Assembly: GCF_019458025.1 (NCBI RefSeq)
Contig: NZ_JAHZUY010000008.1
Span: 26,566 to 90,565, forward strand
Origin: Caldovatus aquaticus
Lineage (GTDB): Bacteria > Pseudomonadota > Alphaproteobacteria > Acetobacterales > Acetobacteraceae
Reading direction: 5' to 3'
Length of the DNA stretch: 64,000 nt
Part shown: positions 1 through 64,000 of the stretch, piece by piece
How positions within the stretch are numbered: the first letter of the stretch is position 1
Layout: every line of letters starts with the position of its first letter
Made by a program: the position numbers and the translations under genes
The notes under the pieces: generated by a model
What the model was told of the DNA's origin: nothing
Seen by the model: the letters and a program-made list of their open reading frames with translations, nothing else
The model's database searches: none

Positions 1-1
1 G

Positions 2-201
2 CAGGCCGCCGGGCGCGGGCGCGGCTGCTCGATCCTGCTGATCGAGCACGACATGGGGGTGGTGATGCGCATCTCCGACCGCGTGGTGGTGCTCGACCAC
101 GGGCGCAAGATCGCCGACGGCACGCCGGAGCAGGTGCGCGCCGACCCGAAGGTGATCGCCGCCTATCTCGGCGAGGGCGACGAGGGCGAGGAGGACGCGG
201 C

Positions 202-205
<4 letters not shown>
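2..205 (+). CDS. livG: Branched-chain amino-acid ABC transporter ATPase, C-terminal fragment
   Basis: Only the last 67 codons lie in the window; the gene starts upstream. The visible part has the H-loop region ([11 protein letters not shown]) followed by the usual tail with a D-loop-distal strand ([19 protein letters not shown]) and PKVIAAYLG, which is typical of LivG-type ATPases. The last codons are acidic. Its TGA overlaps the GTG start of the next ATPase (GTGA), so the two are translationally coupled as in liv operons. The substrate could be an amino acid, an amide or an aromatic acid; the sequence does not show which. Confidence 0.9.
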
Positions 206-930
<725 letters not shown>

Positions 931-976
931 CCGCCCGCCGCTTGGCGCCGCCGCGTCCGCGCCCCACATCGCGCCC

Positions 977-1384
977 ATGAGACGCCGCCGCGCCCCCGCC
1001 GCCCTCGCGCTCCTCGCCCTCGCCGCCTGCGCCACCCAGGCCGGGTTCGACGCCCGGATGAACGCGCTGGTCGGGCTCGAGGAGTCCGAGCTGGTGCGCG
1101 CGATCGGCATCCCGGACGGCGAGTACCGCACCCCGGACGGGCGGCGCTTCCTGCAGTACGAGCGGCTGGGCGCGCGCGGTCCGGCGCAGGTCGAGCCGGC
1201 CTTCGGCTTCGGCCTCGGCTACGGCGGCTGGGGCCGCGGCACCTTCTTCGGCACCGGGCTCGCCCTCGGCGGGCCGGCCTACGTCTATCCCCCGCCCGCC
1301 TGCAGCGTCACCTTCGAGATCGTGGGCGGCCGCGTCGCCGGCTACACGCGCCGCGGCGGCGGCTGCGTCGCGGTGCCGCCCTGA
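977..1384 (+). CDS. Small outer-membrane lipoprotein, unknown function
   Basis: 135 aa. The N-terminus is a short Arg-rich n-region followed by Ala/Leu and a lipobox LALAAC, so Cys18 would be lipidated. The mature part has a segment ([25 protein letters not shown]) that resembles the helix seen in many small proteobacterial lipoproteins of the SmpA/BamE-like type, then a Gly-rich stretch and a final half with a cysteine pair ([18 protein letters not shown]...GGGC). The ending, a strand followed by a turn with 'G.V..Y', is shared by many such lipoproteins. Function is unknown. It is convergent with the caspase-domain gene, with only 9 nt between the stops. Confidence 0.75.
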
Positions 1385-1393
1385 ACGCCGCCC

Positions 1394-4300
1394 TCACCGC
1401 GCCACCAGCGCCAGCGGGAAGCTGCGGAGGTCGCGCTGCGCGGTGCGGAACACGGCGTTCTGCCGGTGCCGCTTCTCCGCCGCGAGCTGCGGCACCCGCC
1501 GCGTCACCCACTCGCCGAGCGCGAGCGCGCTGACGCGCCCCTCCGCGTCCACCGCCGCCCGGCCGCGCAGCCCCTCGCGCACCGCGTAGGCGAACACGCC
1601 GTTGCGGTCGTCGTAGCTGTCCAGCGCCTCCTGCACGCTGGTGCTGGCCGCGAGCAGGAAGCGCCCGGTCTCGTTGCCGACCGCGGCGAGCGCGTCCACC
1701 GCCACCTGGCCGGCATAGCAGGTGTCTATGAACAGGAAGCCGTCGCGCGCGCGGACGCGCGCGAGCGCGGCGATCAGCGTGTCCTCGTCGAGCGCGGCGC
1801 GGCGCAGCGCCTCCCAGTCCGAGGCGTCGCCGACATCGGCGGGCAGGAACAGGAAGCGCCGGTCGGTGTCGGTCAGCACGCCGTGGCCGGCGAGGTAGAG
1901 CACGAAGGTGTCCTCCGCCCGCACCGTCTCCGCCGCCCGCGCCAGCGCCGCGAGCACGCCCTCGCGCGTCGCCTCCGCGTCCGCGAGCAGGGTCAGCGAC
2001 ACGTCGCGGAACAGGCCGCGCGCCGATGCCTGCAGCGTCTCGGCGACGCTGCGTGCGTCCGCCACCGCGAAGCGCAGGTTGAGCCGCGGATCGGCATAGC
2101 GGTCCACGCCGACCGCGACCACGACCAGCCGCCCGGCGCCGGGCGGCGGCTCGGGATCGCTGGGGCGGCGCAGCGCGAGCGCCGGCCCCTCGGCGAACAG
2201 CGTGCGGTCCTCGGCGTAGAGCCGGGTGACGATGCGGTTCGGTCCGGGGTCGAGCGGCACCTCCACCTCGGTCGGCCCGGCGCCGGGCGTCGCGCGCACC
2301 GCGATGCGGTCGTTCACCATCACGTCGAGCGGCCCGAGGCCGAGCCCGCGGTCCTCGGCGACGAAGGAAAGCCGGAGCGCGGTTGCCTCCGCCGGCAGCA
2401 CGGTCGCGTCCCAGGCGAGCGGCAGGCAGGCGCCCTCCGCCGTCACCGCGCAGGCGGCGGCGCCCCGCAGCACCGGCGCGCGGCCGATCCGCGCCCGCAC
2501 CTCGCCGAGCGCCGCGAGCCGCGCGCGCGCCGGCGCGGCGTCGCCGGCGAGCCGCGCGCGCACCGCGGCGGGCGCGTAGAGCGCGCGGTAGGCCTGGGCG
2601 AAGCTCGCCCACTCCGGCGTCTGCGCCCGGCCGTTGTTGAGGTGCACGCCGACCAGCTCCTGCCCGCCCTCCGGCGCGTGGTCGAACAGGCCCTCCGGCG
2701 TCCACAGCACCCAGCGGCGGCCATCGGCATGCACGAACAGCGCCGCGCGCTCGGCGATCTGCCCGCCGGCCAGGTCGTACCAGCGCAGCGTCCCGTCGCC
2801 CTGCGCCGCCACCGCGACGGTGCCGACGATGGTCAGCCCCCACACGGCGCCCGAGGTCGGCGCGGCGTCGAGCAGACGGCCGGCGGCGTCGAACAGCCGC
2901 AGGTGGTTGTCGGTGCCGAGCAGGATCACCTCGTCGCCGGCCGAGATCGCCGCGCTGCGCACGAACTCCCCGGCGCCGAGCGGCAGCGCCGTCGCGCCGA
3001 GCCGCGGCCGGTTGGCGTTGCGCCAGTCGGCGAGCGGCAGCCGCGCACTCTCGGTGCGCGCCGCGACGAAGCCGGCCGCGTCGGCCGGCGCGGACTCGAG
3101 CCGGCCCCAGCCGGCGTCGAACACGAGCGCCGGAGCGTCGGCGCGCAGCCGGAAGCGCACGCGCAGCGCATCCGGCGAGGCGGCGAGCGCGGCGCCGGTG
3201 CTGCGGAAATCCCCGACCGGCGGCCGCGGCGCGAGCGCCAGCGCGCCGTCCGGGGCGATCCGCCCCCAGCCCGGATCGGCCGCGGCGAAGGCGAGCCCGC
3301 CCTGCGGCAGCGCCAGCAGATGCGCGATCGCATCGCGCGCGGCGGGGATGTCGCGCGCCGGGCCGAGGCCGAAATCGGCCCAGCGCCGCACGACGAACTG
3401 CTGCCGGCCCGCCTCGGCCGGCGGCGCCTGCCCGTCGCGCGGGGCGGCGACGCCCCGGGTCCCGGCCACGCCGTCCCCGCCGCGCCGCGCATAGCCCGCG
3501 GCGTGGAGCTGCACCCCGCCGCGCCCGTCGGTGGCCCAGGCGACCGCCGGCAGCCCCTCGCCCTGCAGCCCGGCGACATCCGGGGCCAGCACGGCGCGCA
3601 GGTCGGCCGCCGCCAGGATCTCCACCCGCAGCCGGTCCTCGAAGCCGACGGCGAGCAGCGTCCCGTCCGGCGACCAGGCGATGCCGAACGGCCGCGCGCC
3701 GGGCAGCGGGGCGCGTTCGGCCAGCTTGCGCCCCTCGGCGTCGTAGATCCGCACCCGCCCGTCGGCGGCGCTGGCGGCGAGCCGTCCGCCCGGGGCGAAG
3801 GCCACCATGCGCGCCGGGGCGCCATAGGCGGTGTCCTCGAAGAGGAGGCGCCCGCTGCGCGCGTCCCACACCTTCACGCCGGCGCGCCCGCCGAGCGCCG
3901 CGGCGAAGCGGCTGCCGTCCGGTGCGACGGCGAGATGCGCCACCGGTGCCGGCAGCCCGCCGAGCCGCGCCGCCAGCCGTCCGCTCCCGGTGTCGAAGAC
4001 GTAGATCGCGAAGGCGCCGTCCCAGGCCCGTGCGGTGAAGCCCCCGGCGAAGGCGCGGGCGCCGTCCGGCGAGAGCGCGACGGCGTAGAGTTCGCCCTCC
4101 GCCTCCGGCCCGATCGGCGGGCGCAGCACGGCGCGCGGCGTCCCCTCGGGCAGCGACCACAGGCGCAGCGTCTTGTCGTCCGACACGCTGGCGAGCAGCC
4201 GCCCCGCCGCATCGGTGGCGAGGCGCGCCACCGGCGCCGTGTGCGCCCCGGCCTCGACCCGCAGGAAGGGCTGCGGCGGGGGGGACGGCGACGCGGCAGG

Positions 4301-4513
4301 GCCGGGGAGCGGCTGCGCCCGCGGCGCGGACGCGCTCCCCCCGGCGAGCAGCAGGCCGGGCAGCGCCAGGCAGCCGCGGCGGGTCAGGGCGGCAGATCCG
4401 GACCGGGACGGGCGCGCCTGCGCCGCACCGGCGCGCCGCGGCGCCTCGCCCGGCCGCGTGCCCGGCATGGCGGGCGCCTCCGATGGGCCGGTCGTGCCCC
4501 GGCTCCCGCTCAT
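1394..4513 (-). CDS. Exported WD40-repeat protein with C-terminal caspase (peptidase C14) domain
   Basis: 1039 aa. The N-terminus carries a twin-arginine-like segment (TRRGCLALPGLLLAGG) near residue 45, so export by Tat or Sec is likely. Residues of about 90-600 form a degenerate beta-propeller with WD40-like strands (LLASVSDDKTLRLWSL, GVKVWDARSG, RVRIYDAEG, LRWYDLAGG). A linker contains WVLWTPEGLFDHAPEGG, a motif that recurs in bacterial WD40-caspase proteins. The caspase-p20 domain fills the last 230 residues, with catalytic His877 in YLAGHG and Cys932 in IDTCYAG. The dyad is intact, so it should be an active Arg/Lys-type protease or a self-processing sensor. An in-frame ATG 15 codons downstream is an alternative start. 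Substrate and role are not known. Confidence 0.85.
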   Translation of the reverse strand: MSGSRGTTGPSEAPAMPGTRPGEAPRRAGAAQARPSRSGSAALTRRGCLALPGLLLAGGSASAPRAQPLPGPAASPSPPPQPFLRVEAGAHTAPVARLATDAAGRLLASVSDDKTLRLWSLPEGTPRAVLRPPIGPEAEGELYAVALSPDGARAFAGGFTARAWDGAFAIYVFDTGSGRLAARLGGLPAPVAHLAVAPDGSRFAAALGGRAGVKVWDARSGRLLFEDTAYGAPARMVAFAPGGRLAASAADGRVRIYDAEGRKLAERAPLPGARPFGIAWSPDGTLLAVGFEDRLRVEILAAADLRAVLAPDVAGLQGEGLPAVAWATDGRGGVQLHAAGYARRGGDGVAGTRGVAAPRDGQAPPAEAGRQQFVVRRWADFGLGPARDIPAARDAIAHLLALPQGGLAFAAADPGWGRIAPDGALALAPRPPVGDFRSTGAALAASPDALRVRFRLRADAPALVFDAGWGRLESAPADAAGFVAARTESARLPLADWRNANRPRLGATALPLGAGEFVRSAAISAGDEVILLGTDNHLRLFDAAGRLLDAAPTSGAVWGLTIVGTVAVAAQGDGTLRWYDLAGGQIAERAALFVHADGRRWVLWTPEGLFDHAPEGGQELVGVHLNNGRAQTPEWASFAQAYRALYAPAAVRARLAGDAAPARARLAALGEVRARIGRAPVLRGAAACAVTAEGACLPLAWDATVLPAEATALRLSFVAEDRGLGLGPLDVMVNDRIAVRATPGAGPTEVEVPLDPGPNRIVTRLYAEDRTLFAEGPALALRRPSDPEPPPGAGRLVVVAVGVDRYADPRLNLRFAVADARSVAETLQASARGLFRDVSLTLLADAEATREGVLAALARAAETVRAEDTFVLYLAGHGVLTDTDRRFLFLPADVGDASDWEALRRAALDEDTLIAALARVRARDGFLFIDTCYAGQVAVDALAAVGNETGRFLLAASTSVQEALDSYDDRNGVFAYAVREGLRGRAAVDAEGRVSALALGEWVTRRVPQLAAEKRHRQNAVFRTAQRDLRSFPLALVAR

Positions 4514-4704
4514 GCCGCGACCGCGCGCGCTCCCGGGCGGCGGACGCGGCCGCCCCGCCCGGTGGCCGCCCGCGCGGGCGAGGAAGGATCCCGGCTCGGC
4601 TCGGCAGTGCGCATCGCACGCGTCTCGTCAGCTTCCGGCCGCAGGCTAGCAGCGCCCTCGCAACGCCGCCAGCACGCCGCCACGCGGCACCGGCTGCGGC
4701 GCGC

Positions 4705-5742
4705 TCAGCTCGCCAGCTCGAAGCCGCTGCGCACCGCGGTCTCGGCGGTGCTCACGCTCTCCGCGAAGTTGTCGCGCCGCGCGATGTTGCTCGCGGCGAG
4801 GGAGCGCGCGTCGGTGGCGGCCGCGGCGGCCGGCGCCGCCGGGGGCGCCTCGAGGCGCAGCGGCGCGCCGCCGGCGCGCGTGCCGAAGGCGCTCGCGGGC
4901 GCGTAGCCCACCACCTGGCCGGACTCGGTCTCGACCTTGGCGAAGCCCGCGGCCGCGGGGCGCAGGCGCACCGGCTCGCTCGGCGCGATGCGGGCGATCT
5001 CCGGGGCGTTCGGGTCGGGGCGCAGGCGCACCGCCACCGGCTGGCGCGCCCGGGCGCTCACCACGCTGCGCTGGGCGACGGCCTTGCGCGTCTCGTAGTC
5101 GGCCTTCACGTCGGGCGCGATGGTCGCGATCGCGGTGTCGAACTCGGCCCCGCGCGTCGCGATGCGCTGGTTCACCATCCGCGCCAGCGCGACGTCGGCC
5201 TGCGCCTGCTCGCGCAGCCGCGCGAGCTGGGCCTGGGCCGCCGCCGTCGGCAGCGCGCCGCGGCGGTGCGCCTCGCGGATCGCCTGGGCCTGCTGGAAAC
5301 GGCAGTCCATCAGCAGGTCGAAGGCGAGCTGCGCGCGCTCGAGCTCGGCGTTCTCGCGCGCGAGGTCGTTGCCGATCAGCGCGGTCAGCTCGGCCTGGTC
5401 GCGCGCCTGGCGCTGCCGGGCCACGAGATAGCCGCCCATGGCGCCCGCCGCGCCGCCGGCCAGCGCGCCGATCCCGGCGCCCGCCGCGACGTTGCCGCCC
5501 CGGGCGCCGCTCGCCGCGGCGATCAGCCCGCCGAGGATCGCCCCGCCGACCGCGCCGACCGCCGCGCCGCGGACGATGTCCTCGGTGAAGAAATTGCCCG
5601 TGCTGTCGAGCTGGACCCGGCGCTGGTAGCAGGCATCGGAGCCGTCGTCGGCGCCGATCCGCATCTCCCGCGTCGTGCAGGCGGCGAGCAGCAGCGTGGC
5701 GGCGGTGAAGGCGGCGACGGGGCGGCGCAGGCGCGACGGCAT
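4705..5742 (-). CDS. Glycine-zipper lipoprotein with C-terminal SH3-like region
   Basis: 345 aa. The lipobox LLLAAC places the lipidated cysteine near residue 20. A glycine zipper follows (AAVGAVGGAILGGLIAA and AGIGALAGGAAGAMGG), as in 17-kDa surface antigen/YMGG proteins that insert into membranes. The central part is a Gln/Ala/Arg-rich predicted helical coiled region containing MNQRIATRGAEFD. Near the end there is an SH3-like sequence (PVAVRLRPDPNAPEIARIAPSEPVRL...GFAKVETESGQVVGYAPAS), which suggests peptidoglycan or protein binding. ATG at 5742 is chosen because it directly precedes the signal peptide; the reading frame stays open far upstream, but that part opposes other genes. Likely an envelope protein; function unknown. 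Confidence 0.8.
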   Translation of the reverse strand: MPSRLRRPVAAFTAATLLLAACTTREMRIGADDGSDACYQRRVQLDSTGNFFTEDIVRGAAVGAVGGAILGGLIAAASGARGGNVAAGAGIGALAGGAAGAMGGYLVARQRQARDQAELTALIGNDLARENAELERAQLAFDLLMDCRFQQAQAIREAHRRGALPTAAAQAQLARLREQAQADVALARMVNQRIATRGAEFDTAIATIAPDVKADYETRKAVAQRSVVSARARQPVAVRLRPDPNAPEIARIAPSEPVRLRPAAAGFAKVETESGQVVGYAPASAFGTRAGGAPLRLEAPPAAPAAAAATDARSLAASNIARRDNFAESVSTAETAVRSGFELAS

Positions 5743-5849
5743 GGGACGGCGCTCCGCAAGGGAGAGAACTTCGGTGCGGCACCGACACTCTACCAGCGGT
5801 TGCGCGGCGCCGCCAAGCAGGACTGCGGGCCGCCCCCGGCGGCCGCGGC

Positions 5850-6320
5850 TCAGCCGCCCGCCTCGCCGCGCCCGGCCCCGCGTCGCGGGATGATCGTGAT
5901 GTCGCCGCCGGGCTCCAGCACGGCGAAGCGGATCTGGTCCATCCGCTCCAGACCGTGCAGGGCGCGGGCGCGCTCCATCACGTCCTGCTCGTCCAGCCGG
6001 GCCCTCCGCATCCGCTCGCGCAGCGGCGTGCCGTCCGCCACCAGGACGGTCGGCACGCCATCGATCATCCGCTCGAGGAAGCCGGCGCGCTGCTCGAGCA
6101 GGGACATCGCGATGTCGAGCGCGATCAGCGTCGTCACCGCCACCGCCGCGGTCGTCACCGAGAGGTCGTCCCCGAGCAGCGCCTGCTGCGTCGCCTCGCC
6201 GATGATGAGGAGGAGGATGAAGTCGAACGCCGTCATCTCGCGCAGCGTGCGCCGGCCGGCGAGGCGGAACAGCGCCGGCAGCACCAGGTAGATCGCGGCG
6301 GCGCGCGGGACCGTCTCCAT
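5850..6320 (-). CDS. DUF421 (YetF-like) membrane protein
   Basis: 156 aa, the short form of the DUF421/YetF family. Two or three hydrophobic segments (AAIYLVLPALFRLAG; FDFILLLIIGEATQQALLG; AAVAVTTLIALDIAMSLL) precede the cytosolic DUF421 fold with GVPTVLVADG and the late FAVLEPGGDITIIPR strand. GRRTLREMTAFDFILLL is the family's signature region. It lies 12 nt downstream of a single-pass protein gene on the same strand and is probably co-transcribed with it. Family members are linked to envelope stress and spore-coat or membrane physiology in other bacteria; the biochemical role here is open. Confidence 0.88.
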   Translation of the reverse strand: METVPRAAAIYLVLPALFRLAGRRTLREMTAFDFILLLIIGEATQQALLGDDLSVTTAAVAVTTLIALDIAMSLLEQRAGFLERMIDGVPTVLVADGTPLRERMRRARLDEQDVMERARALHGLERMDQIRFAVLEPGGDITIIPRRGAGRGEAGG

Positions 6321-6332
6321 CGCCCTGCCTCC

Positions 6333-6863
6333 TCACGGCCAGACCAGGATCAGCGGCCGCGCCGGCGGCCCGTCGCCGAGCGCGATCGCGGGCCGCGCGA
6401 CCAGGAAGGCGCGCTCCGGCATCAGCTCCAGCATGACGGCGACCCGTGCGGCGCCCGGCGCGGCGCGGAAGCGCAGGCGCAGCCCGTCCGGCCCCGCGGC
6501 GGCGGCCTCGGGCACCGGCACGCCCGGCCGGAGCCGCCAGTCCCGCAGGAAGGCGGGGTCGAGGCGCAGTTCGATCGCGCCGTCCCGGTTCGCGGCGCCG
6601 GCCCGGGCCTCGAGGCGCAGCAGGGTCGGCGCGCCGAGGCGCTGCATGCGCTCGTAGCGGATGCGGAGCGCGCCGTCCGGCGTGACCGTCTCGGCCTCGG
6701 CCAGCGGGCCGCCGCGCCCCGTCGCGCCGGACAGCGCGGCGAGGACGACCAGCGCCATCGCCGCCCAGCCGATGCGCTGGATGCGCCAGGTCCGGCGCTG
6801 GAAGGGCAGGCGGTCCTCGATCCGGCGGATGTCCGCCGGCGCGTCCGCCGGCAAGGGCGTCAT
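6333..6863 (-). CDS. Membrane-anchored hypothetical protein upstream of DUF421
   Basis: 176 aa. A cytosolic head of about 30 residues (MTPLPADAPADIRRIEDRLPFQRRTWRIQ) precedes one transmembrane helix (GWAAMALVVLAALSGATG). The rest is a beta-rich extracytoplasmic domain with EAETVTPDGALRIRYERMQRLG and a C-terminal ARPLILVWP. Immediate pairing with a DUF421 gene suggests the two products work together at the membrane; that is an inference from context. I do not recognise a named domain. Probably the first gene of a two-gene operon. Confidence 0.7.
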   Translation of the reverse strand: MTPLPADAPADIRRIEDRLPFQRRTWRIQRIGWAAMALVVLAALSGATGRGGPLAEAETVTPDGALRIRYERMQRLGAPTLLRLEARAGAANRDGAIELRLDPAFLRDWRLRPGVPVPEAAAAGPDGLRLRFRAAPGAARVAVMLELMPERAFLVARPAIALGDGPPARPLILVWP

Positions 6864-7121
6864 GGCGGCACCTCCGGAAGCTCGGTGCGTCGGCGCAACG
6901 CCGCCGTCGCGGCGCGGGTTCCCGCGCGCGCGGCGGCCCGGCCGGGGAGACGGCCGGCCGCGATCGCCGGGGCGTGACCGGACGCGGCGCGCGCGGACGC
7001 GGCGGGCGCGACGAGGCTGGCGCGGGTGCCGCCGGCTCGCCTACCGTTGCGGCCGTGACGGCGCGGCGGCGGCCTGCCGCCGCCTGCCCGCCGGACGACG
7101 GGAAGAGAGGGAGACGCAGGG

Positions 7122-8252
<1,131 letters not shown>

Positions 8253-8280
8253 GGCTGGGCGACGATCCGGCCCGCGAGGC

Positions 8281-8309
8281 GGCCGCGGCGGGCGGGGCCC
8301 GCCGGGGCC
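8281..8309 (+). terminator. GC-rich stem-loop after the LivJ-like gene
   Basis: A perfect 7-bp stem GGCGGGC/GCCCGCC with loop GGG starts 35 nt after the stop. It is extended by further GGCC/GGCC pairing across a small internal loop. There is no clear T-run, as is usual at this GC content. The rest of the 309-nt gap to the next gene holds nothing I recognise. Confidence 0.45.
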
Positions 8310-8560
8310 GTTCCTGCACCCCGGTCCTCGCGAGGAAGGGGGCGCTCGGCCAGGCCGGGAGGCCCACCGGCGCGGCGCGTCGGGCGCAGCGGCCGCCCAC
8401 CGCCTCGGCCTTCCGGGCCGCGCATCCGGTTCCGGGCTCCGGCGCGGACCGCTCGCGCCGCGCCGAGCGGGGCGGAGGCGGAGCCGCGCCCGGATGTCCC
8501 GGACGGACGGGCGTGCCCTCCGGGACGTCGGTCCGCCGCCGGCCTCGTCCCGCCCGCCGC

Positions 8561-8734
8561 TCAGCGGCAGATGAAGTCGTCGGGCCCGGGGTCCCGCTCA
8601 TCCTCCGGCAGGTCGGCGACGACGTCCTGCACCACCTCGCGCACCCAGACCGACGGCGTGGTGCCGAGGGCGGCCGCACGCCGCGCGATCTCCTCCGCGA
8701 CCTCCTCGGGCAACTCGATGGTCACTTCGGGCAT
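8561..8734 (-). CDS. Ribbon-helix-helix (CopG/antitoxin-like) small protein
   Basis: 57 aa. The sequence begins with an RHH-type beta strand (PEVTIELPEEV) and continues with two helices (AEEIARRAAALGTT, PSVWVREVVQDVVADL), then an acidic tail ending DDFICR. ATG at 8734 is chosen because GGGGAA lies 7 nt upstream; a longer frame to 8821 has no support. Such proteins are usually DNA-binding antitoxins or small regulators, but no toxin gene is adjacent, so it appears to be an orphan. It may autoregulate. Confidence 0.7.
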   Translation of the reverse strand: MPEVTIELPEEVAEEIARRAAALGTTPSVWVREVVQDVVADLPEDERDPGPDDFICR

Positions 8735-8941
8735 CGCCTGTTCCCCGTATCCTGTCGCGACGCAGCATAACGCGATGGGTGCCCCGGCGGCGCCGGCACC
8801 GCCCGCATGGCCCGCATGCATCCCTCGCGCGGCTCATCCCGCGCCGCGAAAGGCTGTGGCAAGGTTTTGCCGGGATTGAGGAAATCCGCAGGACCGCAGG
8901 CCCCGCGGCCGGCCGGCGGGAGGGTGTCCGCACGCCGCGCC

Positions 8942-10423
8942 TCAGGGCACCGGATGCGTCCCCGGCACCGCGGAGAGCGGCGCCGCCACGCTCTCCAGCG
9001 ACCGGCACTCGGCCGCGAAGCCGAGCCGCCACTCCGCCGCCGCCGCCAGCATCAGCGCCGCGGCGATCAGGTAGCCCCACAGGATGTGCGTCCGCTCGCC
9101 CGCCGCGATCAGGGCGCCGAACAGCACCGGACCGACCACGCCGCCGGCCGCCGTGCCGAAGGCGTAGAACACCGCGATCCCCATCGCCCGCATCTCGAGC
9201 GGGAAGCTCTCGCCCACCGTCAGGTAGGCCGCGGACGCCGCCGCCGAGGCGACGAAGAAGATCGCCGTCCAGCACGCCGTCTGCGCCCAGGCCGAGAGCA
9301 GGCCGGAGGCGAACGGCAGCCCCGTCGCCGCCATCAGCACCCCCGCGACCGCGTAGGTCGCGGTGATCATCGGCTTGCGCCCGACGGAATCGAAGAGCGG
9401 CCCGAGGAGCAGAGGCCCCGCCAGGTTGCCGAGCGCGGAGGGCAGCATGAACCAGCCGACGTCGCCGGAGGGGATGCCGTAGAACTTCGTCAGCACCAGC
9501 GCGTAGGTGAAGAAGACGCCGTTGTAGCAGAAGGCCTGGCAGGCCATCAGCGTCAGGCCGAGCGCGGCGCGGTCGCGGTGCGGCCCGAACATCGCGCGCA
9601 CCACCTCGCCGATCGTCATATGGCCGCGCGGACGCAGGCGGATCGGGCCGCCGGCGGGCGGCGGCAGGGACCCGCCGCGCCGCGCCGCGACGCCGGCCTC
9701 GATGCCGGCGACGATGCGCTCGGCCTCCTCCGGCCTCCCGTGCGTCATCAGCCAGCGCGGGCTCTCCGGGATCCAGCGGCGCAGCACCAGCACGACAGCC
9801 GACAGCGCGCCGCCGACGACGAAGGCCGCGCGCCAGCCGATCTCCGGATCCATCACCCGCGCATCGAGCACCACGATCGCCGCCACCGCGCCGGCCGCCG
9901 CCCCGGCCCAGAAGGTGCCGTTGATCGCGAGGTCCGTCGTGCCCCGCCGGCGCGCCGGGATCAGCTCCTGGATCGCCGAGTTCACCGCCGCGTACTCGCC
10001 GCCGATCCCGGCGCCGGTCAGCAGCCGGAACAGCGCGAAGGACCAGAAGTCCCAGGAGAGGCCAGTGGCGATCGTCGCCAGCAGATAGACCGCGACCGTC
10101 ACGGTGAAGAGCCGTTTCCGCCCCAGCCGGTCGGTCAGCCAGCCGAACAGCAGCGCCTCGCCGACCGCGCCGACCAGGTAGGCGGAGCCGGCCAGGCCGA
10201 CCTCGGTCTCGCTGAGGCGCAGGCTCGGACTCTCGTGGATCGCCCCGGCGAGCGAGCCGACCAGCGTCACCTCCAGCCCGTCCAGGATCCAGGTGACGCC
10301 GAGCGCGACGCAGACGAGCCATTGGAACCGGTCCCAGGGCAGCCGGTCGAGCCGGGCGGGGATGTCGGTGGCGAAGCTCGCCGCGGGCTCGGCGGCGGCC
10401 GGGCGTCCCGGGGTGTGGCGCAT
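8942..10423 (-). CDS. MFS transporter, metabolite:H+ symporter type
   Basis: 493 aa with about 12 predicted membrane helices. The first loop carries MFS motif A (GWLTDRLGRKRLF), helix 4 has FRLLTGAGIGGEYAAVNS and the central region has WIPESPRWLMTHGRPEEAERIV, the PESPRWL signature of the sugar/aromatic-acid/metabolite:H+ symporter branch. The second half repeats motif A as GPLFDSVGRKPM. The substrate is not clear; aromatic acids, niacin-like compounds or dicarboxylates are all possible for this branch. It stands alone, with a 132-nt gap to the next minus-strand gene. Confidence 0.9.
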   Translation of the reverse strand: MRHTPGRPAAAEPAASFATDIPARLDRLPWDRFQWLVCVALGVTWILDGLEVTLVGSLAGAIHESPSLRLSETEVGLAGSAYLVGAVGEALLFGWLTDRLGRKRLFTVTVAVYLLATIATGLSWDFWSFALFRLLTGAGIGGEYAAVNSAIQELIPARRRGTTDLAINGTFWAGAAAGAVAAIVVLDARVMDPEIGWRAAFVVGGALSAVVLVLRRWIPESPRWLMTHGRPEEAERIVAGIEAGVAARRGGSLPPPAGGPIRLRPRGHMTIGEVVRAMFGPHRDRAALGLTLMACQAFCYNGVFFTYALVLTKFYGIPSGDVGWFMLPSALGNLAGPLLLGPLFDSVGRKPMITATYAVAGVLMAATGLPFASGLLSAWAQTACWTAIFFVASAAASAAYLTVGESFPLEMRAMGIAVFYAFGTAAGGVVGPVLFGALIAAGERTHILWGYLIAAALMLAAAAEWRLGFAAECRSLESVAAPLSAVPGTHPVP

Positions 10424-10555
10424 GCGTCGTGCTCAACGCGCCGCCGCGGCGGCGTTTCGTCCTCCTCCCGCCGCGTCTCCGGCCGCGCGGCGCGCCGCCA
10501 GGCGGCATCACCCGGCGACGATCCCGCGTGCCGGGCGGCCGGGGCCGCCGGCCGC

Positions 10556-11308
10556 TCACCGGCACGGGCCGAGGCGAAGGTCCTCGACCGCCGCGCGCAC
10601 CCGGCTCCGCGTGTCGTCAGCATCGGTGCCGATCGTGATCTTCACCAGCGGCGGCGGGTCCTGCCCGCCGAAGGCGCGGCGCCAGTCGGCGGCAAGGTCC
10701 ACCCGCTCCTCCACCCAGACGCCGCGCGGCGCCCCCGCAGGCCGCAGCACCCGCACCCGGCCGACGCCGCCGAGCCAGGGATTGGCGAAGAACGGCCCCG
10801 GCTCGCGCCCGCTGCCGCCCCAGACGTAGGTCAGCACGCTGCGCGGCAGGGGCACGCCGTCGCCGGCCAGGGCCTGCGCCGCCGCGTGCTGGGTGCGGAC
10901 CCAGACGCCGGCGCCGGGCGGCCAGCCGTCGAAGCCGACGCTGATCGAGATCGCGCGGTCGTCCCCGCCGCGCCGCGCGAGGTCGGTCGGCGGCGGCCCC
11001 TCCTCCACGCGCCAGCGCCAGCTCAGGCAGGCCGGCCGGCCCGCCAAGGGCCGCCAGACGAAGCCCCCCTCGCCCGGTTCGGCGTGCAGCCACACGCCGG
11101 GCAGCACCGTCGCTCCGCCGGCCTGCAGGCGCAGGGGAAGCGGTCCGAAGCGCGCCGAGGGCATGCCGCGCCAGGCGCCCGCCTGCCAGCCCGCGGCCGC
11201 GAGGTCCGGCGGCGTCGGCAGCCGTTCCGCCGCCGCGGCGAGCAGCGGCGCGAGCGCGGCGAGGCAGAGGGCCGGGGCGGCGGTCGGACGGCGCATCGCG
11301 CGAGACAT
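10556..11308 (-). CDS. DUF3047 exported protein
   Basis: 250 aa. A Sec signal peptide (PTAAPALCLAALAPLLAAAAE) is followed by the DUF3047 pattern: a CLSWRWRVEEGPPPTDL strand, GGDDRAISISVGFD, a central VLTYVWGG strand and the C-terminal VKITIGTDADDTRSRVRAAVEDL. Members are periplasmic beta-rich proteins of unknown function, here with normal length. A second ATG four codons downstream could be the true start. It is divergent from the dienelactone hydrolase gene; the 287-nt gap holds one copy of the palindromic repeat. Confidence 0.8.
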   Translation of the reverse strand: MSRAMRRPTAAPALCLAALAPLLAAAAERLPTPPDLAAAGWQAGAWRGMPSARFGPLPLRLQAGGATVLPGVWLHAEPGEGGFVWRPLAGRPACLSWRWRVEEGPPPTDLARRGGDDRAISISVGFDGWPPGAGVWVRTQHAAAQALAGDGVPLPRSVLTYVWGGSGREPGPFFANPWLGGVGRVRVLRPAGAPRGVWVEERVDLAADWRRAFGGQDPPPLVKITIGTDADDTRSRVRAAVEDLRLGPCR

Positions 11309-11489
11309 ATGGGAAGCGCGCGCGGGGGCGCCGCCCGGAAGGCCGGCCGGGCGCCGGCTTCACATTTCGGCGCGCCGTCGCGCCGGCGCCGCGCTCCCCG
11401 CCGCGGGGCCGGCCCTGCGGCAGCGCGCCGCGCGGGTCGGGGCCGGCTCGGCGCGGCGCGAAGCCTCGGGCCCGGCGCCGGCCGCGCCG

Positions 11490-11532
11490 GCCCCCGGTCC
11501 CGGCCGGTTCCCGCTGTCCGCGATCGGCTCTA
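11490..11532 (-). repeat. Copy A of the palindromic intergenic repeat
   Basis: Read on the minus strand it begins TAGAGCCGATCGCGGACAGC and continues GGGAACCGGCCGGG, matching the better-preserved copies near 23.5 and 56.9 kb for about 34 nt. The distal arm is not preserved. It lies between the divergent DUF3047 and dienelactone hydrolase genes; on the plus strand its end (CTCTAT) would fall about 60 nt before the hydrolase start, so a promoter role here cannot be excluded. Confidence 0.6.
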
Positions 11533-11595
11533 TGTCCCTCCCCACCGTCGCGCGGCAGGCGCGGCGGCCGGGGAGGAGAGCGAGAGGAGAGCGAG

Positions 11596-12297
11596 ATGCC
11601 CGAGATCCGCATCAGCGCCGCCGACGGCAGCGGCGAGTTCGCGGCCTACCTGGCCGAGCCGAAGACGAAGCCGGCGGGCGCGGTGGTGATGATCCAGGAG
11701 ATCTTCGGCGTGAACCGCACCATGCGCGCCCTCTCCGACTGGGTCGCCGAGATGGGCTTCTTCGCCGTCGCCCCCGACCTGTTCTGGCGCCAGCAGCCGG
11801 GCGTGCAGCTCGACCCCGACGCCGGGCAGGAGCAGTGGGAGCGCGCCTTCGCGCTGATGAAGGGCCTGGACCAGGACAAGGCGATCGAGGACCTGAAGGC
11901 GACGCTCGCCGTCGCGCGCCGGCTGCCGGGCGCCAACGGCAAGGCGGCGACCATGGGCTTCTGCCTCGGCGGCCGGCTCGCCTACCGCATGGCGGTGGAG
12001 TCCGACGCCGACTGCAACATCAGCTACTACGGCGTCGGCATCGAGGGTATGCTCGACAAGGCGCCGGCGATCCGCGCCCCGCTGCTGATGCACATCGCCG
12101 AGAAGGACCGGTTCGTCCCGCCCGAGGCGCAGAAGGCGATCCTCGAGGCCCTGAAGGGCCATCCGCTGGTGACGGTGCACGTCTATCCGGGCGTGGACCA
12201 CGCCTTCGCGCGCGTCGGCGGGCATTCCTACGACGCGCGCGCCGCGACCATCGCCAACGGGCGGACCGCGGAGCTGCTGGCGCGGGTCCTGGGCTGA
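11596..12297 (+). CDS. Dienelactone hydrolase family protein
   Basis: 233 aa, an alpha/beta hydrolase of the DLH family. The Cys-Asp-His triad is at Cys123 (GFCLGGR), Asp171 (EKDRFVP) and His202 (GVDHAF), the same numbering I know for the Pseudomonas carboxymethylenebutenolidase. VVMIQEIFGVN is the family's N-terminal loop with the glutamate that interacts with the nucleophile. The likely reaction is hydrolysis of dienelactone to maleylacetate, or of a related lactone. A strong GGAGAGCGAGAGGAG purine run precedes the ATG. No other aromatic ring-cleavage gene is nearby, so the physiological substrate is uncertain. Confidence 0.92.
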   Translation: MPEIRISAADGSGEFAAYLAEPKTKPAGAVVMIQEIFGVNRTMRALSDWVAEMGFFAVAPDLFWRQQPGVQLDPDAGQEQWERAFALMKGLDQDKAIEDLKATLAVARRLPGANGKAATMGFCLGGRLAYRMAVESDADCNISYYGVGIEGMLDKAPAIRAPLLMHIAEKDRFVPPEAQKAILEALKGHPLVTVHVYPGVDHAFARVGGHSYDARAATIANGRTAELLARVLG

Positions 12298-12324
12298 CTG
12301 CCGCCCGGCCTCGCCCGGCGGCAG
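12298..12324 (+). terminator. Stem-loop directly after the dienelactone hydrolase stop
   Basis: An 8-bp perfect stem CTGCCGCC/GGCGGCAG encloses an 11-nt loop and starts on the base after the TGA. No T-run follows. It sits between convergent genes and could end transcription in either direction. Confidence 0.45.
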
Positions 12325-12464
12325 GGTCCTGGCCGGGGGGCGACGGGCGGGCGGGGCCGTGCGGCCGCCCGTCCGCCAAGCCGGCCCGTCAGCCGCCGCC
12401 GCGCCTCGGTCGCGGCCGGCGCCCCCGCTCGCCCTCGCGCTCCTCGCCCTCGCCGCCGGCGCCG

Positions 12465-12905
12465 TCAGCGCCGGGCCCGCCTTCCGTCGCCGTCGCGCTG
12501 GCTCTGCTGCTGCAGCGAGAGCCAGCGCTGCTCCTCGGCGGCACGGGCGGCCTCCGCGGCACGGGCCCGGTAGAAGGCGCCCACCCGCTCGACCAGCGGG
12601 CCGCTGTCGGCATTGCGGTCGTGGGTGTAGGCGAAGACGACCGCGAGCTCGTGCGTGGCGATGCAGCGCACGGTCAGCGTCTCGTCGTTGCGCCAGCCGA
12701 ACACCGCCTGCCGGTCGCCCGAGACGCTGCCGCGGAAGCCCAGCGCCTGCACCGCCGCGAGGCCGATCGCCAGGCATTCCTCCTGGTTGTTGCTGGTCAG
12801 CGACACCCAGGACGTGGAGACCGTGGCCGCGGACGCCGGCAGGGCCAGGGCGAGAACGCCGGCGACGAGGCCCGAACGGTACCGGGACAGGATGGGCGCT
12901 ACCAT
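12465..12905 (-). CDS. Secreted hypothetical protein
   Basis: 146 aa. A signal peptide (SGLVAGVLALALPASAAT) is followed by a compact domain with VSLTSNNQEECLAIGLAAVQALG, GDRQAVFGWRNDETLTVRCIATHELAVVFAYT and a Gln/Arg-rich tail. Two cysteines (in EECLAIG and VRCIA) could form a disulfide. ATG at 12905 is chosen because GGGGGACC lies just upstream; the longer frame from 12956 would run through the AT-rich promoter region. I do not recognise the family; it looks like a small periplasmic protein. Confidence 0.65.
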   Translation of the reverse strand: MVAPILSRYRSGLVAGVLALALPASAATVSTSWVSLTSNNQEECLAIGLAAVQALGFRGSVSGDRQAVFGWRNDETLTVRCIATHELAVVFAYTHDRNADSGPLVERVGAFYRARAAEAARAAEEQRWLSLQQQSQRDGDGRRARR

Positions 12906-12956
12906 GCAGGGTCCCCCAGGGCCGGGCAGGCTCCGAACGAAGCCGTTCATACACAA

Positions 12957-12973
12957 TTCGATCGTGTTCCGGA
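12957..12973 (-). promoter_or_regulatory. AT-rich imperfect palindrome upstream of the secreted protein gene
   Basis: Read on the minus strand the site ACACGATCGAATTGTGT has matching arms ACAC-AT and AT-GTGT. It sits in one of the few AT-rich patches of the window. A TTCCGG - 17 nt - TATGAA pair overlapping it could act as a weak sigma70 promoter. Function inferred from position only. Confidence 0.3.
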
Positions 12974-13148
12974 ACCGGCCCGAGGCGACCCTGGGCTAGC
13001 GGGCCGCCCGGCCGTCCCCGGCGGGAGGGCCGGCTTGCGGCGCGCGCAGGCGAGGCCCGCGGCGGCCACGCGGCCCCGGCCCCTTCGCGCCCCGGCCGGC
13101 CCGGCGTAGAAACCGCCGACCCGGAACGAGGCGACGAGCGACCCCCGC

Positions 13149-13985
13149 ATGACCCCGATCAGCCTGGAGGCCCTGGCCGCCGAGGTGCCGGACGGCGCGC
13201 TGGTGGCGATGCCGCCGGACTACTCCCTGCCCGCCTCCGCCCTCGCCCGCGCCCTGGTACGCCGCGGCGCGCGCGGCCTGCGCCTGCTCGGCGTGCCGAT
13301 CCTCGGCTACGCGGCGGACCTCCTGATCGGCGCCGGCTGCGTGGCCGAGGTCGAGACCAGCGCCGTCACCCTCGGCGAGGCCGGCTTCGCCCCCCGCTTC
13401 ACCGCCGCCGTCCGCGCCGGCACGCTGCGCCTGCGCGACGCCACCTGCCCCGCCATCCACACCATGCTGCAGGCGGCCGAGAAGGGCGTTCCCTTCATGC
13501 CGCTGCGCGGCCTGATCGGCAGCGACATCCTCGCCCACCGCCCGGACTGGAAGGTCGCGCCCAACCCCTTCGCCCCGCCCGGCGCGGAGGACCCGATCGT
13601 CCTGCTGCCCGCCCTGCGGCCCGACATCGCGATCTTCCACGCCGCCATGGCCGACGCCGAGGGCAACGTCTGGGTCGGCCGCCGGCGCGAGATCGCCACC
13701 GCCGCCCACGCCGCGCGGCGCTCCCTCGTCACCGTCGAGCGCGTCGTCGCGGGCAACCTGCTCGAGGACGAGCGCCTCGCCCCCGGGGTGATCAGCGCGC
13801 TCTACGTCGCGGCGGTCGCGGTCGCGGAGCGCGGCGCCTGGCCCTGCGGCCTGCTCGACGCCTACGCCCCGGACGGGGCGCACCTCGCCGAATACGCCCG
13901 CCTCGCGCGCACCGAGGAGGGCTTCCGCGAGTACTGCGCCCGCTACGTCCTCGCCGGCGCCTCCGCCGCGGCCGCCGCCGCATGA
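13149..13985 (+). CDS. CoA-transferase family I, subunit A-like
   Basis: 278 aa, alpha-type subunit of a family I CoA-transferase fold. It keeps the nucleotide-like fold start (VPDGALVAMPPDYSLPASALARALVRRGARGLRLLGVPI), the GAGCVAEVETSAVTLGEAGF segment and the later PLRGLIGSD and FHAAMADAEGNVWVG strand. The A/B pair resembles the IpdAB-like branch known from steroid and ring-cleavage pathways, where the proteins do not transfer CoA in the classical way. The stop overlaps the next ATG by four bases (ATGA), so the pair is co-translated. Confidence 0.85.
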   Translation: MTPISLEALAAEVPDGALVAMPPDYSLPASALARALVRRGARGLRLLGVPILGYAADLLIGAGCVAEVETSAVTLGEAGFAPRFTAAVRAGTLRLRDATCPAIHTMLQAAEKGVPFMPLRGLIGSDILAHRPDWKVAPNPFAPPGAEDPIVLLPALRPDIAIFHAAMADAEGNVWVGRRREIATAAHAARRSLVTVERVVAGNLLEDERLAPGVISALYVAAVAVAERGAWPCGLLDAYAPDGAHLAEYARLARTEEGFREYCARYVLAGASAAAAAA

Positions 13986-14740
13986 GCGCCGCCGCGATCC
14001 GCCCCGAGGAGCGGCTGGCCGTCGCCATCGCCCGCCTGGTCCTCGATCCCGAGGCGCCGCCCGCGCGGCACGTGGCGATCGGCGCCGCCTCGCCGATCCC
14101 GGCCGCCGCCTGCTTCCTGGTGCGCGCGCTCGGCCACCCCCTGCGCGTCTCGCTGCAGCAGCGCCGCACCGCCAACCCGTTCTCGGAGGGCTCGCGCGAG
14201 CTGTTCGACCTCGCCGGGCAGGGGCGCATAGACCTGTTCTTCCTCGGCGGCGGGCAGATCGACGGGCAGGCGAACATCAACCTGATCGGCACCGGCGAAT
14301 GGCCGGGCCGCGAGGCGCGCTTCCCGGGCAGCTTCGGCAGCGCCCTCATGTACTTCCTCACCCCGCGCACCATCCTGTTCCGCGAGGAGCACTCCCCGCG
14401 CGTGCTGGTGCCGCGGGTGGACATCGTCTCCGCCCCCGGCGTCTCGCCGCCCGGCGTGTACCGCCGCGGCACGGCGCAGGCGCTGGTGACGGGGCGCTGC
14501 GTCTTCCGCTTCCACCCCGAGCGCGCGCGCTTCTCCCTGCTGAGCCTGCACCCGGGCGAGACGGTGGAGAGCGTCCGCGCCGCGACCGGCTTCGACTTCG
14601 ACATCCCCGCGCACGTGCCCCCCACGCCCGAGCCGACCGAACAGGAACTCGCCCTGCTGCGCGGCCCGGTGCGCGAGACGATGCTCGAGCCCTATCCCGA
14701 GTTCTGCGCCCGCGTGTTCGACAGGAAATCCGCCGCATGA
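13982..14740 (+). CDS. CoA-transferase family I, subunit B-like
   Basis: 252 aa, beta-type subunit. The region that in true transferases holds the catalytic glutamate (E-N-G) reads FFLGGGQIDGQANINLIGTG, without that motif, as in IpdB-like hydrolases. FPGSFGSALMYFL and the late VTGRCVFRFHPERARF belong to the usual CoA-binding half. ATG start and stop both overlap the neighbours by ATGA. Together with the A subunit it may open or hydrolyse a ring-derived CoA ester rather than transfer CoA; this is an inference from the missing motif. Confidence 0.85.
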   Translation: MSAAAIRPEERLAVAIARLVLDPEAPPARHVAIGAASPIPAAACFLVRALGHPLRVSLQQRRTANPFSEGSRELFDLAGQGRIDLFFLGGGQIDGQANINLIGTGEWPGREARFPGSFGSALMYFLTPRTILFREEHSPRVLVPRVDIVSAPGVSPPGVYRRGTAQALVTGRCVFRFHPERARFSLLSLHPGETVESVRAATGFDFDIPAHVPPTPEPTEQELALLRGPVRETMLEPYPEFCARVFDRKSAA

Positions 14741-15978
14741 CCGACGCGCCTCCCGCCGCCGCCCCACAGGGCAAGGGCCTCGCGAAGTCCCCGGGCGCGC
14801 TCGCCGGGCTCAAGGTGATCGACCTCACCCGCGTGCTCGGCGGCCCCTACTGCACCATGATCCTCGCCGACCACGGCGCCGAGGTGATCAAGCTCGAGCC
14901 GCCGCAGGGCGACGAGACGCGCGACTGGGGCCCGCCCTTCCACGAGGGCGACGCCAGCTACTTCCTCGGCGTCAACCGCAACAAGCGCAGCGTCGGCCTC
15001 GACCTCTCGAAGCCCGCCGGGCGCGAGGTGCTGCTGCGCCTGCTCGAGGGCGCCGACGTGCTGGTCGAGAACTTCAAGCCCGGCAGCATGGAGAAGTGGG
15101 GCCTCGGCTACGAGGAGGTGCTCTCGCGGCGCTTCCCGCGCCTTATCCACTGCCGCGTCTCCGGCTTCGGCGCCGACGGCCCCCTGGGCGGGTTTCCCGG
15201 CTACGACGCCATCCTGCAGGCGATGACCGGCCTGATGTCCATCAACGGCACCGAGACCTCCGGCCCGACCCGGCTCGGCAACCCGGTGGTGGACCTCGCC
15301 ACCGGCCTCTACAGCGCGATCGCCATCCTGATGGCGCTGCACGAGCGCGAGCGCTCCGGCCGCGGCCAGTTCTGCGACATGACGCTGCACGACTGCGGCA
15401 TGGCGCTGCTGCACCCGCACGCCGCCAACTACTTCCTCTCCGGCAAGCGGCCGGTGCCGACCGGCAACCCGCACCCGAACCTCGTCCCCTACTCCAAGTT
15501 CCGCACGAAGACCTGCGAGATCTTCATCGCCGCCGGCAACGATCCGGCCTTCCGCAGGCTGTGCGAGTTCCTCGGCATGCCGGAGGTGGCGCGCGACCCG
15601 CGCTTCGCCACCAACGGCGCGCGCGTCGCCAACCGCGCCGCGCTGACCGAGATCCTGGAGCGCCGCTTCGCCGGGGAGGACGGGCACGAGCTGACGCGGC
15701 GGATGCTCGAGGCCGGCCTCCCCGCCGGCCCGGTGCTGCACGTGGACGAGGCGATGGCCGCGCCGCACACGGCGCACCGCGAGATGGTGGCGGAGATCGG
15801 CTGGTACCGGGCGCTCGGCACGCCGATCAAGCTCTCGCGCACCCCGGGCGGGGCGCGCTCGCTGCCGCCCCGCTTCGGCGAGCACGCGCGCGAGGTGCTG
15901 GCGCGGCACGGCTTCACGGAGGCGGAGATCGAGGCGCTGCGGCGCGAGGGCGTGGTGGTGGAGACGCGGCGCCGGTAG
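14737..15978 (+). CDS. CaiB/BaiF (class III) CoA-transferase
   Basis: 413 aa, normal for the family. The start is fixed by ATGA overlap with the B-subunit gene. Signature features are GLKVIDLTRVLGGPYCTMILADHGAEVIKLE, the NRNKRSVGLDL strand and Asp186 in NPVVDLATGLYSA, which aligns with the catalytic aspartate of formyl-CoA transferase. CoA would move between acyl groups by a mixed-anhydride mechanism. Coupling of a class III enzyme to a class I-type pair suggests activation of an acid followed by processing of the CoA ester. The stop codon is the first base triplet of a palindromic repeat. Confidence 0.93.
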   Translation: MTDAPPAAAPQGKGLAKSPGALAGLKVIDLTRVLGGPYCTMILADHGAEVIKLEPPQGDETRDWGPPFHEGDASYFLGVNRNKRSVGLDLSKPAGREVLLRLLEGADVLVENFKPGSMEKWGLGYEEVLSRRFPRLIHCRVSGFGADGPLGGFPGYDAILQAMTGLMSINGTETSGPTRLGNPVVDLATGLYSAIAILMALHERERSGRGQFCDMTLHDCGMALLHPHAANYFLSGKRPVPTGNPHPNLVPYSKFRTKTCEIFIAAGNDPAFRRLCEFLGMPEVARDPRFATNGARVANRAALTEILERRFAGEDGHELTRRMLEAGLPAGPVLHVDEAMAAPHTAHREMVAEIGWYRALGTPIKLSRTPGGARSLPPRFGEHAREVLARHGFTEAEIEALRREGVVVETRRR

Positions 15979-16110
15979 GGCCGATCGCGGACGGCGCGAA
16001 CCGCCTGGCGGCGGGGACGGGCCGCCGGCGCGCGGATCGCCGCCCCCGTGCCACGGCAGCTGCGGCCGGTTCCCGCTCCCCGGGGCTGCCGCCGTCCGCG
16101 ATCCGCTCGC
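15976..16110. repeat. Expanded palindromic intergenic repeat after the CaiB-type gene
   Basis: The left arm starts at the TAG stop codon (TAGGGCCGATCGCGGACGGC) and the right arm ends GCCGTCCGCGATCCGCTC near 16108. ATCGCGGACGGC (15984-15995) and GCCGTCCGCGAT (16091-16102) are perfect inverted copies 95 nt apart. It looks like the same element as at 23444-23492 and 56877-56924 with an enlarged centre. The remaining gap up to 16314, the end of pssA, is GC-rich and shows nothing else. Confidence 0.6.
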
Positions 16111-16313
16111 GGTCGCGGCGCCCCCCGGCGCGGACATCACCCGCGAGGCTTTCGCGATCGGGCGCGGCGGCGAGGAACGGCGGCGGTTGCGCGAGGCGAC
16201 CCGAGGAGGCGCGCGAGGCCGCGCCTGCGGCCGCCGGCGTCGACGCCAGCCGTCCGCCCGCCGCCTCCCGAAGCCGCCCCGAAGCAGCGGGGCCGCGCGC
16301 CCCGGCGCCGCCC

Positions 16314-17312
16314 TCAGGGCGCGGCGCCGCGCTCCACGACCACGACCGGCTCCAGCATCGCCTCCGCCTCGCGCTTCAGCCGCCGGTAGCTGCGCACCGA
16401 GAAGGGCAGCATGCCGCCGTAGATCAGGCCACCCAGCGCCATCGCCGCCCAGGGATCGGCGATCAGGAAGGCGGCGTAGAGGCCGATGCCGAGCAGCAGC
16501 GGCAGCACCAGCTCGCGCGGCACCTTGAAGTTCTTGAAGCTCCAGGTCGGCAGGGTGCTCACCATGAGCGCCGCCACCACCACCAGCACCAGGCCGACGA
16601 AGACCGGATGCCGCACCGCCTCGGCGAGCGCCGGCATCCCCCACCCGCCGAGCGCGAGCGCCGCGAACAGCGGGAACAGCGCGAGCCCGGCCCCGGCCGG
16701 CGCCGGGACGCCGGTGAAGAAGCTCTGCGCATAGGCCGGCTTCGGCGGCGGCCCGGTCAGCGGCACCGGTCCCGGGGCGTCGAGCGCGGCGTTGAAGCGG
16801 GCGAGCCGGAGCGCGCTGCACACCGCGAACAGCAGGCAGGGGACGAAGCCGAGGCCGCGCCCCTCCTGCATGGTCCAGAGATACATCAGCAGCGCCGGCG
16901 CCACGCCGAAGGAGAGGAAGTCCGCCAGGCTGTCGAACTCCGCCCCGAAGCGCGTGGTCCCCTTGAGCAGGCGCGCCAGCCGGCCGTCGAGCCCGTCGAG
17001 CGCCGCGGCGAAGACGATCAGCCCCGCCGCCGGCTCCCAGCGCGCCTCCAGCGCGAAGCGGATCGCCGTCAGCCCGGCGCAGAGCGCGACCAGGGTGAGG
17101 ATGTTCGGGATCAGGCGGTTGAAGCTCTGCCCCTCGAAGCGCGGGCGGGTGCGCGGTCGCAGGCGGCGGCGCAGGCGGCGGATGCCGATGCCACGGCGCA
17201 CGCCCTCGGCCGCGGTGCCATCGAGGCGCAGGGGCACGCCGCCGCGTCCTTCCGTCCCGGCGCCGCGCCCCTCGCCGCCGCGGTCGCCGGCGCCGCCGCC
17301 GTTGCCGCTCAT
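16314..17312 (-). CDS. pssA: CDP-diacylglycerol-serine O-phosphatidyltransferase
   Basis: 332 aa integral membrane enzyme making phosphatidylserine. The CDP-alcohol phosphotransferase motif is complete: D-x2-DG-x2-AR-x8-G-x3-D-x3-D in the segment DGLDGRLARLLKGTTRFGAE followed by FDSLAD. It is preceded by NRLIPNILTLVALCAGLTA, the usual first helix of the bacterial type II PssA. About eight hydrophobic helices follow. The first 60 residues are a Gly/Arg-rich extension. ATG at 17312 overlaps the psd stop (ATGA), so the two phosphatidylethanolamine genes are coupled. Confidence 0.95.
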   Translation of the reverse strand: MSGNGGGAGDRGGEGRGAGTEGRGGVPLRLDGTAAEGVRRGIGIRRLRRRLRPRTRPRFEGQSFNRLIPNILTLVALCAGLTAIRFALEARWEPAAGLIVFAAALDGLDGRLARLLKGTTRFGAEFDSLADFLSFGVAPALLMYLWTMQEGRGLGFVPCLLFAVCSALRLARFNAALDAPGPVPLTGPPPKPAYAQSFFTGVPAPAGAGLALFPLFAALALGGWGMPALAEAVRHPVFVGLVLVVVAALMVSTLPTWSFKNFKVPRELVLPLLLGIGLYAAFLIADPWAAMALGGLIYGGMLPFSVRSYRRLKREAEAMLEPVVVVERGAAP

Positions 17313-18004
17313 GCGCCCTCCCCGCCCCGCCCGGGCGCGAGTTCGGCGATCACCGTCTCGCCGCCGATCATGGTCTGGCCCTCCGCGACCAGCGGCCGCA
17401 CGCCCTCGGGCAGGTAGAGGTCGGTGCGGCTGCCGAAGCGGATGAGGCCGAGGCGCTGCCCGGCCCGCACCGCCTCGCCCTCGTGCAGGTCGCAGACGAT
17501 GCGCCGCGCGATCAGCCCCGCGATCTGCACCACCGCGAGGTCGCGCCCGTCGGGCAGCGCGATCGCGATGGCGTTGCGCTCGTTCTCCTCCGAGGCCTTG
17601 TCCAGGCTCGCGTTGAGGAAGGCGCCGTGGCGGTAGGCGATGCGCGTCACCGTGCCGTCGGCAGGCACACGGTTCACGTGCACGTCGAAGACGGAGAGGA
17701 AGATCGCCACGCGCCAGCGCGGCGCCGCGCCGAGGCCGAGCTCGGGCGGCGGCGCGGCGGGCGCGATCGAGACCACCTTGCCGTCCGCCGGCGCCACGAT
17801 CACGCCCGGCCGCGGCGGCGGCACCCGCTCCGGATCGCGGAAGAAGTAGAGGCAGAACAGGGTGAAGAGGAGGCCGAGCCAGGCCAGCCAGTCCCCGAGC
17901 AGCAGCCAGCCGAGCAGCATCGCCGCCGCGCCGATCGCGAGGAAGGGATGGCCGGCCGGATGCGGCGGGGCCAGCACCAGCCGCAGGGAATCGCCGAGCG
18001 CCAT
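17309..18004 (-). CDS. psd: Phosphatidylserine decarboxylase proenzyme
   Basis: 231 aa, the short form. A membrane-associating N-terminus (MLLGWLLLGDWLAWLGLLFTLF) precedes the decarboxylase fold with VIVAPADGKVVSI, FLSVFDVHVNRVPADGTV and the self-cleavage site RFGSRTD, where Ser192 would become the pyruvoyl group. It decarboxylates phosphatidylserine to phosphatidylethanolamine at the inner membrane. The downstream pssA start lies inside its stop codon. The proteins should act in sequence, PssA then Psd. Confidence 0.95.
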   Translation of the reverse strand: MALGDSLRLVLAPPHPAGHPFLAIGAAAMLLGWLLLGDWLAWLGLLFTLFCLYFFRDPERVPPPRPGVIVAPADGKVVSIAPAAPPPELGLGAAPRWRVAIFLSVFDVHVNRVPADGTVTRIAYRHGAFLNASLDKASEENERNAIAIALPDGRDLAVVQIAGLIARRIVCDLHEGEAVRAGQRLGLIRFGSRTDLYLPEGVRPLVAEGQTMIGGETVIAELAPGRGGEGA

Positions 18005-18052
18005 GGGCGGCGGTTATGGTGCGTTCACCAGGACCGGACAACCCTGGGCGCC

Positions 18053-18601
18053 ATGCTGATCCCGGCAGATGCGCCGCCGGCCGCGCCGGCCCGGCCGGCG
18101 GAACCGCGCTCCCCCGCTCCCCCGCCCGCCGCGGCCCCGCTGACCCTGGGCCCGTTCGTCGTCGGCGAGGACGGCGTGCTGGCGCCGCGGGCGCCGCATC
18201 GCCACCCGCCGCGCCTGCGCTTCGCCTGGCGCGGCCGGCGCTGCGAGGCCTCGCTCGAGGGGCCCGGGGAGCTGCGGCTGGCCGCGACCGCGGGGCGCAT
18301 CCCCTCGACGGCAGAGGCGGGCGCGGGCGGGCGCGGCGCGGCCTTCGCCGCGCTCGGCGCGCTCGGGCCGACGCTGCCGCCGGGCTGGCGGGTCGCCCTC
18401 ACCCCCGACCATCGCGTGCGCTTCGAGGCCAGGGCACGCCTTGCCGTGCCGGCCACCGCGACCGGCCTGATCGCCGCCCTGGTGGGATTCGCCCTGGCCC
18501 TCGACCCCTACCTGGACCGGCTCGACTCCGCCGGCGCCGGCTGGCCGGCGGCGGAGACGGCCGCCTCCGGCGCGGGCAGGGCGAAGATCTGGCCCGGGTA
18601 G
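18053..18601 (+). CDS. Hypothetical protein, conserved-looking
   Basis: 182 aa. After a Pro/Ala-rich head of about 35 residues there is a compact domain: LTLGPFVVGEDGVLAPRAP, LRFAWRGRRCEASLEGPGEL, GALGPTLPPGWRVALTPDHRV and RLAVPATATGLIAALVGFAL. The pattern of alternating strands and a final helix looks like a small alpha/beta fold; I do not recognise the family. Codon use matches the neighbours. Its last 94 nt overlap the 3' end of the LysM gene on the other strand, which is unusual. Confidence 0.6.
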   Translation: MLIPADAPPAAPARPAEPRSPAPPPAAAPLTLGPFVVGEDGVLAPRAPHRHPPRLRFAWRGRRCEASLEGPGELRLAATAGRIPSTAEAGAGGRGAAFAALGALGPTLPPGWRVALTPDHRVRFEARARLAVPATATGLIAALVGFALALDPYLDRLDSAGAGWPAAETAASGAGRAKIWPG

Positions 18602-20079
18602 ATCAGGTCGGGATCGCGGATCTGCTCGCGGTTGGCCTGGTAGATGATCGTGTAGCGCACGCCCCGGCCGTAGGTCTCGCGCGCGATGCGCCAGAGGTTG
18701 TGGCCCGGCTGCACGATGATCCGGCCGGCCTGGGCGACGGGAGGCGAGGCTCCCGCGGCGGCGCCGGCACCCGCGGCCTCGCCGCCGGCCGCGGCCGCCG
18801 CCTCGCGGCCGCGCCGCGCGAGGTCGGGGGGCGGAACGCGATCCCGCTGGAAGGGCAGCTCGATGCGCGCCGCCACCGTGCCGTCGGCGACGACCTGGTC
18901 GACCCGCAAGGTGTGGACGCCGAAGCTCGGCGCCTCGGTCATCAGGAACGCCCAGCGTCCGGCGGCGTCGGCGCGCGCGTCGCCGGCATGGCGCTGGTCC
19001 ACGTAGAGGCGCACCGCCGCGCCCGGCGCCGCGGTGCCGCTGAAGCGCATCGCGCCCGACTCGTCGTATTCCACCGCTTCCAGCGCCAGGCGAGGCGCCG
19101 CGCCGGTGCCGGCCCGCGCCGGCGCCCCGGCAGGCCCGGCGGGCGCCGGCCCGCCCGAGGACGCCTGCAGCACGCGCGGCGCGGCCGCATCCGCGCCGCC
19201 GGCGCCCGGCGCGCCCGCCAGCGGCGCAGGCGGAGGCAGCAGCACGGCGAAGGGCGTCGCCGCCGTGACGGAGGGCCCGGAGGCGCCCGGCCCCGTCGCA
19301 GTCCCGGAAGGGCCGGCGGGCGCCGGCGCCGCATCGCCCGATCGGACCGGGGCAGCCGCGCCGTCGCGTGCCGCGAAGTTGGGCGGCGGATTCGGCAGGG
19401 AAGGAGCGATCGCCGGCGCCTCCGGAGCGCCCGCCGGCGGCGGCGCCAGCGGCGGCCCCCGCTCGGGCGCCGGCGCGCCCTGCGGCGCCGGCGCCGCCGC
19501 GACGAGGGGAGGCGGCTCCGGCACCAGGACGACGAGAGTATCCGGACCCGCCATCTCCTCGCCGGCGAGCCGCGCCCGCAGGCGCAACGCGTGGCTTCCC
19601 GGACGCAAGGGGTCGGCCGGCAGGATCACCCACTCGCCGCGGGCGTCCGCGCGCGTGCGCCCGATCTCGCGCTCGTCGTCGAACAGCACGACCTCGGCGC
19701 CCGGCTGCGCGCGCCCGGCGATCACCGCGATGCCGCGCGCGCCCACGCGCACCACGTCGAACCGCGGCGGGTCGCCGAGCCGCGGCCCGGACGGCGCAAG
19801 CGCGGCGGCGGGACCGGCCGCCGGACGCGCAGCCTCGGCCGGCGCGCCGCTCGCCGTCGCCGGCCCGGCCGCGGGAGAGGAGAGCGCCGCCATCTGCGGC
19901 GGCACGGCAGGCGCTTCCGCGTCCGGTGCCGACGGCGCCGCTGGCGGCGGCGCAAGCGCGGCGTCGGGCGCCACCGTCACGGCGCGCCGCAGATCCGGCG
20001 CCAGCAGGGACGCCCCCGCGAGGACGGCGCTGCCGCCCAGGCCGAGCAGCATCCAGCGCACCAGGGAGGGCGTCGGCAT
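18508..20079 (-). CDS. LysM-domain peptidoglycan-binding protein
   Basis: 523 aa. One N-terminal transmembrane or signal-anchor helix (WMLLGLGGSAVLAGASLLAP) is followed by a long Pro/Ala-rich low-complexity region with two Ig-like modules (IAVIAGRAQPGAEVVLFDDE and MRFSGTAAPGAAVRLYVDQ), each of the 'carbohydrate/Ig-like exported' type. A C-terminal LysM domain of about 50 residues carries VQPGHNLWRIARETYG, YTIIYQANREQI and IYPGQIFALP. This domain order is typical of alphaproteobacterial LysM proteins of unknown role, probably in the cell wall. The 3' end overlaps the convergent gene. Confidence 0.85.
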   Translation of the reverse strand: MPTPSLVRWMLLGLGGSAVLAGASLLAPDLRRAVTVAPDAALAPPPAAPSAPDAEAPAVPPQMAALSSPAAGPATASGAPAEAARPAAGPAAALAPSGPRLGDPPRFDVVRVGARGIAVIAGRAQPGAEVVLFDDEREIGRTRADARGEWVILPADPLRPGSHALRLRARLAGEEMAGPDTLVVLVPEPPPLVAAAPAPQGAPAPERGPPLAPPPAGAPEAPAIAPSLPNPPPNFAARDGAAAPVRSGDAAPAPAGPSGTATGPGASGPSVTAATPFAVLLPPPAPLAGAPGAGGADAAAPRVLQASSGGPAPAGPAGAPARAGTGAAPRLALEAVEYDESGAMRFSGTAAPGAAVRLYVDQRHAGDARADAAGRWAFLMTEAPSFGVHTLRVDQVVADGTVAARIELPFQRDRVPPPDLARRGREAAAAAGGEAAGAGAAAGASPPVAQAGRIIVQPGHNLWRIARETYGRGVRYTIIYQANREQIRDPDLIYPGQIFALPAPEAAVSAAGQPAPAESSRSR

Positions 20080-20122
20080 GCGCGTAACTAGGTCCGCCCG
20101 ACCTGTCGCCGCAAGGCCATTG

Positions 20123-20971
20123 TCAAGGAATTCGGGACGCGGCGAAGGCGGCGGCGACGACCGCCGGCGCGGCCGCCGCCACCCAGCCGATCGCCGGCCC
20201 GAGGCGCCGCCCCGGCAGCCGCCCGCCGATGGCCGGGCCGAGCAGCATCGCCAGCGCCGGGGCCGCCGCTGCCGCCCAGTCCGCCGCCCGCCCGCGCGCC
20301 AGCACCGGCAGCGCGGCGAGCGCGGCGAGGCCGAGCGCCAGCGTGCCGCGCGCGGCGACGCCGAGATCCGCCGCGCGCACCGCCAGCGCCGCCCCCGCCG
20401 ACGCCAGCAGGGCCGCCACCGCCAGCAGCACGCCCGGCCCGGCCGCCGCGCGGCCGGCCCACAGCCCCGCCGCAAGCGCCGCCGCCACCGCCGCCGCCCG
20501 CCACGCATCGCGCAGCCGCCACAGCGCGAGCCCGGCGCCGGCCGCGACGCCGGCCGCGACCGGCGCGGCGCGCCAGAGATCGGCCTGCGCCACCGGCGCG
20601 CCGGCCATCCACCAGCCGCAGCCGAGCATCGCGAGGACGCCGCACGCCGGAAGCACCGCGGCGGCGAGCCGCGGCCACAGCGACCGCAGCGCCTCCACCG
20701 CCAGGCCGCCAGCGAAGGCCGCGAGCACCAGCAGCGGCAGGCGCTCGACGAGCTGACGCGGACTGGCCGCGACCGGCGGCAGCACCGACAGCCAGCCCGC
20801 GCAGAGGCCGACCGCGGCGGCGGCGGCGGACCATCCGCGCCGGCCGCCGCCGGCCAGGCGGAAGACCAGCCCCCAGGCCAGCGCCGCCAGGCCGGCGACG
20901 AACGCCGCCCGCCACGGCCAGAGCGCGCCGAGCCCGAGCGACTCGAGGAGGGAGGTCACCATGCCCGGCAT
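20123..20971 (-). CDS. Polytopic membrane protein, unknown
   Basis: 282 aa, almost entirely hydrophobic, with about nine predicted membrane helices separated by short Arg/Pro loops (RSLWPRLAAAVLPACGVLAML, WRAAPVAAGVAAGAGLALW). No transporter or enzyme motif is visible. It is 43 nt upstream of the LysM gene on the same strand and may be in an operon with it. ATG at 20971 and a second ATG three codons later are equally likely starts. Confidence 0.6.
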   Translation of the reverse strand: MPGMVTSLLESLGLGALWPWRAAFVAGLAALAWGLVFRLAGGGRRGWSAAAAAVGLCAGWLSVLPPVAASPRQLVERLPLLVLAAFAGGLAVEALRSLWPRLAAAVLPACGVLAMLGCGWWMAGAPVAQADLWRAAPVAAGVAAGAGLALWRLRDAWRAAAVAAALAAGLWAGRAAAGPGVLLAVAALLASAGAALAVRAADLGVAARGTLALGLAALAALPVLARGRAADWAAAAAPALAMLLGPAIGGRLPGRRLGPAIGWVAAAAPAVVAAAFAASRIP

Positions 20972-21144
20972 GCTGCCTCATCGCGGCGCCGCCGCCAGGG
21001 GTGGCGCGCGGGTTCCCGACGGGCGACGGCGTGCCGCGGCGAGGCGCGCGGCGGCGCGCCGCGGGGGCCGCCCTGGCGCCGGAGCGCGCGGCGGCATAAG
21101 CATCCGGCGCCCGCGCGACGGGCCGTCCCGACCGGAGGCACTGC

Positions 21145-22083
21145 ATGGCGATTCGCATCGGATACCTCGTGCCGACGCGCGAGAGCGTCATGGAGGGCCG
21201 GCACGAGGCCGCGCCCCTGCTCGCGCTGGCCGAGCGCGCCGAGGTGCTCGGCTACGACTCGGTCTGGGTCGGCGATTCGCTGCTGGCCCGCCCGCGGCAC
21301 GAGCCGCTGACCCTGCTCGCGGCGGCGGCGGCGCGCACGCGCCGCGTCGCGCTCGGCACCGCCGTGCTGCTGCCGGCGCTGCGCAATCCGGTGGTGCTGG
21401 CGCACCAGGTCGCGACCCTCGACCGCATCGCCGAGGGCCGTCTCATCCTCGGCGTCGGCATCGGCTCCGACGTGCCGAACATCCGCGCCGAATTCGCGGC
21501 CGCCGGCGTGCCGTTCGAGAAGCGCGCCGCGCGGATGCTCGAGGGCCTGCGCCTCTGCCGCGCGCTCTGGCGCGGCGAGCCGGTGGACTGGGAGGGCCGC
21601 TGGACGGTGCGCGAGGCGGTGCTCGGCCCGACCCCGCACCGCCCGGGCGGCCCGCCGATCTGGCTCGCCGGCGCGGTGCCGGCGACGATCGGGCGCGTCG
21701 GCCGCCACTTCGACGGCTGGTTCCCGAACGGGCCGAGCCCCGCCGACTACGCCGCCACCTGGGCGCAGATGCAGGCCGTCGCGCGCGAGGCCGGGCGCGC
21801 CCCGGAGGCGCTCACCGGCGCCGCCTACCTGACGCTCGCCGTGGACCGGGACGCGGCGCGGGCCGAGGCGCGGCTCGACGCCTTCCTCGCCCGCTACTAC
21901 GGCCAGCGCTCCGACGCGATGCGCAAGAAGCAGGCCTGCTACGCCGGCCCGCCCGCGGGCGCGCGCGACTGGCTGCAGGGCTTCGTCGCCGCCGGCGCCA
22001 GCCACCTCGTGCTGCGCTTCGCCGGCGAGCAGGAGCGGCAGATGGAGCTGCTCGCCGGCATCGGCGCCGCGCTCGGCCGCTGA
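21145..22083 (+). CDS. LLM-class flavin-dependent oxidoreductase
   Basis: 312 aa, the bacterial luciferase-like (F420/FMN) fold. The usual motifs are present: RIGYLVPTRESVMEG at the first strand, LAERAEVLGYDSVWVGDSLL, the ATRTRRVALGT-like AARTRRVALGTAVLLPALRNP, VATLDRIAEGRLILGVGIG and PIWLAGAVPATIGRVGRHFDGWFP. It probably uses reduced FMN or F420 for a monooxygenase or dehydrogenase reaction; the substrate cannot be told. It is 11 nt upstream of the cinA-like gene, so the two are likely co-transcribed. Confidence 0.88.
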   Translation: MAIRIGYLVPTRESVMEGRHEAAPLLALAERAEVLGYDSVWVGDSLLARPRHEPLTLLAAAAARTRRVALGTAVLLPALRNPVVLAHQVATLDRIAEGRLILGVGIGSDVPNIRAEFAAAGVPFEKRAARMLEGLRLCRALWRGEPVDWEGRWTVREAVLGPTPHRPGGPPIWLAGAVPATIGRVGRHFDGWFPNGPSPADYAATWAQMQAVAREAGRAPEALTGAAYLTLAVDRDAARAEARLDAFLARYYGQRSDAMRKKQACYAGPPAGARDWLQGFVAAGASHLVLRFAGEQERQMELLAGIGAALGR

Positions 22084-22094
22084 GGACCGCCCCG

Positions 22095-23369
22095 ATGCGC
22101 ATCGAGATCCTCTGCACCGGCGACGAGATCCTCACCGGCAAGACCGTCAACACGAACTACAGCCACATCGCCCGGCGGCTGGAGGAGGTCGGCCTCTCCG
22201 CCTCCTGGGGCACCACGGTCGGCGACGACCGCGCGGCGCTGCTCGCCGCCTTCCGCCAGGCCGCGGCGCGGGCCGAGGCGGTGATCGTCAACGGCGGCCT
22301 CGGCCCGACGGTGGACGACCTGTCGCAGGAGGTCGCCGCCCAGGCCGCCGGGGTGGAGCTCGTGCTGCACGAGCCCTGGCTCGCGCGCATGGAGGAGTTC
22401 TACCGCCGCCGCAACCGCCCCATGCCGCCCAACAACCGCAAGCAGGCGATGCTGCCGGCGGGGGCGGAGGTCCTCGACAACCCGATCGGCACCGCCTGCG
22501 GCTTCGCCCTCGCGATCGGCGGCGCGCGCTTCTTCTTCACCCCCGGCGTGCCGCGCGAGATGCGGCGGATGCTGGACGAGCAGGTGATCCCGCGCCTGCT
22601 CGCGATGAGCGGCATGCCGGGGACGACGCGGCTCAAGCGCTTCCACTCCTTCGGCATCGGCGAATCGCGCGCCGACCAGATGCTCGCCGGGGTGGAGGCG
22701 CTGGCGGGGCCGGGCGGCGGCGTGAAGCTCGGCTTCCAGGCGCACTACCCCGAACTCGAGACCAAGCTGATGGCGCGCGGGGCCGACGCGGCGGAGGCCG
22801 AGGCGCGGCTCGCGCCGGTGATCGCCGAGGTGCGCCGCCGCCTCGGCAACTACCTGATCGCCGAGGACGACGCCACGCTCGAAGGCGTGGTGCTCGGCGC
22901 CCTCGCCGCCCGCTCCGGCACGCTCGCCGTGGCCGAGACGCTGACCGCGGGCCGCATCGCCGAGCGCCTCGCCGCCCTGCCCGCGGCCGAGGGCGTGTTC
23001 CGGCGCGGCGTGATCGCGCCCGACCTCGCCGCGCTGCGCGCCGCGCTCGGCCTTGCCGCCGCGGCCGCCCCGGGGGTGACGCCCGCCGCCGCCCACACCG
23101 CCGCCGTCGCGCTCGCCGCCGCGAGCGGGGCGAGCCATGCGCTCGCCGTGCTGATCGCCCTCGATCCCGGCGAGGACCGCCGCGAGCTCGGCGGCGCCGT
23201 CTGCGTCGGCATCGCCGGGCCCGCGGGCGCGGCGGTGGCGCGCGAGGCGCGGCTGTTCGGCGGGCGCGAGTGGATCCGTCTCGGCGCCGCCGAGCTCGGC
23301 CTCGACTGCCTGCGCCGGCTGCTGCTCGGCCTGCCGACCGACGAGGCGGTGGACTTCGAACGGCGCTGA
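22095..23369 (+). CDS. cinA: CinA-like protein with degenerate deamidase domain
   Basis: 424 aa. The N-terminal MoCF-type domain (residues about 1-170) is well preserved: CTGDEILTGKTVNTN, NGGLGPTVDDLSQE, NRKQAMLPAGAEVLDNPIGTA and FTPGVPREMRRML. In classical CinA it cleaves ADP-ribose or related nucleotides. The C-terminal part has the PncC-like fold but lacks its motifs: AESCTGG is AETLTAG, and the VAYxxxxK and TGIAGP segments are absent. It is therefore probably not an NMN deamidase. ATG at 22095 follows a GAGGA sequence. Confidence 0.85.
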   Translation: MRIEILCTGDEILTGKTVNTNYSHIARRLEEVGLSASWGTTVGDDRAALLAAFRQAAARAEAVIVNGGLGPTVDDLSQEVAAQAAGVELVLHEPWLARMEEFYRRRNRPMPPNNRKQAMLPAGAEVLDNPIGTACGFALAIGGARFFFTPGVPREMRRMLDEQVIPRLLAMSGMPGTTRLKRFHSFGIGESRADQMLAGVEALAGPGGGVKLGFQAHYPELETKLMARGADAAEAEARLAPVIAEVRRRLGNYLIAEDDATLEGVVLGALAARSGTLAVAETLTAGRIAERLAALPAAEGVFRRGVIAPDLAALRAALGLAAAAAPGVTPAAAHTAAVALAAASGASHALAVLIALDPGEDRRELGGAVCVGIAGPAGAAVAREARLFGGREWIRLGAAELGLDCLRRLLLGLPTDEAVDFERR

Positions 23370-23443
23370 CGCCGCGGCGCCGCCCGCGGGAACCGTTTCC
23401 GCCCGGCCGTGCGCGCAGCCGCGGCCCCGCCTCGTCGTCCGCC

Positions 23444-23492
23444 GGGCGGATTCGCGCTTCCGGCCGTTCCCGGCCGTCCGCGATCCGCCCTA
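23444..23492 (-). repeat. Copy C of the palindromic intergenic repeat (best preserved)
   Basis: The plus-strand arms GGGCGGATTCGCG and CGCGATCCGCCC pair over 12 bp with one bulged T. Inside lies a second perfect 6-bp stem CGGCCG/CGGCCG with loop TTCC. The putA stop codon (TAG on the minus strand) begins on the last base of the right arm, so the hairpin would form immediately after translation ends. It may act as the putA terminator or as a 3' stabiliser. Confidence 0.7.
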
Positions 23493-26400
23493 TCCGCCCT
23501 CCCCGTCCATCGCCAGGAGCGCGGCGTTGCCGCCGGCGGCGGCGGTGTTGACGCTGACCGCGAGCTCGGTGGCGAAGCGGATCAGCGTCACCGGCCCGCC
23601 CGCCTTCGGCCCGGTGCCGGAAAGGCCGTGCCCGCCGAAGGGCTGCACCCCGACCACGGCGCCGATCTGGTTGCGGTTGACGTAGGTGTTGCCGACCCTG
23701 AGGCGCTCGGCGACGTGGCGCTGCACGGAGGCGATCCGGCTGTGCACGCCGAGCGTCAGCGCGTAGCCGTTCGCCGCGATGTCGTCGAGCAGCCGGTCGA
23801 GCGCGCCGCTGCGCCAGCGCACCACGTGCAGCACCGGCCCGAACACCTCGCGCGTCAGCGCCCGCGCGGACTCCAGCGCATAGGCGCGCGGGGCGAAGAA
23901 GGTGCCGCGCCCGAGCCCCGCGGGCAGCGGCACCTCGAACAGCGGCGGCGCCCCGAGGCCGCGGCACCACCCCTCCAGCTCCTCCCGCGCCGCCTCGCCG
24001 ATCACCGGGCCGATGTCGGTCGCGGGGTCGAGCGGATCGCCCAGCCGCAGCTCCGCCGCCGCCCCGGCCAGCATCGCCAGCACGCGGTCGGCGATGTCCT
24101 CCTGCAGGCACAGGAGGCGCAGCGCCGAGCAGCGCTGCCCCGCCGAGTTGAAGGCGGAGGCGAGCGCGTCGGCGACCACCTGCTCGGGCAGCGCGCTGCT
24201 GTCCACCACCATGGCGTTGATCCCGCCGGTCTCGGCGATGAAGGGCACGATCGGCCCGCCGCGCGCGGCGAGGGCGCGCGCGATGTGCTGTGCCGTCTCC
24301 GTCCCGCCGGTGAAGGCGACGCCGGCGATGCGCGGATCGCCGACCAGCGCCGCGCCGACCGTGGCCCCCTCGCCCGGCAGCAGGTGCAGCACCGCGGGCG
24401 GCACGCCGGCCTCGTGCAGCAGGCGCACGGCGAGCGCGGCGACCAGCGGCGTCTGCTCCGCCGGCTTCGCCGCCACGGCGTTGCCGGCGGCGAGCGCCGC
24501 CGCGACCTGGCCGGTGAAGATCGCGAGCGGGAAGTTCCAGGGCGAGATGCAGGCGAAGACGCCGCGGCCGCCGAGCGCCCAGGTGTTGCGCTCCCCGGTC
24601 GGGCCGGGCAGCTCGCGCGGCGGGCCGAACCACTCGCGCGCGCGGGCCGCGTACCAGCGGCAGAAATCGGCCGCCTCGCGCACCTCGGCGTTGCCGTCGG
24701 CGAGCGTCCTGCCGGCCTCGCGCGCGAGCAGGGCGAGGAAGTCGAAGCGGTGCGCCTCGATCAGATCGGCCGCGCGCTCGAGCACCGCCGCGCGCGCCGC
24801 CCCGCCCAGCGCATCCCAGCCGCGCCAGGCGGCGGAGGCGGCGGCGAGCGCGGCGTCGAGGTCGGCGGGGCCGGCCTCCCACACCGTGCCGACCAGGGCC
24901 GCGCGGTCGGCCGGGCTGCGGATCTCGCGCAGCGTCCCCGTGCGCAGCGCGGGATCGCTCCACGGCCGCCCCGCCGCCGCGCGCACGGCGGCGAGCGCCG
25001 GCTCGCGCACCGCCGGATCGGCGAGGTCGAGCCCCCGGGAGTTGCGCCGGTCCGGATAGAGCGCGGCCGGCAGCGGGATGCGCGGATGGCGCGGCGGCCC
25101 GGCGCGCGCGGCCGCCACCGGATCGGCGACGATCGCCTCCTCCGGCACCTCGGGGTCCACCAGGCGGTGGACGAAGGAGGTGTTGGCGCCGTTCTCGAGC
25201 AGCCGCCGCACCAGGTAGGCGAGCAGGTCCTCGTGCGAGCCGACCGGCGCATAGACGCGCACCGGCGCCTCGCCGCGCGCCACGACCGGGGCATAGAGCG
25301 CCTCGCCCATGCCGTAGAGGCGCTGCATCTCGATCTCCTGCCCCTCGGCGAGCTCGAGCACGTAGGCGACGCTCAGCGCGTTGTGCGTGGCGAAGGCGGG
25401 CCGCAGGAGGCCGCGCAGCTCGAGCAGCCGGCGCGCGCAGGCGAGCCAGGAGACGTCGGTCGCCGCCTTGCGCGTGAACACGGGATAGTCGGGCAGCCCC
25501 TGCACCTGGGTCTGCTTGATCTCCGCGTCCCAGTAGGCGCCCTTCACCAGCCGCACCGGGATCGCGTGGCCGCTCCGCCGCGCCAGCGCCGCGGTCCACT
25601 CCAGCACCGCCGGCGCCCGCTTCTGGTAGGCCTGCACGGCGAGGCCGAGCCCCTCCCAGCCGGCGAGCGCCGTCTCGCCGCGCACCGCCTCGAGGATGTC
25701 GAGCGAGATCTCCAGCCGCTCCGCCTCCTCCGCATCCACCGTGAGGCCGATCCCCTGCGCCTTCGCCTCGCGCGCCAGCGCGCCGAGGGCGCCGATCAGC
25801 GCCGGCACGCAGCGGTCGGCCTGCAGCGGCTCGTAGCGCGGGTGCAGGGCCGAGAGCTTGACCGAGACGCCGTGCCCCGCGACCGGGCCGAGCCCGGCGG
25901 AGGCCCGCCCGGCCGCGCCGATCGCGGTGCGGTAGGCGGCGAAGTAGCGCTCGGCGTCGGCGGCGGTGCGCGCCGCCTCGCCGAGCATGTCGAAGGAGTA
26001 GCGCCAGCGCCGGCCCTCGGCGCCGGCGGCGCGCTCCAGCGCCTCCTCGATCGTGCGCCCCATCACGAACTGGCGCGCCAGGACCCGCATTCCCTGGCGC
26101 AGCGCGGCGCGGATCACCGGCTCGCCGAGCCGCTGCACCGCGCGCGCGATCGCCGCCGGCACGGCGCGGCTCTCGTCGAGCTGCAGCACGCGCCCGCTGA
26201 GCAGGAAGGCGAAGGCCGAGGCGTTCACCGCCAGGCTGTCGGCATGGCCGAGATGCGCCTGCCAGTCGCCTTCGCCGAGCGTGGCCTCGATCAGCGCGTC
26301 CTGGGTCGCGGCGTCGGGAATGCGCAGCAGCGCCTCGGCGAGGCAGAGCAGCGCCACGCCCTCGCGCGTGTCGAGGCCGAACTCGGCGAGGAAGGCCGAG

Positions 26401-26597
26401 ACGTCGGCGCCCTGCCGGTGCGCCGCGCGCGCCTGCCGCACCAGCGCGAGCGCCCGCTCGCGCACGCGGCGGCCGATCTCCGGCGGCAGGGCGGCGGCGG
26501 CGAGCAGCGGCGCCAGCGCCTCCCCCTCGTCCAGCCGGTGCAGGCGCCGCATTCCGGCGCGGTCCTCGGCGGGCCGGGGTGCGGGAGAGTCGGGCAT
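23490..26597 (-). CDS. putA: Bifunctional proline dehydrogenase/L-glutamate gamma-semialdehyde dehydrogenase
   Basis: 1035 aa. The N-terminal arm and FAD barrel (PRODH) carry the usual GHGVSVKLSALHPRYE, VKGAYWDAEIKQ and ATHNALSVAYVLEL. The ALDH half has GFAFWSPWNFPLA-equivalent ISPWNFPLAIFTGQVAAAL, VAFTGGTETAQ and the catalytic cysteine Cys823 in AGQRCSALR. No ribbon-helix-helix DNA-binding domain precedes the PRODH part, so it is not autoregulatory like the E. coli protein. ATG at 26597 is chosen because GGAGG lies 8 nt upstream; the longer frame opposes the promoter of the next gene. It degrades proline to glutamate, feeding electrons to the quinone pool. Confidence 0.96.
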   Translation of the reverse strand: MPDSPAPRPAEDRAGMRRLHRLDEGEALAPLLAAAALPPEIGRRVRERALALVRQARAAHRQGADVSAFLAEFGLDTREGVALLCLAEALLRIPDAATQDALIEATLGEGDWQAHLGHADSLAVNASAFAFLLSGRVLQLDESRAVPAAIARAVQRLGEPVIRAALRQGMRVLARQFVMGRTIEEALERAAGAEGRRWRYSFDMLGEAARTAADAERYFAAYRTAIGAAGRASAGLGPVAGHGVSVKLSALHPRYEPLQADRCVPALIGALGALAREAKAQGIGLTVDAEEAERLEISLDILEAVRGETALAGWEGLGLAVQAYQKRAPAVLEWTAALARRSGHAIPVRLVKGAYWDAEIKQTQVQGLPDYPVFTRKAATDVSWLACARRLLELRGLLRPAFATHNALSVAYVLELAEGQEIEMQRLYGMGEALYAPVVARGEAPVRVYAPVGSHEDLLAYLVRRLLENGANTSFVHRLVDPEVPEEAIVADPVAAARAGPPRHPRIPLPAALYPDRRNSRGLDLADPAVREPALAAVRAAAGRPWSDPALRTGTLREIRSPADRAALVGTVWEAGPADLDAALAAASAAWRGWDALGGAARAAVLERAADLIEAHRFDFLALLAREAGRTLADGNAEVREAADFCRWYAARAREWFGPPRELPGPTGERNTWALGGRGVFACISPWNFPLAIFTGQVAAALAAGNAVAAKPAEQTPLVAALAVRLLHEAGVPPAVLHLLPGEGATVGAALVGDPRIAGVAFTGGTETAQHIARALAARGGPIVPFIAETGGINAMVVDSSALPEQVVADALASAFNSAGQRCSALRLLCLQEDIADRVLAMLAGAAAELRLGDPLDPATDIGPVIGEAAREELEGWCRGLGAPPLFEVPLPAGLGRGTFFAPRAYALESARALTREVFGPVLHVVRWRSGALDRLLDDIAANGYALTLGVHSRIASVQRHVAERLRVGNTYVNRNQIGAVVGVQPFGGHGLSGTGPKAGGPVTLIRFATELAVSVNTAAAGGNAALLAMDGEGG

Positions 26598-26891
26598 GGC
26601 GGGCCTCCGCGCAGGCTGCGTGGGTCCGCGGCGCGGGCCTGCGGCGCCGGCCGCGGCCGGGCCGCTCGGCGGGAGAGCGCGGCGGCCCCGGCGCACTCAG
26701 AGTAGAGGCACACGCGCGGACCGCTCCAGCCATCCGCGGCCCGCCGTTGTGGAGCAGCGCAGCCAAGCACCGCGCGCGCCACTGCGCGCGGCGCGCCGAC
26801 ACGCAAGGCATCCCGCGGCCGCACGCGCCGCAGCACGACCGCGCCGCCCCGCCTCGACGCCGTGCCGCCGGCGTGGCACCCCTGCCGCCCG

Positions 26892-27923
26892 ATGCGGCCC
26901 ACCCTGCACCCGCGGCTCGTGAACGGACGCGGCGGCGACCCGGCCCTCTACGTCGAGGCCCTGCACCTGCCCGAGGCGGTGCTGTTCGACTGCGGCGACC
27001 TCTCCGCCCTCGCCCCGCGCCATCTGCTGCGGGTCGGCCTGCTCGCGATCTCGCATGCCCACATGGACCACTGGGCGGATTTCGACCGGCTGCTGCGGCT
27101 GCTGGTCGGGCGCGCCAAGCGCCTGCCCGTCGTCGGGCCGGAGGGCTTCGCGCAGCGCCTCCACCACCGCCTGCAGTCCTACACCTGGAACCTCGCCGAC
27201 CGCATCGGCAACGACCTCGTCTTCGAAGCGATCGAGGTGACGGGTTCCGCCCCCGGCGCCTGGCCCCGCACCCTCCTCCGGCTGCACGGGGCCTTCCGGC
27301 CGGAACCGCTGCCGCCCCTGCCGGCCGCGGCGGACGGCACCGTGCTGCGCCTCGGCCGGCTGCGGCTGCGCGCCGCCGTGCTCGATCACGGCACCCCCTG
27401 CCTCGGCTTCGCCCTCGAGGAGGCCGAGCACCTGAACGTCTGGCGCAGCCGGCTGGAGGCGCGCGGCCTGCCCACCGGGCCCTGGCTCGCCGGCCTGAAG
27501 GCGGCGGTGGCCGAGGGGCGCCCGGACGACCATCCGGTCCCGGTCTTCGCCCGCGCCGCCGAGGCCGCCGCGGCGCCGCGCCTGCCGCTGGGCGCGCTCC
27601 GCGACCTGGTCAGCGTCACGCCCGGGCAGCGCGTGGCCTACCTGACGGACTTCGCCGACACCCCGGCGAACCGCGCCGCCGCCGTCGCGCTCGCGCGCGA
27701 AGCCGACACGCTGTTCATCGAGGCGCCCTTCGCCGCCGCGGACGCCGCGCTCGCCGCGGAACGGCGGCACCTGACGACGCGCGCCGCGGGCGAGATCGCG
27801 CGGGCGGCGGGTGCGCGGCGCGTCGAGCCGTTCCATTTCTCGCCGCGCTACCTCGGCCAGCACGACCGGCTGCTGGCCGAGATCGCCGCCGCGGCCGGGC
27901 GGCCGGTCGGAGCCGCCCCCTAG
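26892..27923 (+). CDS. RNase Z-like metallo-beta-lactamase-fold hydrolase
   Basis: 343 aa. The MBL signature HxHxDH is SHAHMDHWADF near residue 55, and later metal ligands appear as YLTDFAD and the C-terminal PFHFSPRY. The N-terminus has an LFDCGD strand, as in RNase Z. Length and the late His motif fit the tRNase Z-like/arylsulfatase-like branch, but the 'flexible arm' is short, so a true tRNA 3' processing role is not certain. ATG at 26892 is chosen over an upstream codon because the sequence becomes homologous-looking from there. The 294-nt gap to putA must contain divergent promoters. Confidence 0.75.
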   Translation: MRPTLHPRLVNGRGGDPALYVEALHLPEAVLFDCGDLSALAPRHLLRVGLLAISHAHMDHWADFDRLLRLLVGRAKRLPVVGPEGFAQRLHHRLQSYTWNLADRIGNDLVFEAIEVTGSAPGAWPRTLLRLHGAFRPEPLPPLPAAADGTVLRLGRLRLRAAVLDHGTPCLGFALEEAEHLNVWRSRLEARGLPTGPWLAGLKAAVAEGRPDDHPVPVFARAAEAAAAPRLPLGALRDLVSVTPGQRVAYLTDFADTPANRAAAVALAREADTLFIEAPFAAADAALAAERRHLTTRAAGEIARAAGARRVEPFHFSPRYLGQHDRLLAEIAAAAGRPVGAAP

Positions 27924-28434
27924 CGGGGCGCGAGGGCCGCACAGCCGGCCGGGAAAGGCGCGGGCCGGGCCCTGCCCCGCTCTCCCTCCTTCGCCTTCCG
28001 TTCCCCCCGCGCGGCCGCTTCCGCGGCGGCCAGCGGCCGGTGGCTGTCGCGGGGATCCGCGCTCCCGCCCGTTCACGCCGGCCCGCGAGGTGCGATCCGC
28101 GCGGCCGGGCGGCGGCCGGGCGGCGACGCTAGCATGACCGAACAAGACACGGCACGGGCCGCGGGCTGGGGAATGGCAAGCGGGGGCGCAACCGGAGGCC
28201 GCGCCGCGGGTTCCTCTGGGGCCAGCCCGTGCGGACTGGCTCCGGGCGGACGGGGGCCAAACGCGGCGACGGCCAGGGAAGGACGCGCCCCCCGGAGACG
28301 TGGAACGGCACTGCCCCGCGCGCGAACCGCCCCCCCGCCCCGAGTCGGACGGATGCCGGACCATCGCCGCCGCGTCGGCGCGATCCCGGGGCGCCGGAAC
28401 GACACCCGGGAACCTGGATATGGGAGTTGTCCTG
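27924..28434. other. Gap without a recognisable gene
   Basis: 511 nt of GC-rich sequence. Open frames exist on both strands but none has a ribosome binding site with a sensible start or resembles a known protein. A degenerate relative of the palindromic repeat may lie at 28053-28105, where the arms are only partly matched. Confidence 0.4.
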
Positions 28435-28755
28435 ATGCCTCTGTTCACCCTGGCCGTCGAGGGACGGCCCGTTCCGGTCCTCGCGCAGCAGAACCTCGGC
28501 CGGGCGGAGAAGCTGGTGACTTCCGCCATCGCCCCGGATCTCGCGGAGCTCGAGGAGGCAGGTCGCCCCGTCTGGAACGGCGAGAGCGAACTCACGGTGC
28601 GGAACGCCTCCCCCGACGAGACCTCCCGCTGGGAGCGGGCCTTCGCGCAGGCCATCGCCGAGGGCGAGGCGGCCGAGGGCGATCGCGACGGCTTCGCCGT
28701 CTTCCTGATCGCGGTCGAGGAGGCCGGCGGGGAAGAGGACGAGAGCGAGGGGTAG
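28435..28755 (+). CDS. Small acidic hypothetical protein
   Basis: 106 aa. Begins MPLFTLAVEGRPVPVLAQQNLGRAEKLV and ends in an acidic tail (EEAGGEEDESEG). The central part (SELTVRNASPDETSRWERAFAQAIAEG) is predicted helical. ATG at 28435 is chosen because TGGGAG lies 8 nt upstream; an ATG five codons earlier is possible. No membrane segment, signal or known motif. Possibly restricted to Acetobacteraceae; function unknown. Confidence 0.65.
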   Translation: MPLFTLAVEGRPVPVLAQQNLGRAEKLVTSAIAPDLAELEEAGRPVWNGESELTVRNASPDETSRWERAFAQAIAEGEAAEGDRDGFAVFLIAVEEAGGEEDESEG

Positions 28756-29184
28756 TCCCCCTCGCCTCCTCGGCGCCCCTGGGCCGGCCGCGGGCGGAGC
28801 AGGCGGCCGGCCCGTGACCGGGACACGCGGAGCCGCCGCGGTGTGCCGCGGCCGGCGGACGGGTCGAGGCGGCCTGTCCGCAAGCGGCGCGCGCCGCGCC
28901 GCCAGCCGTCGGCGCGCGACGCCGCTCGAGGCACCGGATCCAAAACCAAATTCGTGTCTGGCGCGGGGAGGCGCCCCCCGGCCGTTTCCCGCCATGCGCG
29001 ATCCGCTCGCGCCCTCGGCCCGCCCGCCACGGCGCGGCGGCGCGAGGGCAACGGCGCGTCGAGAAGGCCGGCACGCGCCGCTCCCCCGGCGTCGCCGAAG
29101 CGCCGCGGCCTGAAGCCGCTTGCGCCGGGAGGGGCGCCGGGGAGGAGGGGAGCCGCCGAACACGGCCCCCGCCCCGCCCTTTCC
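28756..29184. other. Gap holding copy D of the palindromic repeat and an AT-rich spot
   Basis: 429 nt. At 28979-29010 the plus strand reads CCGGCCGTTTCCCGCC then ATGCGCGATCCGCTCGC, clearly copy D of the repeat with a degenerate left arm. About 35 nt earlier lies AAAACCAAATTCG, a rare AT-rich stretch. No gene is recognisable here. Confidence 0.5.
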
Positions 29185-29988
29185 TCAACCTGCTGCCGGA
29201 CCCTGGCGCGCCGGTGTCCCGCCGGGCGCGCCGGCGCCGAGCGCGCGCGCCAGGGCAGGCGAGAGCCCCGTCGTCGCGACCGGGGCGGGGCGGGGCGGCG
29301 TCCCATCCGCGGGCCGCCGCGCCGCCGTCACGCCCTCCGCCAGCAGGCAGTCGAGGCTGTCGAGGAGCGGCACCCCGGGCAGGCGGGGCGCGATCCGCTC
29401 CGCCAGCCCCGCCAGGCCGGCGCCGCCCAGCACCACCGCGCCCGCCCCCTCCGCCGCCTCCCGCGCCGCCTCGGCGAGCATCGCCAGGGCGCGTTCGGGA
29501 GCGCGCGCGATCGCGTCCCCGGCCGGCGGCACGCTCCGCACGCGCACCCGCTCCGGCCCGAGGCCGCGCAGCCGGGCGAATTCCTCGAGCATCGGCACCC
29601 ACGCGGCGCCGCCGGTCAGCACCGCGACCGGACGGTTCCCGGCCACGCGCAGGGCGGCGGCCAGGCTCGCTTCCGCCATGCCGACGACCGGCACGGGGCA
29701 GAGCTCCCGCGCCGCCTCGAGCCCGGGATCGCCGAAGCAGGCGAGCAGGACGCCGGCGAAGCGGTCCGGATTGGCCGGGCCGATGCGCTCGGCGATGCGC
29801 TCCAGCACCGCATGGGCCGCGATCGCGGCGGCGGCCCGGCTCGCGACGTACCGCGCGCCGAAGCGCGCCGTCTCCGGCACCAGCGTCGCCCCGCCGAGGC
29901 CGAGGCGCGGCAGCGCCGCCGCCGCGCGCGCCATGAGCAGGCCGGTGATGGCGGGATCGGTGTTGCCGTTCAGCAGGAGGAGCTTCAT
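29185..29988 (-). CDS. Asp/Glu/hydantoin racemase family protein lacking second cysteine
   Basis: 267 aa. The first half of the family motif is intact: LLLNGNTDPAITGLL, then Cys84 in LLACFGDPG and VVGMAEASL. The second catalytic cysteine, normally in VVLGCAG, is Gly189 here (AVVLGGAGLAGL). A two-base racemisation mechanism is therefore unlikely; the protein may be a hydrolase, decarboxylase or isomerase of the same fold. Start ATG at 29988 has no clear Shine-Dalgarno. It is divergent from a dipeptide-type binding protein, with a 190-nt gap. Confidence 0.8.
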   Translation of the reverse strand: MKLLLLNGNTDPAITGLLMARAAAALPRLGLGGATLVPETARFGARYVASRAAAAIAAHAVLERIAERIGPANPDRFAGVLLACFGDPGLEAARELCPVPVVGMAEASLAAALRVAGNRPVAVLTGGAAWVPMLEEFARLRGLGPERVRVRSVPPAGDAIARAPERALAMLAEAAREAAEGAGAVVLGGAGLAGLAERIAPRLPGVPLLDSLDCLLAEGVTAARRPADGTPPRPAPVATTGLSPALARALGAGAPGGTPARQGPAAG

Positions 29989-30177
29989 GACCGGCCATTG
30001 GCGCCCGCCCGGGCCGCCGCCGCAAGGGCGACGGCGCCGCGCGCCGCATCGGTGGGCAGCCCTGCCCACGGGGTGGGCAAAGCCCCGCTGCGGTGGTGTA
30101 GCATCCGCCCTCCCCCGGCGCGGCATGGGCCTTGCTGCGTCGCGGCAAGACACCGGCCCTCGGGAGGATCCTCGCAG

Positions 30178-31815
30178 ATGAGCCCACGCCGCCGCCTCCT
30201 GCTCTCCGCCTGCCTCGGCGTCCTGCCGCTGCTCGCGGCCGCCACCGCGCCCGGCCCCGTCCGGGCCCAGGGCACGATCCGCATCGGCATGACCGCGGCC
30301 GACATCCCCCTCACCCACGGCCAGCCGGACCAGGGCTTCGAGGGCAACCGCTTCACCGGCATCCCGCTCTACGACAGCCTCACCATGTGGGACCTGTCGC
30401 AGGGCGAGCGGCCCTCGACCGTGATCCCCGGCCTCGCCACCGAGTGGAGCGTGGACCCGAACGACCGCACGCGCTGGATCTTCCGCCTGCGCCGCGGGGT
30501 GAGGTTCCACGACGGCTCCGCGTTCGACGCCGACGCCGTGGTGTGGAACGTGCGCAAGGTGCTCGACCGCGAGGCGCCGCACTACGACCCGCGCCAGGTC
30601 GGCCTGACCGCGACGCGCATGCCGACGCTGCGGCGGGCGGAGAAGGTGGACGACCACACGGTGGCGCTCTACACCTCCGAGCCCGACAGCCTGCTGCCGA
30701 TCAACCTGACCAACCTGTTCATGGCCTCGCCGGCGCACTGGGAGCGGCTGCGCCAGCAGCACCCGACCGCCGAGGCCACCTGGAACGCCTTCGCCGCCAA
30801 TCCCTCCGGCACCGGCCCCTTCCGCATGGCCCGCTTCGTGCCGCGCGAGCGGGTCGAGTACGTGCGCAACCCGGACTACTGGGGCGAGCCCAAGGCGCGC
30901 GCCGAGCGCATCGTCCTGCTGCCGATCCCCGAGCCGAACGCCCGCACCGCCGCGCTGCTCTCCGGCCAGGTGGACTGGATCGAGGCGCCGGCGCCGGACG
31001 CGGTGCCGCAGCTCCGCGCGCGGGGGATGCAGATCTTCCAGAACGTCCAGCCGCACGTCTGGCCCTGGCAGCCCTGCTTCGTCGGCGATTCGCCGCTGCG
31101 CGACGTGCGCGTGCGGCGGGCGCTGAACCTCGCGATCGACCGCGAGGGGCTGAAGCAGCTCCTCAACGGCATGATGGTGCCGGCGGTGGGCACGGTGCCG
31201 CCCGGCCATCCCTGGTGGGGCAACCCCTCCTTCCGGATCCGCACCGACAAGGCGGAGGCGCGGCGGCTGCTCGCCGAGGCGGGCTACGGCCCGCAGCGGC
31301 CGCTGAACCTGCGGGTGCAGATCTCCGCGAGCGGCTCGGGGCAGATGCAGCCGCTGGCGATGAACGAGTTCATCCAGCAGGACCTCCGCTCGCTCCACGT
31401 CAACGTCGAGTTCGACGTGGTGGACTGGAACACGCTGTTCACCAACTGGCGCCAGGGCTGCCAGCACGCAACGGCGCGCGGGGCGCACGCGATCAACGTC
31501 TCCTACTCGGCGATGGACCCGTTCTTCGGGCTGGTCCGGTTCTACGACAGCAGGATGGCGCCCCCCGTCTCCAACAACTGGGGCCACTTCAACGACCCGC
31601 GCTTCGACCGTCTGGTCGCCGAGGCGCGCAACGCCTTCGAGCCGGAGGCGCGCGACGCCGCGCTGGCGCGGCTGCAGGCCGCGGGCGTGGACGAGGCGCT
31701 GTTCATCTGGATCGCCCACGACGTCGGCCCGCGTGCGATGAGCCCGCGCGTCAGGGGCCACGTCCAGCCGCAGAACTGGTTCGTGGACCTGCGCTACCCC
31801 TACATCCAGCAGTGA
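30178..31815 (+). CDS. Peptide/nickel-type ABC transporter substrate-binding protein
   Basis: 545 aa, SBP_bac_5 type. A Sec signal peptide (LLLSACLGVLPLLAAATAPG...RAQ) is followed by TIRIGMTAADIPLT and typical motifs: TEWSVDPNDRTRWIFRLRRGVRFHDGS, NPSGTGPFRMARFVPRERVEYVRNPDYWG, VRRALNLAIDREGLKQ and LFTNWRQGCQHA. The ligand pocket cannot be read further; peptides, glycosides or siderophore-like compounds are possible. GGGAGG lies 10 nt before the ATG. It is followed by a strong hairpin and then the two permease genes. Confidence 0.93.
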   Translation: MSPRRRLLLSACLGVLPLLAAATAPGPVRAQGTIRIGMTAADIPLTHGQPDQGFEGNRFTGIPLYDSLTMWDLSQGERPSTVIPGLATEWSVDPNDRTRWIFRLRRGVRFHDGSAFDADAVVWNVRKVLDREAPHYDPRQVGLTATRMPTLRRAEKVDDHTVALYTSEPDSLLPINLTNLFMASPAHWERLRQQHPTAEATWNAFAANPSGTGPFRMARFVPRERVEYVRNPDYWGEPKARAERIVLLPIPEPNARTAALLSGQVDWIEAPAPDAVPQLRARGMQIFQNVQPHVWPWQPCFVGDSPLRDVRVRRALNLAIDREGLKQLLNGMMVPAVGTVPPGHPWWGNPSFRIRTDKAEARRLLAEAGYGPQRPLNLRVQISASGSGQMQPLAMNEFIQQDLRSLHVNVEFDVVDWNTLFTNWRQGCQHATARGAHAINVSYSAMDPFFGLVRFYDSRMAPPVSNNWGHFNDPRFDRLVAEARNAFEPEARDAALARLQAAGVDEALFIWIAHDVGPRAMSPRVRGHVQPQNWFVDLRYPYIQQ

Positions 31816-31820
31816 CCAGC

Positions 31821-31858
31821 GGCCGCCGGCGCGGCGCGCCGAGCGCCGCGCCGGGGCC
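31821..31858 (+). terminator. Intercistronic hairpin between binding protein and permease genes
   Basis: A perfect 12-bp stem CCGGCGCGGCGC/GCGCCGCGCCGG with loop GCCGA is extended by four more base pairs across a single bulged G. It begins 5 nt after the SBP stop and ends 12 nt before the permease start, so it can attenuate or process the message so that the binding protein is made in excess. A hairpin of the same design lies in the sugar operon at 43349-43385. Confidence 0.6.
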
Positions 31859-31870
31859 ATCGAGGGACCG

Positions 31871-32824
31871 ATGATCCGCTACCTGATCCGCCGCATCCTC
31901 TACGCCGTGCCCATCGCCCTCGCGGTGGGCTTCGTCTGCTTCATGCTGGTGCAGATCGCCCCGGGCGACCCGATCAACGCCATCGTCCCGGCGGACGCGC
32001 CGGGCGAGGTGGTGGAGCAGGTGCGGCGCGACTACGGCCTCGACCGGCCGCTGCCGGTGCAGTTCGGCATCTGGCTGGCGAAGGTGGCGCAGGGCGACCT
32101 CGGCCGCTCGCTGGCGACGGGGCGGACGGTGTGGTCGGATCTGTCGACCGCGATCGGCAACACGCTGACGCTGGCGGTGGCGGCGGCGCTGCTCGGCTTC
32201 ACGCTGGGCTGCGTCCTCGGCGGCCTGGCGGGCACCTTCCGCGGCTCGCTGCTCGACCGCGTGGCGGTGGGCGCGGCGGTGGCGGGCGTGTCGGTGCCGC
32301 ACTACTGGCTCGGCATGGTGCTGGTGGTGATCTTCTCGGTGCAGCTCAACTGGCTGCCCGCGATGGGCGCGGGACCGGGCGGCTCGTCGGACTGGGCGTG
32401 GGACTGGGAGCACGTGCAGCACCTGGTGCTGCCGGCGGTGACGCTCTCGGTGATCCCGATGGGGATCGTGACGCGCACGGTGCGCGGGATCGTGGCCGAG
32501 ATCATGAACCAGGAATTCGTCGTCGCGCTGCGCGGCAAGGGGCTCACGCGCCGGGGCGTGTTCCTGCACGTGGTCAAGAACGCGGCGCCCAACACCCTCG
32601 CCGTGATGGGGCTGCAGCTCGGCTACCTGATGGGCGGCTCGATCCTGGTGGAGACGGTGTTCTCCTGGCCGGGGACGGGGCTGCTGCTCAACAGCGCGAT
32701 CTTCCAGCGCGACCTGCCGGTGCTGCAGGGCACGATCCTGGTGCTCGCCATGTTCTTCGTGGCGCTGAACCTGGCGGTGGACCTGATGCAGACGGCGCTC
32801 GACCCGCGCATCCGGCGGGCCTGA
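31871..32824 (+). CDS. ABC transporter permease, DppB-like
   Basis: 317 aa, six predicted membrane helices. The N-terminus MIRYLIRRILYAVPIALAVGFVCFMLVQIAPGDP is typical of DppB/OppB. It keeps the EAA loop around GKGLTRRGVFLHVVKNAAPN, and the GGSILVETVFSWPGTGLLL end that closes this family. Length is normal. It pairs with the next gene to form the channel for the dipeptide-type importer. No ATPase gene occurs nearby. Confidence 0.93.
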   Translation: MIRYLIRRILYAVPIALAVGFVCFMLVQIAPGDPINAIVPADAPGEVVEQVRRDYGLDRPLPVQFGIWLAKVAQGDLGRSLATGRTVWSDLSTAIGNTLTLAVAAALLGFTLGCVLGGLAGTFRGSLLDRVAVGAAVAGVSVPHYWLGMVLVVIFSVQLNWLPAMGAGPGGSSDWAWDWEHVQHLVLPAVTLSVIPMGIVTRTVRGIVAEIMNQEFVVALRGKGLTRRGVFLHVVKNAAPNTLAVMGLQLGYLMGGSILVETVFSWPGTGLLLNSAIFQRDLPVLQGTILVLAMFFVALNLAVDLMQTALDPRIRRA

Positions 32825-32837
32825 GGGGGAGGCGCCG

Positions 32838-33758
32838 ATGGGCACGACGACGACCACCCGCCCCGCCACCGCCGCCGAGGCCGAGCTCGCGGTCCAGGCG
32901 CGGCAGGCGCCGGTCCGCTCCCAGGGCTACTGGGCGGGCGTGTGGAAGCGCCTGCGGCGCGATCCGGTGACGATCGCCTGCGCGCTGATCCTGCTCGCGA
33001 TGCTGCTCGCCATCCTCTTCGCGCCGCTGCTCGCGCCGCACGATCCCTACCAGGGCAGCATGCTGCGCCGCCTGCGCGCGATCGGCACGCCCGGCTACCC
33101 GCTCGGCACCGACGAGCTCGGGCGCGACATGCTGACGCGGCTGCTCTATGGCGGGCGGCTCTCCTGGTTCATGGGCATCCTGCCGGTGGCGATCGCCTTC
33201 GTCGTCGGCACCACGCTCGGCGTGCTGGCGGGCTACGCCGGCGGCAAGGTGAACATGGCGATCATGCGCGTGACCGACGTGTTCTACGCCTTCCCCTCGG
33301 TGCTGCTCGCGGTGGCGATCTCGGGCGCGCTCGGGGCCGGCATCCTGAACGCGATCCTGGCGCTGACCCTGGTCTTCATCCCGCCGATCATCCGCGTCGC
33401 CGAGAGCGTGACGACCGGGGTGCGCAGCCTCGACTTCGTGGACGCGGCGCGCGCCTCCGGCGCCGGAGCCTTCACCGTGGTGCGGGTGCACGTGCTCGGC
33501 AACGTGCTCGGCCCGATCTTCGTCTACGCGACCAGCCTGATCAGCGTGAGCATGATCCTGGCGAGCGGCCTCTCCTTCCTCGGCCTCGGCACCAGGCCGC
33601 CGGAGCCCGAGTGGGGCCTGATGCTGAACACGCTGCGCACGGCGATCTACGTGCAGCCCTGGGTCGCGGTGCTGCCGGGCGCCTGCATCTTCGTCACCTC
33701 GATCTGCTTCAACCTGCTCTCCGACGGGTTGCGGCAGGCGATGGACGTGAAGGCGTGA
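32838..33758 (+). CDS. ABC transporter permease, DppC-like
   Basis: 306 aa. A cytosolic N-terminus with YWAGVWKRLRRDPVTIACALILL precedes about six helices. LGTDELGRDMLTRLLYGGRLSW and the EAA loop DAARASGAGAFTVVRVHVLGN are the usual DppC motifs. LGTRPPEPEWGLMLN closes the family pattern. It starts 13 nt after the DppB-like stop and its own TGA overlaps the GTG start of a cytochrome P450 gene, so transport and oxidation are co-translated. Confidence 0.93.
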   Translation: MGTTTTTRPATAAEAELAVQARQAPVRSQGYWAGVWKRLRRDPVTIACALILLAMLLAILFAPLLAPHDPYQGSMLRRLRAIGTPGYPLGTDELGRDMLTRLLYGGRLSWFMGILPVAIAFVVGTTLGVLAGYAGGKVNMAIMRVTDVFYAFPSVLLAVAISGALGAGILNAILALTLVFIPPIIRVAESVTTGVRSLDFVDAARASGAGAFTVVRVHVLGNVLGPIFVYATSLISVSMILASGLSFLGLGTRPPEPEWGLMLNTLRTAIYVQPWVAVLPGACIFVTSICFNLLSDGLRQAMDVKA

Positions 33759-35002
33759 GCGCCGCCGCCCCCGGCGCGCCGGACGAGGCGGAGCTGGTCC
33801 GCCGCTTCGACCTGCGCGCCCTGCCGCCGGAGTTCTACGAGGACCCCTTCCCGACCTACCGCGCGCTGCGGCGCCTCTCGCCGGTGCACCGGCTGCCCGA
33901 CGGGACCTGGTTCCTCACCCGCCATGCCGACCTCTCCGCCGTGTATCGCGACACCGCCACCTTCAGCTCCGACAAGAAGGTGGAGTTCGGGGCGAAGTTC
34001 GGCGGCGGGCCGCTCTACGAGCACCACACCACCAGCCTCGTCTTCAACGACCCGCCGCTGCACACCCGCGTCCGCCGCCTGATCGGCGGCGCCCTCTCCC
34101 CGCCCGCGGTCGCGGCGATGGAGCCGGGGCTGCGCGCCCTGGTCGCGCGGCTGCTCGACGCGATGGCGGCGAAGCCCGGCGGCCGGGTGGACCTGATCGA
34201 GGACTTCGCCGCCGTCATCCCGGTCGAGGTGATCGGCAACCTCCTCGACGCGCCGCGGGAGGAACGGGGGCCGCTGCGCGGCCGGTCGCTCGCCATCCTC
34301 GGCGCGCTCGAGCCGGTGCTGACGCCGGAGCGGCGCGAACGCGGCGAGCGGGCGGTGCGCGAGTTCCTCGCCTGGCTCGAGACCCTCGTCGCCGCGCGCC
34401 GCCGCCCCGGCGACCCGGCGCGCGACGTGCTGACGCGGCTGATCATGGGCGAGGCCGAGACCGGCGAGCGCCTGACCGCGCACGAGCTGCTGCACAACTG
34501 CATCTTCCTCCTCAACGCCGGGCACGAGACGACCACCAACCTGATCGGCAACGCGCTGCACCTGCTCTGCGAATGGCCGGGCGAGCGCGCCCGCCTGCTC
34601 GCCGACCCCGCGCTGATGCGGAGCACGGTGGAGGAGTTCCTGCGCTTCCAGTCCTCCAACCAGTTCGGCAACCGGCGCGCGGTGCGGCCGGCGCGGATCG
34701 GCGGGGTGGACCTGCCGGAGGGCGCGCTGATCACGCTCTGCATCGGCGCGGCGAACCGCGACCCGGAGGTGTTCGCCGACCCGGACCGGCTGGACGTCGC
34801 GCGCAGGCCCAACCCGCATCTCGGCTTCGGCGGCGGCGCGCACATCTGCGCCGGCCTCCTGGTGGCGCGGCTGGAGGCGCGCGTCGCGCTCTCGATGTTC
34901 CTCGAGCGCTTCCCGCGCTACGCGCTGGACGGCGCCCCGGTGCGCGGCGGGCGGGCGCGGTTCCGCGGCTTCCTGTCGCTGCCGGCGCGGCTCGAGGGGT
35001 GA
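33755..35002 (+). CDS. Cytochrome P450
   Basis: 415 aa, soluble bacterial type. The I-helix has LLNAGHETTTN, the K-helix ExxR is in EEFLRFQSS, and the heme loop FGGGAHICAG places the axial cysteine at Cys365. The start overlaps the permease stop (GTGA), and the SD lies inside that gene. It needs a ferredoxin partner not seen nearby. Co-expression with a dipeptide-type importer suggests it acts on the imported compound; the identity is unknown. Confidence 0.95.
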   Translation: MSAAAPGAPDEAELVRRFDLRALPPEFYEDPFPTYRALRRLSPVHRLPDGTWFLTRHADLSAVYRDTATFSSDKKVEFGAKFGGGPLYEHHTTSLVFNDPPLHTRVRRLIGGALSPPAVAAMEPGLRALVARLLDAMAAKPGGRVDLIEDFAAVIPVEVIGNLLDAPREERGPLRGRSLAILGALEPVLTPERRERGERAVREFLAWLETLVAARRRPGDPARDVLTRLIMGEAETGERLTAHELLHNCIFLLNAGHETTTNLIGNALHLLCEWPGERARLLADPALMRSTVEEFLRFQSSNQFGNRRAVRPARIGGVDLPEGALITLCIGAANRDPEVFADPDRLDVARRPNPHLGFGGGAHICAGLLVARLEARVALSMFLERFPRYALDGAPVRGGRARFRGFLSLPARLEG

Positions 35003-35036
35003 GGCCCGCCCGCCGCGCCCCCGGCCGCCGTTCCGC

Positions 35037-35681
35037 CTACGTCAGCCGCGGCCCCAGCCAGAGGCGGAAGCCCTCGTGCTCGCCCAGCCGCTCGTACCAG
35101 GCGCGCAGCGCCGGGAACTCCGGCATGCCCTCGATGCGCACCTCCTCGCCGAACCAGCGCCGCGCATAGGCGCCGAGCGCGATGTCGGCGAGCGTGAACG
35201 CCGCCCCCTCCACGTACGGCCCGCCGTGCCGCGCGAGCTGCGCCTCGAGGATCGCCCAGCATTCCGCCGCCGCCTGCATCGCCGCCCGCACCTGCGCCAT
35301 ATCGCGCTTCTCCGGCGGCGTGCGCACCATGCCCCAGAACAGCCCCCGCTCCGCCGGGCTCAGCGTCGAGAGCTGCCAGTCGAGCCAGCGGTCCACGCTC
35401 GCCCGCGCCCCCGGGTCGGCGGGATAGAGCGCGAGCCCCTTCGCCCCGCCGTGCCGCATGCAGAGGTAGCGCAGGATCGCGTTCGACTCCCACAGCACAT
35501 AGTCGCCGTCCACCAGCGTCGGCACGCGGCCGTTCGGGTTCAGCGCGCGGTAGTCCGGGTCGTTGACGCGGCCGAAGGCCATGCCGGCGTCAATGCGCTC
35601 GCAGGGCAGGCCGAGCTCGGTCAGCCCCCACAGCACCTTGATGACGTTGATCGAATTCCTGCGGCCCCAGACCGTCAGCAT
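35037..35681 (-). CDS. Glutathione S-transferase family protein
   Basis: 214 aa. The N-terminal thioredoxin-like domain has LTVWGRRNSINVIKVLWGL and GRVPTLVDGDYVLWESNAILRYL, where VPTL and ESNAI are the glutathione-contact motifs. The C-terminal helical domain ends with YERLGEHEGFRLWLG. Length and motif order fit beta or theta/zeta-like GSTs. The gene is convergent with the P450 gene, 34 nt apart. The natural electrophile is unknown. Confidence 0.92.
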   Translation of the reverse strand: MLTVWGRRNSINVIKVLWGLTELGLPCERIDAGMAFGRVNDPDYRALNPNGRVPTLVDGDYVLWESNAILRYLCMRHGGAKGLALYPADPGARASVDRWLDWQLSTLSPAERGLFWGMVRTPPEKRDMAQVRAAMQAAAECWAILEAQLARHGGPYVEGAAFTLADIALGAYARRWFGEEVRIEGMPEFPALRAWYERLGEHEGFRLWLGPRLT

Positions 35682-35848
35682 CGGCGCCTTCCTCCCCTCC
35701 GCACGGCGCCCAGGCTAGGGCAGGCCGCGCACCGCGTCAGCCGCAGCGGGCCTTGACCTTCCCACCGTGGGAACCGCCATGTCCTGGCGCCCGCGGCTCC
35801 CGGCGTTTCCGGGGAGCCGCCGAAGTCCGGAGACGGAGAACCGCCGCC

Positions 35849-36796
35849 ATGACCGCCGCCCGTTCCCCCGCCGCGCCGGGCCGCCGGCGCGCCGGCCTCG
35901 CCGCGGCCGCCGCCATGCTCGCCGCCCTCGCCGGCCCGCCCGCCCGCGCCGACCAGGCCACCGACCCGCTGCGGGAATACGCGCCGGGCGACGCGCCCGT
36001 CCCCTCCATCTGGTTCGACGTGCTGATCCTGCCGCCCGGCGCCGACCCGGCCGAGGCGGCGCGCGCCGCCGCCGAGGCCGACCGCCGCTACGTCGCCGCG
36101 ATGCGCGCGCACCATGCCGGGGCGCTGACCATGGCGCGGGCGTATCTCGCCGACCCGAACGCCTCCTCGCCCGTGCTCCGCCGCCTCGCCCAGGCGATCA
36201 TCGAGAACCAGGCCTACGAGATCGCCCTGCTCGACGACATCGCGCGGCGGATCGAGGAGCGGCCGCGCCTCGCCGACCTCGGCTTCGTGCGGCTCGCGCT
36301 GCGGCCGCTGGCGACTGAGAATCTCGGCCAGATCTGGGGCTTCCGACGCGCGCCGCTGCCCGGCATCGCCGAGGCGCTGGCGGACGGGCCGGTGACCGAG
36401 CGCGACGTGCAGTTCGCCAAGGCGATGACGATCCACCACCAGGCCGCGCTCGACATGGCGCGCGCCTACAACGCGGACCCGAACGCGCGCAACGGCGTGC
36501 TGAAGTGGCTGAACGTCGGCATCATCGCCGACCAGAGCCAGGAGATCGCGCTGATGCGGCGCGTGATCGCCGCCTATCCGGGCGATCCCGAGGCGGTGCG
36601 CGTGGATCCCTCCATGATCCACGGCATGGAGGGGCACGCCGCCGCGCCCGGCCACGCCGGCGGCCACGCGGCGGAGGCGCCGGCCGCGGCGCCCGCGCCG
36701 ACTGCCGCCCCCGCGCGCCGGTCGGCCGCCACGGCCGCAGCGCGGCGGCCGGCGCCGCGCCCTGCCGCGGCGGCGCCCGCCGGCCACGCCCACTGA
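35849..36796 (+). CDS. Exported protein with two DUF305-like halves
   Basis: 315 aa. A signal peptide (AGLAAAAAMLAALAGPPARA) precedes two similar His-His repeats: AMRAHHAGALTMARAYLADP with VLRRLAQAIIENQAYEIALL, and AMTIHHQAALDMARAYNADP with VLKWLNVGIIADQSQEIALM. Each is a DUF305/ferritin-like four-helix unit with paired histidines and acidic residues that may bind metal. The tail is His-rich and Ala/Pro-rich (GGHAAEAPAAAPAP and GHAH). GGAGAA lies 8 nt before the ATG. Likely a periplasmic metal-related protein; role inferred. Confidence 0.85.
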   Translation: MTAARSPAAPGRRRAGLAAAAAMLAALAGPPARADQATDPLREYAPGDAPVPSIWFDVLILPPGADPAEAARAAAEADRRYVAAMRAHHAGALTMARAYLADPNASSPVLRRLAQAIIENQAYEIALLDDIARRIEERPRLADLGFVRLALRPLATENLGQIWGFRRAPLPGIAEALADGPVTERDVQFAKAMTIHHQAALDMARAYNADPNARNGVLKWLNVGIIADQSQEIALMRRVIAAYPGDPEAVRVDPSMIHGMEGHAAAPGHAGGHAAEAPAAAPAPTAAPARRSAATAAARRPAPRPAAAAPAGHAH

Positions 36797-36813
36797 CCCG
36801 CCGCGTCCGCCGC

Positions 36814-38211
36814 TCAGCGCCGCTTCGCCTCGAACCGCCAGGGCGCCGCCCCCTCCTCCGCCGGGTCGAGGGCGAGGCGATGCGCCAGCGGCGGGAAGGC
36901 CCGGCTGCGGCAGTCCGGCCGGTCGCACAGGCGGCAGGACAGGCCGATGCCGACCGCGGCGCGCGCCAGGTCGAGCCCGTCCGCGTACACCACCTCCCCC
37001 GCCCGGGCGACGTCGCAGCCCATCGCCACCACGTGCACCGGCGGCGGCTCGCCCCAGCGCGGCGCCGGGCCGTGGACGGTGCGCGCGAAGCAGAGGAAGG
37101 CCGCCCCGTCCGGCAGCGCCGCCACCTGCACGCGCAGCGTGCCCGGCGTGGCGAAGGCGTGGTGCACGATCCACTTCGGGCAGGAGCCGCCGAAGCGCGC
37201 GAAGGGGAAGCCCGCCGCCGAGAAGCGCTTGTCCACGTTGCCCGCCGGATCGACGCGCAGGAAGAAGAAGGGCACGCCGCGCGCCCCCTCGCGCTGCAGG
37301 GTCGAGAGCCGGTGGCAGGCCTGCTCGAAGCTGACGCCGAAGCGCGCCGCCAGCGCCTCGACGTCGTGGCGCAGCGCCCGCGCGGCGGCGAGGTAGGCGC
37401 CGTAGGGCATCAGCAGCGCCGCGGCGGCGTAGTTGAGGAGCCCGATGCGGATCAGCGCCGCCGCCTCCGGCGTCGAGGGCGCGGCCGGCGCCAGCACCGC
37501 CTCCACCGCCTCGCGCGCCTCGAGCAGCATGAGCTGGAAGGCCATGTGGAAGCCGCGGCTCTCGCGCGGCAGCGTCTCGGCGAGCGCGAGGCGGCGCGCC
37601 GCCGGGTCGTAGCGCCGCAGCGCCCCCTCCAGCGGGCCGACGGCGACGGTGAGGCCGTGGCGGCGGCGCAGCCGCTCGGCGACGGCGTGGTTGAGCTCCG
37701 CCGGCGCCGCGCCGAGCTCGCGCCCGATCGCCTCCGCCGCCGCCTCCAGCGCCGGGAAGTGGTTGGCGTGCTCGTGGAAGAAGTCGCGCGCCTCCTCGGT
37801 CGGCAGCAGCAGGCGCCGGCCGGAGGGCAGGGCGATGCCGCTCGCGTCCTCGCGCGCCACGCGCCAGGCGCGGTAGAGGGCGAGCACGGCGCGCGCGAGG
37901 TTCGGCGCGCTCGCCGCCGCCGCCGCCACCTCGGCCTCCGGCACCGCCTCGACGCCGAGCAGCGGGTCGGAGAGCACCTCGCGCAGCCCGGCCTCGAGCT
38001 GGCGCTCCGCGCTGCCGGAGAGCGCGGCGAGGTCCACGCCCAGCGCCTCGGTCAGCTTGATCAGCAGCGCGGCGGTGACGGCGCGCTGGTCGTGCTCGAT
38101 CAGGTTCAGGTAGCTCGCCGAGATGCCGAGGCGGGCGGCGAGCGCCTGCTGCGTCAGGCCGCGCTCGAGGCGCAGGCGGCGGACGGTGCGGCCGATGAGG
38201 GGGCGCGCCAA
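36814..38211 (-). CDS. ScfR/RamB-like XRE-type regulator of glyoxylate metabolism
   Basis: 465 aa. The N-terminal helix-turn-helix reads RLRLERGLTQQALAARLGIS followed by YLNLIEHDQRAV. A long central region with ImmA/IrrE-like and DUF2083-type character follows, including a metal-binding HEHANHFP-like stretch (FFHEHANHFPALEAA). The C-terminus has four cysteines near SCRLCDRPDCRSRAF. These features and the position, divergent from aceA, fit the short-chain fatty-acyl regulators. It likely senses acyl-CoA or acetate status and controls isocitrate lyase. Convergent with the DUF305 gene by 17 nt. Confidence 0.88.
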   Translation of the reverse strand: MARPLIGRTVRRLRLERGLTQQALAARLGISASYLNLIEHDQRAVTAALLIKLTEALGVDLAALSGSAERQLEAGLREVLSDPLLGVEAVPEAEVAAAAASAPNLARAVLALYRAWRVAREDASGIALPSGRRLLLPTEEARDFFHEHANHFPALEAAAEAIGRELGAAPAELNHAVAERLRRRHGLTVAVGPLEGALRRYDPAARRLALAETLPRESRGFHMAFQLMLLEAREAVEAVLAPAAPSTPEAAALIRIGLLNYAAAALLMPYGAYLAAARALRHDVEALAARFGVSFEQACHRLSTLQREGARGVPFFFLRVDPAGNVDKRFSAAGFPFARFGGSCPKWIVHHAFATPGTLRVQVAALPDGAAFLCFARTVHGPAPRWGEPPPVHVVAMGCDVARAGEVVYADGLDLARAAVGIGLSCRLCDRPDCRSRAFPPLAHRLALDPAEEGAAPWRFEAKRR

Positions 38212-38350
38212 TCTTCACATCCTTTACAGATCGCGGGGAAGGCCAGTGAAAACCTCTACCGCCTTGCGGCATCGCGACCGAATCTGGGGCTGAACTTCGC
38301 ACCCGCAATGTGAATTCTTCACGCACCGCACGCCATCACGGAGACCGCGG
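38212..38350. promoter_or_regulatory. aceA/ScfR divergent operator region
   Basis: The gap is AT-richer than its surroundings. A perfect 13-bp inverted repeat GTGAATTCTTCAC occupies 38310-38322, 29 nt before the aceA start. A second pair of half-sites, TTCAC (38214-38218) and GTGAA (38246-38250), lies by the regulator start. Both look like binding sites for one dimeric protein, with the adjacent regulator as the obvious candidate. Function inferred from position. Confidence 0.45.
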
Positions 38351-39679
<1,329 letters not shown>

Positions 39680-39720
39680 CGCCGCGCCGCGCGCATCACG
39701 GGCACCGAGGAGGACGGACC

Positions 39721-39927
39721 ATGGCGGACGACCGCTACGACGAGGGCCTGGTGCACGGCCACGACTGGGCGCGGGAGAAGGCGAGGCCAAGCCTCGGGCC
39801 CGCCCCGGTGATCCTCAGGCCTGCCGCGCCGGCCGGGGAGCCCTACGACGAAGGCCTCGTCCATGGCCATGCCTGGGCCTGCAGCGAGCGCGGGCGGCCG
39901 GCGAGCCCTCCGCCGCCGGCGGCGTAG
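39721..39927 (+). CDS. 68-aa protein with a duplicated YDEGLVHGHxWA motif
   Basis: The protein is essentially two copies of one motif: YDEGLVHGHDWAREK near residue 6 and YDEGLVHGHAWACSE near residue 42, joined by a Pro-rich linker (PSLGPAPVILRPAAPAGEP) and a short Pro/Ala tail. Both copies keep D-E-G-L-V-H-G-H-x-W-A. GAGGAGG lies 7 nt before the ATG, so translation is well supported. It is probably co-transcribed with aceA. Paired H-x-H in an acidic context could bind metal. I do not recognise the family. Confidence 0.8.
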   Translation: MADDRYDEGLVHGHDWAREKARPSLGPAPVILRPAAPAGEPYDEGLVHGHAWACSERGRPASPPPPAA

Positions 39928-39952
39928 CGGGCGCGCCCGCCGCGCCGCCACC

Positions 39953-39987
39953 GTGACAATACGTCACACGGGGTTGCATCACATCAA
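39953..39987 (+). promoter_or_regulatory. Palindrome and FNR-like box upstream of cytochrome b561
   Basis: GTGACAATACGTCAC (39953-39967) is a perfect inverted repeat with a 5-nt spacer. Seven bases on lies TTGCATCACATCAA (39974-39987), which fits TTGAT-N4-ATCAA with two mismatches in the left half. The sites sit 74-108 nt before the b561 start, in a locally AT-rich patch. They suggest control by an oxygen- or redox-responsive Crp/Fnr-type protein. Confidence 0.45.
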
Positions 39988-40060
39988 GGAGGCGCACCTG
40001 CGACTCGGGCCATAACCCTGCGCGCCGGGCCCGCCCGCCCGGCGCGCAGAAGACCCGCCG

Positions 40061-40618
40061 ATGGCCCCACGCTACTCGCGCCTCAGCATCGCTCTGCACT
40101 GGACCATGGCCGCCGCGATCGGCCTCGCCTGGGTGCTCGGGCAGGTGATGGACGAGGTCGGCCGCGGGCTCCTGCAGGTCACGCTGAGCGGTAGCCACGC
40201 CCTGATCGGCCTCGCGGTGCTGGCGCTGGTGCTGCCGCGTGCCCTGGCGCGCCGGTGGCCGCGGCCGGCTGGTCCGGCCGCGGCGGAGCCGGTCCCCACC
40301 GGGCCGGCCTGGGAGGAACGCCTGGCGCCGGCCGTGCATCTCGCGCTCTACGCCCTGATGCTGCTGCTGCCCCTCACCGGCCTGCTCGCCGCGATGGCGG
40401 GCCGCCGCCCGCTGCCGGTCCTGGGCCTGTTCGAGATCCCGACGCCGCTCGCCCCCCTCGGTCTTCGCCGCAGCCTCAAGGAGGTCCATGAGGTGCTTTC
40501 GAACGCGATGCTCGGCCTCGTGGCGCTGCACGTGCTGGCGACGCTCTGGCATGCGCTGGTGCGGCGCGACGACGTGGCGGCGCGCATGATCCCCGCGCTG
40601 GCGCGCCACGGGCGTTGA
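40061..40618 (+). CDS. Cytochrome b561
   Basis: 185 aa, the CybB-type prokaryotic b561. Four membrane helices carry the heme histidines: RLSIALHWTMAA, TLSGSHALIGLAVLAL, APAVHLALYALMLLLPLTG and LGLVALHVLATLWHALVRRDD. It transfers electrons between ubiquinol and other carriers in the inner membrane. Upstream lie a palindrome and an FNR-like box. The first in-frame ATG is used; its ribosome site is weak. Confidence 0.93.
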   Translation: MAPRYSRLSIALHWTMAAAIGLAWVLGQVMDEVGRGLLQVTLSGSHALIGLAVLALVLPRALARRWPRPAGPAAAEPVPTGPAWEERLAPAVHLALYALMLLLPLTGLLAAMAGRRPLPVLGLFEIPTPLAPLGLRRSLKEVHEVLSNAMLGLVALHVLATLWHALVRRDDVAARMIPALARHGR

Positions 40619-40692
40619 GCGGCGGCCGGGCCGCCACGCGCGGGAGCGGCCGCGCGCCCCGATGCGGCCGGGGAGGCCGCGGCGGGCAGGAC

Positions 40693-41826
40693 TCAGCGCG
40701 CGCCGCCGCCTCGCGCGAACCGCCGCGGGTCCACCAGCGGCACGACGCGCGCCAGCTCCGGCCCCGGATCGCGCCCGGTGGCCAGCGCCGCCAGCAGCCG
40801 CCCCGCCGCCGGCGCGGTCTGGATGCCGTAGCCGCCCTGGCCGCACATCCAAAAGAAGCCCTCCGCCTCGCCGGCGCCGATGGCGAGGCTGCGATCCGGC
40901 GTGAAGGTGCGCAGGCCCGCCCAGCGGTGCTCCACCCGCGTCACCGGGATGTCGAGCGCCTGCCGCATGCGCTCGATCGCGATCGCGACGTCGAGCTCCT
41001 CGGGCTGCGCGTCGCAGGGCTCGGTGTCGGTCTCGTCGGCGGGGCTGACGAGCAGCTTCCGCCGCGCCTCGGGGCGGACGTACCAGGTGTGGTCGGCGTC
41101 GTTGAGCAGCGGCCAGTCGGCGCAGTCGTAGGGGCCGGGGTCCACGATCAGCGCCGTGCGGCGCTTCGGCTGCAGCCCGAGCGGAGCGAGACCGGCGAGG
41201 CGCGCCACCGCGTCGCCCCAGGCCCCGGCGGCGTTGACGAGGAGCGGCGCGGCGAAGACGGCGCCGGCCCCGGTCTCCACCCGCCACGCGCCGCCCGTGC
41301 GCGCGATCCGGGCCGCGCGCTGGCGCAGCGCGAGGGTGCCGCCGCGCGCGCGCGCCTGGCGCAGGAAGCCCTGGTGCAGCGCGGCGACGTCGATGTCGAA
41401 GGCGTCGCGCTCGATCGCCGCGGCGACGGCGTAGTCCGGGCGCAGCGCCGGCACGGCGGCGCGGATCTCGGCCGGGTCCACCCATTCCAGGCCCTCGCCG
41501 GCGGCGACCATCTCCGCGAGATGGGCGCGCTGCGACTCCGGGGCGAGAAAGACGACGGCCCTGCGCCGCGTCAGCGGCGCCGCGCTGAAGCCCGCCGGGG
41601 GGGATTCGAGGAAGCTGCGGCTCGCCGCGCTCAGCGCCCGCGCATCGGGCGGACCGTAGTTGAGGATCCAGAGCGCGGCGGAACGGCCGGTGGAATGGTA
41701 GCCCGCGCTGTCCTCGGCCTCGAGGAGGACGAGGCGCGGATGGGTCTCCGCGAGATGCGCCGCCGCCGTCGCGCCGGCGATCCCGGCGCCGACCACGATG
41801 GCGTCGCAGCGGTGGGTATCGCTCAT
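40693..41826 (-). CDS. FAD-dependent amine/amino-acid oxidase, DAO family
   Basis: About 377 aa. The FAD fold begins AIVVGAGIAGATAAAHLAE and the family motif GYHSTGRSAALW follows. A loop with LVNAAGAWGDAVARLAG and the C-terminal GLRTFTPDRSLAIGAG plus FFWMCGQGGYGIQTAPAAG are typical of glycine/D-amino-acid oxidases and sarcosine-type dehydrogenases. The start could be the ATG at 41826 or one three codons earlier; neither has ideal SD spacing. Divergent from the sugar-type ABC operon, with about 150 nt between. Confidence 0.9.
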   Translation of the reverse strand: MSDTHRCDAIVVGAGIAGATAAAHLAETHPRLVLLEAEDSAGYHSTGRSAALWILNYGPPDARALSAASRSFLESPPAGFSAAPLTRRRAVVFLAPESQRAHLAEMVAAGEGLEWVDPAEIRAAVPALRPDYAVAAAIERDAFDIDVAALHQGFLRQARARGGTLALRQRAARIARTGGAWRVETGAGAVFAAPLLVNAAGAWGDAVARLAGLAPLGLQPKRRTALIVDPGPYDCADWPLLNDADHTWYVRPEARRKLLVSPADETDTEPCDAQPEELDVAIAIERMRQALDIPVTRVEHRWAGLRTFTPDRSLAIGAGEAEGFFWMCGQGGYGIQTAPAAGRLLAALATGRDPGPELARVVPLVDPRRFARGGGAR

Positions 41827-41977
41827 GCGGCGCATCGTCCCTCCCGGCGCGAGGACCGGCAAGAGGTGGGGCGGGGCGGCGGAACGGAGGGGACCAGGTT
41901 GCCAAGGGGGTGCGCAGCCGCCTAACTTCCTCCGGCGCTAACCCGGGCCGACGGCCCCTCTGGGAGGACAGACAAGA

Positions 41978-43345
41978 ATGACAGCGATCGGCGGAACGAC
42001 GCGGCGCGGCGTCTTGCGGGCCGGCGCGGCGGGCATCGCCGCCTCCACCCTGGCGGCGCCCGCGGTGCTCGGGCAGGCCGCGGGCGGCAGGCTGGCGCTC
42101 GGCTTCTGGGACCACTGGGTGGGCGAGCCGGCCAACGCCGCGATGCGCGCCATCGTCAACGAATGGGCGCAGAAGAACCGGGTCGAGGTGACCCTCGATT
42201 TCATCACCTCGGTCGGCAACAAGAACCTGCTGACCATCGCCGCCGAGGCGCAGGCGCGGCAGGGGCACGACATCCTCTCCTTCCCCACCTGGCAGGTGCA
42301 CGACCAGCAGCGGCTGCTCGAGCCGATGGACGACGTGATGGGCCGGCTGATCCAGAAGTACGGCCCGGTGAACCAGGCCTCCGAGTACCTGGCGAAGATC
42401 AACGGCACCTGGCGGGCGGTGCCGCAGACCGCGGGGACCCAGTACAAGGGCTCCGCCGCGCGCATCGACCTGATGAAGCAGCACGCCGGCATCGACGTGC
42501 AGGCGATGTACCCGGCCGAGAACCGGCTCGGCCCCGGGGCCGAGAACTGGAACTGGGATACCTTCCTGGTCGCGGCGCAGAAGTGCAAGGAGGCGGGGTT
42601 CCCCTTCGCCCTGCCGGCCGGCACCTTCACCGACGCTACCGACTGGATCGGCGCGATGTTCCGCAGCTTCGGCGCCGACCTGGTGGACGCGCGCGGCAAC
42701 ATCACCGTGCGCAACAACGACAAGGTGCGGCAGGCGCTGGACTACGCGAAGCGCCTGTTCCAGCACATCCCGAGCGAGATGTTCGCCGCGGACGACGCCA
42801 CCAACAACCGGGCGCTGATCGCCGGGCGCACGGCGCTGATCTTCAACCCGCCCTCGGCCTGGGCGGTGGCGCGGCGCGACGCGCCGGAAGTGGCGCGCAA
42901 CACCTGGCACTTCCCGAGCCCGGCGGGCCCGGTCAGCCACCCCGTTCCGCACCTGCCCTACTTCTACGGCCTGTGGAGCTTCAGCCGCAACAAGTCGGCG
43001 GCCAAGGCGCTGATCGAGCACCTCACGCAGCTCGAGCAGGTGCAGAAGCTGGTGGACGCCTCGGTCGGCTACGACATCCCGCCCTTCGCCAGCATGTTCG
43101 ACGACATCGACACCTGGCGGAAGGTCGAGCCGCCGCTCGGCACTGTATATAACTATCCCATTCGTCCGCACCATAAGGCGGTGCCGAACATCGCCTTCGC
43201 TCCTGCGCCGGCGGAGATCGCCGTGCAGATGTACAACCAGGGCATCCAGGCGAAGATGATCGCCCGCATGGTGCAGAACAACGAGCCGATGGAGCGCGTG
43301 CTCGCCTGGGCCGAGCAGGAGATCGAGGGCTACAAGCGCGGCTGA
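41978..43345 (+). CDS. Sugar-type ABC transporter substrate-binding protein
   Basis: 455 aa, family SBP_bac_1. A Tat-type signal peptide (TTRRGVLRAGAAGIAASTLAAP) suggests export in a folded state. Family motifs include KNLLTIAAEAQARQGHDIL, TYQYKGSAARIDLMK-like TQYKGSAARIDLMKQHAG and ALIAGRTALIFNPPSAW. Near the end a short stretch around residue 390 (TVYNYPIRPHHK) is encoded by unusually AT-rich codons. GGAGGACAG precedes the ATG. It is the first gene of a complete importer operon. Substrate could be a sugar, a polyol or a sugar acid; not readable. Confidence 0.92.
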   Translation: MTAIGGTTRRGVLRAGAAGIAASTLAAPAVLGQAAGGRLALGFWDHWVGEPANAAMRAIVNEWAQKNRVEVTLDFITSVGNKNLLTIAAEAQARQGHDILSFPTWQVHDQQRLLEPMDDVMGRLIQKYGPVNQASEYLAKINGTWRAVPQTAGTQYKGSAARIDLMKQHAGIDVQAMYPAENRLGPGAENWNWDTFLVAAQKCKEAGFPFALPAGTFTDATDWIGAMFRSFGADLVDARGNITVRNNDKVRQALDYAKRLFQHIPSEMFAADDATNNRALIAGRTALIFNPPSAWAVARRDAPEVARNTWHFPSPAGPVSHPVPHLPYFYGLWSFSRNKSAAKALIEHLTQLEQVQKLVDASVGYDIPPFASMFDDIDTWRKVEPPLGTVYNYPIRPHHKAVPNIAFAPAPAEIAVQMYNQGIQAKMIARMVQNNEPMERVLAWAEQEIEGYKRG

Positions 43346-43348
43346 CGC

Positions 43349-43385
43349 GATGCCGCCCGGGGGCGCAGCCGCCCCCGGGCGCATC
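43349..43385 (+). terminator. Intercistronic hairpin after the sugar-binding protein
   Basis: A perfect 12-bp stem CGCCCGGGGGCG/CGCCCCCGGGCG with loop CAGC is extended by GATG/CATC across a single bulged C. It starts 3 nt after the SBP stop. The design matches the hairpin at 31821-31858 at the same position in another ABC operon. It probably lowers permease expression relative to the binding protein. Confidence 0.6.
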
Positions 43386-43412
43386 AGGCATCGCGCGGCC
43401 AGGGAGGCAAGC

Positions 43413-44360
43413 ATGACCGGTGGAAACGTCATCGCGGCGCCCGGGGTCCCGGCCGCGGCCGCCCCGTCCCGCCCAGGCAGGCTGCGGCGGATCGCCCGGC
43501 GGCGGTCCACGCTCGCCTTCCTGATGACGCTGCCGCTGCTCGCGGTGATCGGCGGGCTAGTGGCCTATCCCTTCTTCTACGCGATCTACCTCTCGATGCT
43601 GAACAAGCGCATGACGCGCTTCGTCGGCCTCGACAATTTCGCCTTCCTGCTGACGCGCGAGACCTTCCAGTTCGTGGTCTGGCAGAGCGTGATCTTCGCC
43701 GTCAGCGCGGTGATCGCCAAGGCGCTGATCGGCTTCATCCTCGCCCACGTGCTGCACGCGCTGCCGGCCAAGGGGCAGCGCAAGTGGCGCGGCATGCTGC
43801 TGGTGCCCTGGGTGATCCCGCCGGCGATCTCGACGCTCGCCTGGTGGTGGCTGTTCGACCCGACCTACTCGGCGATCAACTGGATGCTGATGGGGATCGG
43901 CGCGCCGCCCATCGCCTGGCTCGGCGAGCCGGGATGGGCACGCTTCGCGGTGATCCTGGTCAACGTCTGGTACGGCGCGCCCTTCTTCATGATCATGTAC
44001 CTGGCGGCGCTGAAGTCGGTGCCGGACCAGCTCTACGAGGCGGCGGCGATCGACGGCGCGACGGGCTGGCAGAAGCTGCGCTACGTCACGGTGCCGATGA
44101 TGAAGAACATCATCGCCATCACGGTGCTGTTCAGCCTGATCGTCACCTTCGCCAACTTCGACATCGTGCGCATCCTCACCAACGGCGGGCCGCAGGACAG
44201 GACGCACATCTTCGGCACCTACGCCTTCCAGGTGGGCATCCAGTCGGGCGACATCCCGCTCGGCGCCGCGGTGTCGCTGTTCATGTTCCCGATCCTCGCG
44301 GTGTTCGCGGTGTTCGTGCTGCGCGGCGTCACCCGCCGCTCCAAGGAGATGGCCGGATGA
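43413..44360 (+). CDS. Sugar ABC transporter permease, MalF/UgpA-like
   Basis: 315 aa. A short cytosolic head with LRRIARRRSTLAFLMTLPLLAVIGG precedes about six membrane helices. The EAA loop is EAAAIDGATGWQKLRYVTVPMM, the usual site of contact with the ATPase. ATG at 43413 is chosen because AGGGAGG lies just upstream; the longer frame includes the hairpin. Stop overlaps the next gene by ATGA. Forms the channel with the next permease. Confidence 0.93.
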   Translation: MTGGNVIAAPGVPAAAAPSRPGRLRRIARRRSTLAFLMTLPLLAVIGGLVAYPFFYAIYLSMLNKRMTRFVGLDNFAFLLTRETFQFVVWQSVIFAVSAVIAKALIGFILAHVLHALPAKGQRKWRGMLLVPWVIPPAISTLAWWWLFDPTYSAINWMLMGIGAPPIAWLGEPGWARFAVILVNVWYGAPFFMIMYLAALKSVPDQLYEAAAIDGATGWQKLRYVTVPMMKNIIAITVLFSLIVTFANFDIVRILTNGGPQDRTHIFGTYAFQVGIQSGDIPLGAAVSLFMFPILAVFAVFVLRGVTRRSKEMAG

Positions 44361-45259
44361 GCGGGGCCTCCCTCACCACCGCGGGCGCCGCCGCGCCCGC
44401 CTACCGCAAGGTCGGCAGCATCCGGCGCGAGCGGCGCTGGGCACTGATCGGCGCCTACGTCGCGCTGGCGGTGTTCGTGCTGTTCTTCCTGACGCCGCCC
44501 TTCCACATGCTGGTGACGAGCCTCAAGAGCAGCGCCGAGATCGCCGATCTCTCCGGCAACCCCTGGGTCGTGCGGCGCCCGACCCTCGAGAACTACTGGG
44601 AGCTGCTGCAGCAGGGCAACTACCTCCTCCACTTCCGCAACTCGGTGATCGTGACGCTGGTCGTGGTGGCGGTCACCATGGTGATCAGCACGCTCGCCGC
44701 CTTCGCGCTCGCCCGCATGCGGTTCTGGGGCAGCGCCACGCTCGCCACCGGCGTCTTCCTCACCTACCTGGTGCCGGAGACGCTGCTGTTCATCCCGCTG
44801 TTCCAGATCATCGGCGGGCTCGGCCTCTACAACAACCTGCTGGCGATGATCCTGATCTACCCGACGCTGACGGTGCCGTTCTGCACCTGGATCATGATCG
44901 GGTACTTCAGCTCGATCCCGAAGGAGCTGGACGAGGCGGCGCTGATCGACGGCGCCAACCACTTCCAGATGCTGTGGAGGATCTTCATCCCGGTGGCGCT
45001 GCCCGGCATCCTGGCGGCGACGATCTTCGCCTTCACCGTCTCCTGGGCGCAGTTCCTCTATCCGATGGCCTTCCTGGTCAGCTCCGAGAACATGGTGCTG
45101 ACCGTCGGCATCGTTTCCGACCTGATCCGCGGCGACACCTTCCAGTGGGGCAAGATCATGGCCGGCGCGCTCATGGCCGCGGCGCCGCCGCTGCTCGTGT
45201 ACGCCTTCCTGATGGACTACTACATCGCCGGCCTGACCGCCGGCGCCACCAAGGGCTGA
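44357..45259 (+). CDS. Sugar ABC transporter permease, MalG/UgpE-like
   Basis: 300 aa with about six helices. The first is [28 protein letters not shown], as in MalG. The EAA loop is [25 protein letters not shown]. The start overlaps the previous stop by ATGA, fixing it, and the stop precedes the ATPase gene by 19 nt. It completes the membrane domain of the importer. Confidence 0.94.
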
Positions 45260-45278
45260 GGGGGGATCCCGTCCGAAG

Positions 45279-46379
45279 ATGGCTCAGGTATCGCTGCGCA
45301 AGGTCGTCAAGGAGTACGAAGGCGGCGTCCAGGCGGTGAAGGGCATAAACCTCGAGATCGCCGACCACGAGTTCGTCGTCCTGGTCGGCCCCTCGGGCTG
45401 CGGCAAGTCCACGACGCTGCGCATGATCGCGGGGCTCGAGGACATCACCGCCGGCGAGATCGCGATCGGCGGCACGGTGGTCAACGACATCCCGCCGCGC
45501 GACCGGGACATCGCCATGGTGTTCCAGAACTACGCCCTCTACCCGCACATGACGGTGTACGAGAACATGGCCTTCGGGCTGACTCTGCGGCGCTTCCCGA
45601 AGGACGAGATCCGCCGGCGGGTGGAGAACGCCGCGCGCATCCTCGACATCGGCGAGCTGCTCGACCGCAAGCCCAAGGCGCTCTCCGGCGGGCAGCGCCA
45701 GCGCGTCGCCATGGGCCGCGCCATCGTGCGCGACCCCAAGGTGTTCCTGTTCGACGAGCCGCTCTCCAACCTCGACGCCAAGCTGCGCGTGCAGATGCGC
45801 GTCGAGATCAAGAAGGTGCACCAGACGGTGCGCACCACCACCGTCTACGTCACCCACGACCAGGTGGAGGCGATGACGCTCGCCGACCGCGTGGTGGTGA
45901 TGAACCAGGGCAACATCGAGCAGGTCGGCACGCCGCAGGAGCTCTACCACCGCCCGGCGACGCGCTTCGTCGCCGGCTTCATCGGCTCGCCGGCGATGAA
46001 CATGATCCCGGCGCGGCTCGAGAACAGCGCCGGGGCGCTGCGCCTGCACCTGCCCGGCGAGATCGTCCTGCCCGTCCCCGCCGAGCGCACCCAGCGCTAC
46101 GCCCCGCTCGCCGGGCGCGAGGTGCTGTTCGGCCTGCGTCCGGAGCACCTGACGGAGCCCAAGAACCTCGACCGCCCGAACATCGCCCTCGTCGAGGCGG
46201 CGCCGGAGGTGATCGAGCCGATGGGGATGGAGACGATGATGATCTTCTCCCTCGACGGCACCGAGGTCACGGCGCGGCTCGACCCCGCGGTGCCGGTCGA
46301 GCTCGGGCGGAAGATGCCGCTCGCCGCCGACCTCAACCAGATGCACCTGATCGATCCGCAGTCCGGGCGCGTCCTGTGA
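45279..46379 (+). CDS. Sugar ABC transporter ATPase, UgpC/MsmK-like
   Basis: 366 aa. Walker [11 protein letters not shown], signature [15 protein letters not shown], Walker [17 protein letters not shown] and the H-loop [15 protein letters not shown] are intact. A C-terminal TOBE-type regulatory domain follows ([23 protein letters not shown]). These ATPases can serve more than one carbohydrate importer. GAGGGGGG lies about 10 nt upstream of the ATG. The stop overlaps the GTG start of the following SDR (GTGA). Confidence 0.95.
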
Positions 46380-47149
46380 GCGGGAACCGGCTGGCGGGCA
46401 AGGCCGCCTGGGTCACCGGCGCCGGCTCCGGGATCGGCCGCGCCATCGCCCTCGCCTTCGCGCGCGAGGGCGCGCGCGTCGCGCTCACCGGCCGCCGCGA
46501 GCAGCCGCTGCGCGAGACGGCGGAGATGATGCCCGCGGGCAGCGCGCTGGTCCTGCCCGCCGACCTGACGGACGCGGCGCAGATCGCGCGCGCGCTCGCA
46601 ACCTTCGCGGACTCCCTCGGGACCACCCCCGACATCCTGGTCAACAACGCCGGCGTGAACCTGAAGCGGCGCTACCTGCACCAGCTCACGCCGGAGGCGA
46701 TCCGGATGATGATCGAGGGCAACCTGACCGCGCCCTTCATGACCTCGGTCGCGGTGCTGCCGGGGATGAAGGCGAAGGGCGGGGGCCTGATCATCCACAT
46801 CGCCTCGATGGCGGGCAAGCGCGTCTCCTTCCTCTCCGGCCCCGCCTACACCGCCGCCAAGCACGGCCTGGTCGCGCTCTCCGAGGCGATCAACCAGGAG
46901 AACGGCATCCACAACGTCCGCTCCACCTGCATCTGCCCGGGCGAGGTCGCGACCCCGATCCTCGAGCAGCGCCCCGAGCCGGTGCCGCCCGAGGAGCTCG
47001 CGCGCCTGCTGCAGCCCGAGGACATCGCCGCCATGGCGGTGTTCGTCGCCACCCTGCCGCCGCATGTCTGCATCTCCGAGATGCTGACGACGCCGACCTA
47101 CATGCGCCACCTCGCGGCCGGGGCGCGCAGGATCGCGGCGCTGCCCTGA
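46376..47149 (+). CDS. Short-chain dehydrogenase/reductase
   Basis: 257 aa, classical SDR. The dinucleotide motif is [13 protein letters not shown], the NNAG strand is present, and the catalytic tetrad reads through S ([11 protein letters not shown]) to [11 protein letters not shown] start overlaps the ATPase stop, so it belongs to the importer operon and most likely oxidises or reduces the imported compound or its first product. The substrate is not evident. Confidence 0.92.
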
Positions 47150-47228
47150 ACGCGGCGCGGCGGCGGGGTGACGCGGCCGCGGCGGCCTGCTAACCCGCGC
47201 GGCGTGACGGAATCGGGATCGCTCGTTC

Positions 47229-48323
47229 ATGGACACTGACGCCGCCCCGGCGCGGATCGCCGCCGCCACCCTCGAAGCCCTGGTGCGCGACATCTTCCTC
47301 GCCGCCGGCTGCGATGCCGCCGAGGCCGGGCGCATCGCCGCCCACCTCCTCGGCGCCAACCTCGCCGGCCACGACAGCCACGGCGTCGCCCGCGTGCCGC
47401 GCTACGTCGAGTGGCTGGAATCCGGCTACGTCGTGAAGGGCCGGACGGTCGAGACCGTCACCGACGGCGGCACCTTCCTCCTCCTCGACGGCAGGTTCGG
47501 CTTCGGCCAGACCGTCGCCCCCCAGGCGGTCGCGCTCGGCATCGAGCGGGCGCAGCGGCACGGCACCTGCCTCGTCGGCCTGCGCAACGCCGGCCACATC
47601 GGCCGGGTCGGCGACTACGCGGAGCGCGCCGTCGCCGCCGGCCTGATCTCGATCCACTTCGTCAACGTCGCCGGCTCCTGCCTGGTCGCCCCCTTCGGCG
47701 GGGTGGAGCGGCGCTTCTCGACCGCGCCCATCGCCATCGGCGTCCCGCTCGCGGGCCGTCCCGTCGTGCTCGACTTCGCCACCTCCCTGGTCGCCGAGGG
47801 CAAGGTCCTGGTCGCCGCCAACGGCGGCAAGCCGCTGCCCGCCGACGCGCTGATCGAGCCGGACGGGCGCCTCTCCGGCGACCCGCACACGCTCTACGGC
47901 CCCTACGAGCGCACCGGCCCGCGCAACCCCGCCAACGGCCGGGGCGCGATCCGCGCCTTCGGCGAGCACAAGGGCTCGGGCCTCGCCCTGATGTGCGAGC
48001 TGCTCGCCGGCGCGCTGACCGGCGGCGGCCCCTGCGGCCCGGTGAAGGAGCGCGGGCGGATCGCCAACGGCATGCTCTCGATCTACCTCTCGCCCGCGCA
48101 TTTCGGCACCGAGGAGGAATTCCAGCGCGCCGGCCGCGCCTATGTGGACTGGGTCAAGGCGAGCCGCCCCGCCACGCCGGGCGGCGAGGTGCTCCTCCCC
48201 GGCGAACCGGAGGCGCGCACCCGGGCCGAACGCCTCGCCAACGGCGTGCCGCTGCAGCGCGACACCTGGGACTCGATCCTCGCCACCGCGCGCCGCCTCG
48301 GAGTGACGCCCCCTGCCGTCTGA
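47229..48323 (+). CDS. Malate/L-lactate dehydrogenase family (Ldh2) oxidoreductase
   Basis: 364 aa, the NAD(P)-dependent Ldh2/MDH2 family, unrelated to classical lactate dehydrogenase. ANLAGHDSHGVARVPRYVEWLESG holds the catalytic histidine and EHKGSGLALMCELLAGALTGGG closes the motif set. ATG at 47229 lies after a CTAACCCGC stretch that could be part of its promoter. With the SDR it suggests catabolism of a sugar acid or hydroxy acid such as ureidoglycolate, gulonate or a polyol. Confidence 0.92.
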   Translation: MDTDAAPARIAAATLEALVRDIFLAAGCDAAEAGRIAAHLLGANLAGHDSHGVARVPRYVEWLESGYVVKGRTVETVTDGGTFLLLDGRFGFGQTVAPQAVALGIERAQRHGTCLVGLRNAGHIGRVGDYAERAVAAGLISIHFVNVAGSCLVAPFGGVERRFSTAPIAIGVPLAGRPVVLDFATSLVAEGKVLVAANGGKPLPADALIEPDGRLSGDPHTLYGPYERTGPRNPANGRGAIRAFGEHKGSGLALMCELLAGALTGGGPCGPVKERGRIANGMLSIYLSPAHFGTEEEFQRAGRAYVDWVKASRPATPGGEVLLPGEPEARTRAERLANGVPLQRDTWDSILATARRLGVTPPAV

Positions 48324-48396
48324 TTCCCCCGCCACTTCCCCCGCCACGCCCGCGCTGTCGCCGGCCGAGCGCTACCGACGCCTCGCCGCGCTGCGA

Positions 48397-48972
48397 ATGG
48401 AGATGCAGACCGCGGCGCTCGCCCATGTGCCGCGGCCGAGCCTCCTCGCCTACGCCCGCTATCTCGGCCTGTGGGACGGGCGGCAGCCGGCGGTGCCGCA
48501 CGAGGCGGCGGCGGTGCTGCTCTACGACCTCGGCCTCTACGCCGCGGCCGGGCGGCTGCCGCGCGGCATCGACCGCTACGCCGCGCATCTCCGCCCGGCG
48601 CCGGAGCCGGGCTCCGACCGCGCCCGCCTGCTCGCCGCGCTGCGCGCCTCGCGCCTGTCGCTGTTCAAGGTGCGCGACCTGCACCCCGAGGGCGGCGTGG
48701 TGCTCGAGGAGATGGACGCGCCCGCGCCGGTCCGGCTGATGGACGAGACCCTCGCCCTGGTCGCCCGGCCGGGCCTCCCCTTCGCCGCGCGTGTCGCCGA
48801 GGCCGACCCGCAGTTCGCCGTCACCTGCGGGGTGCTGATCCCGGCCAGCGCGGCGCTGTTCGACGCGATGAAGGCGCTGCCGCCGCCGCCCGACCTCGGG
48901 CCGGAGGCGGAGTTCGCCGCCAGGCTCCACCGCGCCGCGCTGGAGCTCGGCGTGGTGCACGGCGGCGCCTGA
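48397..48972 (+). CDS. Hypothetical protein
   Basis: 191 aa from the ATG. The frame stays coding-like upstream to near the Ldh stop (LSPAERYRRLAALRMEMQ), but only a CTG at 48313 could start it there, so the true N-terminus may be longer by up to 28 residues. Sequence: HVPRPSLLAYARYLGLWDG, AAAVLLYDLGLYAAAGRLPRG, SLFKVRDLHPEGGVVLEEMD and FAARVAEADPQFAVTCGVLIP. No known domain is recognised; it looks like a soluble, mainly helical protein. Confidence 0.65.
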   Translation: MEMQTAALAHVPRPSLLAYARYLGLWDGRQPAVPHEAAAVLLYDLGLYAAAGRLPRGIDRYAAHLRPAPEPGSDRARLLAALRASRLSLFKVRDLHPEGGVVLEEMDAPAPVRLMDETLALVARPGLPFAARVAEADPQFAVTCGVLIPASAALFDAMKALPPPPDLGPEAEFAARLHRAALELGVVHGGA

Positions 48973-48991
48973 GGCGGCCCCGTGCGCGTCC

Positions 48992-49008
48992 CGCGGCCAC
49001 CGGCCGCG
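48992..49008. terminator. Short stem-loop between convergent genes
   Basis: CGCGGCC/GGCCGCG forms a 7-bp stem with loop ACC, midway between two convergent stops. A bidirectional terminator is plausible; no T-run follows on either strand. Confidence 0.35.
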
Positions 49009-49028
49009 TCCGGAAAGCGGCCCGCGGG

Positions 49029-49310
49029 TCAGCCCTGGAGGAAGCCGAGCGCGGGCAGCGGCCGCCAGCGCCGCGGCAGGTCCGCGCGCCGGATCGGCGC
49101 CACGCTGTAGCAGGGCACGGGGCGCCGGCAGCTCCGCAGGAAGGCGGCATAGGCCCGCACCTGCTGTTCGCGCCAGTCGCGGTCGGCGAGGGCGGCGGCG
49201 CGGCTCGGATAGATCTCGGCGACCCGGCTCGCCTTACCCACCCGGGCCACCACCGCCCAGATCGTGTCGTCGGGCCCGGGCCGGAAGAATCGGACGACCT
49301 CGCCGCTCAT
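49029..49310 (-). CDS. Small hypothetical protein
   Basis: 93 aa. MSGEVVRFFRPGPDDTIWAVVARVGKASRVAEIYPSRA is followed by a helical part (REQQVRAYAAFLRSCRRPVPC) and a Trp-containing end (LPRRWRPLPALGFLQG). No membrane segment or known domain. ATG at 49310 has GAGG only a few bases upstream; a TTG six codons earlier is an alternative. The compositional pattern looks coding. Confidence 0.6.
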   Translation of the reverse strand: MSGEVVRFFRPGPDDTIWAVVARVGKASRVAEIYPSRAAALADRDWREQQVRAYAAFLRSCRRPVPCYSVAPIRRADLPRRWRPLPALGFLQG

Positions 49311-49404
49311 GGGCCTCTTCTGTCGCAAACGCGAGCGCTGCGTTCAAGGGCCGGCCGCCCCGCGGCCCCGACGCGGGACGCAACGGGAACGCGCCCTTCC
49401 GCGC

Positions 49405-49686
49405 TCAGCGCCCCGCCGCGTCGAGGCGCGCCAGCTCGTGCCCGATGTGCTGGGGCGAGGGCGAGAGGACGCCGACGAACGCCGCCTCGCGCCGGCGCCG
49501 CGCCACCGCCGGGCTCCGGAGATGGCCGGACGCGCGGGCGAGCGGCGTCCCGGCGCGGGCCGCATCCAGCGCGCGCAGCGCCGCGTCGCGCCGCAGCGCC
49601 AGCACCTCCCGCCAGGCGGCGGAACCGTCCGTCTCGCCGCACCGCGCTGCGGCCCGCAGCCGTGCCGCACGCGCCTCGATCTCCAC
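49405..49686 (-). CDS. Small open frame, possibly the 3' end of a decayed gene
   Basis: 93 aa from a GTG: EIEARAARLRAAARCGETDG, EVLALRRDAALRALDAARAG and VLSPSPQHIGHELARLDAAGR. No ribosome site is obvious. Just upstream on the same strand two other frames give sensible peptides in turn: PGEPALMVRRPLPFPCRDG followed by LGNGTFGLDRAGAG, and before it DFLAVRHLVVRRGRRLVPAG followed by LLRPEGGTL. The three may once have formed one gene of about 200 codons. Confidence 0.35.
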   Translation of the reverse strand: MEIEARAARLRAAARCGETDGSAAWREVLALRRDAALRALDAARAGTPLARASGHLRSPAVARRRREAAFVGVLSPSPQHIGHELARLDAAGR

Positions 49687-50178
49687 CGCGCCGGGCGCGC
49701 CATGGGCCGCAACCGGGCGCCGCCCCGCCCCGGCGCGCCGCGAGCCGGCCGGCGCCGGCGCGATCGAGGCCGAAGGTCCCGTTGCCGAGCCCGTCGCGGC
49801 AGGGGAACGGCAGCGGCCGCCGGACCATCAGCGCCGGCTCGCCGGGCGCGGCGCAGCGTGCCGCCCTCCGGCCGCAGCAGGCCGGCGGGCACCAGCCGCC
49901 GGCCGCGGCGCACTACGAGGTGGCGGACGGCAAGGAAGTCCGGCGCGGCGCGGCCGGGGAGGGGGGGCGGTGCGGCGGACGGCGGGGAGGGCCGGGCGGG
50001 GCATGGCGGCCTGTCCTGCGCTGCCATGGAGCGTTTCTGTCCCGATCGCCGCCCCGCGACTCCCCGTGCCCCGGCCTCCCTCCCGTCGCCAAACACCCGC
50101 TCCGCCCTTCCCTCGCCCCGCCTCCCCGCCTCCGGCAGAGTGACGCACGAACCGAATCGCCAGGGGCCCGCCGCCGCC
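49687..50178. other. Gap, possibly the 5' part of the decayed gene above
   Basis: 492 nt without a convincing intact gene. On the minus strand it holds the peptide segments listed for the small open frame to its left, in two different frames. On the plus strand it contains the 5' region of the oxaloacetate decarboxylase-like gene. No repeat or known site is visible. Confidence 0.35.
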
Positions 50179-51051
50179 ATGACCACTGCCGCCACCCGCC
50201 GCCGCGCCCGCCTGCGGGCGCTTCTCGCCGGCACGGAGTGCCTCCATCCCGCCTCGGTGTACGACCCGCTCTCGGCCCGCATCGCGGAGGACATCGGCTT
50301 CGAGCTCGGCATGTTCGCCGGCTCCACCGCCTCGCTCGCGGTGCTCGGCGCGCCCGACCTGATCCTGGTGACGCTGACGGAGTTCGCCGAGCAGTGCCGG
50401 CGCATCGGCCGCGCCGCGCCCGACCTGCCGGTGCTGGTGGACGCGGACCACGGCTACGGCAACGCGCTCAACGCGATGCGCACCGTCCAGGAGGTGGAGG
50501 CCGCCGGCATCGCCGCCGCCACCATCGAGGACACGCTGCTGCCCCGGCCCTACGGCGCCGCGAAGCCGCAGCTCGTCCCGCGCGAGGAGGGGCTCGGCAA
50601 GATCCGCGCCGCCCTCGCCGCGCGCGACGACCCGGCCTTCCTCGTCGTCGCGCGCACCGGCGCGGCGCAGATCGCGGGGCTCGAGGAGGCGATCGCCCGC
50701 GCCCGGGCCTACGAGGCGGCCGGCGCCGACGCGCTGTTCTTCACCGGCGTGAGGACCCGCGCGCAGCTCGCCGCGATCGCCGAGGCGACGCGGCTGCCGC
50801 TCATCCTCGGCAGCGTCGAGGGCGAGCTCGCCGACCGCGCCCTGCTCGCCGCGCACCGGGTGCGGATCGCGCTGCAGGGGCACCAGCCGATCGCCGCCGC
50901 GGCGCAGGCGGTGCACGCGACGCTGCGGGCGCTGCGCGACGGCGTGAAGCCGTCGGACCTCCCCGGCCTGCCGCCGCCCGGCTTCCTGGCGCGCCTGATG
51001 CGGGAGGAGCGGTACGCCGCCTGGACGCGCGATTTCCTGGGCGGAGGCTGA
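50179..51051 (+). CDS. Oxaloacetate decarboxylase-like protein of the isocitrate lyase/PEP mutase superfamily
   Basis: 290 aa, close to the length of PA4872-type oxaloacetate decarboxylase. Signature segments are HPASVYDPLSARIAEDIGFE, LILVTLTEFAEQCRRIGRAA, DADHGYGNALNAMRTVQEVE and IEDTLLPRPYGA, with Mg-binding Asp in DADHGYG. In this branch the enzyme decarboxylates oxaloacetate or a related 3-oxoacid. Start ATG chosen by homology to the 'RARLRALLAGTECLHPAS' start region. It stands alone between two degraded regions. Confidence 0.85.
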   Translation: MTTAATRRRARLRALLAGTECLHPASVYDPLSARIAEDIGFELGMFAGSTASLAVLGAPDLILVTLTEFAEQCRRIGRAAPDLPVLVDADHGYGNALNAMRTVQEVEAAGIAAATIEDTLLPRPYGAAKPQLVPREEGLGKIRAALAARDDPAFLVVARTGAAQIAGLEEAIARARAYEAAGADALFFTGVRTRAQLAAIAEATRLPLILGSVEGELADRALLAAHRVRIALQGHQPIAAAAQAVHATLRALRDGVKPSDLPGLPPPGFLARLMREERYAAWTRDFLGGG

Positions 51052-51165
51052 GCGGCCGGCGGCGCCAGCCGGCGCGTGTTCGGGCGGGGGCCGCCGCGGC
51101 GCAGGCCAGCCCCGCGCGACGGGGCCCTTGCCTTGAGGGGCCCGCGTCCCGTTCTCTCCGCCACG

Positions 51166-53337
51166 ATGCGCCGTCGCCTCGCCGTCGCCCTGGCCCTGCT
51201 CCTCGCCCTCGCCGCCGCGCCGCCCCCCGCCGCGGGGCGCGAAAGCGCGCCCGTCGCCTCCCCCCGCGCCACCGCCACCCTGGTCGCGGAGACCGAGGCG
51301 ATCGCCCCGGGCGAGCCCTTCCGCCTCGGCCTGCGCCTGCGCCTCGCCCCCGGCTGGCACACCTACTGGAAGAACGCCGGCGACGCCGGCGCACCGCCCG
51401 AGATCGCGCTGGCCCTGCCCACCGGTGCCGCCGCCGGCCCGATCGAGTGGCCCGCCCCGCAGCGCATCCCCTACGGTCCGCTGGTGAATTTCGGCTACCA
51501 GGGCGAGGTCCTGCTGCCGCTGCGCGTGACCCCGCCGGCGGGGCTCGCCCCCGGCGCCTCCCTCCCGGTCGAGGCCGAGGCCACCTGGCTGGTCTGCGAG
51601 CACGTCTGCATCCCGGAAAGCGGCCGCTTCCGCCTCGATCTCCCGGTCGCGGCCGCGGCCCGTCCCGATCCCGCCCTTGCTGCGCTCTTCGCCGCCGCCG
51701 AGGCGGCCCGGCCCCGCCCGGCGCCCTGGGCCGCCCGGGTCGAGACCGGCTCCGGCCGGGCGGCGCGGCTCCTCCTCGACGGCCACGGCCTGTCGCCGGC
51801 CACGGTGCGCGAGGCGTTCTTCTTCCCCGAGGCGCCCGGCGCGCTCGACCACGCCGCGCCGCAGCGCCTCGCCGTGCGCGAGGGCGGGCTCGCCCTCGCC
51901 CTCACCCGCGCCGAGAGCGCCGACGCCCCGCCCGGGACCCTCTCCGGCGTGCTGGCGATCACCGATGGCGGCGGCCGGCGCGCCGCCTTCGCCCTGGCGG
52001 CGCCCGTGGCCGCCGCGCCCGCCGCCCCGCCGCCGGCGCTGGCGCTGTGGCAGGCGCTCGGCCTGGCGCTGCTCGGCGGCCTGCTGCTCAACCTGATGCC
52101 GTGCGTCTTCCCGGTGCTGGCGATGAAGACGCTGGGGCTGGCCCGCCTCGCCGGCGCGGCGCGAGGCGCGGTGCGGCGCGAGGCGCTGGGCTATGCCCTC
52201 GGTGTCGTTGCCGCCTTCGCGGCGCTCGGGGGCGTGCTGCTCGCGCTGCGCGCGGCGGGGGCGGCGGCGGGGTGGGGCTTCCAGTTCACCGCGCCGGCCT
52301 TCGTCGCCGCCATGGCCTGGCTGATGCTCGCCGTCGGTCTCAACCTCGCGGGCGTCTTCGCGCTCGGCCACGGCGGCACGGCGGTGGCGGCCGCGGCCGG
52401 CACGGCGGGCGAGGTCGCGGCGCGCCACCGCGGCACGCTCCTCGGCAGCGCCGCGACCGGCGTGCTGGCGGTGCTGCTCGCCACCCCCTGCACCGCGCCC
52501 TTCATGGCCGCCGCCGTCGGCGCGGCGCTGGCGATGGCGCCGACGGCGACGCTCGCGGTGTTCCTCGCCCTCGGCCTCGGCCTCGCCGCGCCCTCGGTGG
52601 TGCTGGCGGCGGCGCCGGCCCTGGCCCGCGCCCTGCCGCGGCCCGGGCCGTGGATGGAGCGGCTGCGCCAGGGGCTCGCCTTCCCGATGTTCGGCGCCGC
52701 TGCCTGGCTGGTCTGGGTTCTGGCGCAGCAGGCGGGGCCGGACGGGGTGCTGGCTGCGCTCGCCGGCGGCGTGCTGGTGGGCTTCGCCGCCTGGGCGCTC
52801 GGCGCGGCGCAGCGTGCGGGCGGGACGCGCGGCCGGCGCCTCGGCGCCGGGCTCGCCCTGGCTGCCGCGCTCGGGGCCGCCGCCCTGCTGCCCGGGCTGG
52901 GCACGGCCCCGGCCGCCTCCGCCGCCGCGCAGCCGGCCGAGGGAGACGGCGCCGAGCCCTGGTCGGAGACGCGCCTCGCCGCGCTGCGCGCCGAGGGGCG
53001 GCCGGTCTTCGTCAACGTCACCGCCGCCTGGTGCATCAGTTGCCAGGTCAATGAGCGCGTGGCGCTGCGCGCCGCCGCGGTGCGCGCGGCCTTCGCCGCC
53101 GGCCGCGTCGCCTGCCTCAAGGCCGACTGGACGCGCGGCGATCCGGCGGTCGGCGCCCTGTTGCGTGCGCACGGGCGCGAGGGCGTGCCGCTCTACCTGC
53201 TCTATCCGGCCGGCGGCGGCGCGCCCGAGGCGCTGCCGCAGCTCCTCACCGAAGGGATCGTGCTCCGCGCGCTCGCCGCGGCCGGCATCGCCGGGCCGGA
53301 GGCACCGGTCGCGGAGGCGGCGGCGCGCCGGAGATAG
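51166..53337 (+). CDS. DsbD/ScsB-like membrane thiol-disulfide reductase
   Basis: 723 aa. A signal peptide (AVALALLLALAAAPPPAAG) precedes an N-terminal periplasmic beta-domain with WHTYWKNAGDAGAPPEI and the CEHVCIPESG cysteine pair. About eight membrane helices follow with the paired cysteines MPCVFPVLAMK and TPCTAPF. The C-terminal thioredoxin domain ends the chain with VTAAWCISCQVNE (CxxC). It carries electrons from cytoplasmic thioredoxin to periplasmic partners. Architecture and length fit the ScsB branch, often linked to copper resistance or cytochrome maturation. No partner gene adjoins. Confidence 0.9.
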   Translation: MRRRLAVALALLLALAAAPPPAAGRESAPVASPRATATLVAETEAIAPGEPFRLGLRLRLAPGWHTYWKNAGDAGAPPEIALALPTGAAAGPIEWPAPQRIPYGPLVNFGYQGEVLLPLRVTPPAGLAPGASLPVEAEATWLVCEHVCIPESGRFRLDLPVAAAARPDPALAALFAAAEAARPRPAPWAARVETGSGRAARLLLDGHGLSPATVREAFFFPEAPGALDHAAPQRLAVREGGLALALTRAESADAPPGTLSGVLAITDGGGRRAAFALAAPVAAAPAAPPPALALWQALGLALLGGLLLNLMPCVFPVLAMKTLGLARLAGAARGAVRREALGYALGVVAAFAALGGVLLALRAAGAAAGWGFQFTAPAFVAAMAWLMLAVGLNLAGVFALGHGGTAVAAAAGTAGEVAARHRGTLLGSAATGVLAVLLATPCTAPFMAAAVGAALAMAPTATLAVFLALGLGLAAPSVVLAAAPALARALPRPGPWMERLRQGLAFPMFGAAAWLVWVLAQQAGPDGVLAALAGGVLVGFAAWALGAAQRAGGTRGRRLGAGLALAAALGAAALLPGLGTAPAASAAAQPAEGDGAEPWSETRLAALRAEGRPVFVNVTAAWCISCQVNERVALRAAAVRAAFAAGRVACLKADWTRGDPAVGALLRAHGREGVPLYLLYPAGGGAPEALPQLLTEGIVLRALAAAGIAGPEAPVAEAAARRR

Positions 53338-53867
53338 GCGGCGAGCGGCCCGCCGCGGCGCGGCCACGGGCGGGAGCGCGTCCCGGGCACGCCGCCGGCC
53401 CAGCGGGATCGGCCCCGGTTGTGGTCATCGCGCGCGGGAAGCCGCCCTCTTCGCGCGGCGCGACCGCAGAAGGCGGTGATGGCGCCCGGCGCGGAAGCCG
53501 GCCGGGCCGAGCCAGGGGGATTTGGGGAGGGCCTGAGCGGCGTCGGATGCTTCCCTGCCCCGATCGAGCGGATCGCGCCCGGCCGGGACACAGGCCGGGC
53601 GGCGGCTCCGCGCGACCGAGGCGATACCCCGGTGCCGTGGTCGCGCGCGATCGGGCGACAACGCTCCGCGGGCTCGCGGCGGGCCAGGAACAAGATGGCC
53701 GCACGGGCTGCCGGCAACCGCCAGCCGGACCCCGGCGCCGAAAGCGGCTCGTCGCGCGCCGGCGCGCGCCGCGTGACCGGCGGCGACTGGGCCCGCCGGC
53801 CCCGCGATAGCGCCGAGCGCCGCAACGGGACGCGGCCGCGACGCTGCGGCGGAGCTCCCTCGCGCGG
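53338..53867. other. Gap holding copy F of the palindromic repeat
   Basis: 530 nt between the DsbD-like stop and the degraded methyltransferase. At 53566-53599 the plus strand reads GAGCGGATCGCG followed by CCCGGCCGGGACACA and GGCCGGG; the last two parts form a perfect 7-bp stem. The rest is GC-rich with no gene or site recognised. Confidence 0.45.
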
Positions 53868-54960
53868 CTATCTCGGCTCTCGCGTCCGCACCCGCCTTTC
53901 GCGGGGTCCGCCCGCGAGCCGGCTGCCCCGGGCGAGGGCGGCGAACCGCGCGACGCGCCGCGCGAGGCGAGCACGCGGCGCTGCGCCTTCCGCCGCCGCG
54001 GGCAGCGGCGCCGTCAGGAGCCAGCTGGTGGAAGCGAGCACGGCATCGAGATGCCGGCGCGTCGCCGCGAGCTGCGCTCCCAGCGCGTCGCGCTCGTTCT
54101 GCAGAGCCCGCGGCATCGCCGTGCGCGGCTCCGGCAGAGCCTGCGCGGCGGGCTGGGCATCGCCGTTGCCGGCCGCGTCCGGCACCCCGCCCTCGCCGAG
54201 CCGAGCCTCGGCCTCGGCAAGCGTCTGGACCTGGCGCACCGCCGCGCCGCGCGCCGCGAACAGCGCGCGCAGCCGGTCCGCGCGCTCCGGCAGGAACCGC
54301 AGATCGAACAGCGCGGTCAACGCCGGCGGCAGGTCGTCGCCCAGGCCAAGCACGCCGAGGCCGCAGCCGTGGTGGAACTCGAAGTGCGGATGCTGCTCCG
54401 CCAGCCCGCGCCAGAGCCGCCGGACGCCGAAGTCGCGCGCGCATCGGCGGCGTGGAACAGAGCCACGCCGCGGCGGGGCGAGACGGCGTCGCGCCGGGCG
54501 CGGAAGTCGTGAGCGACCGCCTCGTAGGTGTGCAGCCCGTCTATGTGCAGCAGCTCGATCTCGCCGACGGCGGACTGCGCGCGCGGCGTCGAGCTAGGCG
54601 CGGACCAGGGTGGAGAAGCCGAACCAGCGCGTCGCGTTGAGCGCGGAGACGGCAGCGAACACCTCCTCGCCGTAATGTCCCGCATGGGCGTCCCCCCGCC
54701 GGGTGTCCACCGCATAGGCGCGGGTGTCGAGGCGAAGGCGCTCCGCGGCGTGGCAGAAGGCAGCGTAGGACACGCCCAATGGGTGCCGAGCTCGACGATG
54801 CAGGCGGGACGCAGCGCCTTGATCAGCCAGAGCCAGAAGGCGAAGGACACGTCCTCGACCCAGGCACCCAGGCGCTGGGCGCGAGATAGACGGGCGGCCG
54901 GTCGCTCCGTCGTCGATGGCGAGGGCCCCGACGAGGGAGGCAAGGCCCGCCGCCCCGGCA
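53868..54960 (-). pseudogene. Frameshifted SAM-dependent methyltransferase-like gene
   Basis: The decayed reading on the minus strand switches frame at least four times. It starts with LASLVGALAIDDGATGRP, then in another frame RLGAWVEDVSFAFWLWLIKA and LRPACIVELGTHW, then the first frame again with GVSYAAFCHAAERLRLDTRA and YAVDTRRGDAHAG, ending in a TAG at 54594. The second frame resumes with EIELLHIDGLHTYEAVAHDF and the first ends with RDFGVRRLWRGLAEQHPHFE and FHHGCGLGVLGLGDDLPPA, closing at 53868. Together these give a Methyltransf_24-like domain often fused to or beside glycosyltransferases. A duplicated WL in AFWLWLIK suggests slippage. It could also reflect assembly errors. Confidence 0.75.
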
Positions 54961-55304
54961 GCGTGAGCATGAGCGCCTGCGGCATCCCTCCGCTGCGATG
55001 GGCACGACCAGTGGCGGAATTCGCGCATGGAGAATAAGGGCGCGGCGCCCCCTTCTGCGCGCGCCCGATGGCGGTAAAGCGGACGTCCAGCGCGCAACGG
55101 CGACGGCGCGGCGCGATGCCGACACGAACACCCCCGCGCGCCGGCCGCCACCCGGGCCGCGATGCACGGGCATCGCGCTCCTCTCGCGCGGGTTCAAGGG
55201 CGCGTCGCCGCCCTCGCTCTGCGACGGCGCGCGCACCCTCGCCGGCGGCGCGAGGGGAGAGTATTGCTCGCCCCGAAGGATCCGCACCGCAGGAGAGGAC
55301 CGCC
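54961..55304. other. Gap upstream of the TctC-like gene
   Basis: 344 nt with no recognisable gene. It must contain the start of transcription for the TctC-like gene, whose AGGAGAGG lies at 55291-55298. No repeat or palindrome stands out. Confidence 0.4.
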
Positions 55305-56306
55305 ATGATCGCCCGCCGCCGCGTGATCGCCACCGCCGGTGCCGCCGCAGCCGCGCTTCCCTGTGCCGCGCCCCGCGACGCCGCGGCGCAGGGAAGCGAC
55401 GACGCCGCCTGGCCCAGCCGCCCGATCCGCATCGTCGTCGGTTTCGTCGCCGGCGGCGGCACCGACCTCACCACGCGCACCCTCGCGCCGCACCTGCAGG
55501 CGAGCCTCGGCCAGCCGATCGTCGTCGAGAACCGGCCCGGCGGCGGCGGCAGCCTCGCCACCGAGGCGGTCGTGCGCGCCGCGCCCGACGGCTACACACT
55601 GCTCATGGGCACCATCTCGTCGCTGGTGATCAATCCGGCGATGCAGCGGCTGCCCTTCAACGTGCAGACGGACCTCACTCCCATCAGCCTGGCGGTGGAC
55701 GTGCTCAACATCCTGGTGGTGCCGTCCGACCGGCCCTGGCGCAGCGTCCCCGAGCTGATCGCCGCGGCGAAGGCGCGGCCGGGCACGCTGGCCTACGGCT
55801 CCTCCGGCGTCGGCAGCGCCGGGCATCTCGGCGGCGCCCTGCTCGACCGGCTCGCCGGCATCAGCACCATCCACGTGCCCTATCGCGGCGGCGGCCAGCT
55901 CATCACCGACATCCTCTCCGGCAAGGTGGACTTCGCCATCGCCACCGCGGCGACGACGCTGCCGCACATCGAGGCCGGCAAGCTGCGGGCGCTCGCCGTG
56001 CCGACCGCGCGGCGCTCGGCGCTGGTGCCCGACCTGCCGACCATCGCCGAGGCGGCGGGACTGCCCGACTACGAGCTGGCGAACTGGTACGCGCTGCTCG
56101 GCCCGCGCGGCCTGCCGCGGCCGATCGTGGAGCGGCTCAACGCGGCGATGGGCGAGGCGCTGCGCGATCCGGCGATCGTGGCGAGCCTCGCCCGCCACGG
56201 GCTCGAACCGGCCCCCAGCACGCCGGAGGATCTCGCCCGCCACATCCGCGAGCAGACGGTGAAGTGGGCCCCCGTGGTGCGCGAGGCCGGCGCCACGCCG
56301 AACTGA
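55305..56306 (+). CDS. Tripartite tricarboxylate transporter (Bug/TctC) substrate-binding protein
   Basis: 333 aa. A Tat-like signal peptide (ARRRVIATAGAAAAALPCAA) precedes WPSRPIRIVVGFVAGGGTDL, the classic Bug start with WPxxPI. Other motifs are IVVENRPGGGGSLATEAV, APDGYTLLMGT, ILVVPSDRPWRSVPELIAAA and IHVPYRGGGQLITDILSGKV, the ligand cleft. AGGAGAGG sits 7 nt before the ATG. The membrane subunits TctA/TctB are not near, as is common in bacteria with many Bug proteins. It likely binds a carboxylate. Confidence 0.95.
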   Translation: MIARRRVIATAGAAAAALPCAAPRDAAAQGSDDAAWPSRPIRIVVGFVAGGGTDLTTRTLAPHLQASLGQPIVVENRPGGGGSLATEAVVRAAPDGYTLLMGTISSLVINPAMQRLPFNVQTDLTPISLAVDVLNILVVPSDRPWRSVPELIAAAKARPGTLAYGSSGVGSAGHLGGALLDRLAGISTIHVPYRGGGQLITDILSGKVDFAIATAATTLPHIEAGKLRALAVPTARRSALVPDLPTIAEAAGLPDYELANWYALLGPRGLPRPIVERLNAAMGEALRDPAIVASLARHGLEPAPSTPEDLARHIREQTVKWAPVVREAGATPN

Positions 56307-56351
56307 GGGCGGCCCGGCGCCCGCGCCGCGTCCTCCGGCCGCGGCCGCCTC

Positions 56352-56380
56352 TTGCCTCGGGGCGCCGCGCGGGCTTATCT
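56352..56380 (+). promoter_or_regulatory. Candidate sigma70 promoter before the leader peptide
   Basis: TTGCCT and TTATCT are separated by exactly 17 nt and lie 42 nt after the TctC stop. The predicted start would fall at or next to the ATG of a 25-codon leader, so the message could be leaderless. Confidence 0.4.
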
Positions 56381-56386
56381 GGCGCC

Positions 56387-56464
56387 ATGGTCAGGACGAT
56401 GCCGCGCAGGCGCGGCGACCGCAGCGCGCGATTTTGGCGCCGCCGGTACCCACCGGCGGCCTAG
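56387..56464 (+). CDS. 25-aa leader peptide candidate
   Basis: MVRTMPRRRGDRSARFWRRR is followed by YPPAA and TAG. It is rich in Arg and has Phe, Trp and Tyr near the end, where a stalled ribosome would cover the first hairpin. The stop codon lies one nucleotide after a hairpin formed by its own last codons. There is no Shine-Dalgarno, in agreement with a leaderless start. A real peptide is plausible but unproven. Confidence 0.35.
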   Translation: MVRTMPRRRGDRSARFWRRRYPPAA

Positions 56465-56517
56465 GACGCGCGCGCCCCACGCCGATCCCGAAGCCGCCAA
56501 GCCCGCTGGCGGTCTTC
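56439..56517 (+). promoter_or_regulatory. Attenuator-like alternative hairpins
   Basis: Segment 1 GCCGCCGGT and segment 2 ACCGGCGGC pair over 9 bp with loop ACCC. Segment 3 and segment 4 pair over about 10 bp (GAAGCCGCCA with TGGCGG and TCTTC, one bulge). Segment 2 can instead pair with segment 3 (GGCGGC/GCCGCC). This is the 1:2, 2:3, 3:4 layout of attenuators. No T-run follows the 3:4 stem. The target would be the 71-aa gene at 56588. Confidence 0.4.
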
Positions 56518-56587
56518 GGTTCCCGTTCCCCCTGACCCGACCAAGCATCGCCCGCGAGGTGCGGCGGCCCCCGACAGGAGGCCCGAC

Positions 56588-56803
56588 ATGCACCATCCCC
56601 GATCGGATTACGATTTCGACGTGATCAGCGGCCCGGCGACGCCACCGCCCCGGCCGGCGCCGGCCCCGGCGGCGTCCGGCGCCGGACGCACCGTCGCGAC
56701 CGGCCTCGCGCGGGCCGCCCGCGCCGCCGGAAGCCCCGTCCGGCCGACGGAGGGAGCGGCCGGACCGCGCGAGGCCGGCGACACCGCGCAGCGCCCCGGG
56801 TAG
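56588..56803 (+). CDS. Small 71-aa hypothetical protein
   Basis: MHHPRSDYDFDVISGPATPP leads into a Pro/Ala-rich body (RPAPAPAASGAGRTVATGLA) and a charged tail (TEGAAGPREAGDTAQRPG). AGGAGG lies 6 nt before the ATG, which supports translation. No transmembrane or known motif. The N-terminal DYDFDVISGP block looks like a binding or targeting motif. A possible attenuator lies in the leader. Function unknown. Confidence 0.6.
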   Translation: MHHPRSDYDFDVISGPATPPPRPAPAPAASGAGRTVATGLARAARAAGSPVRPTEGAAGPREAGDTAQRPG

Positions 56804-56876
56804 CCACGGCGGGTCGCGCGCTGCAGCCGTTTCCGACCGGCCAGGCTCCCGGCAGAGGCTCCGGCCCTTGCCCCTC

Positions 56877-56924
56877 GAGCGGATTCGCGCTCCCGGCTGT
56901 TTCCCGCCGTCCGCGACCGCTCTA
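56877..56924 (-). repeat. Copy E of the palindromic intergenic repeat
   Basis: Plus-strand arms are GAGCGGATTCGCG and CGCGACCGCTC, pairing over 11 bp with two bulged bases, and an inner 4-bp stem CGGC/GCCG. The second base pair is A-T here and G-C in the copy at 23444-23492, a compensating change. The response-regulator stop (TAG on the minus strand) starts at the right arm, as in that copy. About 53 nt upstream both copies share CCGTTTCCG followed by a base and CCGGCC. Confidence 0.7.
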
Positions 56925-57470
56925 CGGGGAAGGGCCGGAGGGGGCGCCCCGCCGGCGCGCCTCGGCCACTGCGGCGGCCACCGCGGCCACCAGGTCCTCT
57001 GCCGCGTACGGCTTGATCAGCCAGCCGAGCGGCCGCGCCGCCTGCTCGCCCCGGCTGCGCGTCGGCAGGTCCGCGTAGGCGGTGGCGAACAGGCTCGGGA
57101 TGCCGAACCGGGCGAGGATCTCCGCGGCGGCGTCGATCCCGTCCCGCGCTCCGCCAGGGGCGAGCCGGATGTCCATCAGAACCATGTCCGGCCGCTCCGC
57201 CGCGGCGATCGCCACGGCGTCCTCCGCCGTCGCGGCGACGCCGACGACGGCGAATCCGGCCTCCGTCAGCGTGTCCTCGCTGGCGAGGGCGACGAAATAC
57301 TCGTCCTCGACGATCAGCACGCGCCCCCGTCCCGCCGCGCCGGGGCCTGCCGCCCGGTCCGGGTCCTGCCTCGGCGGCGGCCGGCCGCCACCCTCGGGCA
57401 GACGCGCCGCGGCGCCGGCGGGAACCGTCCCGGACGCGCCGCCGGCCGCCGCTCCCATCCGCATGGTCAT
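56922..57470 (-). CDS. Response regulator receiver protein
   Basis: 182 aa. An N-terminal disordered Gly/Pro-rich stretch of about 48 residues precedes a REC domain with VLIVEDEYFVALA, the phospho-acceptor Asp in MVLMDIRLAPG, FATAYA and IKPYAAEDL. There is no DNA-binding output, so it is a single-domain regulator like those that work with HWE/HisKA_2 kinases in alphaproteobacteria. It ends in a palindromic repeat and lies 42 nt after the kinase gene. Confidence 0.92.
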   Translation of the reverse strand: MTMRMGAAAGGASGTVPAGAAARLPEGGGRPPPRQDPDRAAGPGAAGRGRVLIVEDEYFVALASEDTLTEAGFAVVGVAATAEDAVAIAAAERPDMVLMDIRLAPGGARDGIDAAAEILARFGIPSLFATAYADLPTRSRGEQAARPLGWLIKPYAAEDLVAAVAAAVAEARRRGAPSGPSP

Positions 57471-57512
57471 GCCGGCCTTCCCTCCTTCTCCGGGCGTTCT
57501 CCCTGCCGCCCG

Positions 57513-58619
57513 CTACCGCATCCGCCGCGCCCCGAGGCGGACGACGCAGCGCGCTCCGCCGCCGGTGCTGCCGGAGCGGAACTCCACGACGAAACTGCCG
57601 CCGAGCTGGCGCACCAGGCCGTGGACCAGCCCCAGGCCCGAGGCGCGCCGCCCGGCCGCCACGGCCGGCGCGAAGCCGGGGCCGTCATCCTCGACCACGA
57701 GCGCCAGCCCCCCGCCATCGCCGTCCGGCAGCACGAGACGCACGCGGACGCCACCGGGCGTCACCCCGCCCCCGCCATGCTTCAACGCATTGGTCAGCAG
57801 CTCGTTGAGGATCAGGGCGAGCGGAACGGCAACGTCGTTCGGCACCTCGAGCGGCGCCGCCTCGACCTCGACCCGGCGCCGGTCGGCGCCGAGGGCGCGG
57901 AGGACCAGCGGGCAGAGCGCCGTGACGACCTCGTCGGCGCGCACGGCGACCAGGCTGCCGGCGCCGTAGAGCATCTGGTGCACCGTCCCGATCGCGGCGA
58001 GCCGGTTCTCGACCTCGGCCAGGATCGCCTTCGTCTCCGCCGCCTGGGCGTCGCGCCGCGCCGCGCCGAGCATGCCGGACAGCATGTGCAGGCTGTTCTT
58101 GACCCGGTGGTGCAGCTCGCGCACCAGCGTCTCGCGCTCCCGCAGCGCCTCCTCGAGCGCGGCCTGGATGCGCCGGCGCGCGCGGATCTCGGCGTGCAGC
58201 GCGCGCAGCTGGCTCGCCAGCGCCGCGAAGCGCTCGTCGCCGCTCGGGACCAAGCGGAGCAGGAGGCGCGGTCGGGTCCCGCCCTCGGGCGAGGGCGGCA
58301 CGACCAGCGCGCCGGAGCAGCGGAAGCGCGTCACCGCGCCGTCGGCGCGACGCAGCGCCAGCCCGCCCGGCAGGGGCGCGCGCGTCCCGGCGCAGCGGTC
58401 GAGGTAGGCGCGGAGGCGCTCGAGGACGGCCGGGTCGTCCTCCGGACAGAGGGCGGCCAGCGCGCCGCCCCCCTGGCCGCTCCCCGCCAGGTCCGGCCCG
58501 AAGCACGCGGCCGCCGCCGCGTTGGCCAGGACGATCCGCCCGTCCGGCTCGACCACCAGCGCCGGCTCGGGCAGCGCGCGCAGGACGGCGGCGATGCCCG
58601 CCTCAATCGCTCCGGTCAT
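57513..58619 (-). CDS. PAS-containing HisKA_2 sensor kinase
   Basis: About 368 aa. An N-terminal PAS domain ([29 protein letters not shown]) is followed by a linker and the HisKA_2 dimerisation site [19 protein letters not shown] with the phospho-accepting His, and a HATPase with [14 protein letters not shown] and [17 protein letters not shown] at 58619 is chosen because it overlaps the upstream stop least; a start at 58643 is possible. It should phosphorylate the single-domain regulator downstream. No transmembrane segment, so it acts in the cytoplasm on a signal from the MetOD1 protein. Confidence 0.9.
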
Positions 58620-59145
58620 CGCGCCGGAAATATTCGCGCGCATCGTCCGGGACGTCGGCCGACGCGCGCAGGTGGATCACGACGCGGCAGCCGTCGTGGC
58701 CGCGGGCGATGGTGCGCTCGAGGCCGACGGCGGCGTAGCCGAGGTTCTGCGCCACGATGTGGCCGAACACGTTGGAGGTCATCATGCAGAGCGAGGGCCG
58801 CCCGCGCGCGAACTCGCCGAAGGGGCAGGCGCGGTTGCCGAGCACGATGCGGTCCTCGGTCTCCTCGACGACGAAGAAGTCGCCCCGGATGCGCCGCTTC
58901 AGGTCAACCAGGACCGCGGAGACCTGCTCGCGCGAAAGCCGCTCGACGGAGAGCGCCCGGCGATAGGCGGCGTTGATGTGCTCGCCGACCGCGGCGCCGA
59001 CGACGCTGATGTAGCCGGACGCCTCCTCGATGCCGACCACCTCCTGCAGGGTGCCGGCCAGCTCGCCCAGCAGCCGGCGCAGGAAGACATCCCGTTCGAG
59101 CGGCACGTCGGCGGAGGCGGGCTCCGGACGCGGGGGCGGGTTCAC
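58603..59145 (-). CDS. MetOD1-domain protein
   Basis: 180 aa. The whole protein matches the methanogen output domain 1 pattern: [62 protein letters not shown] and [22 protein letters not shown]. The two Cys (ACPFG and SLCMM) could bind a metal or cofactor. It is the first gene of an operon with the kinase and regulator, so it likely feeds signals to the kinase. The stop overlaps the kinase start. The name describes the domain, not a known role. Confidence 0.85.
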
Positions 59146-59274
59146 GCGGCGGCCTTTCCGGGAGGCGGGATGCCCGCGGAGTCGGATACATCGCGCGCCG
59201 CGGCCACCGCAAGCCTTCCGCCGCCGGGCCGGGCATCACCTCTGCGATCGCGGCGCCTCGGGAAGCCGAACGGT

Positions 59275-62200
59275 TCAGGCGCCGTCGCTCTCCCTCGCCG
59301 CCGCTGTCCTGCCCCGCGCTTCCGCCAGGGCGGCGCGCAACCGGAGCGCGAGGTCGCCGCGCGCGTACGGCTTCGACAGCAGCCGGACGCCCGGATCGAG
59401 CCGCCCCTGATGGACGATGCTGTTCTCGGTGTAGCCGGAGGTGAACAGCACCGCGATCCCGGGCCGCATCTCCCGCGCGCGCCGGGCCAGCTCCGGCGCG
59501 CGCACCGGCCCGGGCATCACGACGTCGCTGAACAGGACGGCGATCGGCGCGCCGCCCTCGAGCAGCGCCAGCGCGGCGGCGCCGTCCGGCGCCGCCAGCA
59601 CCCGGTAGCCGAGGTCGCGCAGCATCTCGGAGACCGTGGCGCGCACCGCGGGGTCGTCCTCCACCACGAGGACGGTTTCCGCCGTCCCGCCGGCGCGCCT
59701 CGCCGCCTCTGCCGCCGCGGCCGCGTCCGGCCCGGCCGCCGCCTCCGGCTCGACCCTCGCTTCCGGGCGGGCGCGCGGCAGATAGAGCTTCGCCGTGGTG
59801 CCGTGGCCGACCTCCGTGTAGAGCTTGACGTGGCCGCCGGACTGCTTGGCGAAGCCGTACACCATCGCAAGGCCGAGCCCCGTGCCCTTGCCCTCCTCCT
59901 TGGTGGTGAAGAACGGCTCGAAGGCGCGCGCGGCGACTTCGGGCGCCATGCCGGTGCCGGTGTCGGTGACGGCGAAGACGACGTACTGGCCGGGCGCGAC
60001 CTCCGCATGCGCCGCGGCGTAGCGGTCGTCGAGGTAGGCGTTGCAGGCCTCGAGCGTCAGCGTGCCGCCCTCGGGCATCGCGTCGCGCGCGTTGACGGCG
60101 AGGTTGATCAGGGCGTTCTGCATCTGGCCCGGATCGGCGAAGGCGGGCCACAGCCCGCCCTCGACGACGGTCTCGACCCGGATCGTCTCGCCCAGGGTGC
60201 GGCGCAGCAGTTCCGCCGTCTCGCGCAGCAGCCGCCCGGGGTCGAAGGCGCGCGGCTCGAGCGGCTGGCGCCGGGCATAGGCGAGGAGCTGGCGCGTGAG
60301 GGAGGCGCCGCGGCGGGCGGCATCCAGCGCCGCCGCGTGGCGGCGCCGGGCGCGCTCGCCCGCGGCCTCGGCCGCGTCGCGCAGCAGCTCGAGATTGGCC
60401 GAGATGACGTGCAGCAGGTTGTTGAAGTCGTGCGCGACGCCGCCCGTGAGCTGGCCCACTGCCTCCATCCGCTGCGCCTGGCGGAGCTGCTCCTCGCGCG
60501 CCCGCTCCTCCGTCACGTCGCGGCCGACGCAGTAGAAGACCCGATCCTCGGCGCCCGGGGGCTCGGCCACGGCGGTCCAGACGAAGCGGCGCCACGTCCC
60601 GTCGTGCGCGCGCCGCACCCGGTTCTCGAACCACTCGACGCGCTCGCCGGCGAGGAGGCGGGCGACCTGGGCGCGCGACGCCGCGCGGTCCTCCGGATGG
60701 ACGAGCTCCATGCAGGGGGTGGCGCGCAGTTCCTCCCCGGTCATGCCGAGCGCCGCCGACCAGGCGGGATTCGTCTCGCGGATCCGGCCGTCGAAGCCGA
60801 GCACGCCGAACAGGTCGAGCGAGAGCTGGAACAGGCGGTCGCGCTCGGCGGTCCGGGCCGCCGCGCGCCGCTCGAGCGAGACGTTCAGGTCGCGCAGCGC
60901 GGCGTCGGCGCGGCGCTCGCGGTCAACGTCGAGGATGGCGGCGACGGCGCCGGTGAGCGCGCCCGTCGCCCGGTCGCGGATCGCCGCGGCGACGAGGCGG
61001 AGCCACGCGTCGGTGCCGTCGCCGCGGCGGTAGAGGCATTCGAGCGCGGCGTCGGCCTCGCCCCCGCGCAGGACTCGCGCGAGGGGGAACTCCCCGGGTG
61101 CGACGGGCCGCCCGTCGGCGTGGAAGGCGATCCGCTCGCCGAAGGCGTCCACGTTCGGCCAGGACGGGATCGGCTGGCGCAGGATGCGCTCGGCCTGCGG
61201 GTTGCCGGCGACGATGCGCCCGTCCGGCGCCGCGGCGATCAGCACGCCGACCGGCACCGCCTCGATGACGGCGCGGAGCCGCGCCTCGCCGGCGGCGAGC
61301 GCGGCCTCGTGCGCGCGCCGCTCCGCCGCCGCCTCGGCGAGCGCGGCGGCGATGAGCGCCGCCTCGCGCACCGGCGCCGGTCCGGCGGCGCCGGGACCGG
61401 GCGTCTCGCCCCGGCCGAGCGCGCGGGCGGCGGCGGCGAGCCCGCCGAGCGAGCGCGCCAGCTGCGTGCCGGCGAGGCCGGCACTGGCCAGCGTGACCGC
61501 GAACAGCGCGCCGCCGCCGAGCAGGACAGGCAGCATCGCGCGCCGCAGCGCGCCGTCCACCGCCTCGCCGGGAACGCCCACGAGGGCGGTCCACGGCGCC
61601 TGGCTCAGCCGCGCGTAGGCGACATAGACGCGCTGGTCGTCGCGGCTCGCCCCCGCGGCCCACCCTTCGCGCGCCGCGCCCGCCGCGACGGCGGCGAGTG
61701 CGTCCGGGTGGACGGGGAGGCCGACATACCGTTCGGGCGCGGGATGGCGCGCCAGGATGGTGCCGCCGGCGTCCGCGATCGAGGCGATCCAGCCCTCCGG
61801 CAGTCCGGCGCGGGGCAGGAGCGGCGACCAGTAGGGCACCGCGTCGGTGCCGGCCAGCAGCACGTAGCGCGCCTCGCGGGTGGCGGGGTCGCGCAGCGGC
61901 AGGGCGAGCGCGACGACCGGGCTGCCGGAGGCCGGCCCCGGGAACACGCCCGAGACCGCGACCGCGTCCCCCTCGAGGGCGCGCCGGACCAGGTCCGGAT
62001 CGCCGATGCGCGGCGGCAGGGCTGCGCCTTCCGACAGGCGCGTGTCGAGGAGCGGCCGGCCGGCGGGATCGGCGAGCAGGACCTGGACGTGCTCGCCCGG
62101 CCGCAGCCTCTCGGCCTGCCGGCGGAACGCCGCGAGGTCGCCGGCGGCGAGCGCGGGCGAGGCGGCGAGCGCGCGCAGGGCGCCGCGGAGGGCGGCAACC

Positions 62201-62481
62201 TCGCTGTCCACCGCGCCGGCGATCGTGCGGGCGACGTCGCGGCCGGAACGCTCGAGATGCGCCCGCTCGGCGCGCGCATAGCGCCAGGCGGCGAAGCCGG
62301 CGAAGCCCCAGGCCGGCAGCAGCGCCAGGGCGGCGAGAACCAGCAGGCGCTGGCGAAGGGACGGCAAGGCGGCGGGCGGGGGTGGCCTTCCGTCCTCGCC
62401 GCCCGGCGGGCCGCCCGTCCCGGCGCGGCCTCGGGGGATTGCCCTCCTCGCGGCGGCGCGTGTCGCGTCCAGGAGTGACAC
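59275..62481 (-). CDS. Hybrid sensor histidine kinase with Cache, PAS and receiver domains
   Basis: 1068 aa from a GTG start supported by GGAGGG 8 nt upstream. One N-terminal helix ([21 protein letters not shown]) and a second near residue 330 bracket a periplasmic dCache-like domain ([40 protein letters not shown]). Two PAS domains follow ([20 protein letters not shown]). The HisKA site is [19 protein letters not shown], then HATPase with [16 protein letters not shown] and [11 protein letters not shown]. The C-terminal REC has [10 protein letters not shown], phospho-Asp in FSDVVMPG and LLSKPYARG. Ligand unknown. Confidence 0.92.
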
Positions 62482-62805
62482 TCGGCAGGCCCTCCGCAGG
62501 TGCGATCGGGACGCCCCGGAAGATGCAGGAGCCCTGGCACGGCCCGGGAGGCGCCAGCCCGCCGCGCGGCGGCGCTGCTCGGGTGCCCGAGGATACCCCG
62601 CAGGCCGCGGCGGGGGCGAGTCCGGCGTGCGCGGACCCGCCGGCACGGCCGCGCGTTCCCGGGATCGCGCCGCCGCGAGCGCGCGCCGCGACCGGGGCCG
62701 CGATGCGATCCGCCCCCGCCCCGGGCGGCCGGCGGCGGCCGAGGCGCGCAGCCGGCGGGCGCCGCGCCGCGACGGCTTGGTTTGCGCGCGCGGCGGCGCC
62801 CCGGG
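62482..62805. other. Gap between the hybrid kinase and the MetE-like gene
   Basis: 324 nt of GC-rich sequence with no gene, repeat or clear promoter that I can support. Confidence 0.4.
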
Positions 62806-63915
62806 TCAGACCCCGCCCCAGACCTCGCGCGCCACCTCGACGCAGCGGGCGAGCTTCGCCCACTGCTCCTCGACCGTCAGCAGGTTGCCCTCCTCGGTCG
62901 AGGCGAAGCCGCATTGCGGGCTGATCGCGAGCTGCTCGATCGGCACGTACCTCGCCGCCTCGTCGATCCGCCGCTTCAGCATGTCCTTGTCCTCGAGCGC
63001 GCCGGTCTTGCTCGTCACCAGGCCGAGCACGACGGTCTTGCCCTTGGGGACGAAGCGCAGCGGGGCGAAGGTGCCGGCACGCTCGGTGTCGTACTCCATG
63101 AAGTAGGCGTCCACGTCGATGGCGTTGAACAGCACCTCCGCCACCGGGTCGTAGCCGCCGGAGGCGATGTGCATGGAGCGGAAATTGCCCCGGCAGAGGT
63201 GCATGGAGATCACCATGTCCGCCGGGCGCCCCGCGATCGCGCGGTTGATCAGCGCCGCGTAGCGATCGAGCAGCCCCTCCGTCTCCTCGCCGCGCGCCTT
63301 GAGCATGGCGATCTGCTCGGGGTCGCAGAGATAGGCGATGTTCACCTCGTCGAGCTGGAGGTAGCGGCAGCCGGCGCGCGCGAAGTCCTGCACCGCCTCG
63401 GCGTAGGCGGCGCCGAGGTCGGCGAAGAACCCCTCCATGTCGGGATAGGCGTGGGTGTCCACCGCCTTGCGCCCGCCGCGATAGTGCAGGACGGAGGGCG
63501 AGGGGATGGTCTGCTTCGGCACCGCGTCGCCGGCATTCGCCGCGACGAACCGGAAGTCCTCGACGAAGGGGTGGGGCAGGTAGCGGATCGGGCCCGTCAC
63601 CTTCAGGGCGTAGGCCTTGGTCTGGCCGCCCTTGAACTGGATCCCCTGCTCGGCCTCGTACATCTCGACGCCGCCGAGCCGGGCGAGGAAGTCGAAATGC
63701 CAGAAGGCGCGGCGGTACTCGCCGTCGGTGACGGCCCGGAGGCCGATCGCCCTCTGCCTGGCGATCGCCTCGCGGATGCAGCGGTCCTCGATCGCGCGCA
63801 GGGCGGCGGCGTCGAGCCGGCCGGCGGCGCGGGCGGCGCGGGCCTCGCGCAGCTCGGGCGGGCGCAGCAGGCTGCCGACATGGTCCGCGCGGAACGGAGG
63901 CTTGCCGTCGGGCAT
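62806..63915 (-). CDS. Cobalamin-independent methionine synthase-like (MetE C-terminal family) protein
   Basis: 369 aa, the stand-alone form of the MetE C-terminal barrel. Zn ligands are visible as His and Cys in ISMHLCRGNFRS and a final Cys in SPQCGFAS. Other family segments are FRADHVGSLLRPPELREAR, DGEYRRAFWHFDFLARLGG and LQLDEVNIAYLCDPEQ. These short enzymes often transfer a methyl or other group from a corrinoid or thiol donor; a role as full methionine synthase is not assured. ATG at 63915 follows GAGGGAA. The first 85 nt of the window's right edge lie upstream. Confidence 0.88.
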   Translation of the reverse strand: MPDGKPPFRADHVGSLLRPPELREARAARAAGRLDAAALRAIEDRCIREAIARQRAIGLRAVTDGEYRRAFWHFDFLARLGGVEMYEAEQGIQFKGGQTKAYALKVTGPIRYLPHPFVEDFRFVAANAGDAVPKQTIPSPSVLHYRGGRKAVDTHAYPDMEGFFADLGAAYAEAVQDFARAGCRYLQLDEVNIAYLCDPEQIAMLKARGEETEGLLDRYAALINRAIAGRPADMVISMHLCRGNFRSMHIASGGYDPVAEVLFNAIDVDAYFMEYDTERAGTFAPLRFVPKGKTVVLGLVTSKTGALEDKDMLKRRIDEAARYVPIEQLAISPQCGFASTEEGNLLTVEEQWAKLARCVEVAREVWGGV

Positions 63916-64000
63916 GGTCGTCTTCCCTCGTTGGACCCGTCTCATGCGGGCGGCGGCGGGGGCGCCCCCGCGGCCGCGCCACCCCCGAGGCGGTGGCAAC

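Follow-up and report, generated by a model that had tools for sequence, protein, structure and literature searches.

A two-armed element and its copies at the locus

The window, i.e., the whole stretch of 64,000 nucleotides of Caldovatus aquaticus DNA analysed here, contains three genes whose TAG stop codon coincides with the left end of a repeated element: a CaiB/CoA-transferase III gene (14299..15978, plus strand; Pfam CoA_transf_3, E 4e-125), putA (23490..26696, minus strand; Pfam Pro_dh and Aldedh) and a response regulator gene (56922..57470, minus strand; Pfam Response_reg, E 6e-15). A sequence-only reading had pointed to these three starts on a stop codon, and the Pfam matches confirm that the genes are genuine. 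The repeat had been described as a unit of about 48 nt; the actual unit spans ~101 bp and consists of a hairpin, a linker and a second hairpin, flanked by TA, the 48-nt hairpin being its left arm. In a set of 97 copies, retained from 117 matches (E<=1e-9, away from contig ends, without duplicates), the body is 101 bp long in 65 and 99-102 bp in 85, and the arms lie at about 1-50 and 70-108. The best-kept form reads CTA/GAGC...GCTC/TAG, with TA at both termini (CTA...TAG), while the terminal inverted repeat is short and imperfect, about 8 bp in the consensus of the congener G001.

The best full copy (23388..23492, minus strand; nhmmer E 3e-20) has a body of 101 bp; its left-end TAG is the putA stop and its right end (GGAAACGGTTC) is decayed. 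The second full copy (56821..56924, minus strand; nhmmer E 6e-17) carries a 1-nt deletion in the left arm, and its left-end TAG is the response-regulator stop. Both hairpins are present as proposed: the stretch 23440-23496 folds well beyond shuffles (z -4.3), whereas the folding excess of 56873-56928 is smaller (z -2.0, with 7 of 200 shuffles as good); five other stretches gave z from -3.2 to 0. The motif CCGTTTCCG, previously noted 53 nt upstream, is indeed common to both copies (within 23390..23408 and 56824..56841, both minus strand), but it is the right terminal region of the element rather than a separate motif.

All six places named in that reading are matched by profiles trained on copies from other parts of the genome, although the matches at 53563-53649 and 16065-16108 are weak. 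Decayed copies lie at 28905..29008 (minus strand; nhmmer E 8e-6) and 11449..11532 (minus strand; E 4e-6 to 3e-4 in two profile searches). The left TAG of the latter was judged not to be a gene stop, since the 474-aa minus-strand ORF at 11530-12954 scores negative for coding and matches nothing in Pfam. The strongly decayed copy at 53563..53649 (plus strand; nhmmer E 5e-3) was missed by later models at the limits used. The related sequence at 15976-16110 was also recovered, but it resembles two outward-facing left arms rather than one copy. The arm at 15976..16015 (plus strand, end approximate) starts on the TAG stop of the CaiB-type gene and holds TAGGGCCGATCGCGGACGGC, with one mismatch to the degenerate end pattern; facing it is a second, inverted left arm at 16065..16110 (minus strand; nhmmer E 9e-3 at 16065-16108), which contains an exact GGATCGCGGACGGC at 16091-16104.

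Abundance, intergenic position and association with TAG stop codons

At least 149 copies are present in the genome, and the family clearly exceeds chance. The exact sequence CGGATCGCGGACGGC occurs 60 times, and 432 times with up to two mismatches compared to 162 in the reversed control. A full-length profile gave 88 matches in 937 kb, part of which was picked because it held copies, and none on the reversed sequence; a looser scan of the window alone remained at chance level (69 vs 66.9 expected). The claim that all copies lie between genes held: 0 of 35 copies in the C. aquaticus genome and 0 of 27 in G001 were inside a coding frame, compared to 886 of 2000 random positions.

A TAG stop at an element end stays readable, and a stop codon was found at either end in 61 of the 97 copies, a tally in which the window copy ending at 56924 is one base out of register and its left stop uncounted. 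Compared with free non-genic CTAG sites, stops are more frequent at element copies, marginally so in C. aquaticus (20/35, on contigs fetched in long runs, vs 41/112; p 0.05) and more strongly in G001 (20/27 vs 38/114; p 2e-4). It should be considered that CTAG is about six-fold depleted (147 observed vs 875 expected in 822 kb) and that stop codons make up about a third of the non-genic CTAG sites in these genomes; together this explains much of the association with stops. In the C. aquaticus contigs stops prefer the left end (16 v 5, p 0.03), while G001 showed no such excess (14 v 11).

The left TA is kept in 45 of 68 C. aquaticus copies and 22 of 27 G001 copies, a count that is partly circular at stop ends because a stop there requires TAG. 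The base composition and the link between the ends are free of this circularity. The base before the left TA is C in 47, A in 10, G in 8 and T in 2 copies (n=67), and the share of C exceeds that at TAG stops of the same contigs (63/207, those at elements included; p 1e-8). The outer bases are asymmetric (left C 47/67, right G 32/35; p 0.02), and the TAs of the two ends are negatively, if modestly, linked in C. aquaticus (p 0.04), with no such link in G001.

The hairpins themselves are conserved. Across genera the stems covary in 16 of 25 pairs, with 74 two-sided cells against 22.3 +/- 3.9 in shuffled and at most 20 in slid alignments; Rhizobium-type rows, poorly registered in the left arm, were left in this alignment. 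RNAalifold on 30 close copies had found two-sided change in only 2 of 20 pairs, which wider sampling resolved. A conserved structure had been proposed from one G-C to A-T exchange; it holds once relatives are compared but does not follow from that pair alone, which across 75 copies is A-U in 31, G-U in 10, G-C in 5 and unpaired in 29. The stable, covarying hairpins and their seat directly after stop codons could suggest a 3'-UTR element that ends transcription or stabilises the mRNA and is maintained behind genes by selection acting on the RNA. We regard this as very unlikely, given that orthologous genes lack the element, that both of its ends are found beside stops, and that pairing within C. 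aquaticus and G001 barely exceeds that in shuffles (87.7 v 86.0%), some outer pairs being often broken. In addition, no T-run follows either hairpin in the 97 copies (longest 2 after the left, 3 after the right), and therefore the element is no intrinsic terminator, contrary to one of the roles proposed earlier. No terminator-like site was found at 23300-23600 and no Rfam family reached the gathering score in the window. Hairpins adjoining stops should thus be taken for terminators with caution, while a putative later role of the element in RNA stability is possible.

Occupied and unoccupied sites and the proposed mode of spread

Sixteen C. aquaticus elements (17 rows) have collinear flanks in G001. 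Five of these sites are empty with TAG, one (L008) is empty with CAG and one is empty without a readable stop, while three are occupied in both genomes, as called from gap length and G001 match and not by eye, and six were not classed (three of these were read). MAFFT alignments of the empty sites were poor beyond the junction and the junctions were therefore read by eye, 5 of 10 in G001 being unoccupied with TAG. At the site of the copy 56821..56924 the element is absent in G001 and the stop is not readable. For the other carrier genomes few loci or none were read. Since TAG is already present at five of the seven readable unoccupied sites, it appears to be the landing site. Thus, the observation that the element begins with a TAG stop is correct, and its cause lies in a seat in CTAG/TAG that mostly preceded the element.

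The clearest case concerns another congeneric pair, with the site unoccupied in G158 (...CTCGGCTAG/CCGCGG) and occupied in G083 (...CTCGGCTAG/AGC...GCTCTAG/CCCGCG), CTAG at both junctions and flank identity of 95-96%. The empty site has one CTAG, and at such targets TA duplication and insertion beside TAG are inseparable; moreover, a second, distant member adjoins the G083 insertion, so the site is not simple. The putA stop is also informative. Members occupy it in the C. aquaticus lineage and in the MAG L108 in opposite orientations (L108 member at 6086-6194, 41 bits in the narrower search, the broader one having listed an overlapping neighbour instead), whereas a bare TAG is found in G001, Crenalkalicoccus (L104), L105 and L107, and TAA in L109.

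These data bear on two further explanations. The element could be of the REPIN/BIME type, with mobility due to a RAYT or another Y1 transposase of the single-strand kind (IS200/IS605) for which TAG would mark the cleavage site. The flank asymmetry agrees with this, as does the presence of TAG on the outer side of both hairpins, and GTAG REPs are described as palindromes whose TAG end is often a gene stop (PMC3733652, consulted in part). We consider it unlikely, as the tag reads nTAG, preferably with C in first place, and not GTAG, the putA stop is occupied by members of either orientation, and PF01797 was found in none of the 17 carrier genomes compared to 5 of 14 control genomes, which argues against a classical REPIN; most of the 17 are drafts, and a RAYT gene may thus have been missed. 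The REP-like label given earlier is accordingly apt as far as a dispersed, intergenic, structured and probably mobile repeat is meant, but not in the classical sense; the element is also longer than GTAG REPs and REPINs. Alternatively, the repeats could be immobile and serve insertion sequences as a target pad, having multiplied through recombination or gene conversion. Transposase fragments do adjoin the terminal CTAG (IS5-like in C81 and C4, IS1182-like in G083), all scoring below the cut-offs of NCBIfam, in line with their being fragments. This is extremely unlikely, because copies with different flanks have exact ends in common and presence/absence is seen with CTAG at both junctions.

We thus believe that the repeat is a non-coding MITE-like element with two covarying hairpins that likely spread as a non-autonomous transposon by insertion at CTAG/nTAG. 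The MITE traits observed are lack of coding capacity, dispersal, the terminal inverted repeats (short and imperfect) and presence/absence between relatives. The TA targeted would mostly be that of CTAG and more rarely that of another nTAG site, and the element would be moved by a TA-duplicating transposase with IS630-, IS5- or Tc1-like chemistry, although such a symmetric enzyme does not by itself predict the asymmetric outer bases. In the C. aquaticus lineage the first base is G at both ends, so that TA plus G would restore the TAG stop whichever way the element is inserted. A gene would then be unaffected when its stop is hit, while selection would remove insertions within genes. Afterwards the stop-serving end would keep its TA and the other end would tend to decay. 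The pairs of unoccupied and occupied sites give the target (CTAG, often a stop codon), make mobility testable and offer an explanation, based on selection, for the frequent start of an intergenic repeat exactly on a TAG stop.

No autonomous partner with the same ends was recognised in a half-end scan of about 1.8 Mb, which returned 626 one-ended matches, many of them clear left ends of decayed copies; matches with up to 4 mismatches were read as a list and not singly for a neighbouring transposase. IS630 (PF13358) was considered as the parent and rejected: the C. aquaticus genome has a single fragment at a contig edge, with an end that differs, G001 has no such gene, and no matching end pair was found around the five genes of G023 in the stretches scanned for CTAG/TAGAGC/GCTCTA.

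Relatives and likeness to known repeats

Of 299 Acetobacteraceae genomes, 40 carry relatives of the element, which were also found on Rhizobium/Sinorhizobium plasmids and, with weaker matches, on Azospirillum plasmids. Plasmid matches depend on the query: a G001 copy gave none, a G083 copy gave matches that outside Acetobacteraceae were mostly of E between 1e-2 and 1, and a Rhizobium copy gave widespread ones. CIR1-4 are reportedly the CcrM-associated intergenic repeats of Caulobacter described by Chen and Shapiro in 2003, and RIME are said to be the Rhizobium-specific intergenic mosaic elements of Osteras 1995. Compared by description, the element would work like the CIR, RIME and Bru-RS repeats and probably belongs with them. 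The kind of repeat is already known; new here are the target site and the proposed stop-codon neutrality.

According to the portion of PMC2229807 consulted, CIR are ~110 bp long, with two inverted-repeat arms and a linker, TA termini and GANTC, and are absent inside genes. The element, also of alphaproteobacteria and likewise not found inside genes, shares the arms, linker and TA termini, with a body of ~101 bp. Of the 97 copies, 66 contain GANTC, with a mean of 0.76 sites per copy and a genome-wide background of 0.078 per 107 bp; the site belongs to the 3' arm of the left hairpin (stem/bulge, not clearly a terminal loop), whereas for CIR a conserved GANTC at or near a terminal loop is expected. 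In the same portion CIR are only partly MITE-like, with no terminal inverted repeat listed, the target-site duplication given as '?' and mobility listed as open, while the element has a short terminal inverted repeat and its target site is shown here. The TA-terminal MITEs ERIC, RUP and Correia, given there as about 100-200 bp with TA termini and target duplication, are similar in size and TA termini, but the element has two separate arms instead of one end-to-end stem, and an imperfect terminal inverted repeat. The Brucella repeats Bru-RS1 and Bru-RS2 are presented in parts of PMC2266754 and PMC3163539 as palindromic (Bru-RS1 103 bp) and as hot spots of IS711, an insertion sequence with YTAR as its target and duplication of TA; by description they are comparable, as IS ends also adjoin the element's terminal CTAG.

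It is possible, though we hold it tentatively, that CIR, RIME and Bru-RS form one alphaproteobacteria-wide superfamily with the stop codon as a safe harbour, neutrality enabling hundreds of copies. In the window's lineage the G...C ends and the TA duplication would rebuild TAG on the struck strand, and insertion would be translationally silent both ways, also where two convergent genes are hit together. This reading is made less likely by the right ends of some relatives: copies from G113, G026 and G190 finish on the right with ...CTG/TAG or similar, and right-end insertion there would not rebuild TAG.

RIME are, in the source excerpt consulted, intergenic repeats of rhizobia. The Rhizobium/Sinorhizobium plasmid element has the same two-hairpin plan and may correspond to RIME1, and most copies read have TAG on the left and CTAG on the right. 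Among eight annotated plasmid regions, the nearest upstream CDS ends before the element in two, the annotated CDS of Sinorhizobium L293 overlaps the element by about 48 nt, and in the other five (Rhodovastum, Azospirillum, two Rhizobium and Shinella) an annotated CDS ends exactly on the element.

Extent and anatomy of the element

The hairpin repeats of the window were taken up by family scoring, which placed the two best copies in one repeat family; the four weaker places all scored in the same family, but two of them only weakly. A covariance-model search of the full Caldovatus aquaticus genome showed that copies are not few, with at least 149 matches at E<=1e-3, a lower bound because only 150 candidates were scored by the model. 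A 15-mer of the element had 60 exact and 432 near matches genome-wide compared with 162 in the reversed control, while a profile search of 937 kb, picked in part because copies were present, gave 88 hits and none on the reversed sequence. The repeat family is far above chance level.

When 30 exact-core copies were extended outward, the conserved block continued into a second hairpin ending GGAAACGGCTC, and the body was 101 bp long in 49 of 70 C. aquaticus copies and 16 of 27 copies of its congener G001. Thus, the 48-nt hairpin of the sequence-only reading is genuine but forms only the left arm of a longer element, and the CCGTTTCCG shared by the two best copies is present, not as a separate motif but as that element's right end. 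The best-kept form, seen in G001 and in G083 (one of another congeneric pair), is CTA|GAGC...GCTC|TAG.

Pairing in 76 copies of C. aquaticus and G001 was 87.7% against 86.0% when shuffled, with two-sided change in 11 of 29 pairs; slid controls showed such change in as many as 13 pairs, yet their two-sided cells numbered no more than 29, compared with 53 unslid. Covariation across copies was borne out in 30 copies of several genera, where pairing was 90.3% against 79.5% and 16/25 pairs changed on both sides (slid, at most 9). The suggested terminator role found no support, a T-run being absent after either hairpin. GANTC, the CcrM site, occurs in 66/97 copies, yet the genome as a whole has few such sites (0.078 per 107 bp, C. 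aquaticus contigs, 822 kb). Tandem left-arm units with a 63-bp period were observed in L097 of the carrier genome G026 (about 1500-1760).

Target sites and stop codons

As proposed, copies lie between genes: none of 35 in C. aquaticus and none of 27 in G001 fell within a coding frame, compared with 886/2000 random positions. The three window genes said to end on the element (CaiB-type CoA-transferase, putA, response regulator) are genuine by Pfam. When ORFs were scored with codon statistics learned from 208 of them, a coding-like ORF terminated in frame at the left TAG of 32/70 C. aquaticus copies (16/35 for contigs retrieved as long stretches) and 14/27 G001 copies, and the right end supplied the stop on the other strand in 11/70 (5/35) and 11/27; 2 and 5 copies, respectively, serve two convergent genes simultaneously.

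CTAG is under-represented about six-fold relative to trinucleotide expectation (147 observed vs 875 expected in 822 kb of C. aquaticus; 157 vs 877 in G001), and 41/112 and 38/114 free non-genic CTAG sites, respectively, are stop codons. TAG-stop copies exceeded this share (20/35, p 0.05; 20/27, p 2e-4), although this is an imprecise comparison because nTAG sites other than CTAG hold some of the insertions. CTAG depletion, together with the roughly one-third stop share of non-genic CTAG, explains much of the stop-codon pattern. The base before TA was C in 47/67 copies vs 63/207 TAG stops.

In G001 the putA site reads TAG and then the flank, with the element absent, and TAG is likewise kept at the element-free sites C51:25563, C118:17239, L061 and L002; at L008 both genomes have CAG instead. 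Elsewhere putA ends in a bare TAG (Crenalkalicoccus and two MAGs) or TAA (one MAG), while in the MAG stretch L108 the putA TAG is occupied by an independent pair of members in opposite orientation. This tandem pair (6086-6298) is identical in 99/109 columns, has one CTAG in common and lies directly on the stop codon. Between the congeners G158 and G083, with flanks 95-96% identical, the unoccupied site reads CTAG and the occupied one CTAG...CTAG. A distant second superfamily member sharing a CTAG with the first was seen at L268 1603-1710, with many copies in both genomes.

Among 60 C. aquaticus copies, TA was kept at both ends in 8, left only in 31, right only in 10 and neither in 11 (p 0.04). 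Selection on whichever end is the stop codon would fit this pattern. The negative link was absent from the 25 G001 copies, 14 of which kept both TAs. Mean identity among copies is slightly higher in G001 (0.81 vs 0.78), suggesting that its copies may be younger.

Relatives and neighboring insertion sequences

Under strict filters, 40/299 genomes of the family (C. aquaticus included) and 20/102 genera carry the element. Named relatives with it are Crenalkalicoccus roseus, Rhodovastum and Komagataeibacter, with Azospirillum and Rhizobium matched more weakly; a Rhizobium-type element occurs at 1978 places in 489 plasmid records. When 30 diverse copies were used to build a further model, it recovered copies outside its training, among them L289, L290, L292, L293, L108 and the distant member adjoining the G083 insertion. 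Nine plasmid regions were opened, eight with gene annotation, and in 5/8 the end of a CDS coincides exactly with an end of the element: the left one in Rhodovastum L287, Rhizobium L289 and L292 and Azospirillum L291, and the right one in Shinella L295. In L288 and L290 the nearest upstream CDS stops short, and in L293 the annotated CDS extends into the element.

The Caulobacter repeat CIR is described as an element of about 110 bp whose two arms are joined by a linker, with GANTC, TA at its termini and a target site duplication that is not known (PMC2229807), and as strictly intergenic (PMC10969869). GTAG REPs frequently provide TAG stops (PMC3733652), and Bru-RS of Brucella are hot spots for IS711 with target YTAR (PMC2266754, PMC3163539). 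In a literature search covering few subscription papers, we recognized no report of the element family or of CTAG or stop-codon targeting of CIR type.

As Bru-RS is abutted by IS711, insertion-sequence-like ends adjoin the terminal CTAG of the present elements, near contig edges (L059 1-123, L001 1-124, L060 1-123, L086 1-76; in right flanks L270, L271, L272 and, on the minus strand, L273, L274, L275). In the three loci tested, L059 and L001 held C-terminal fragments of IS5-family transposases and L270 an IS1182-like N-terminal fragment.
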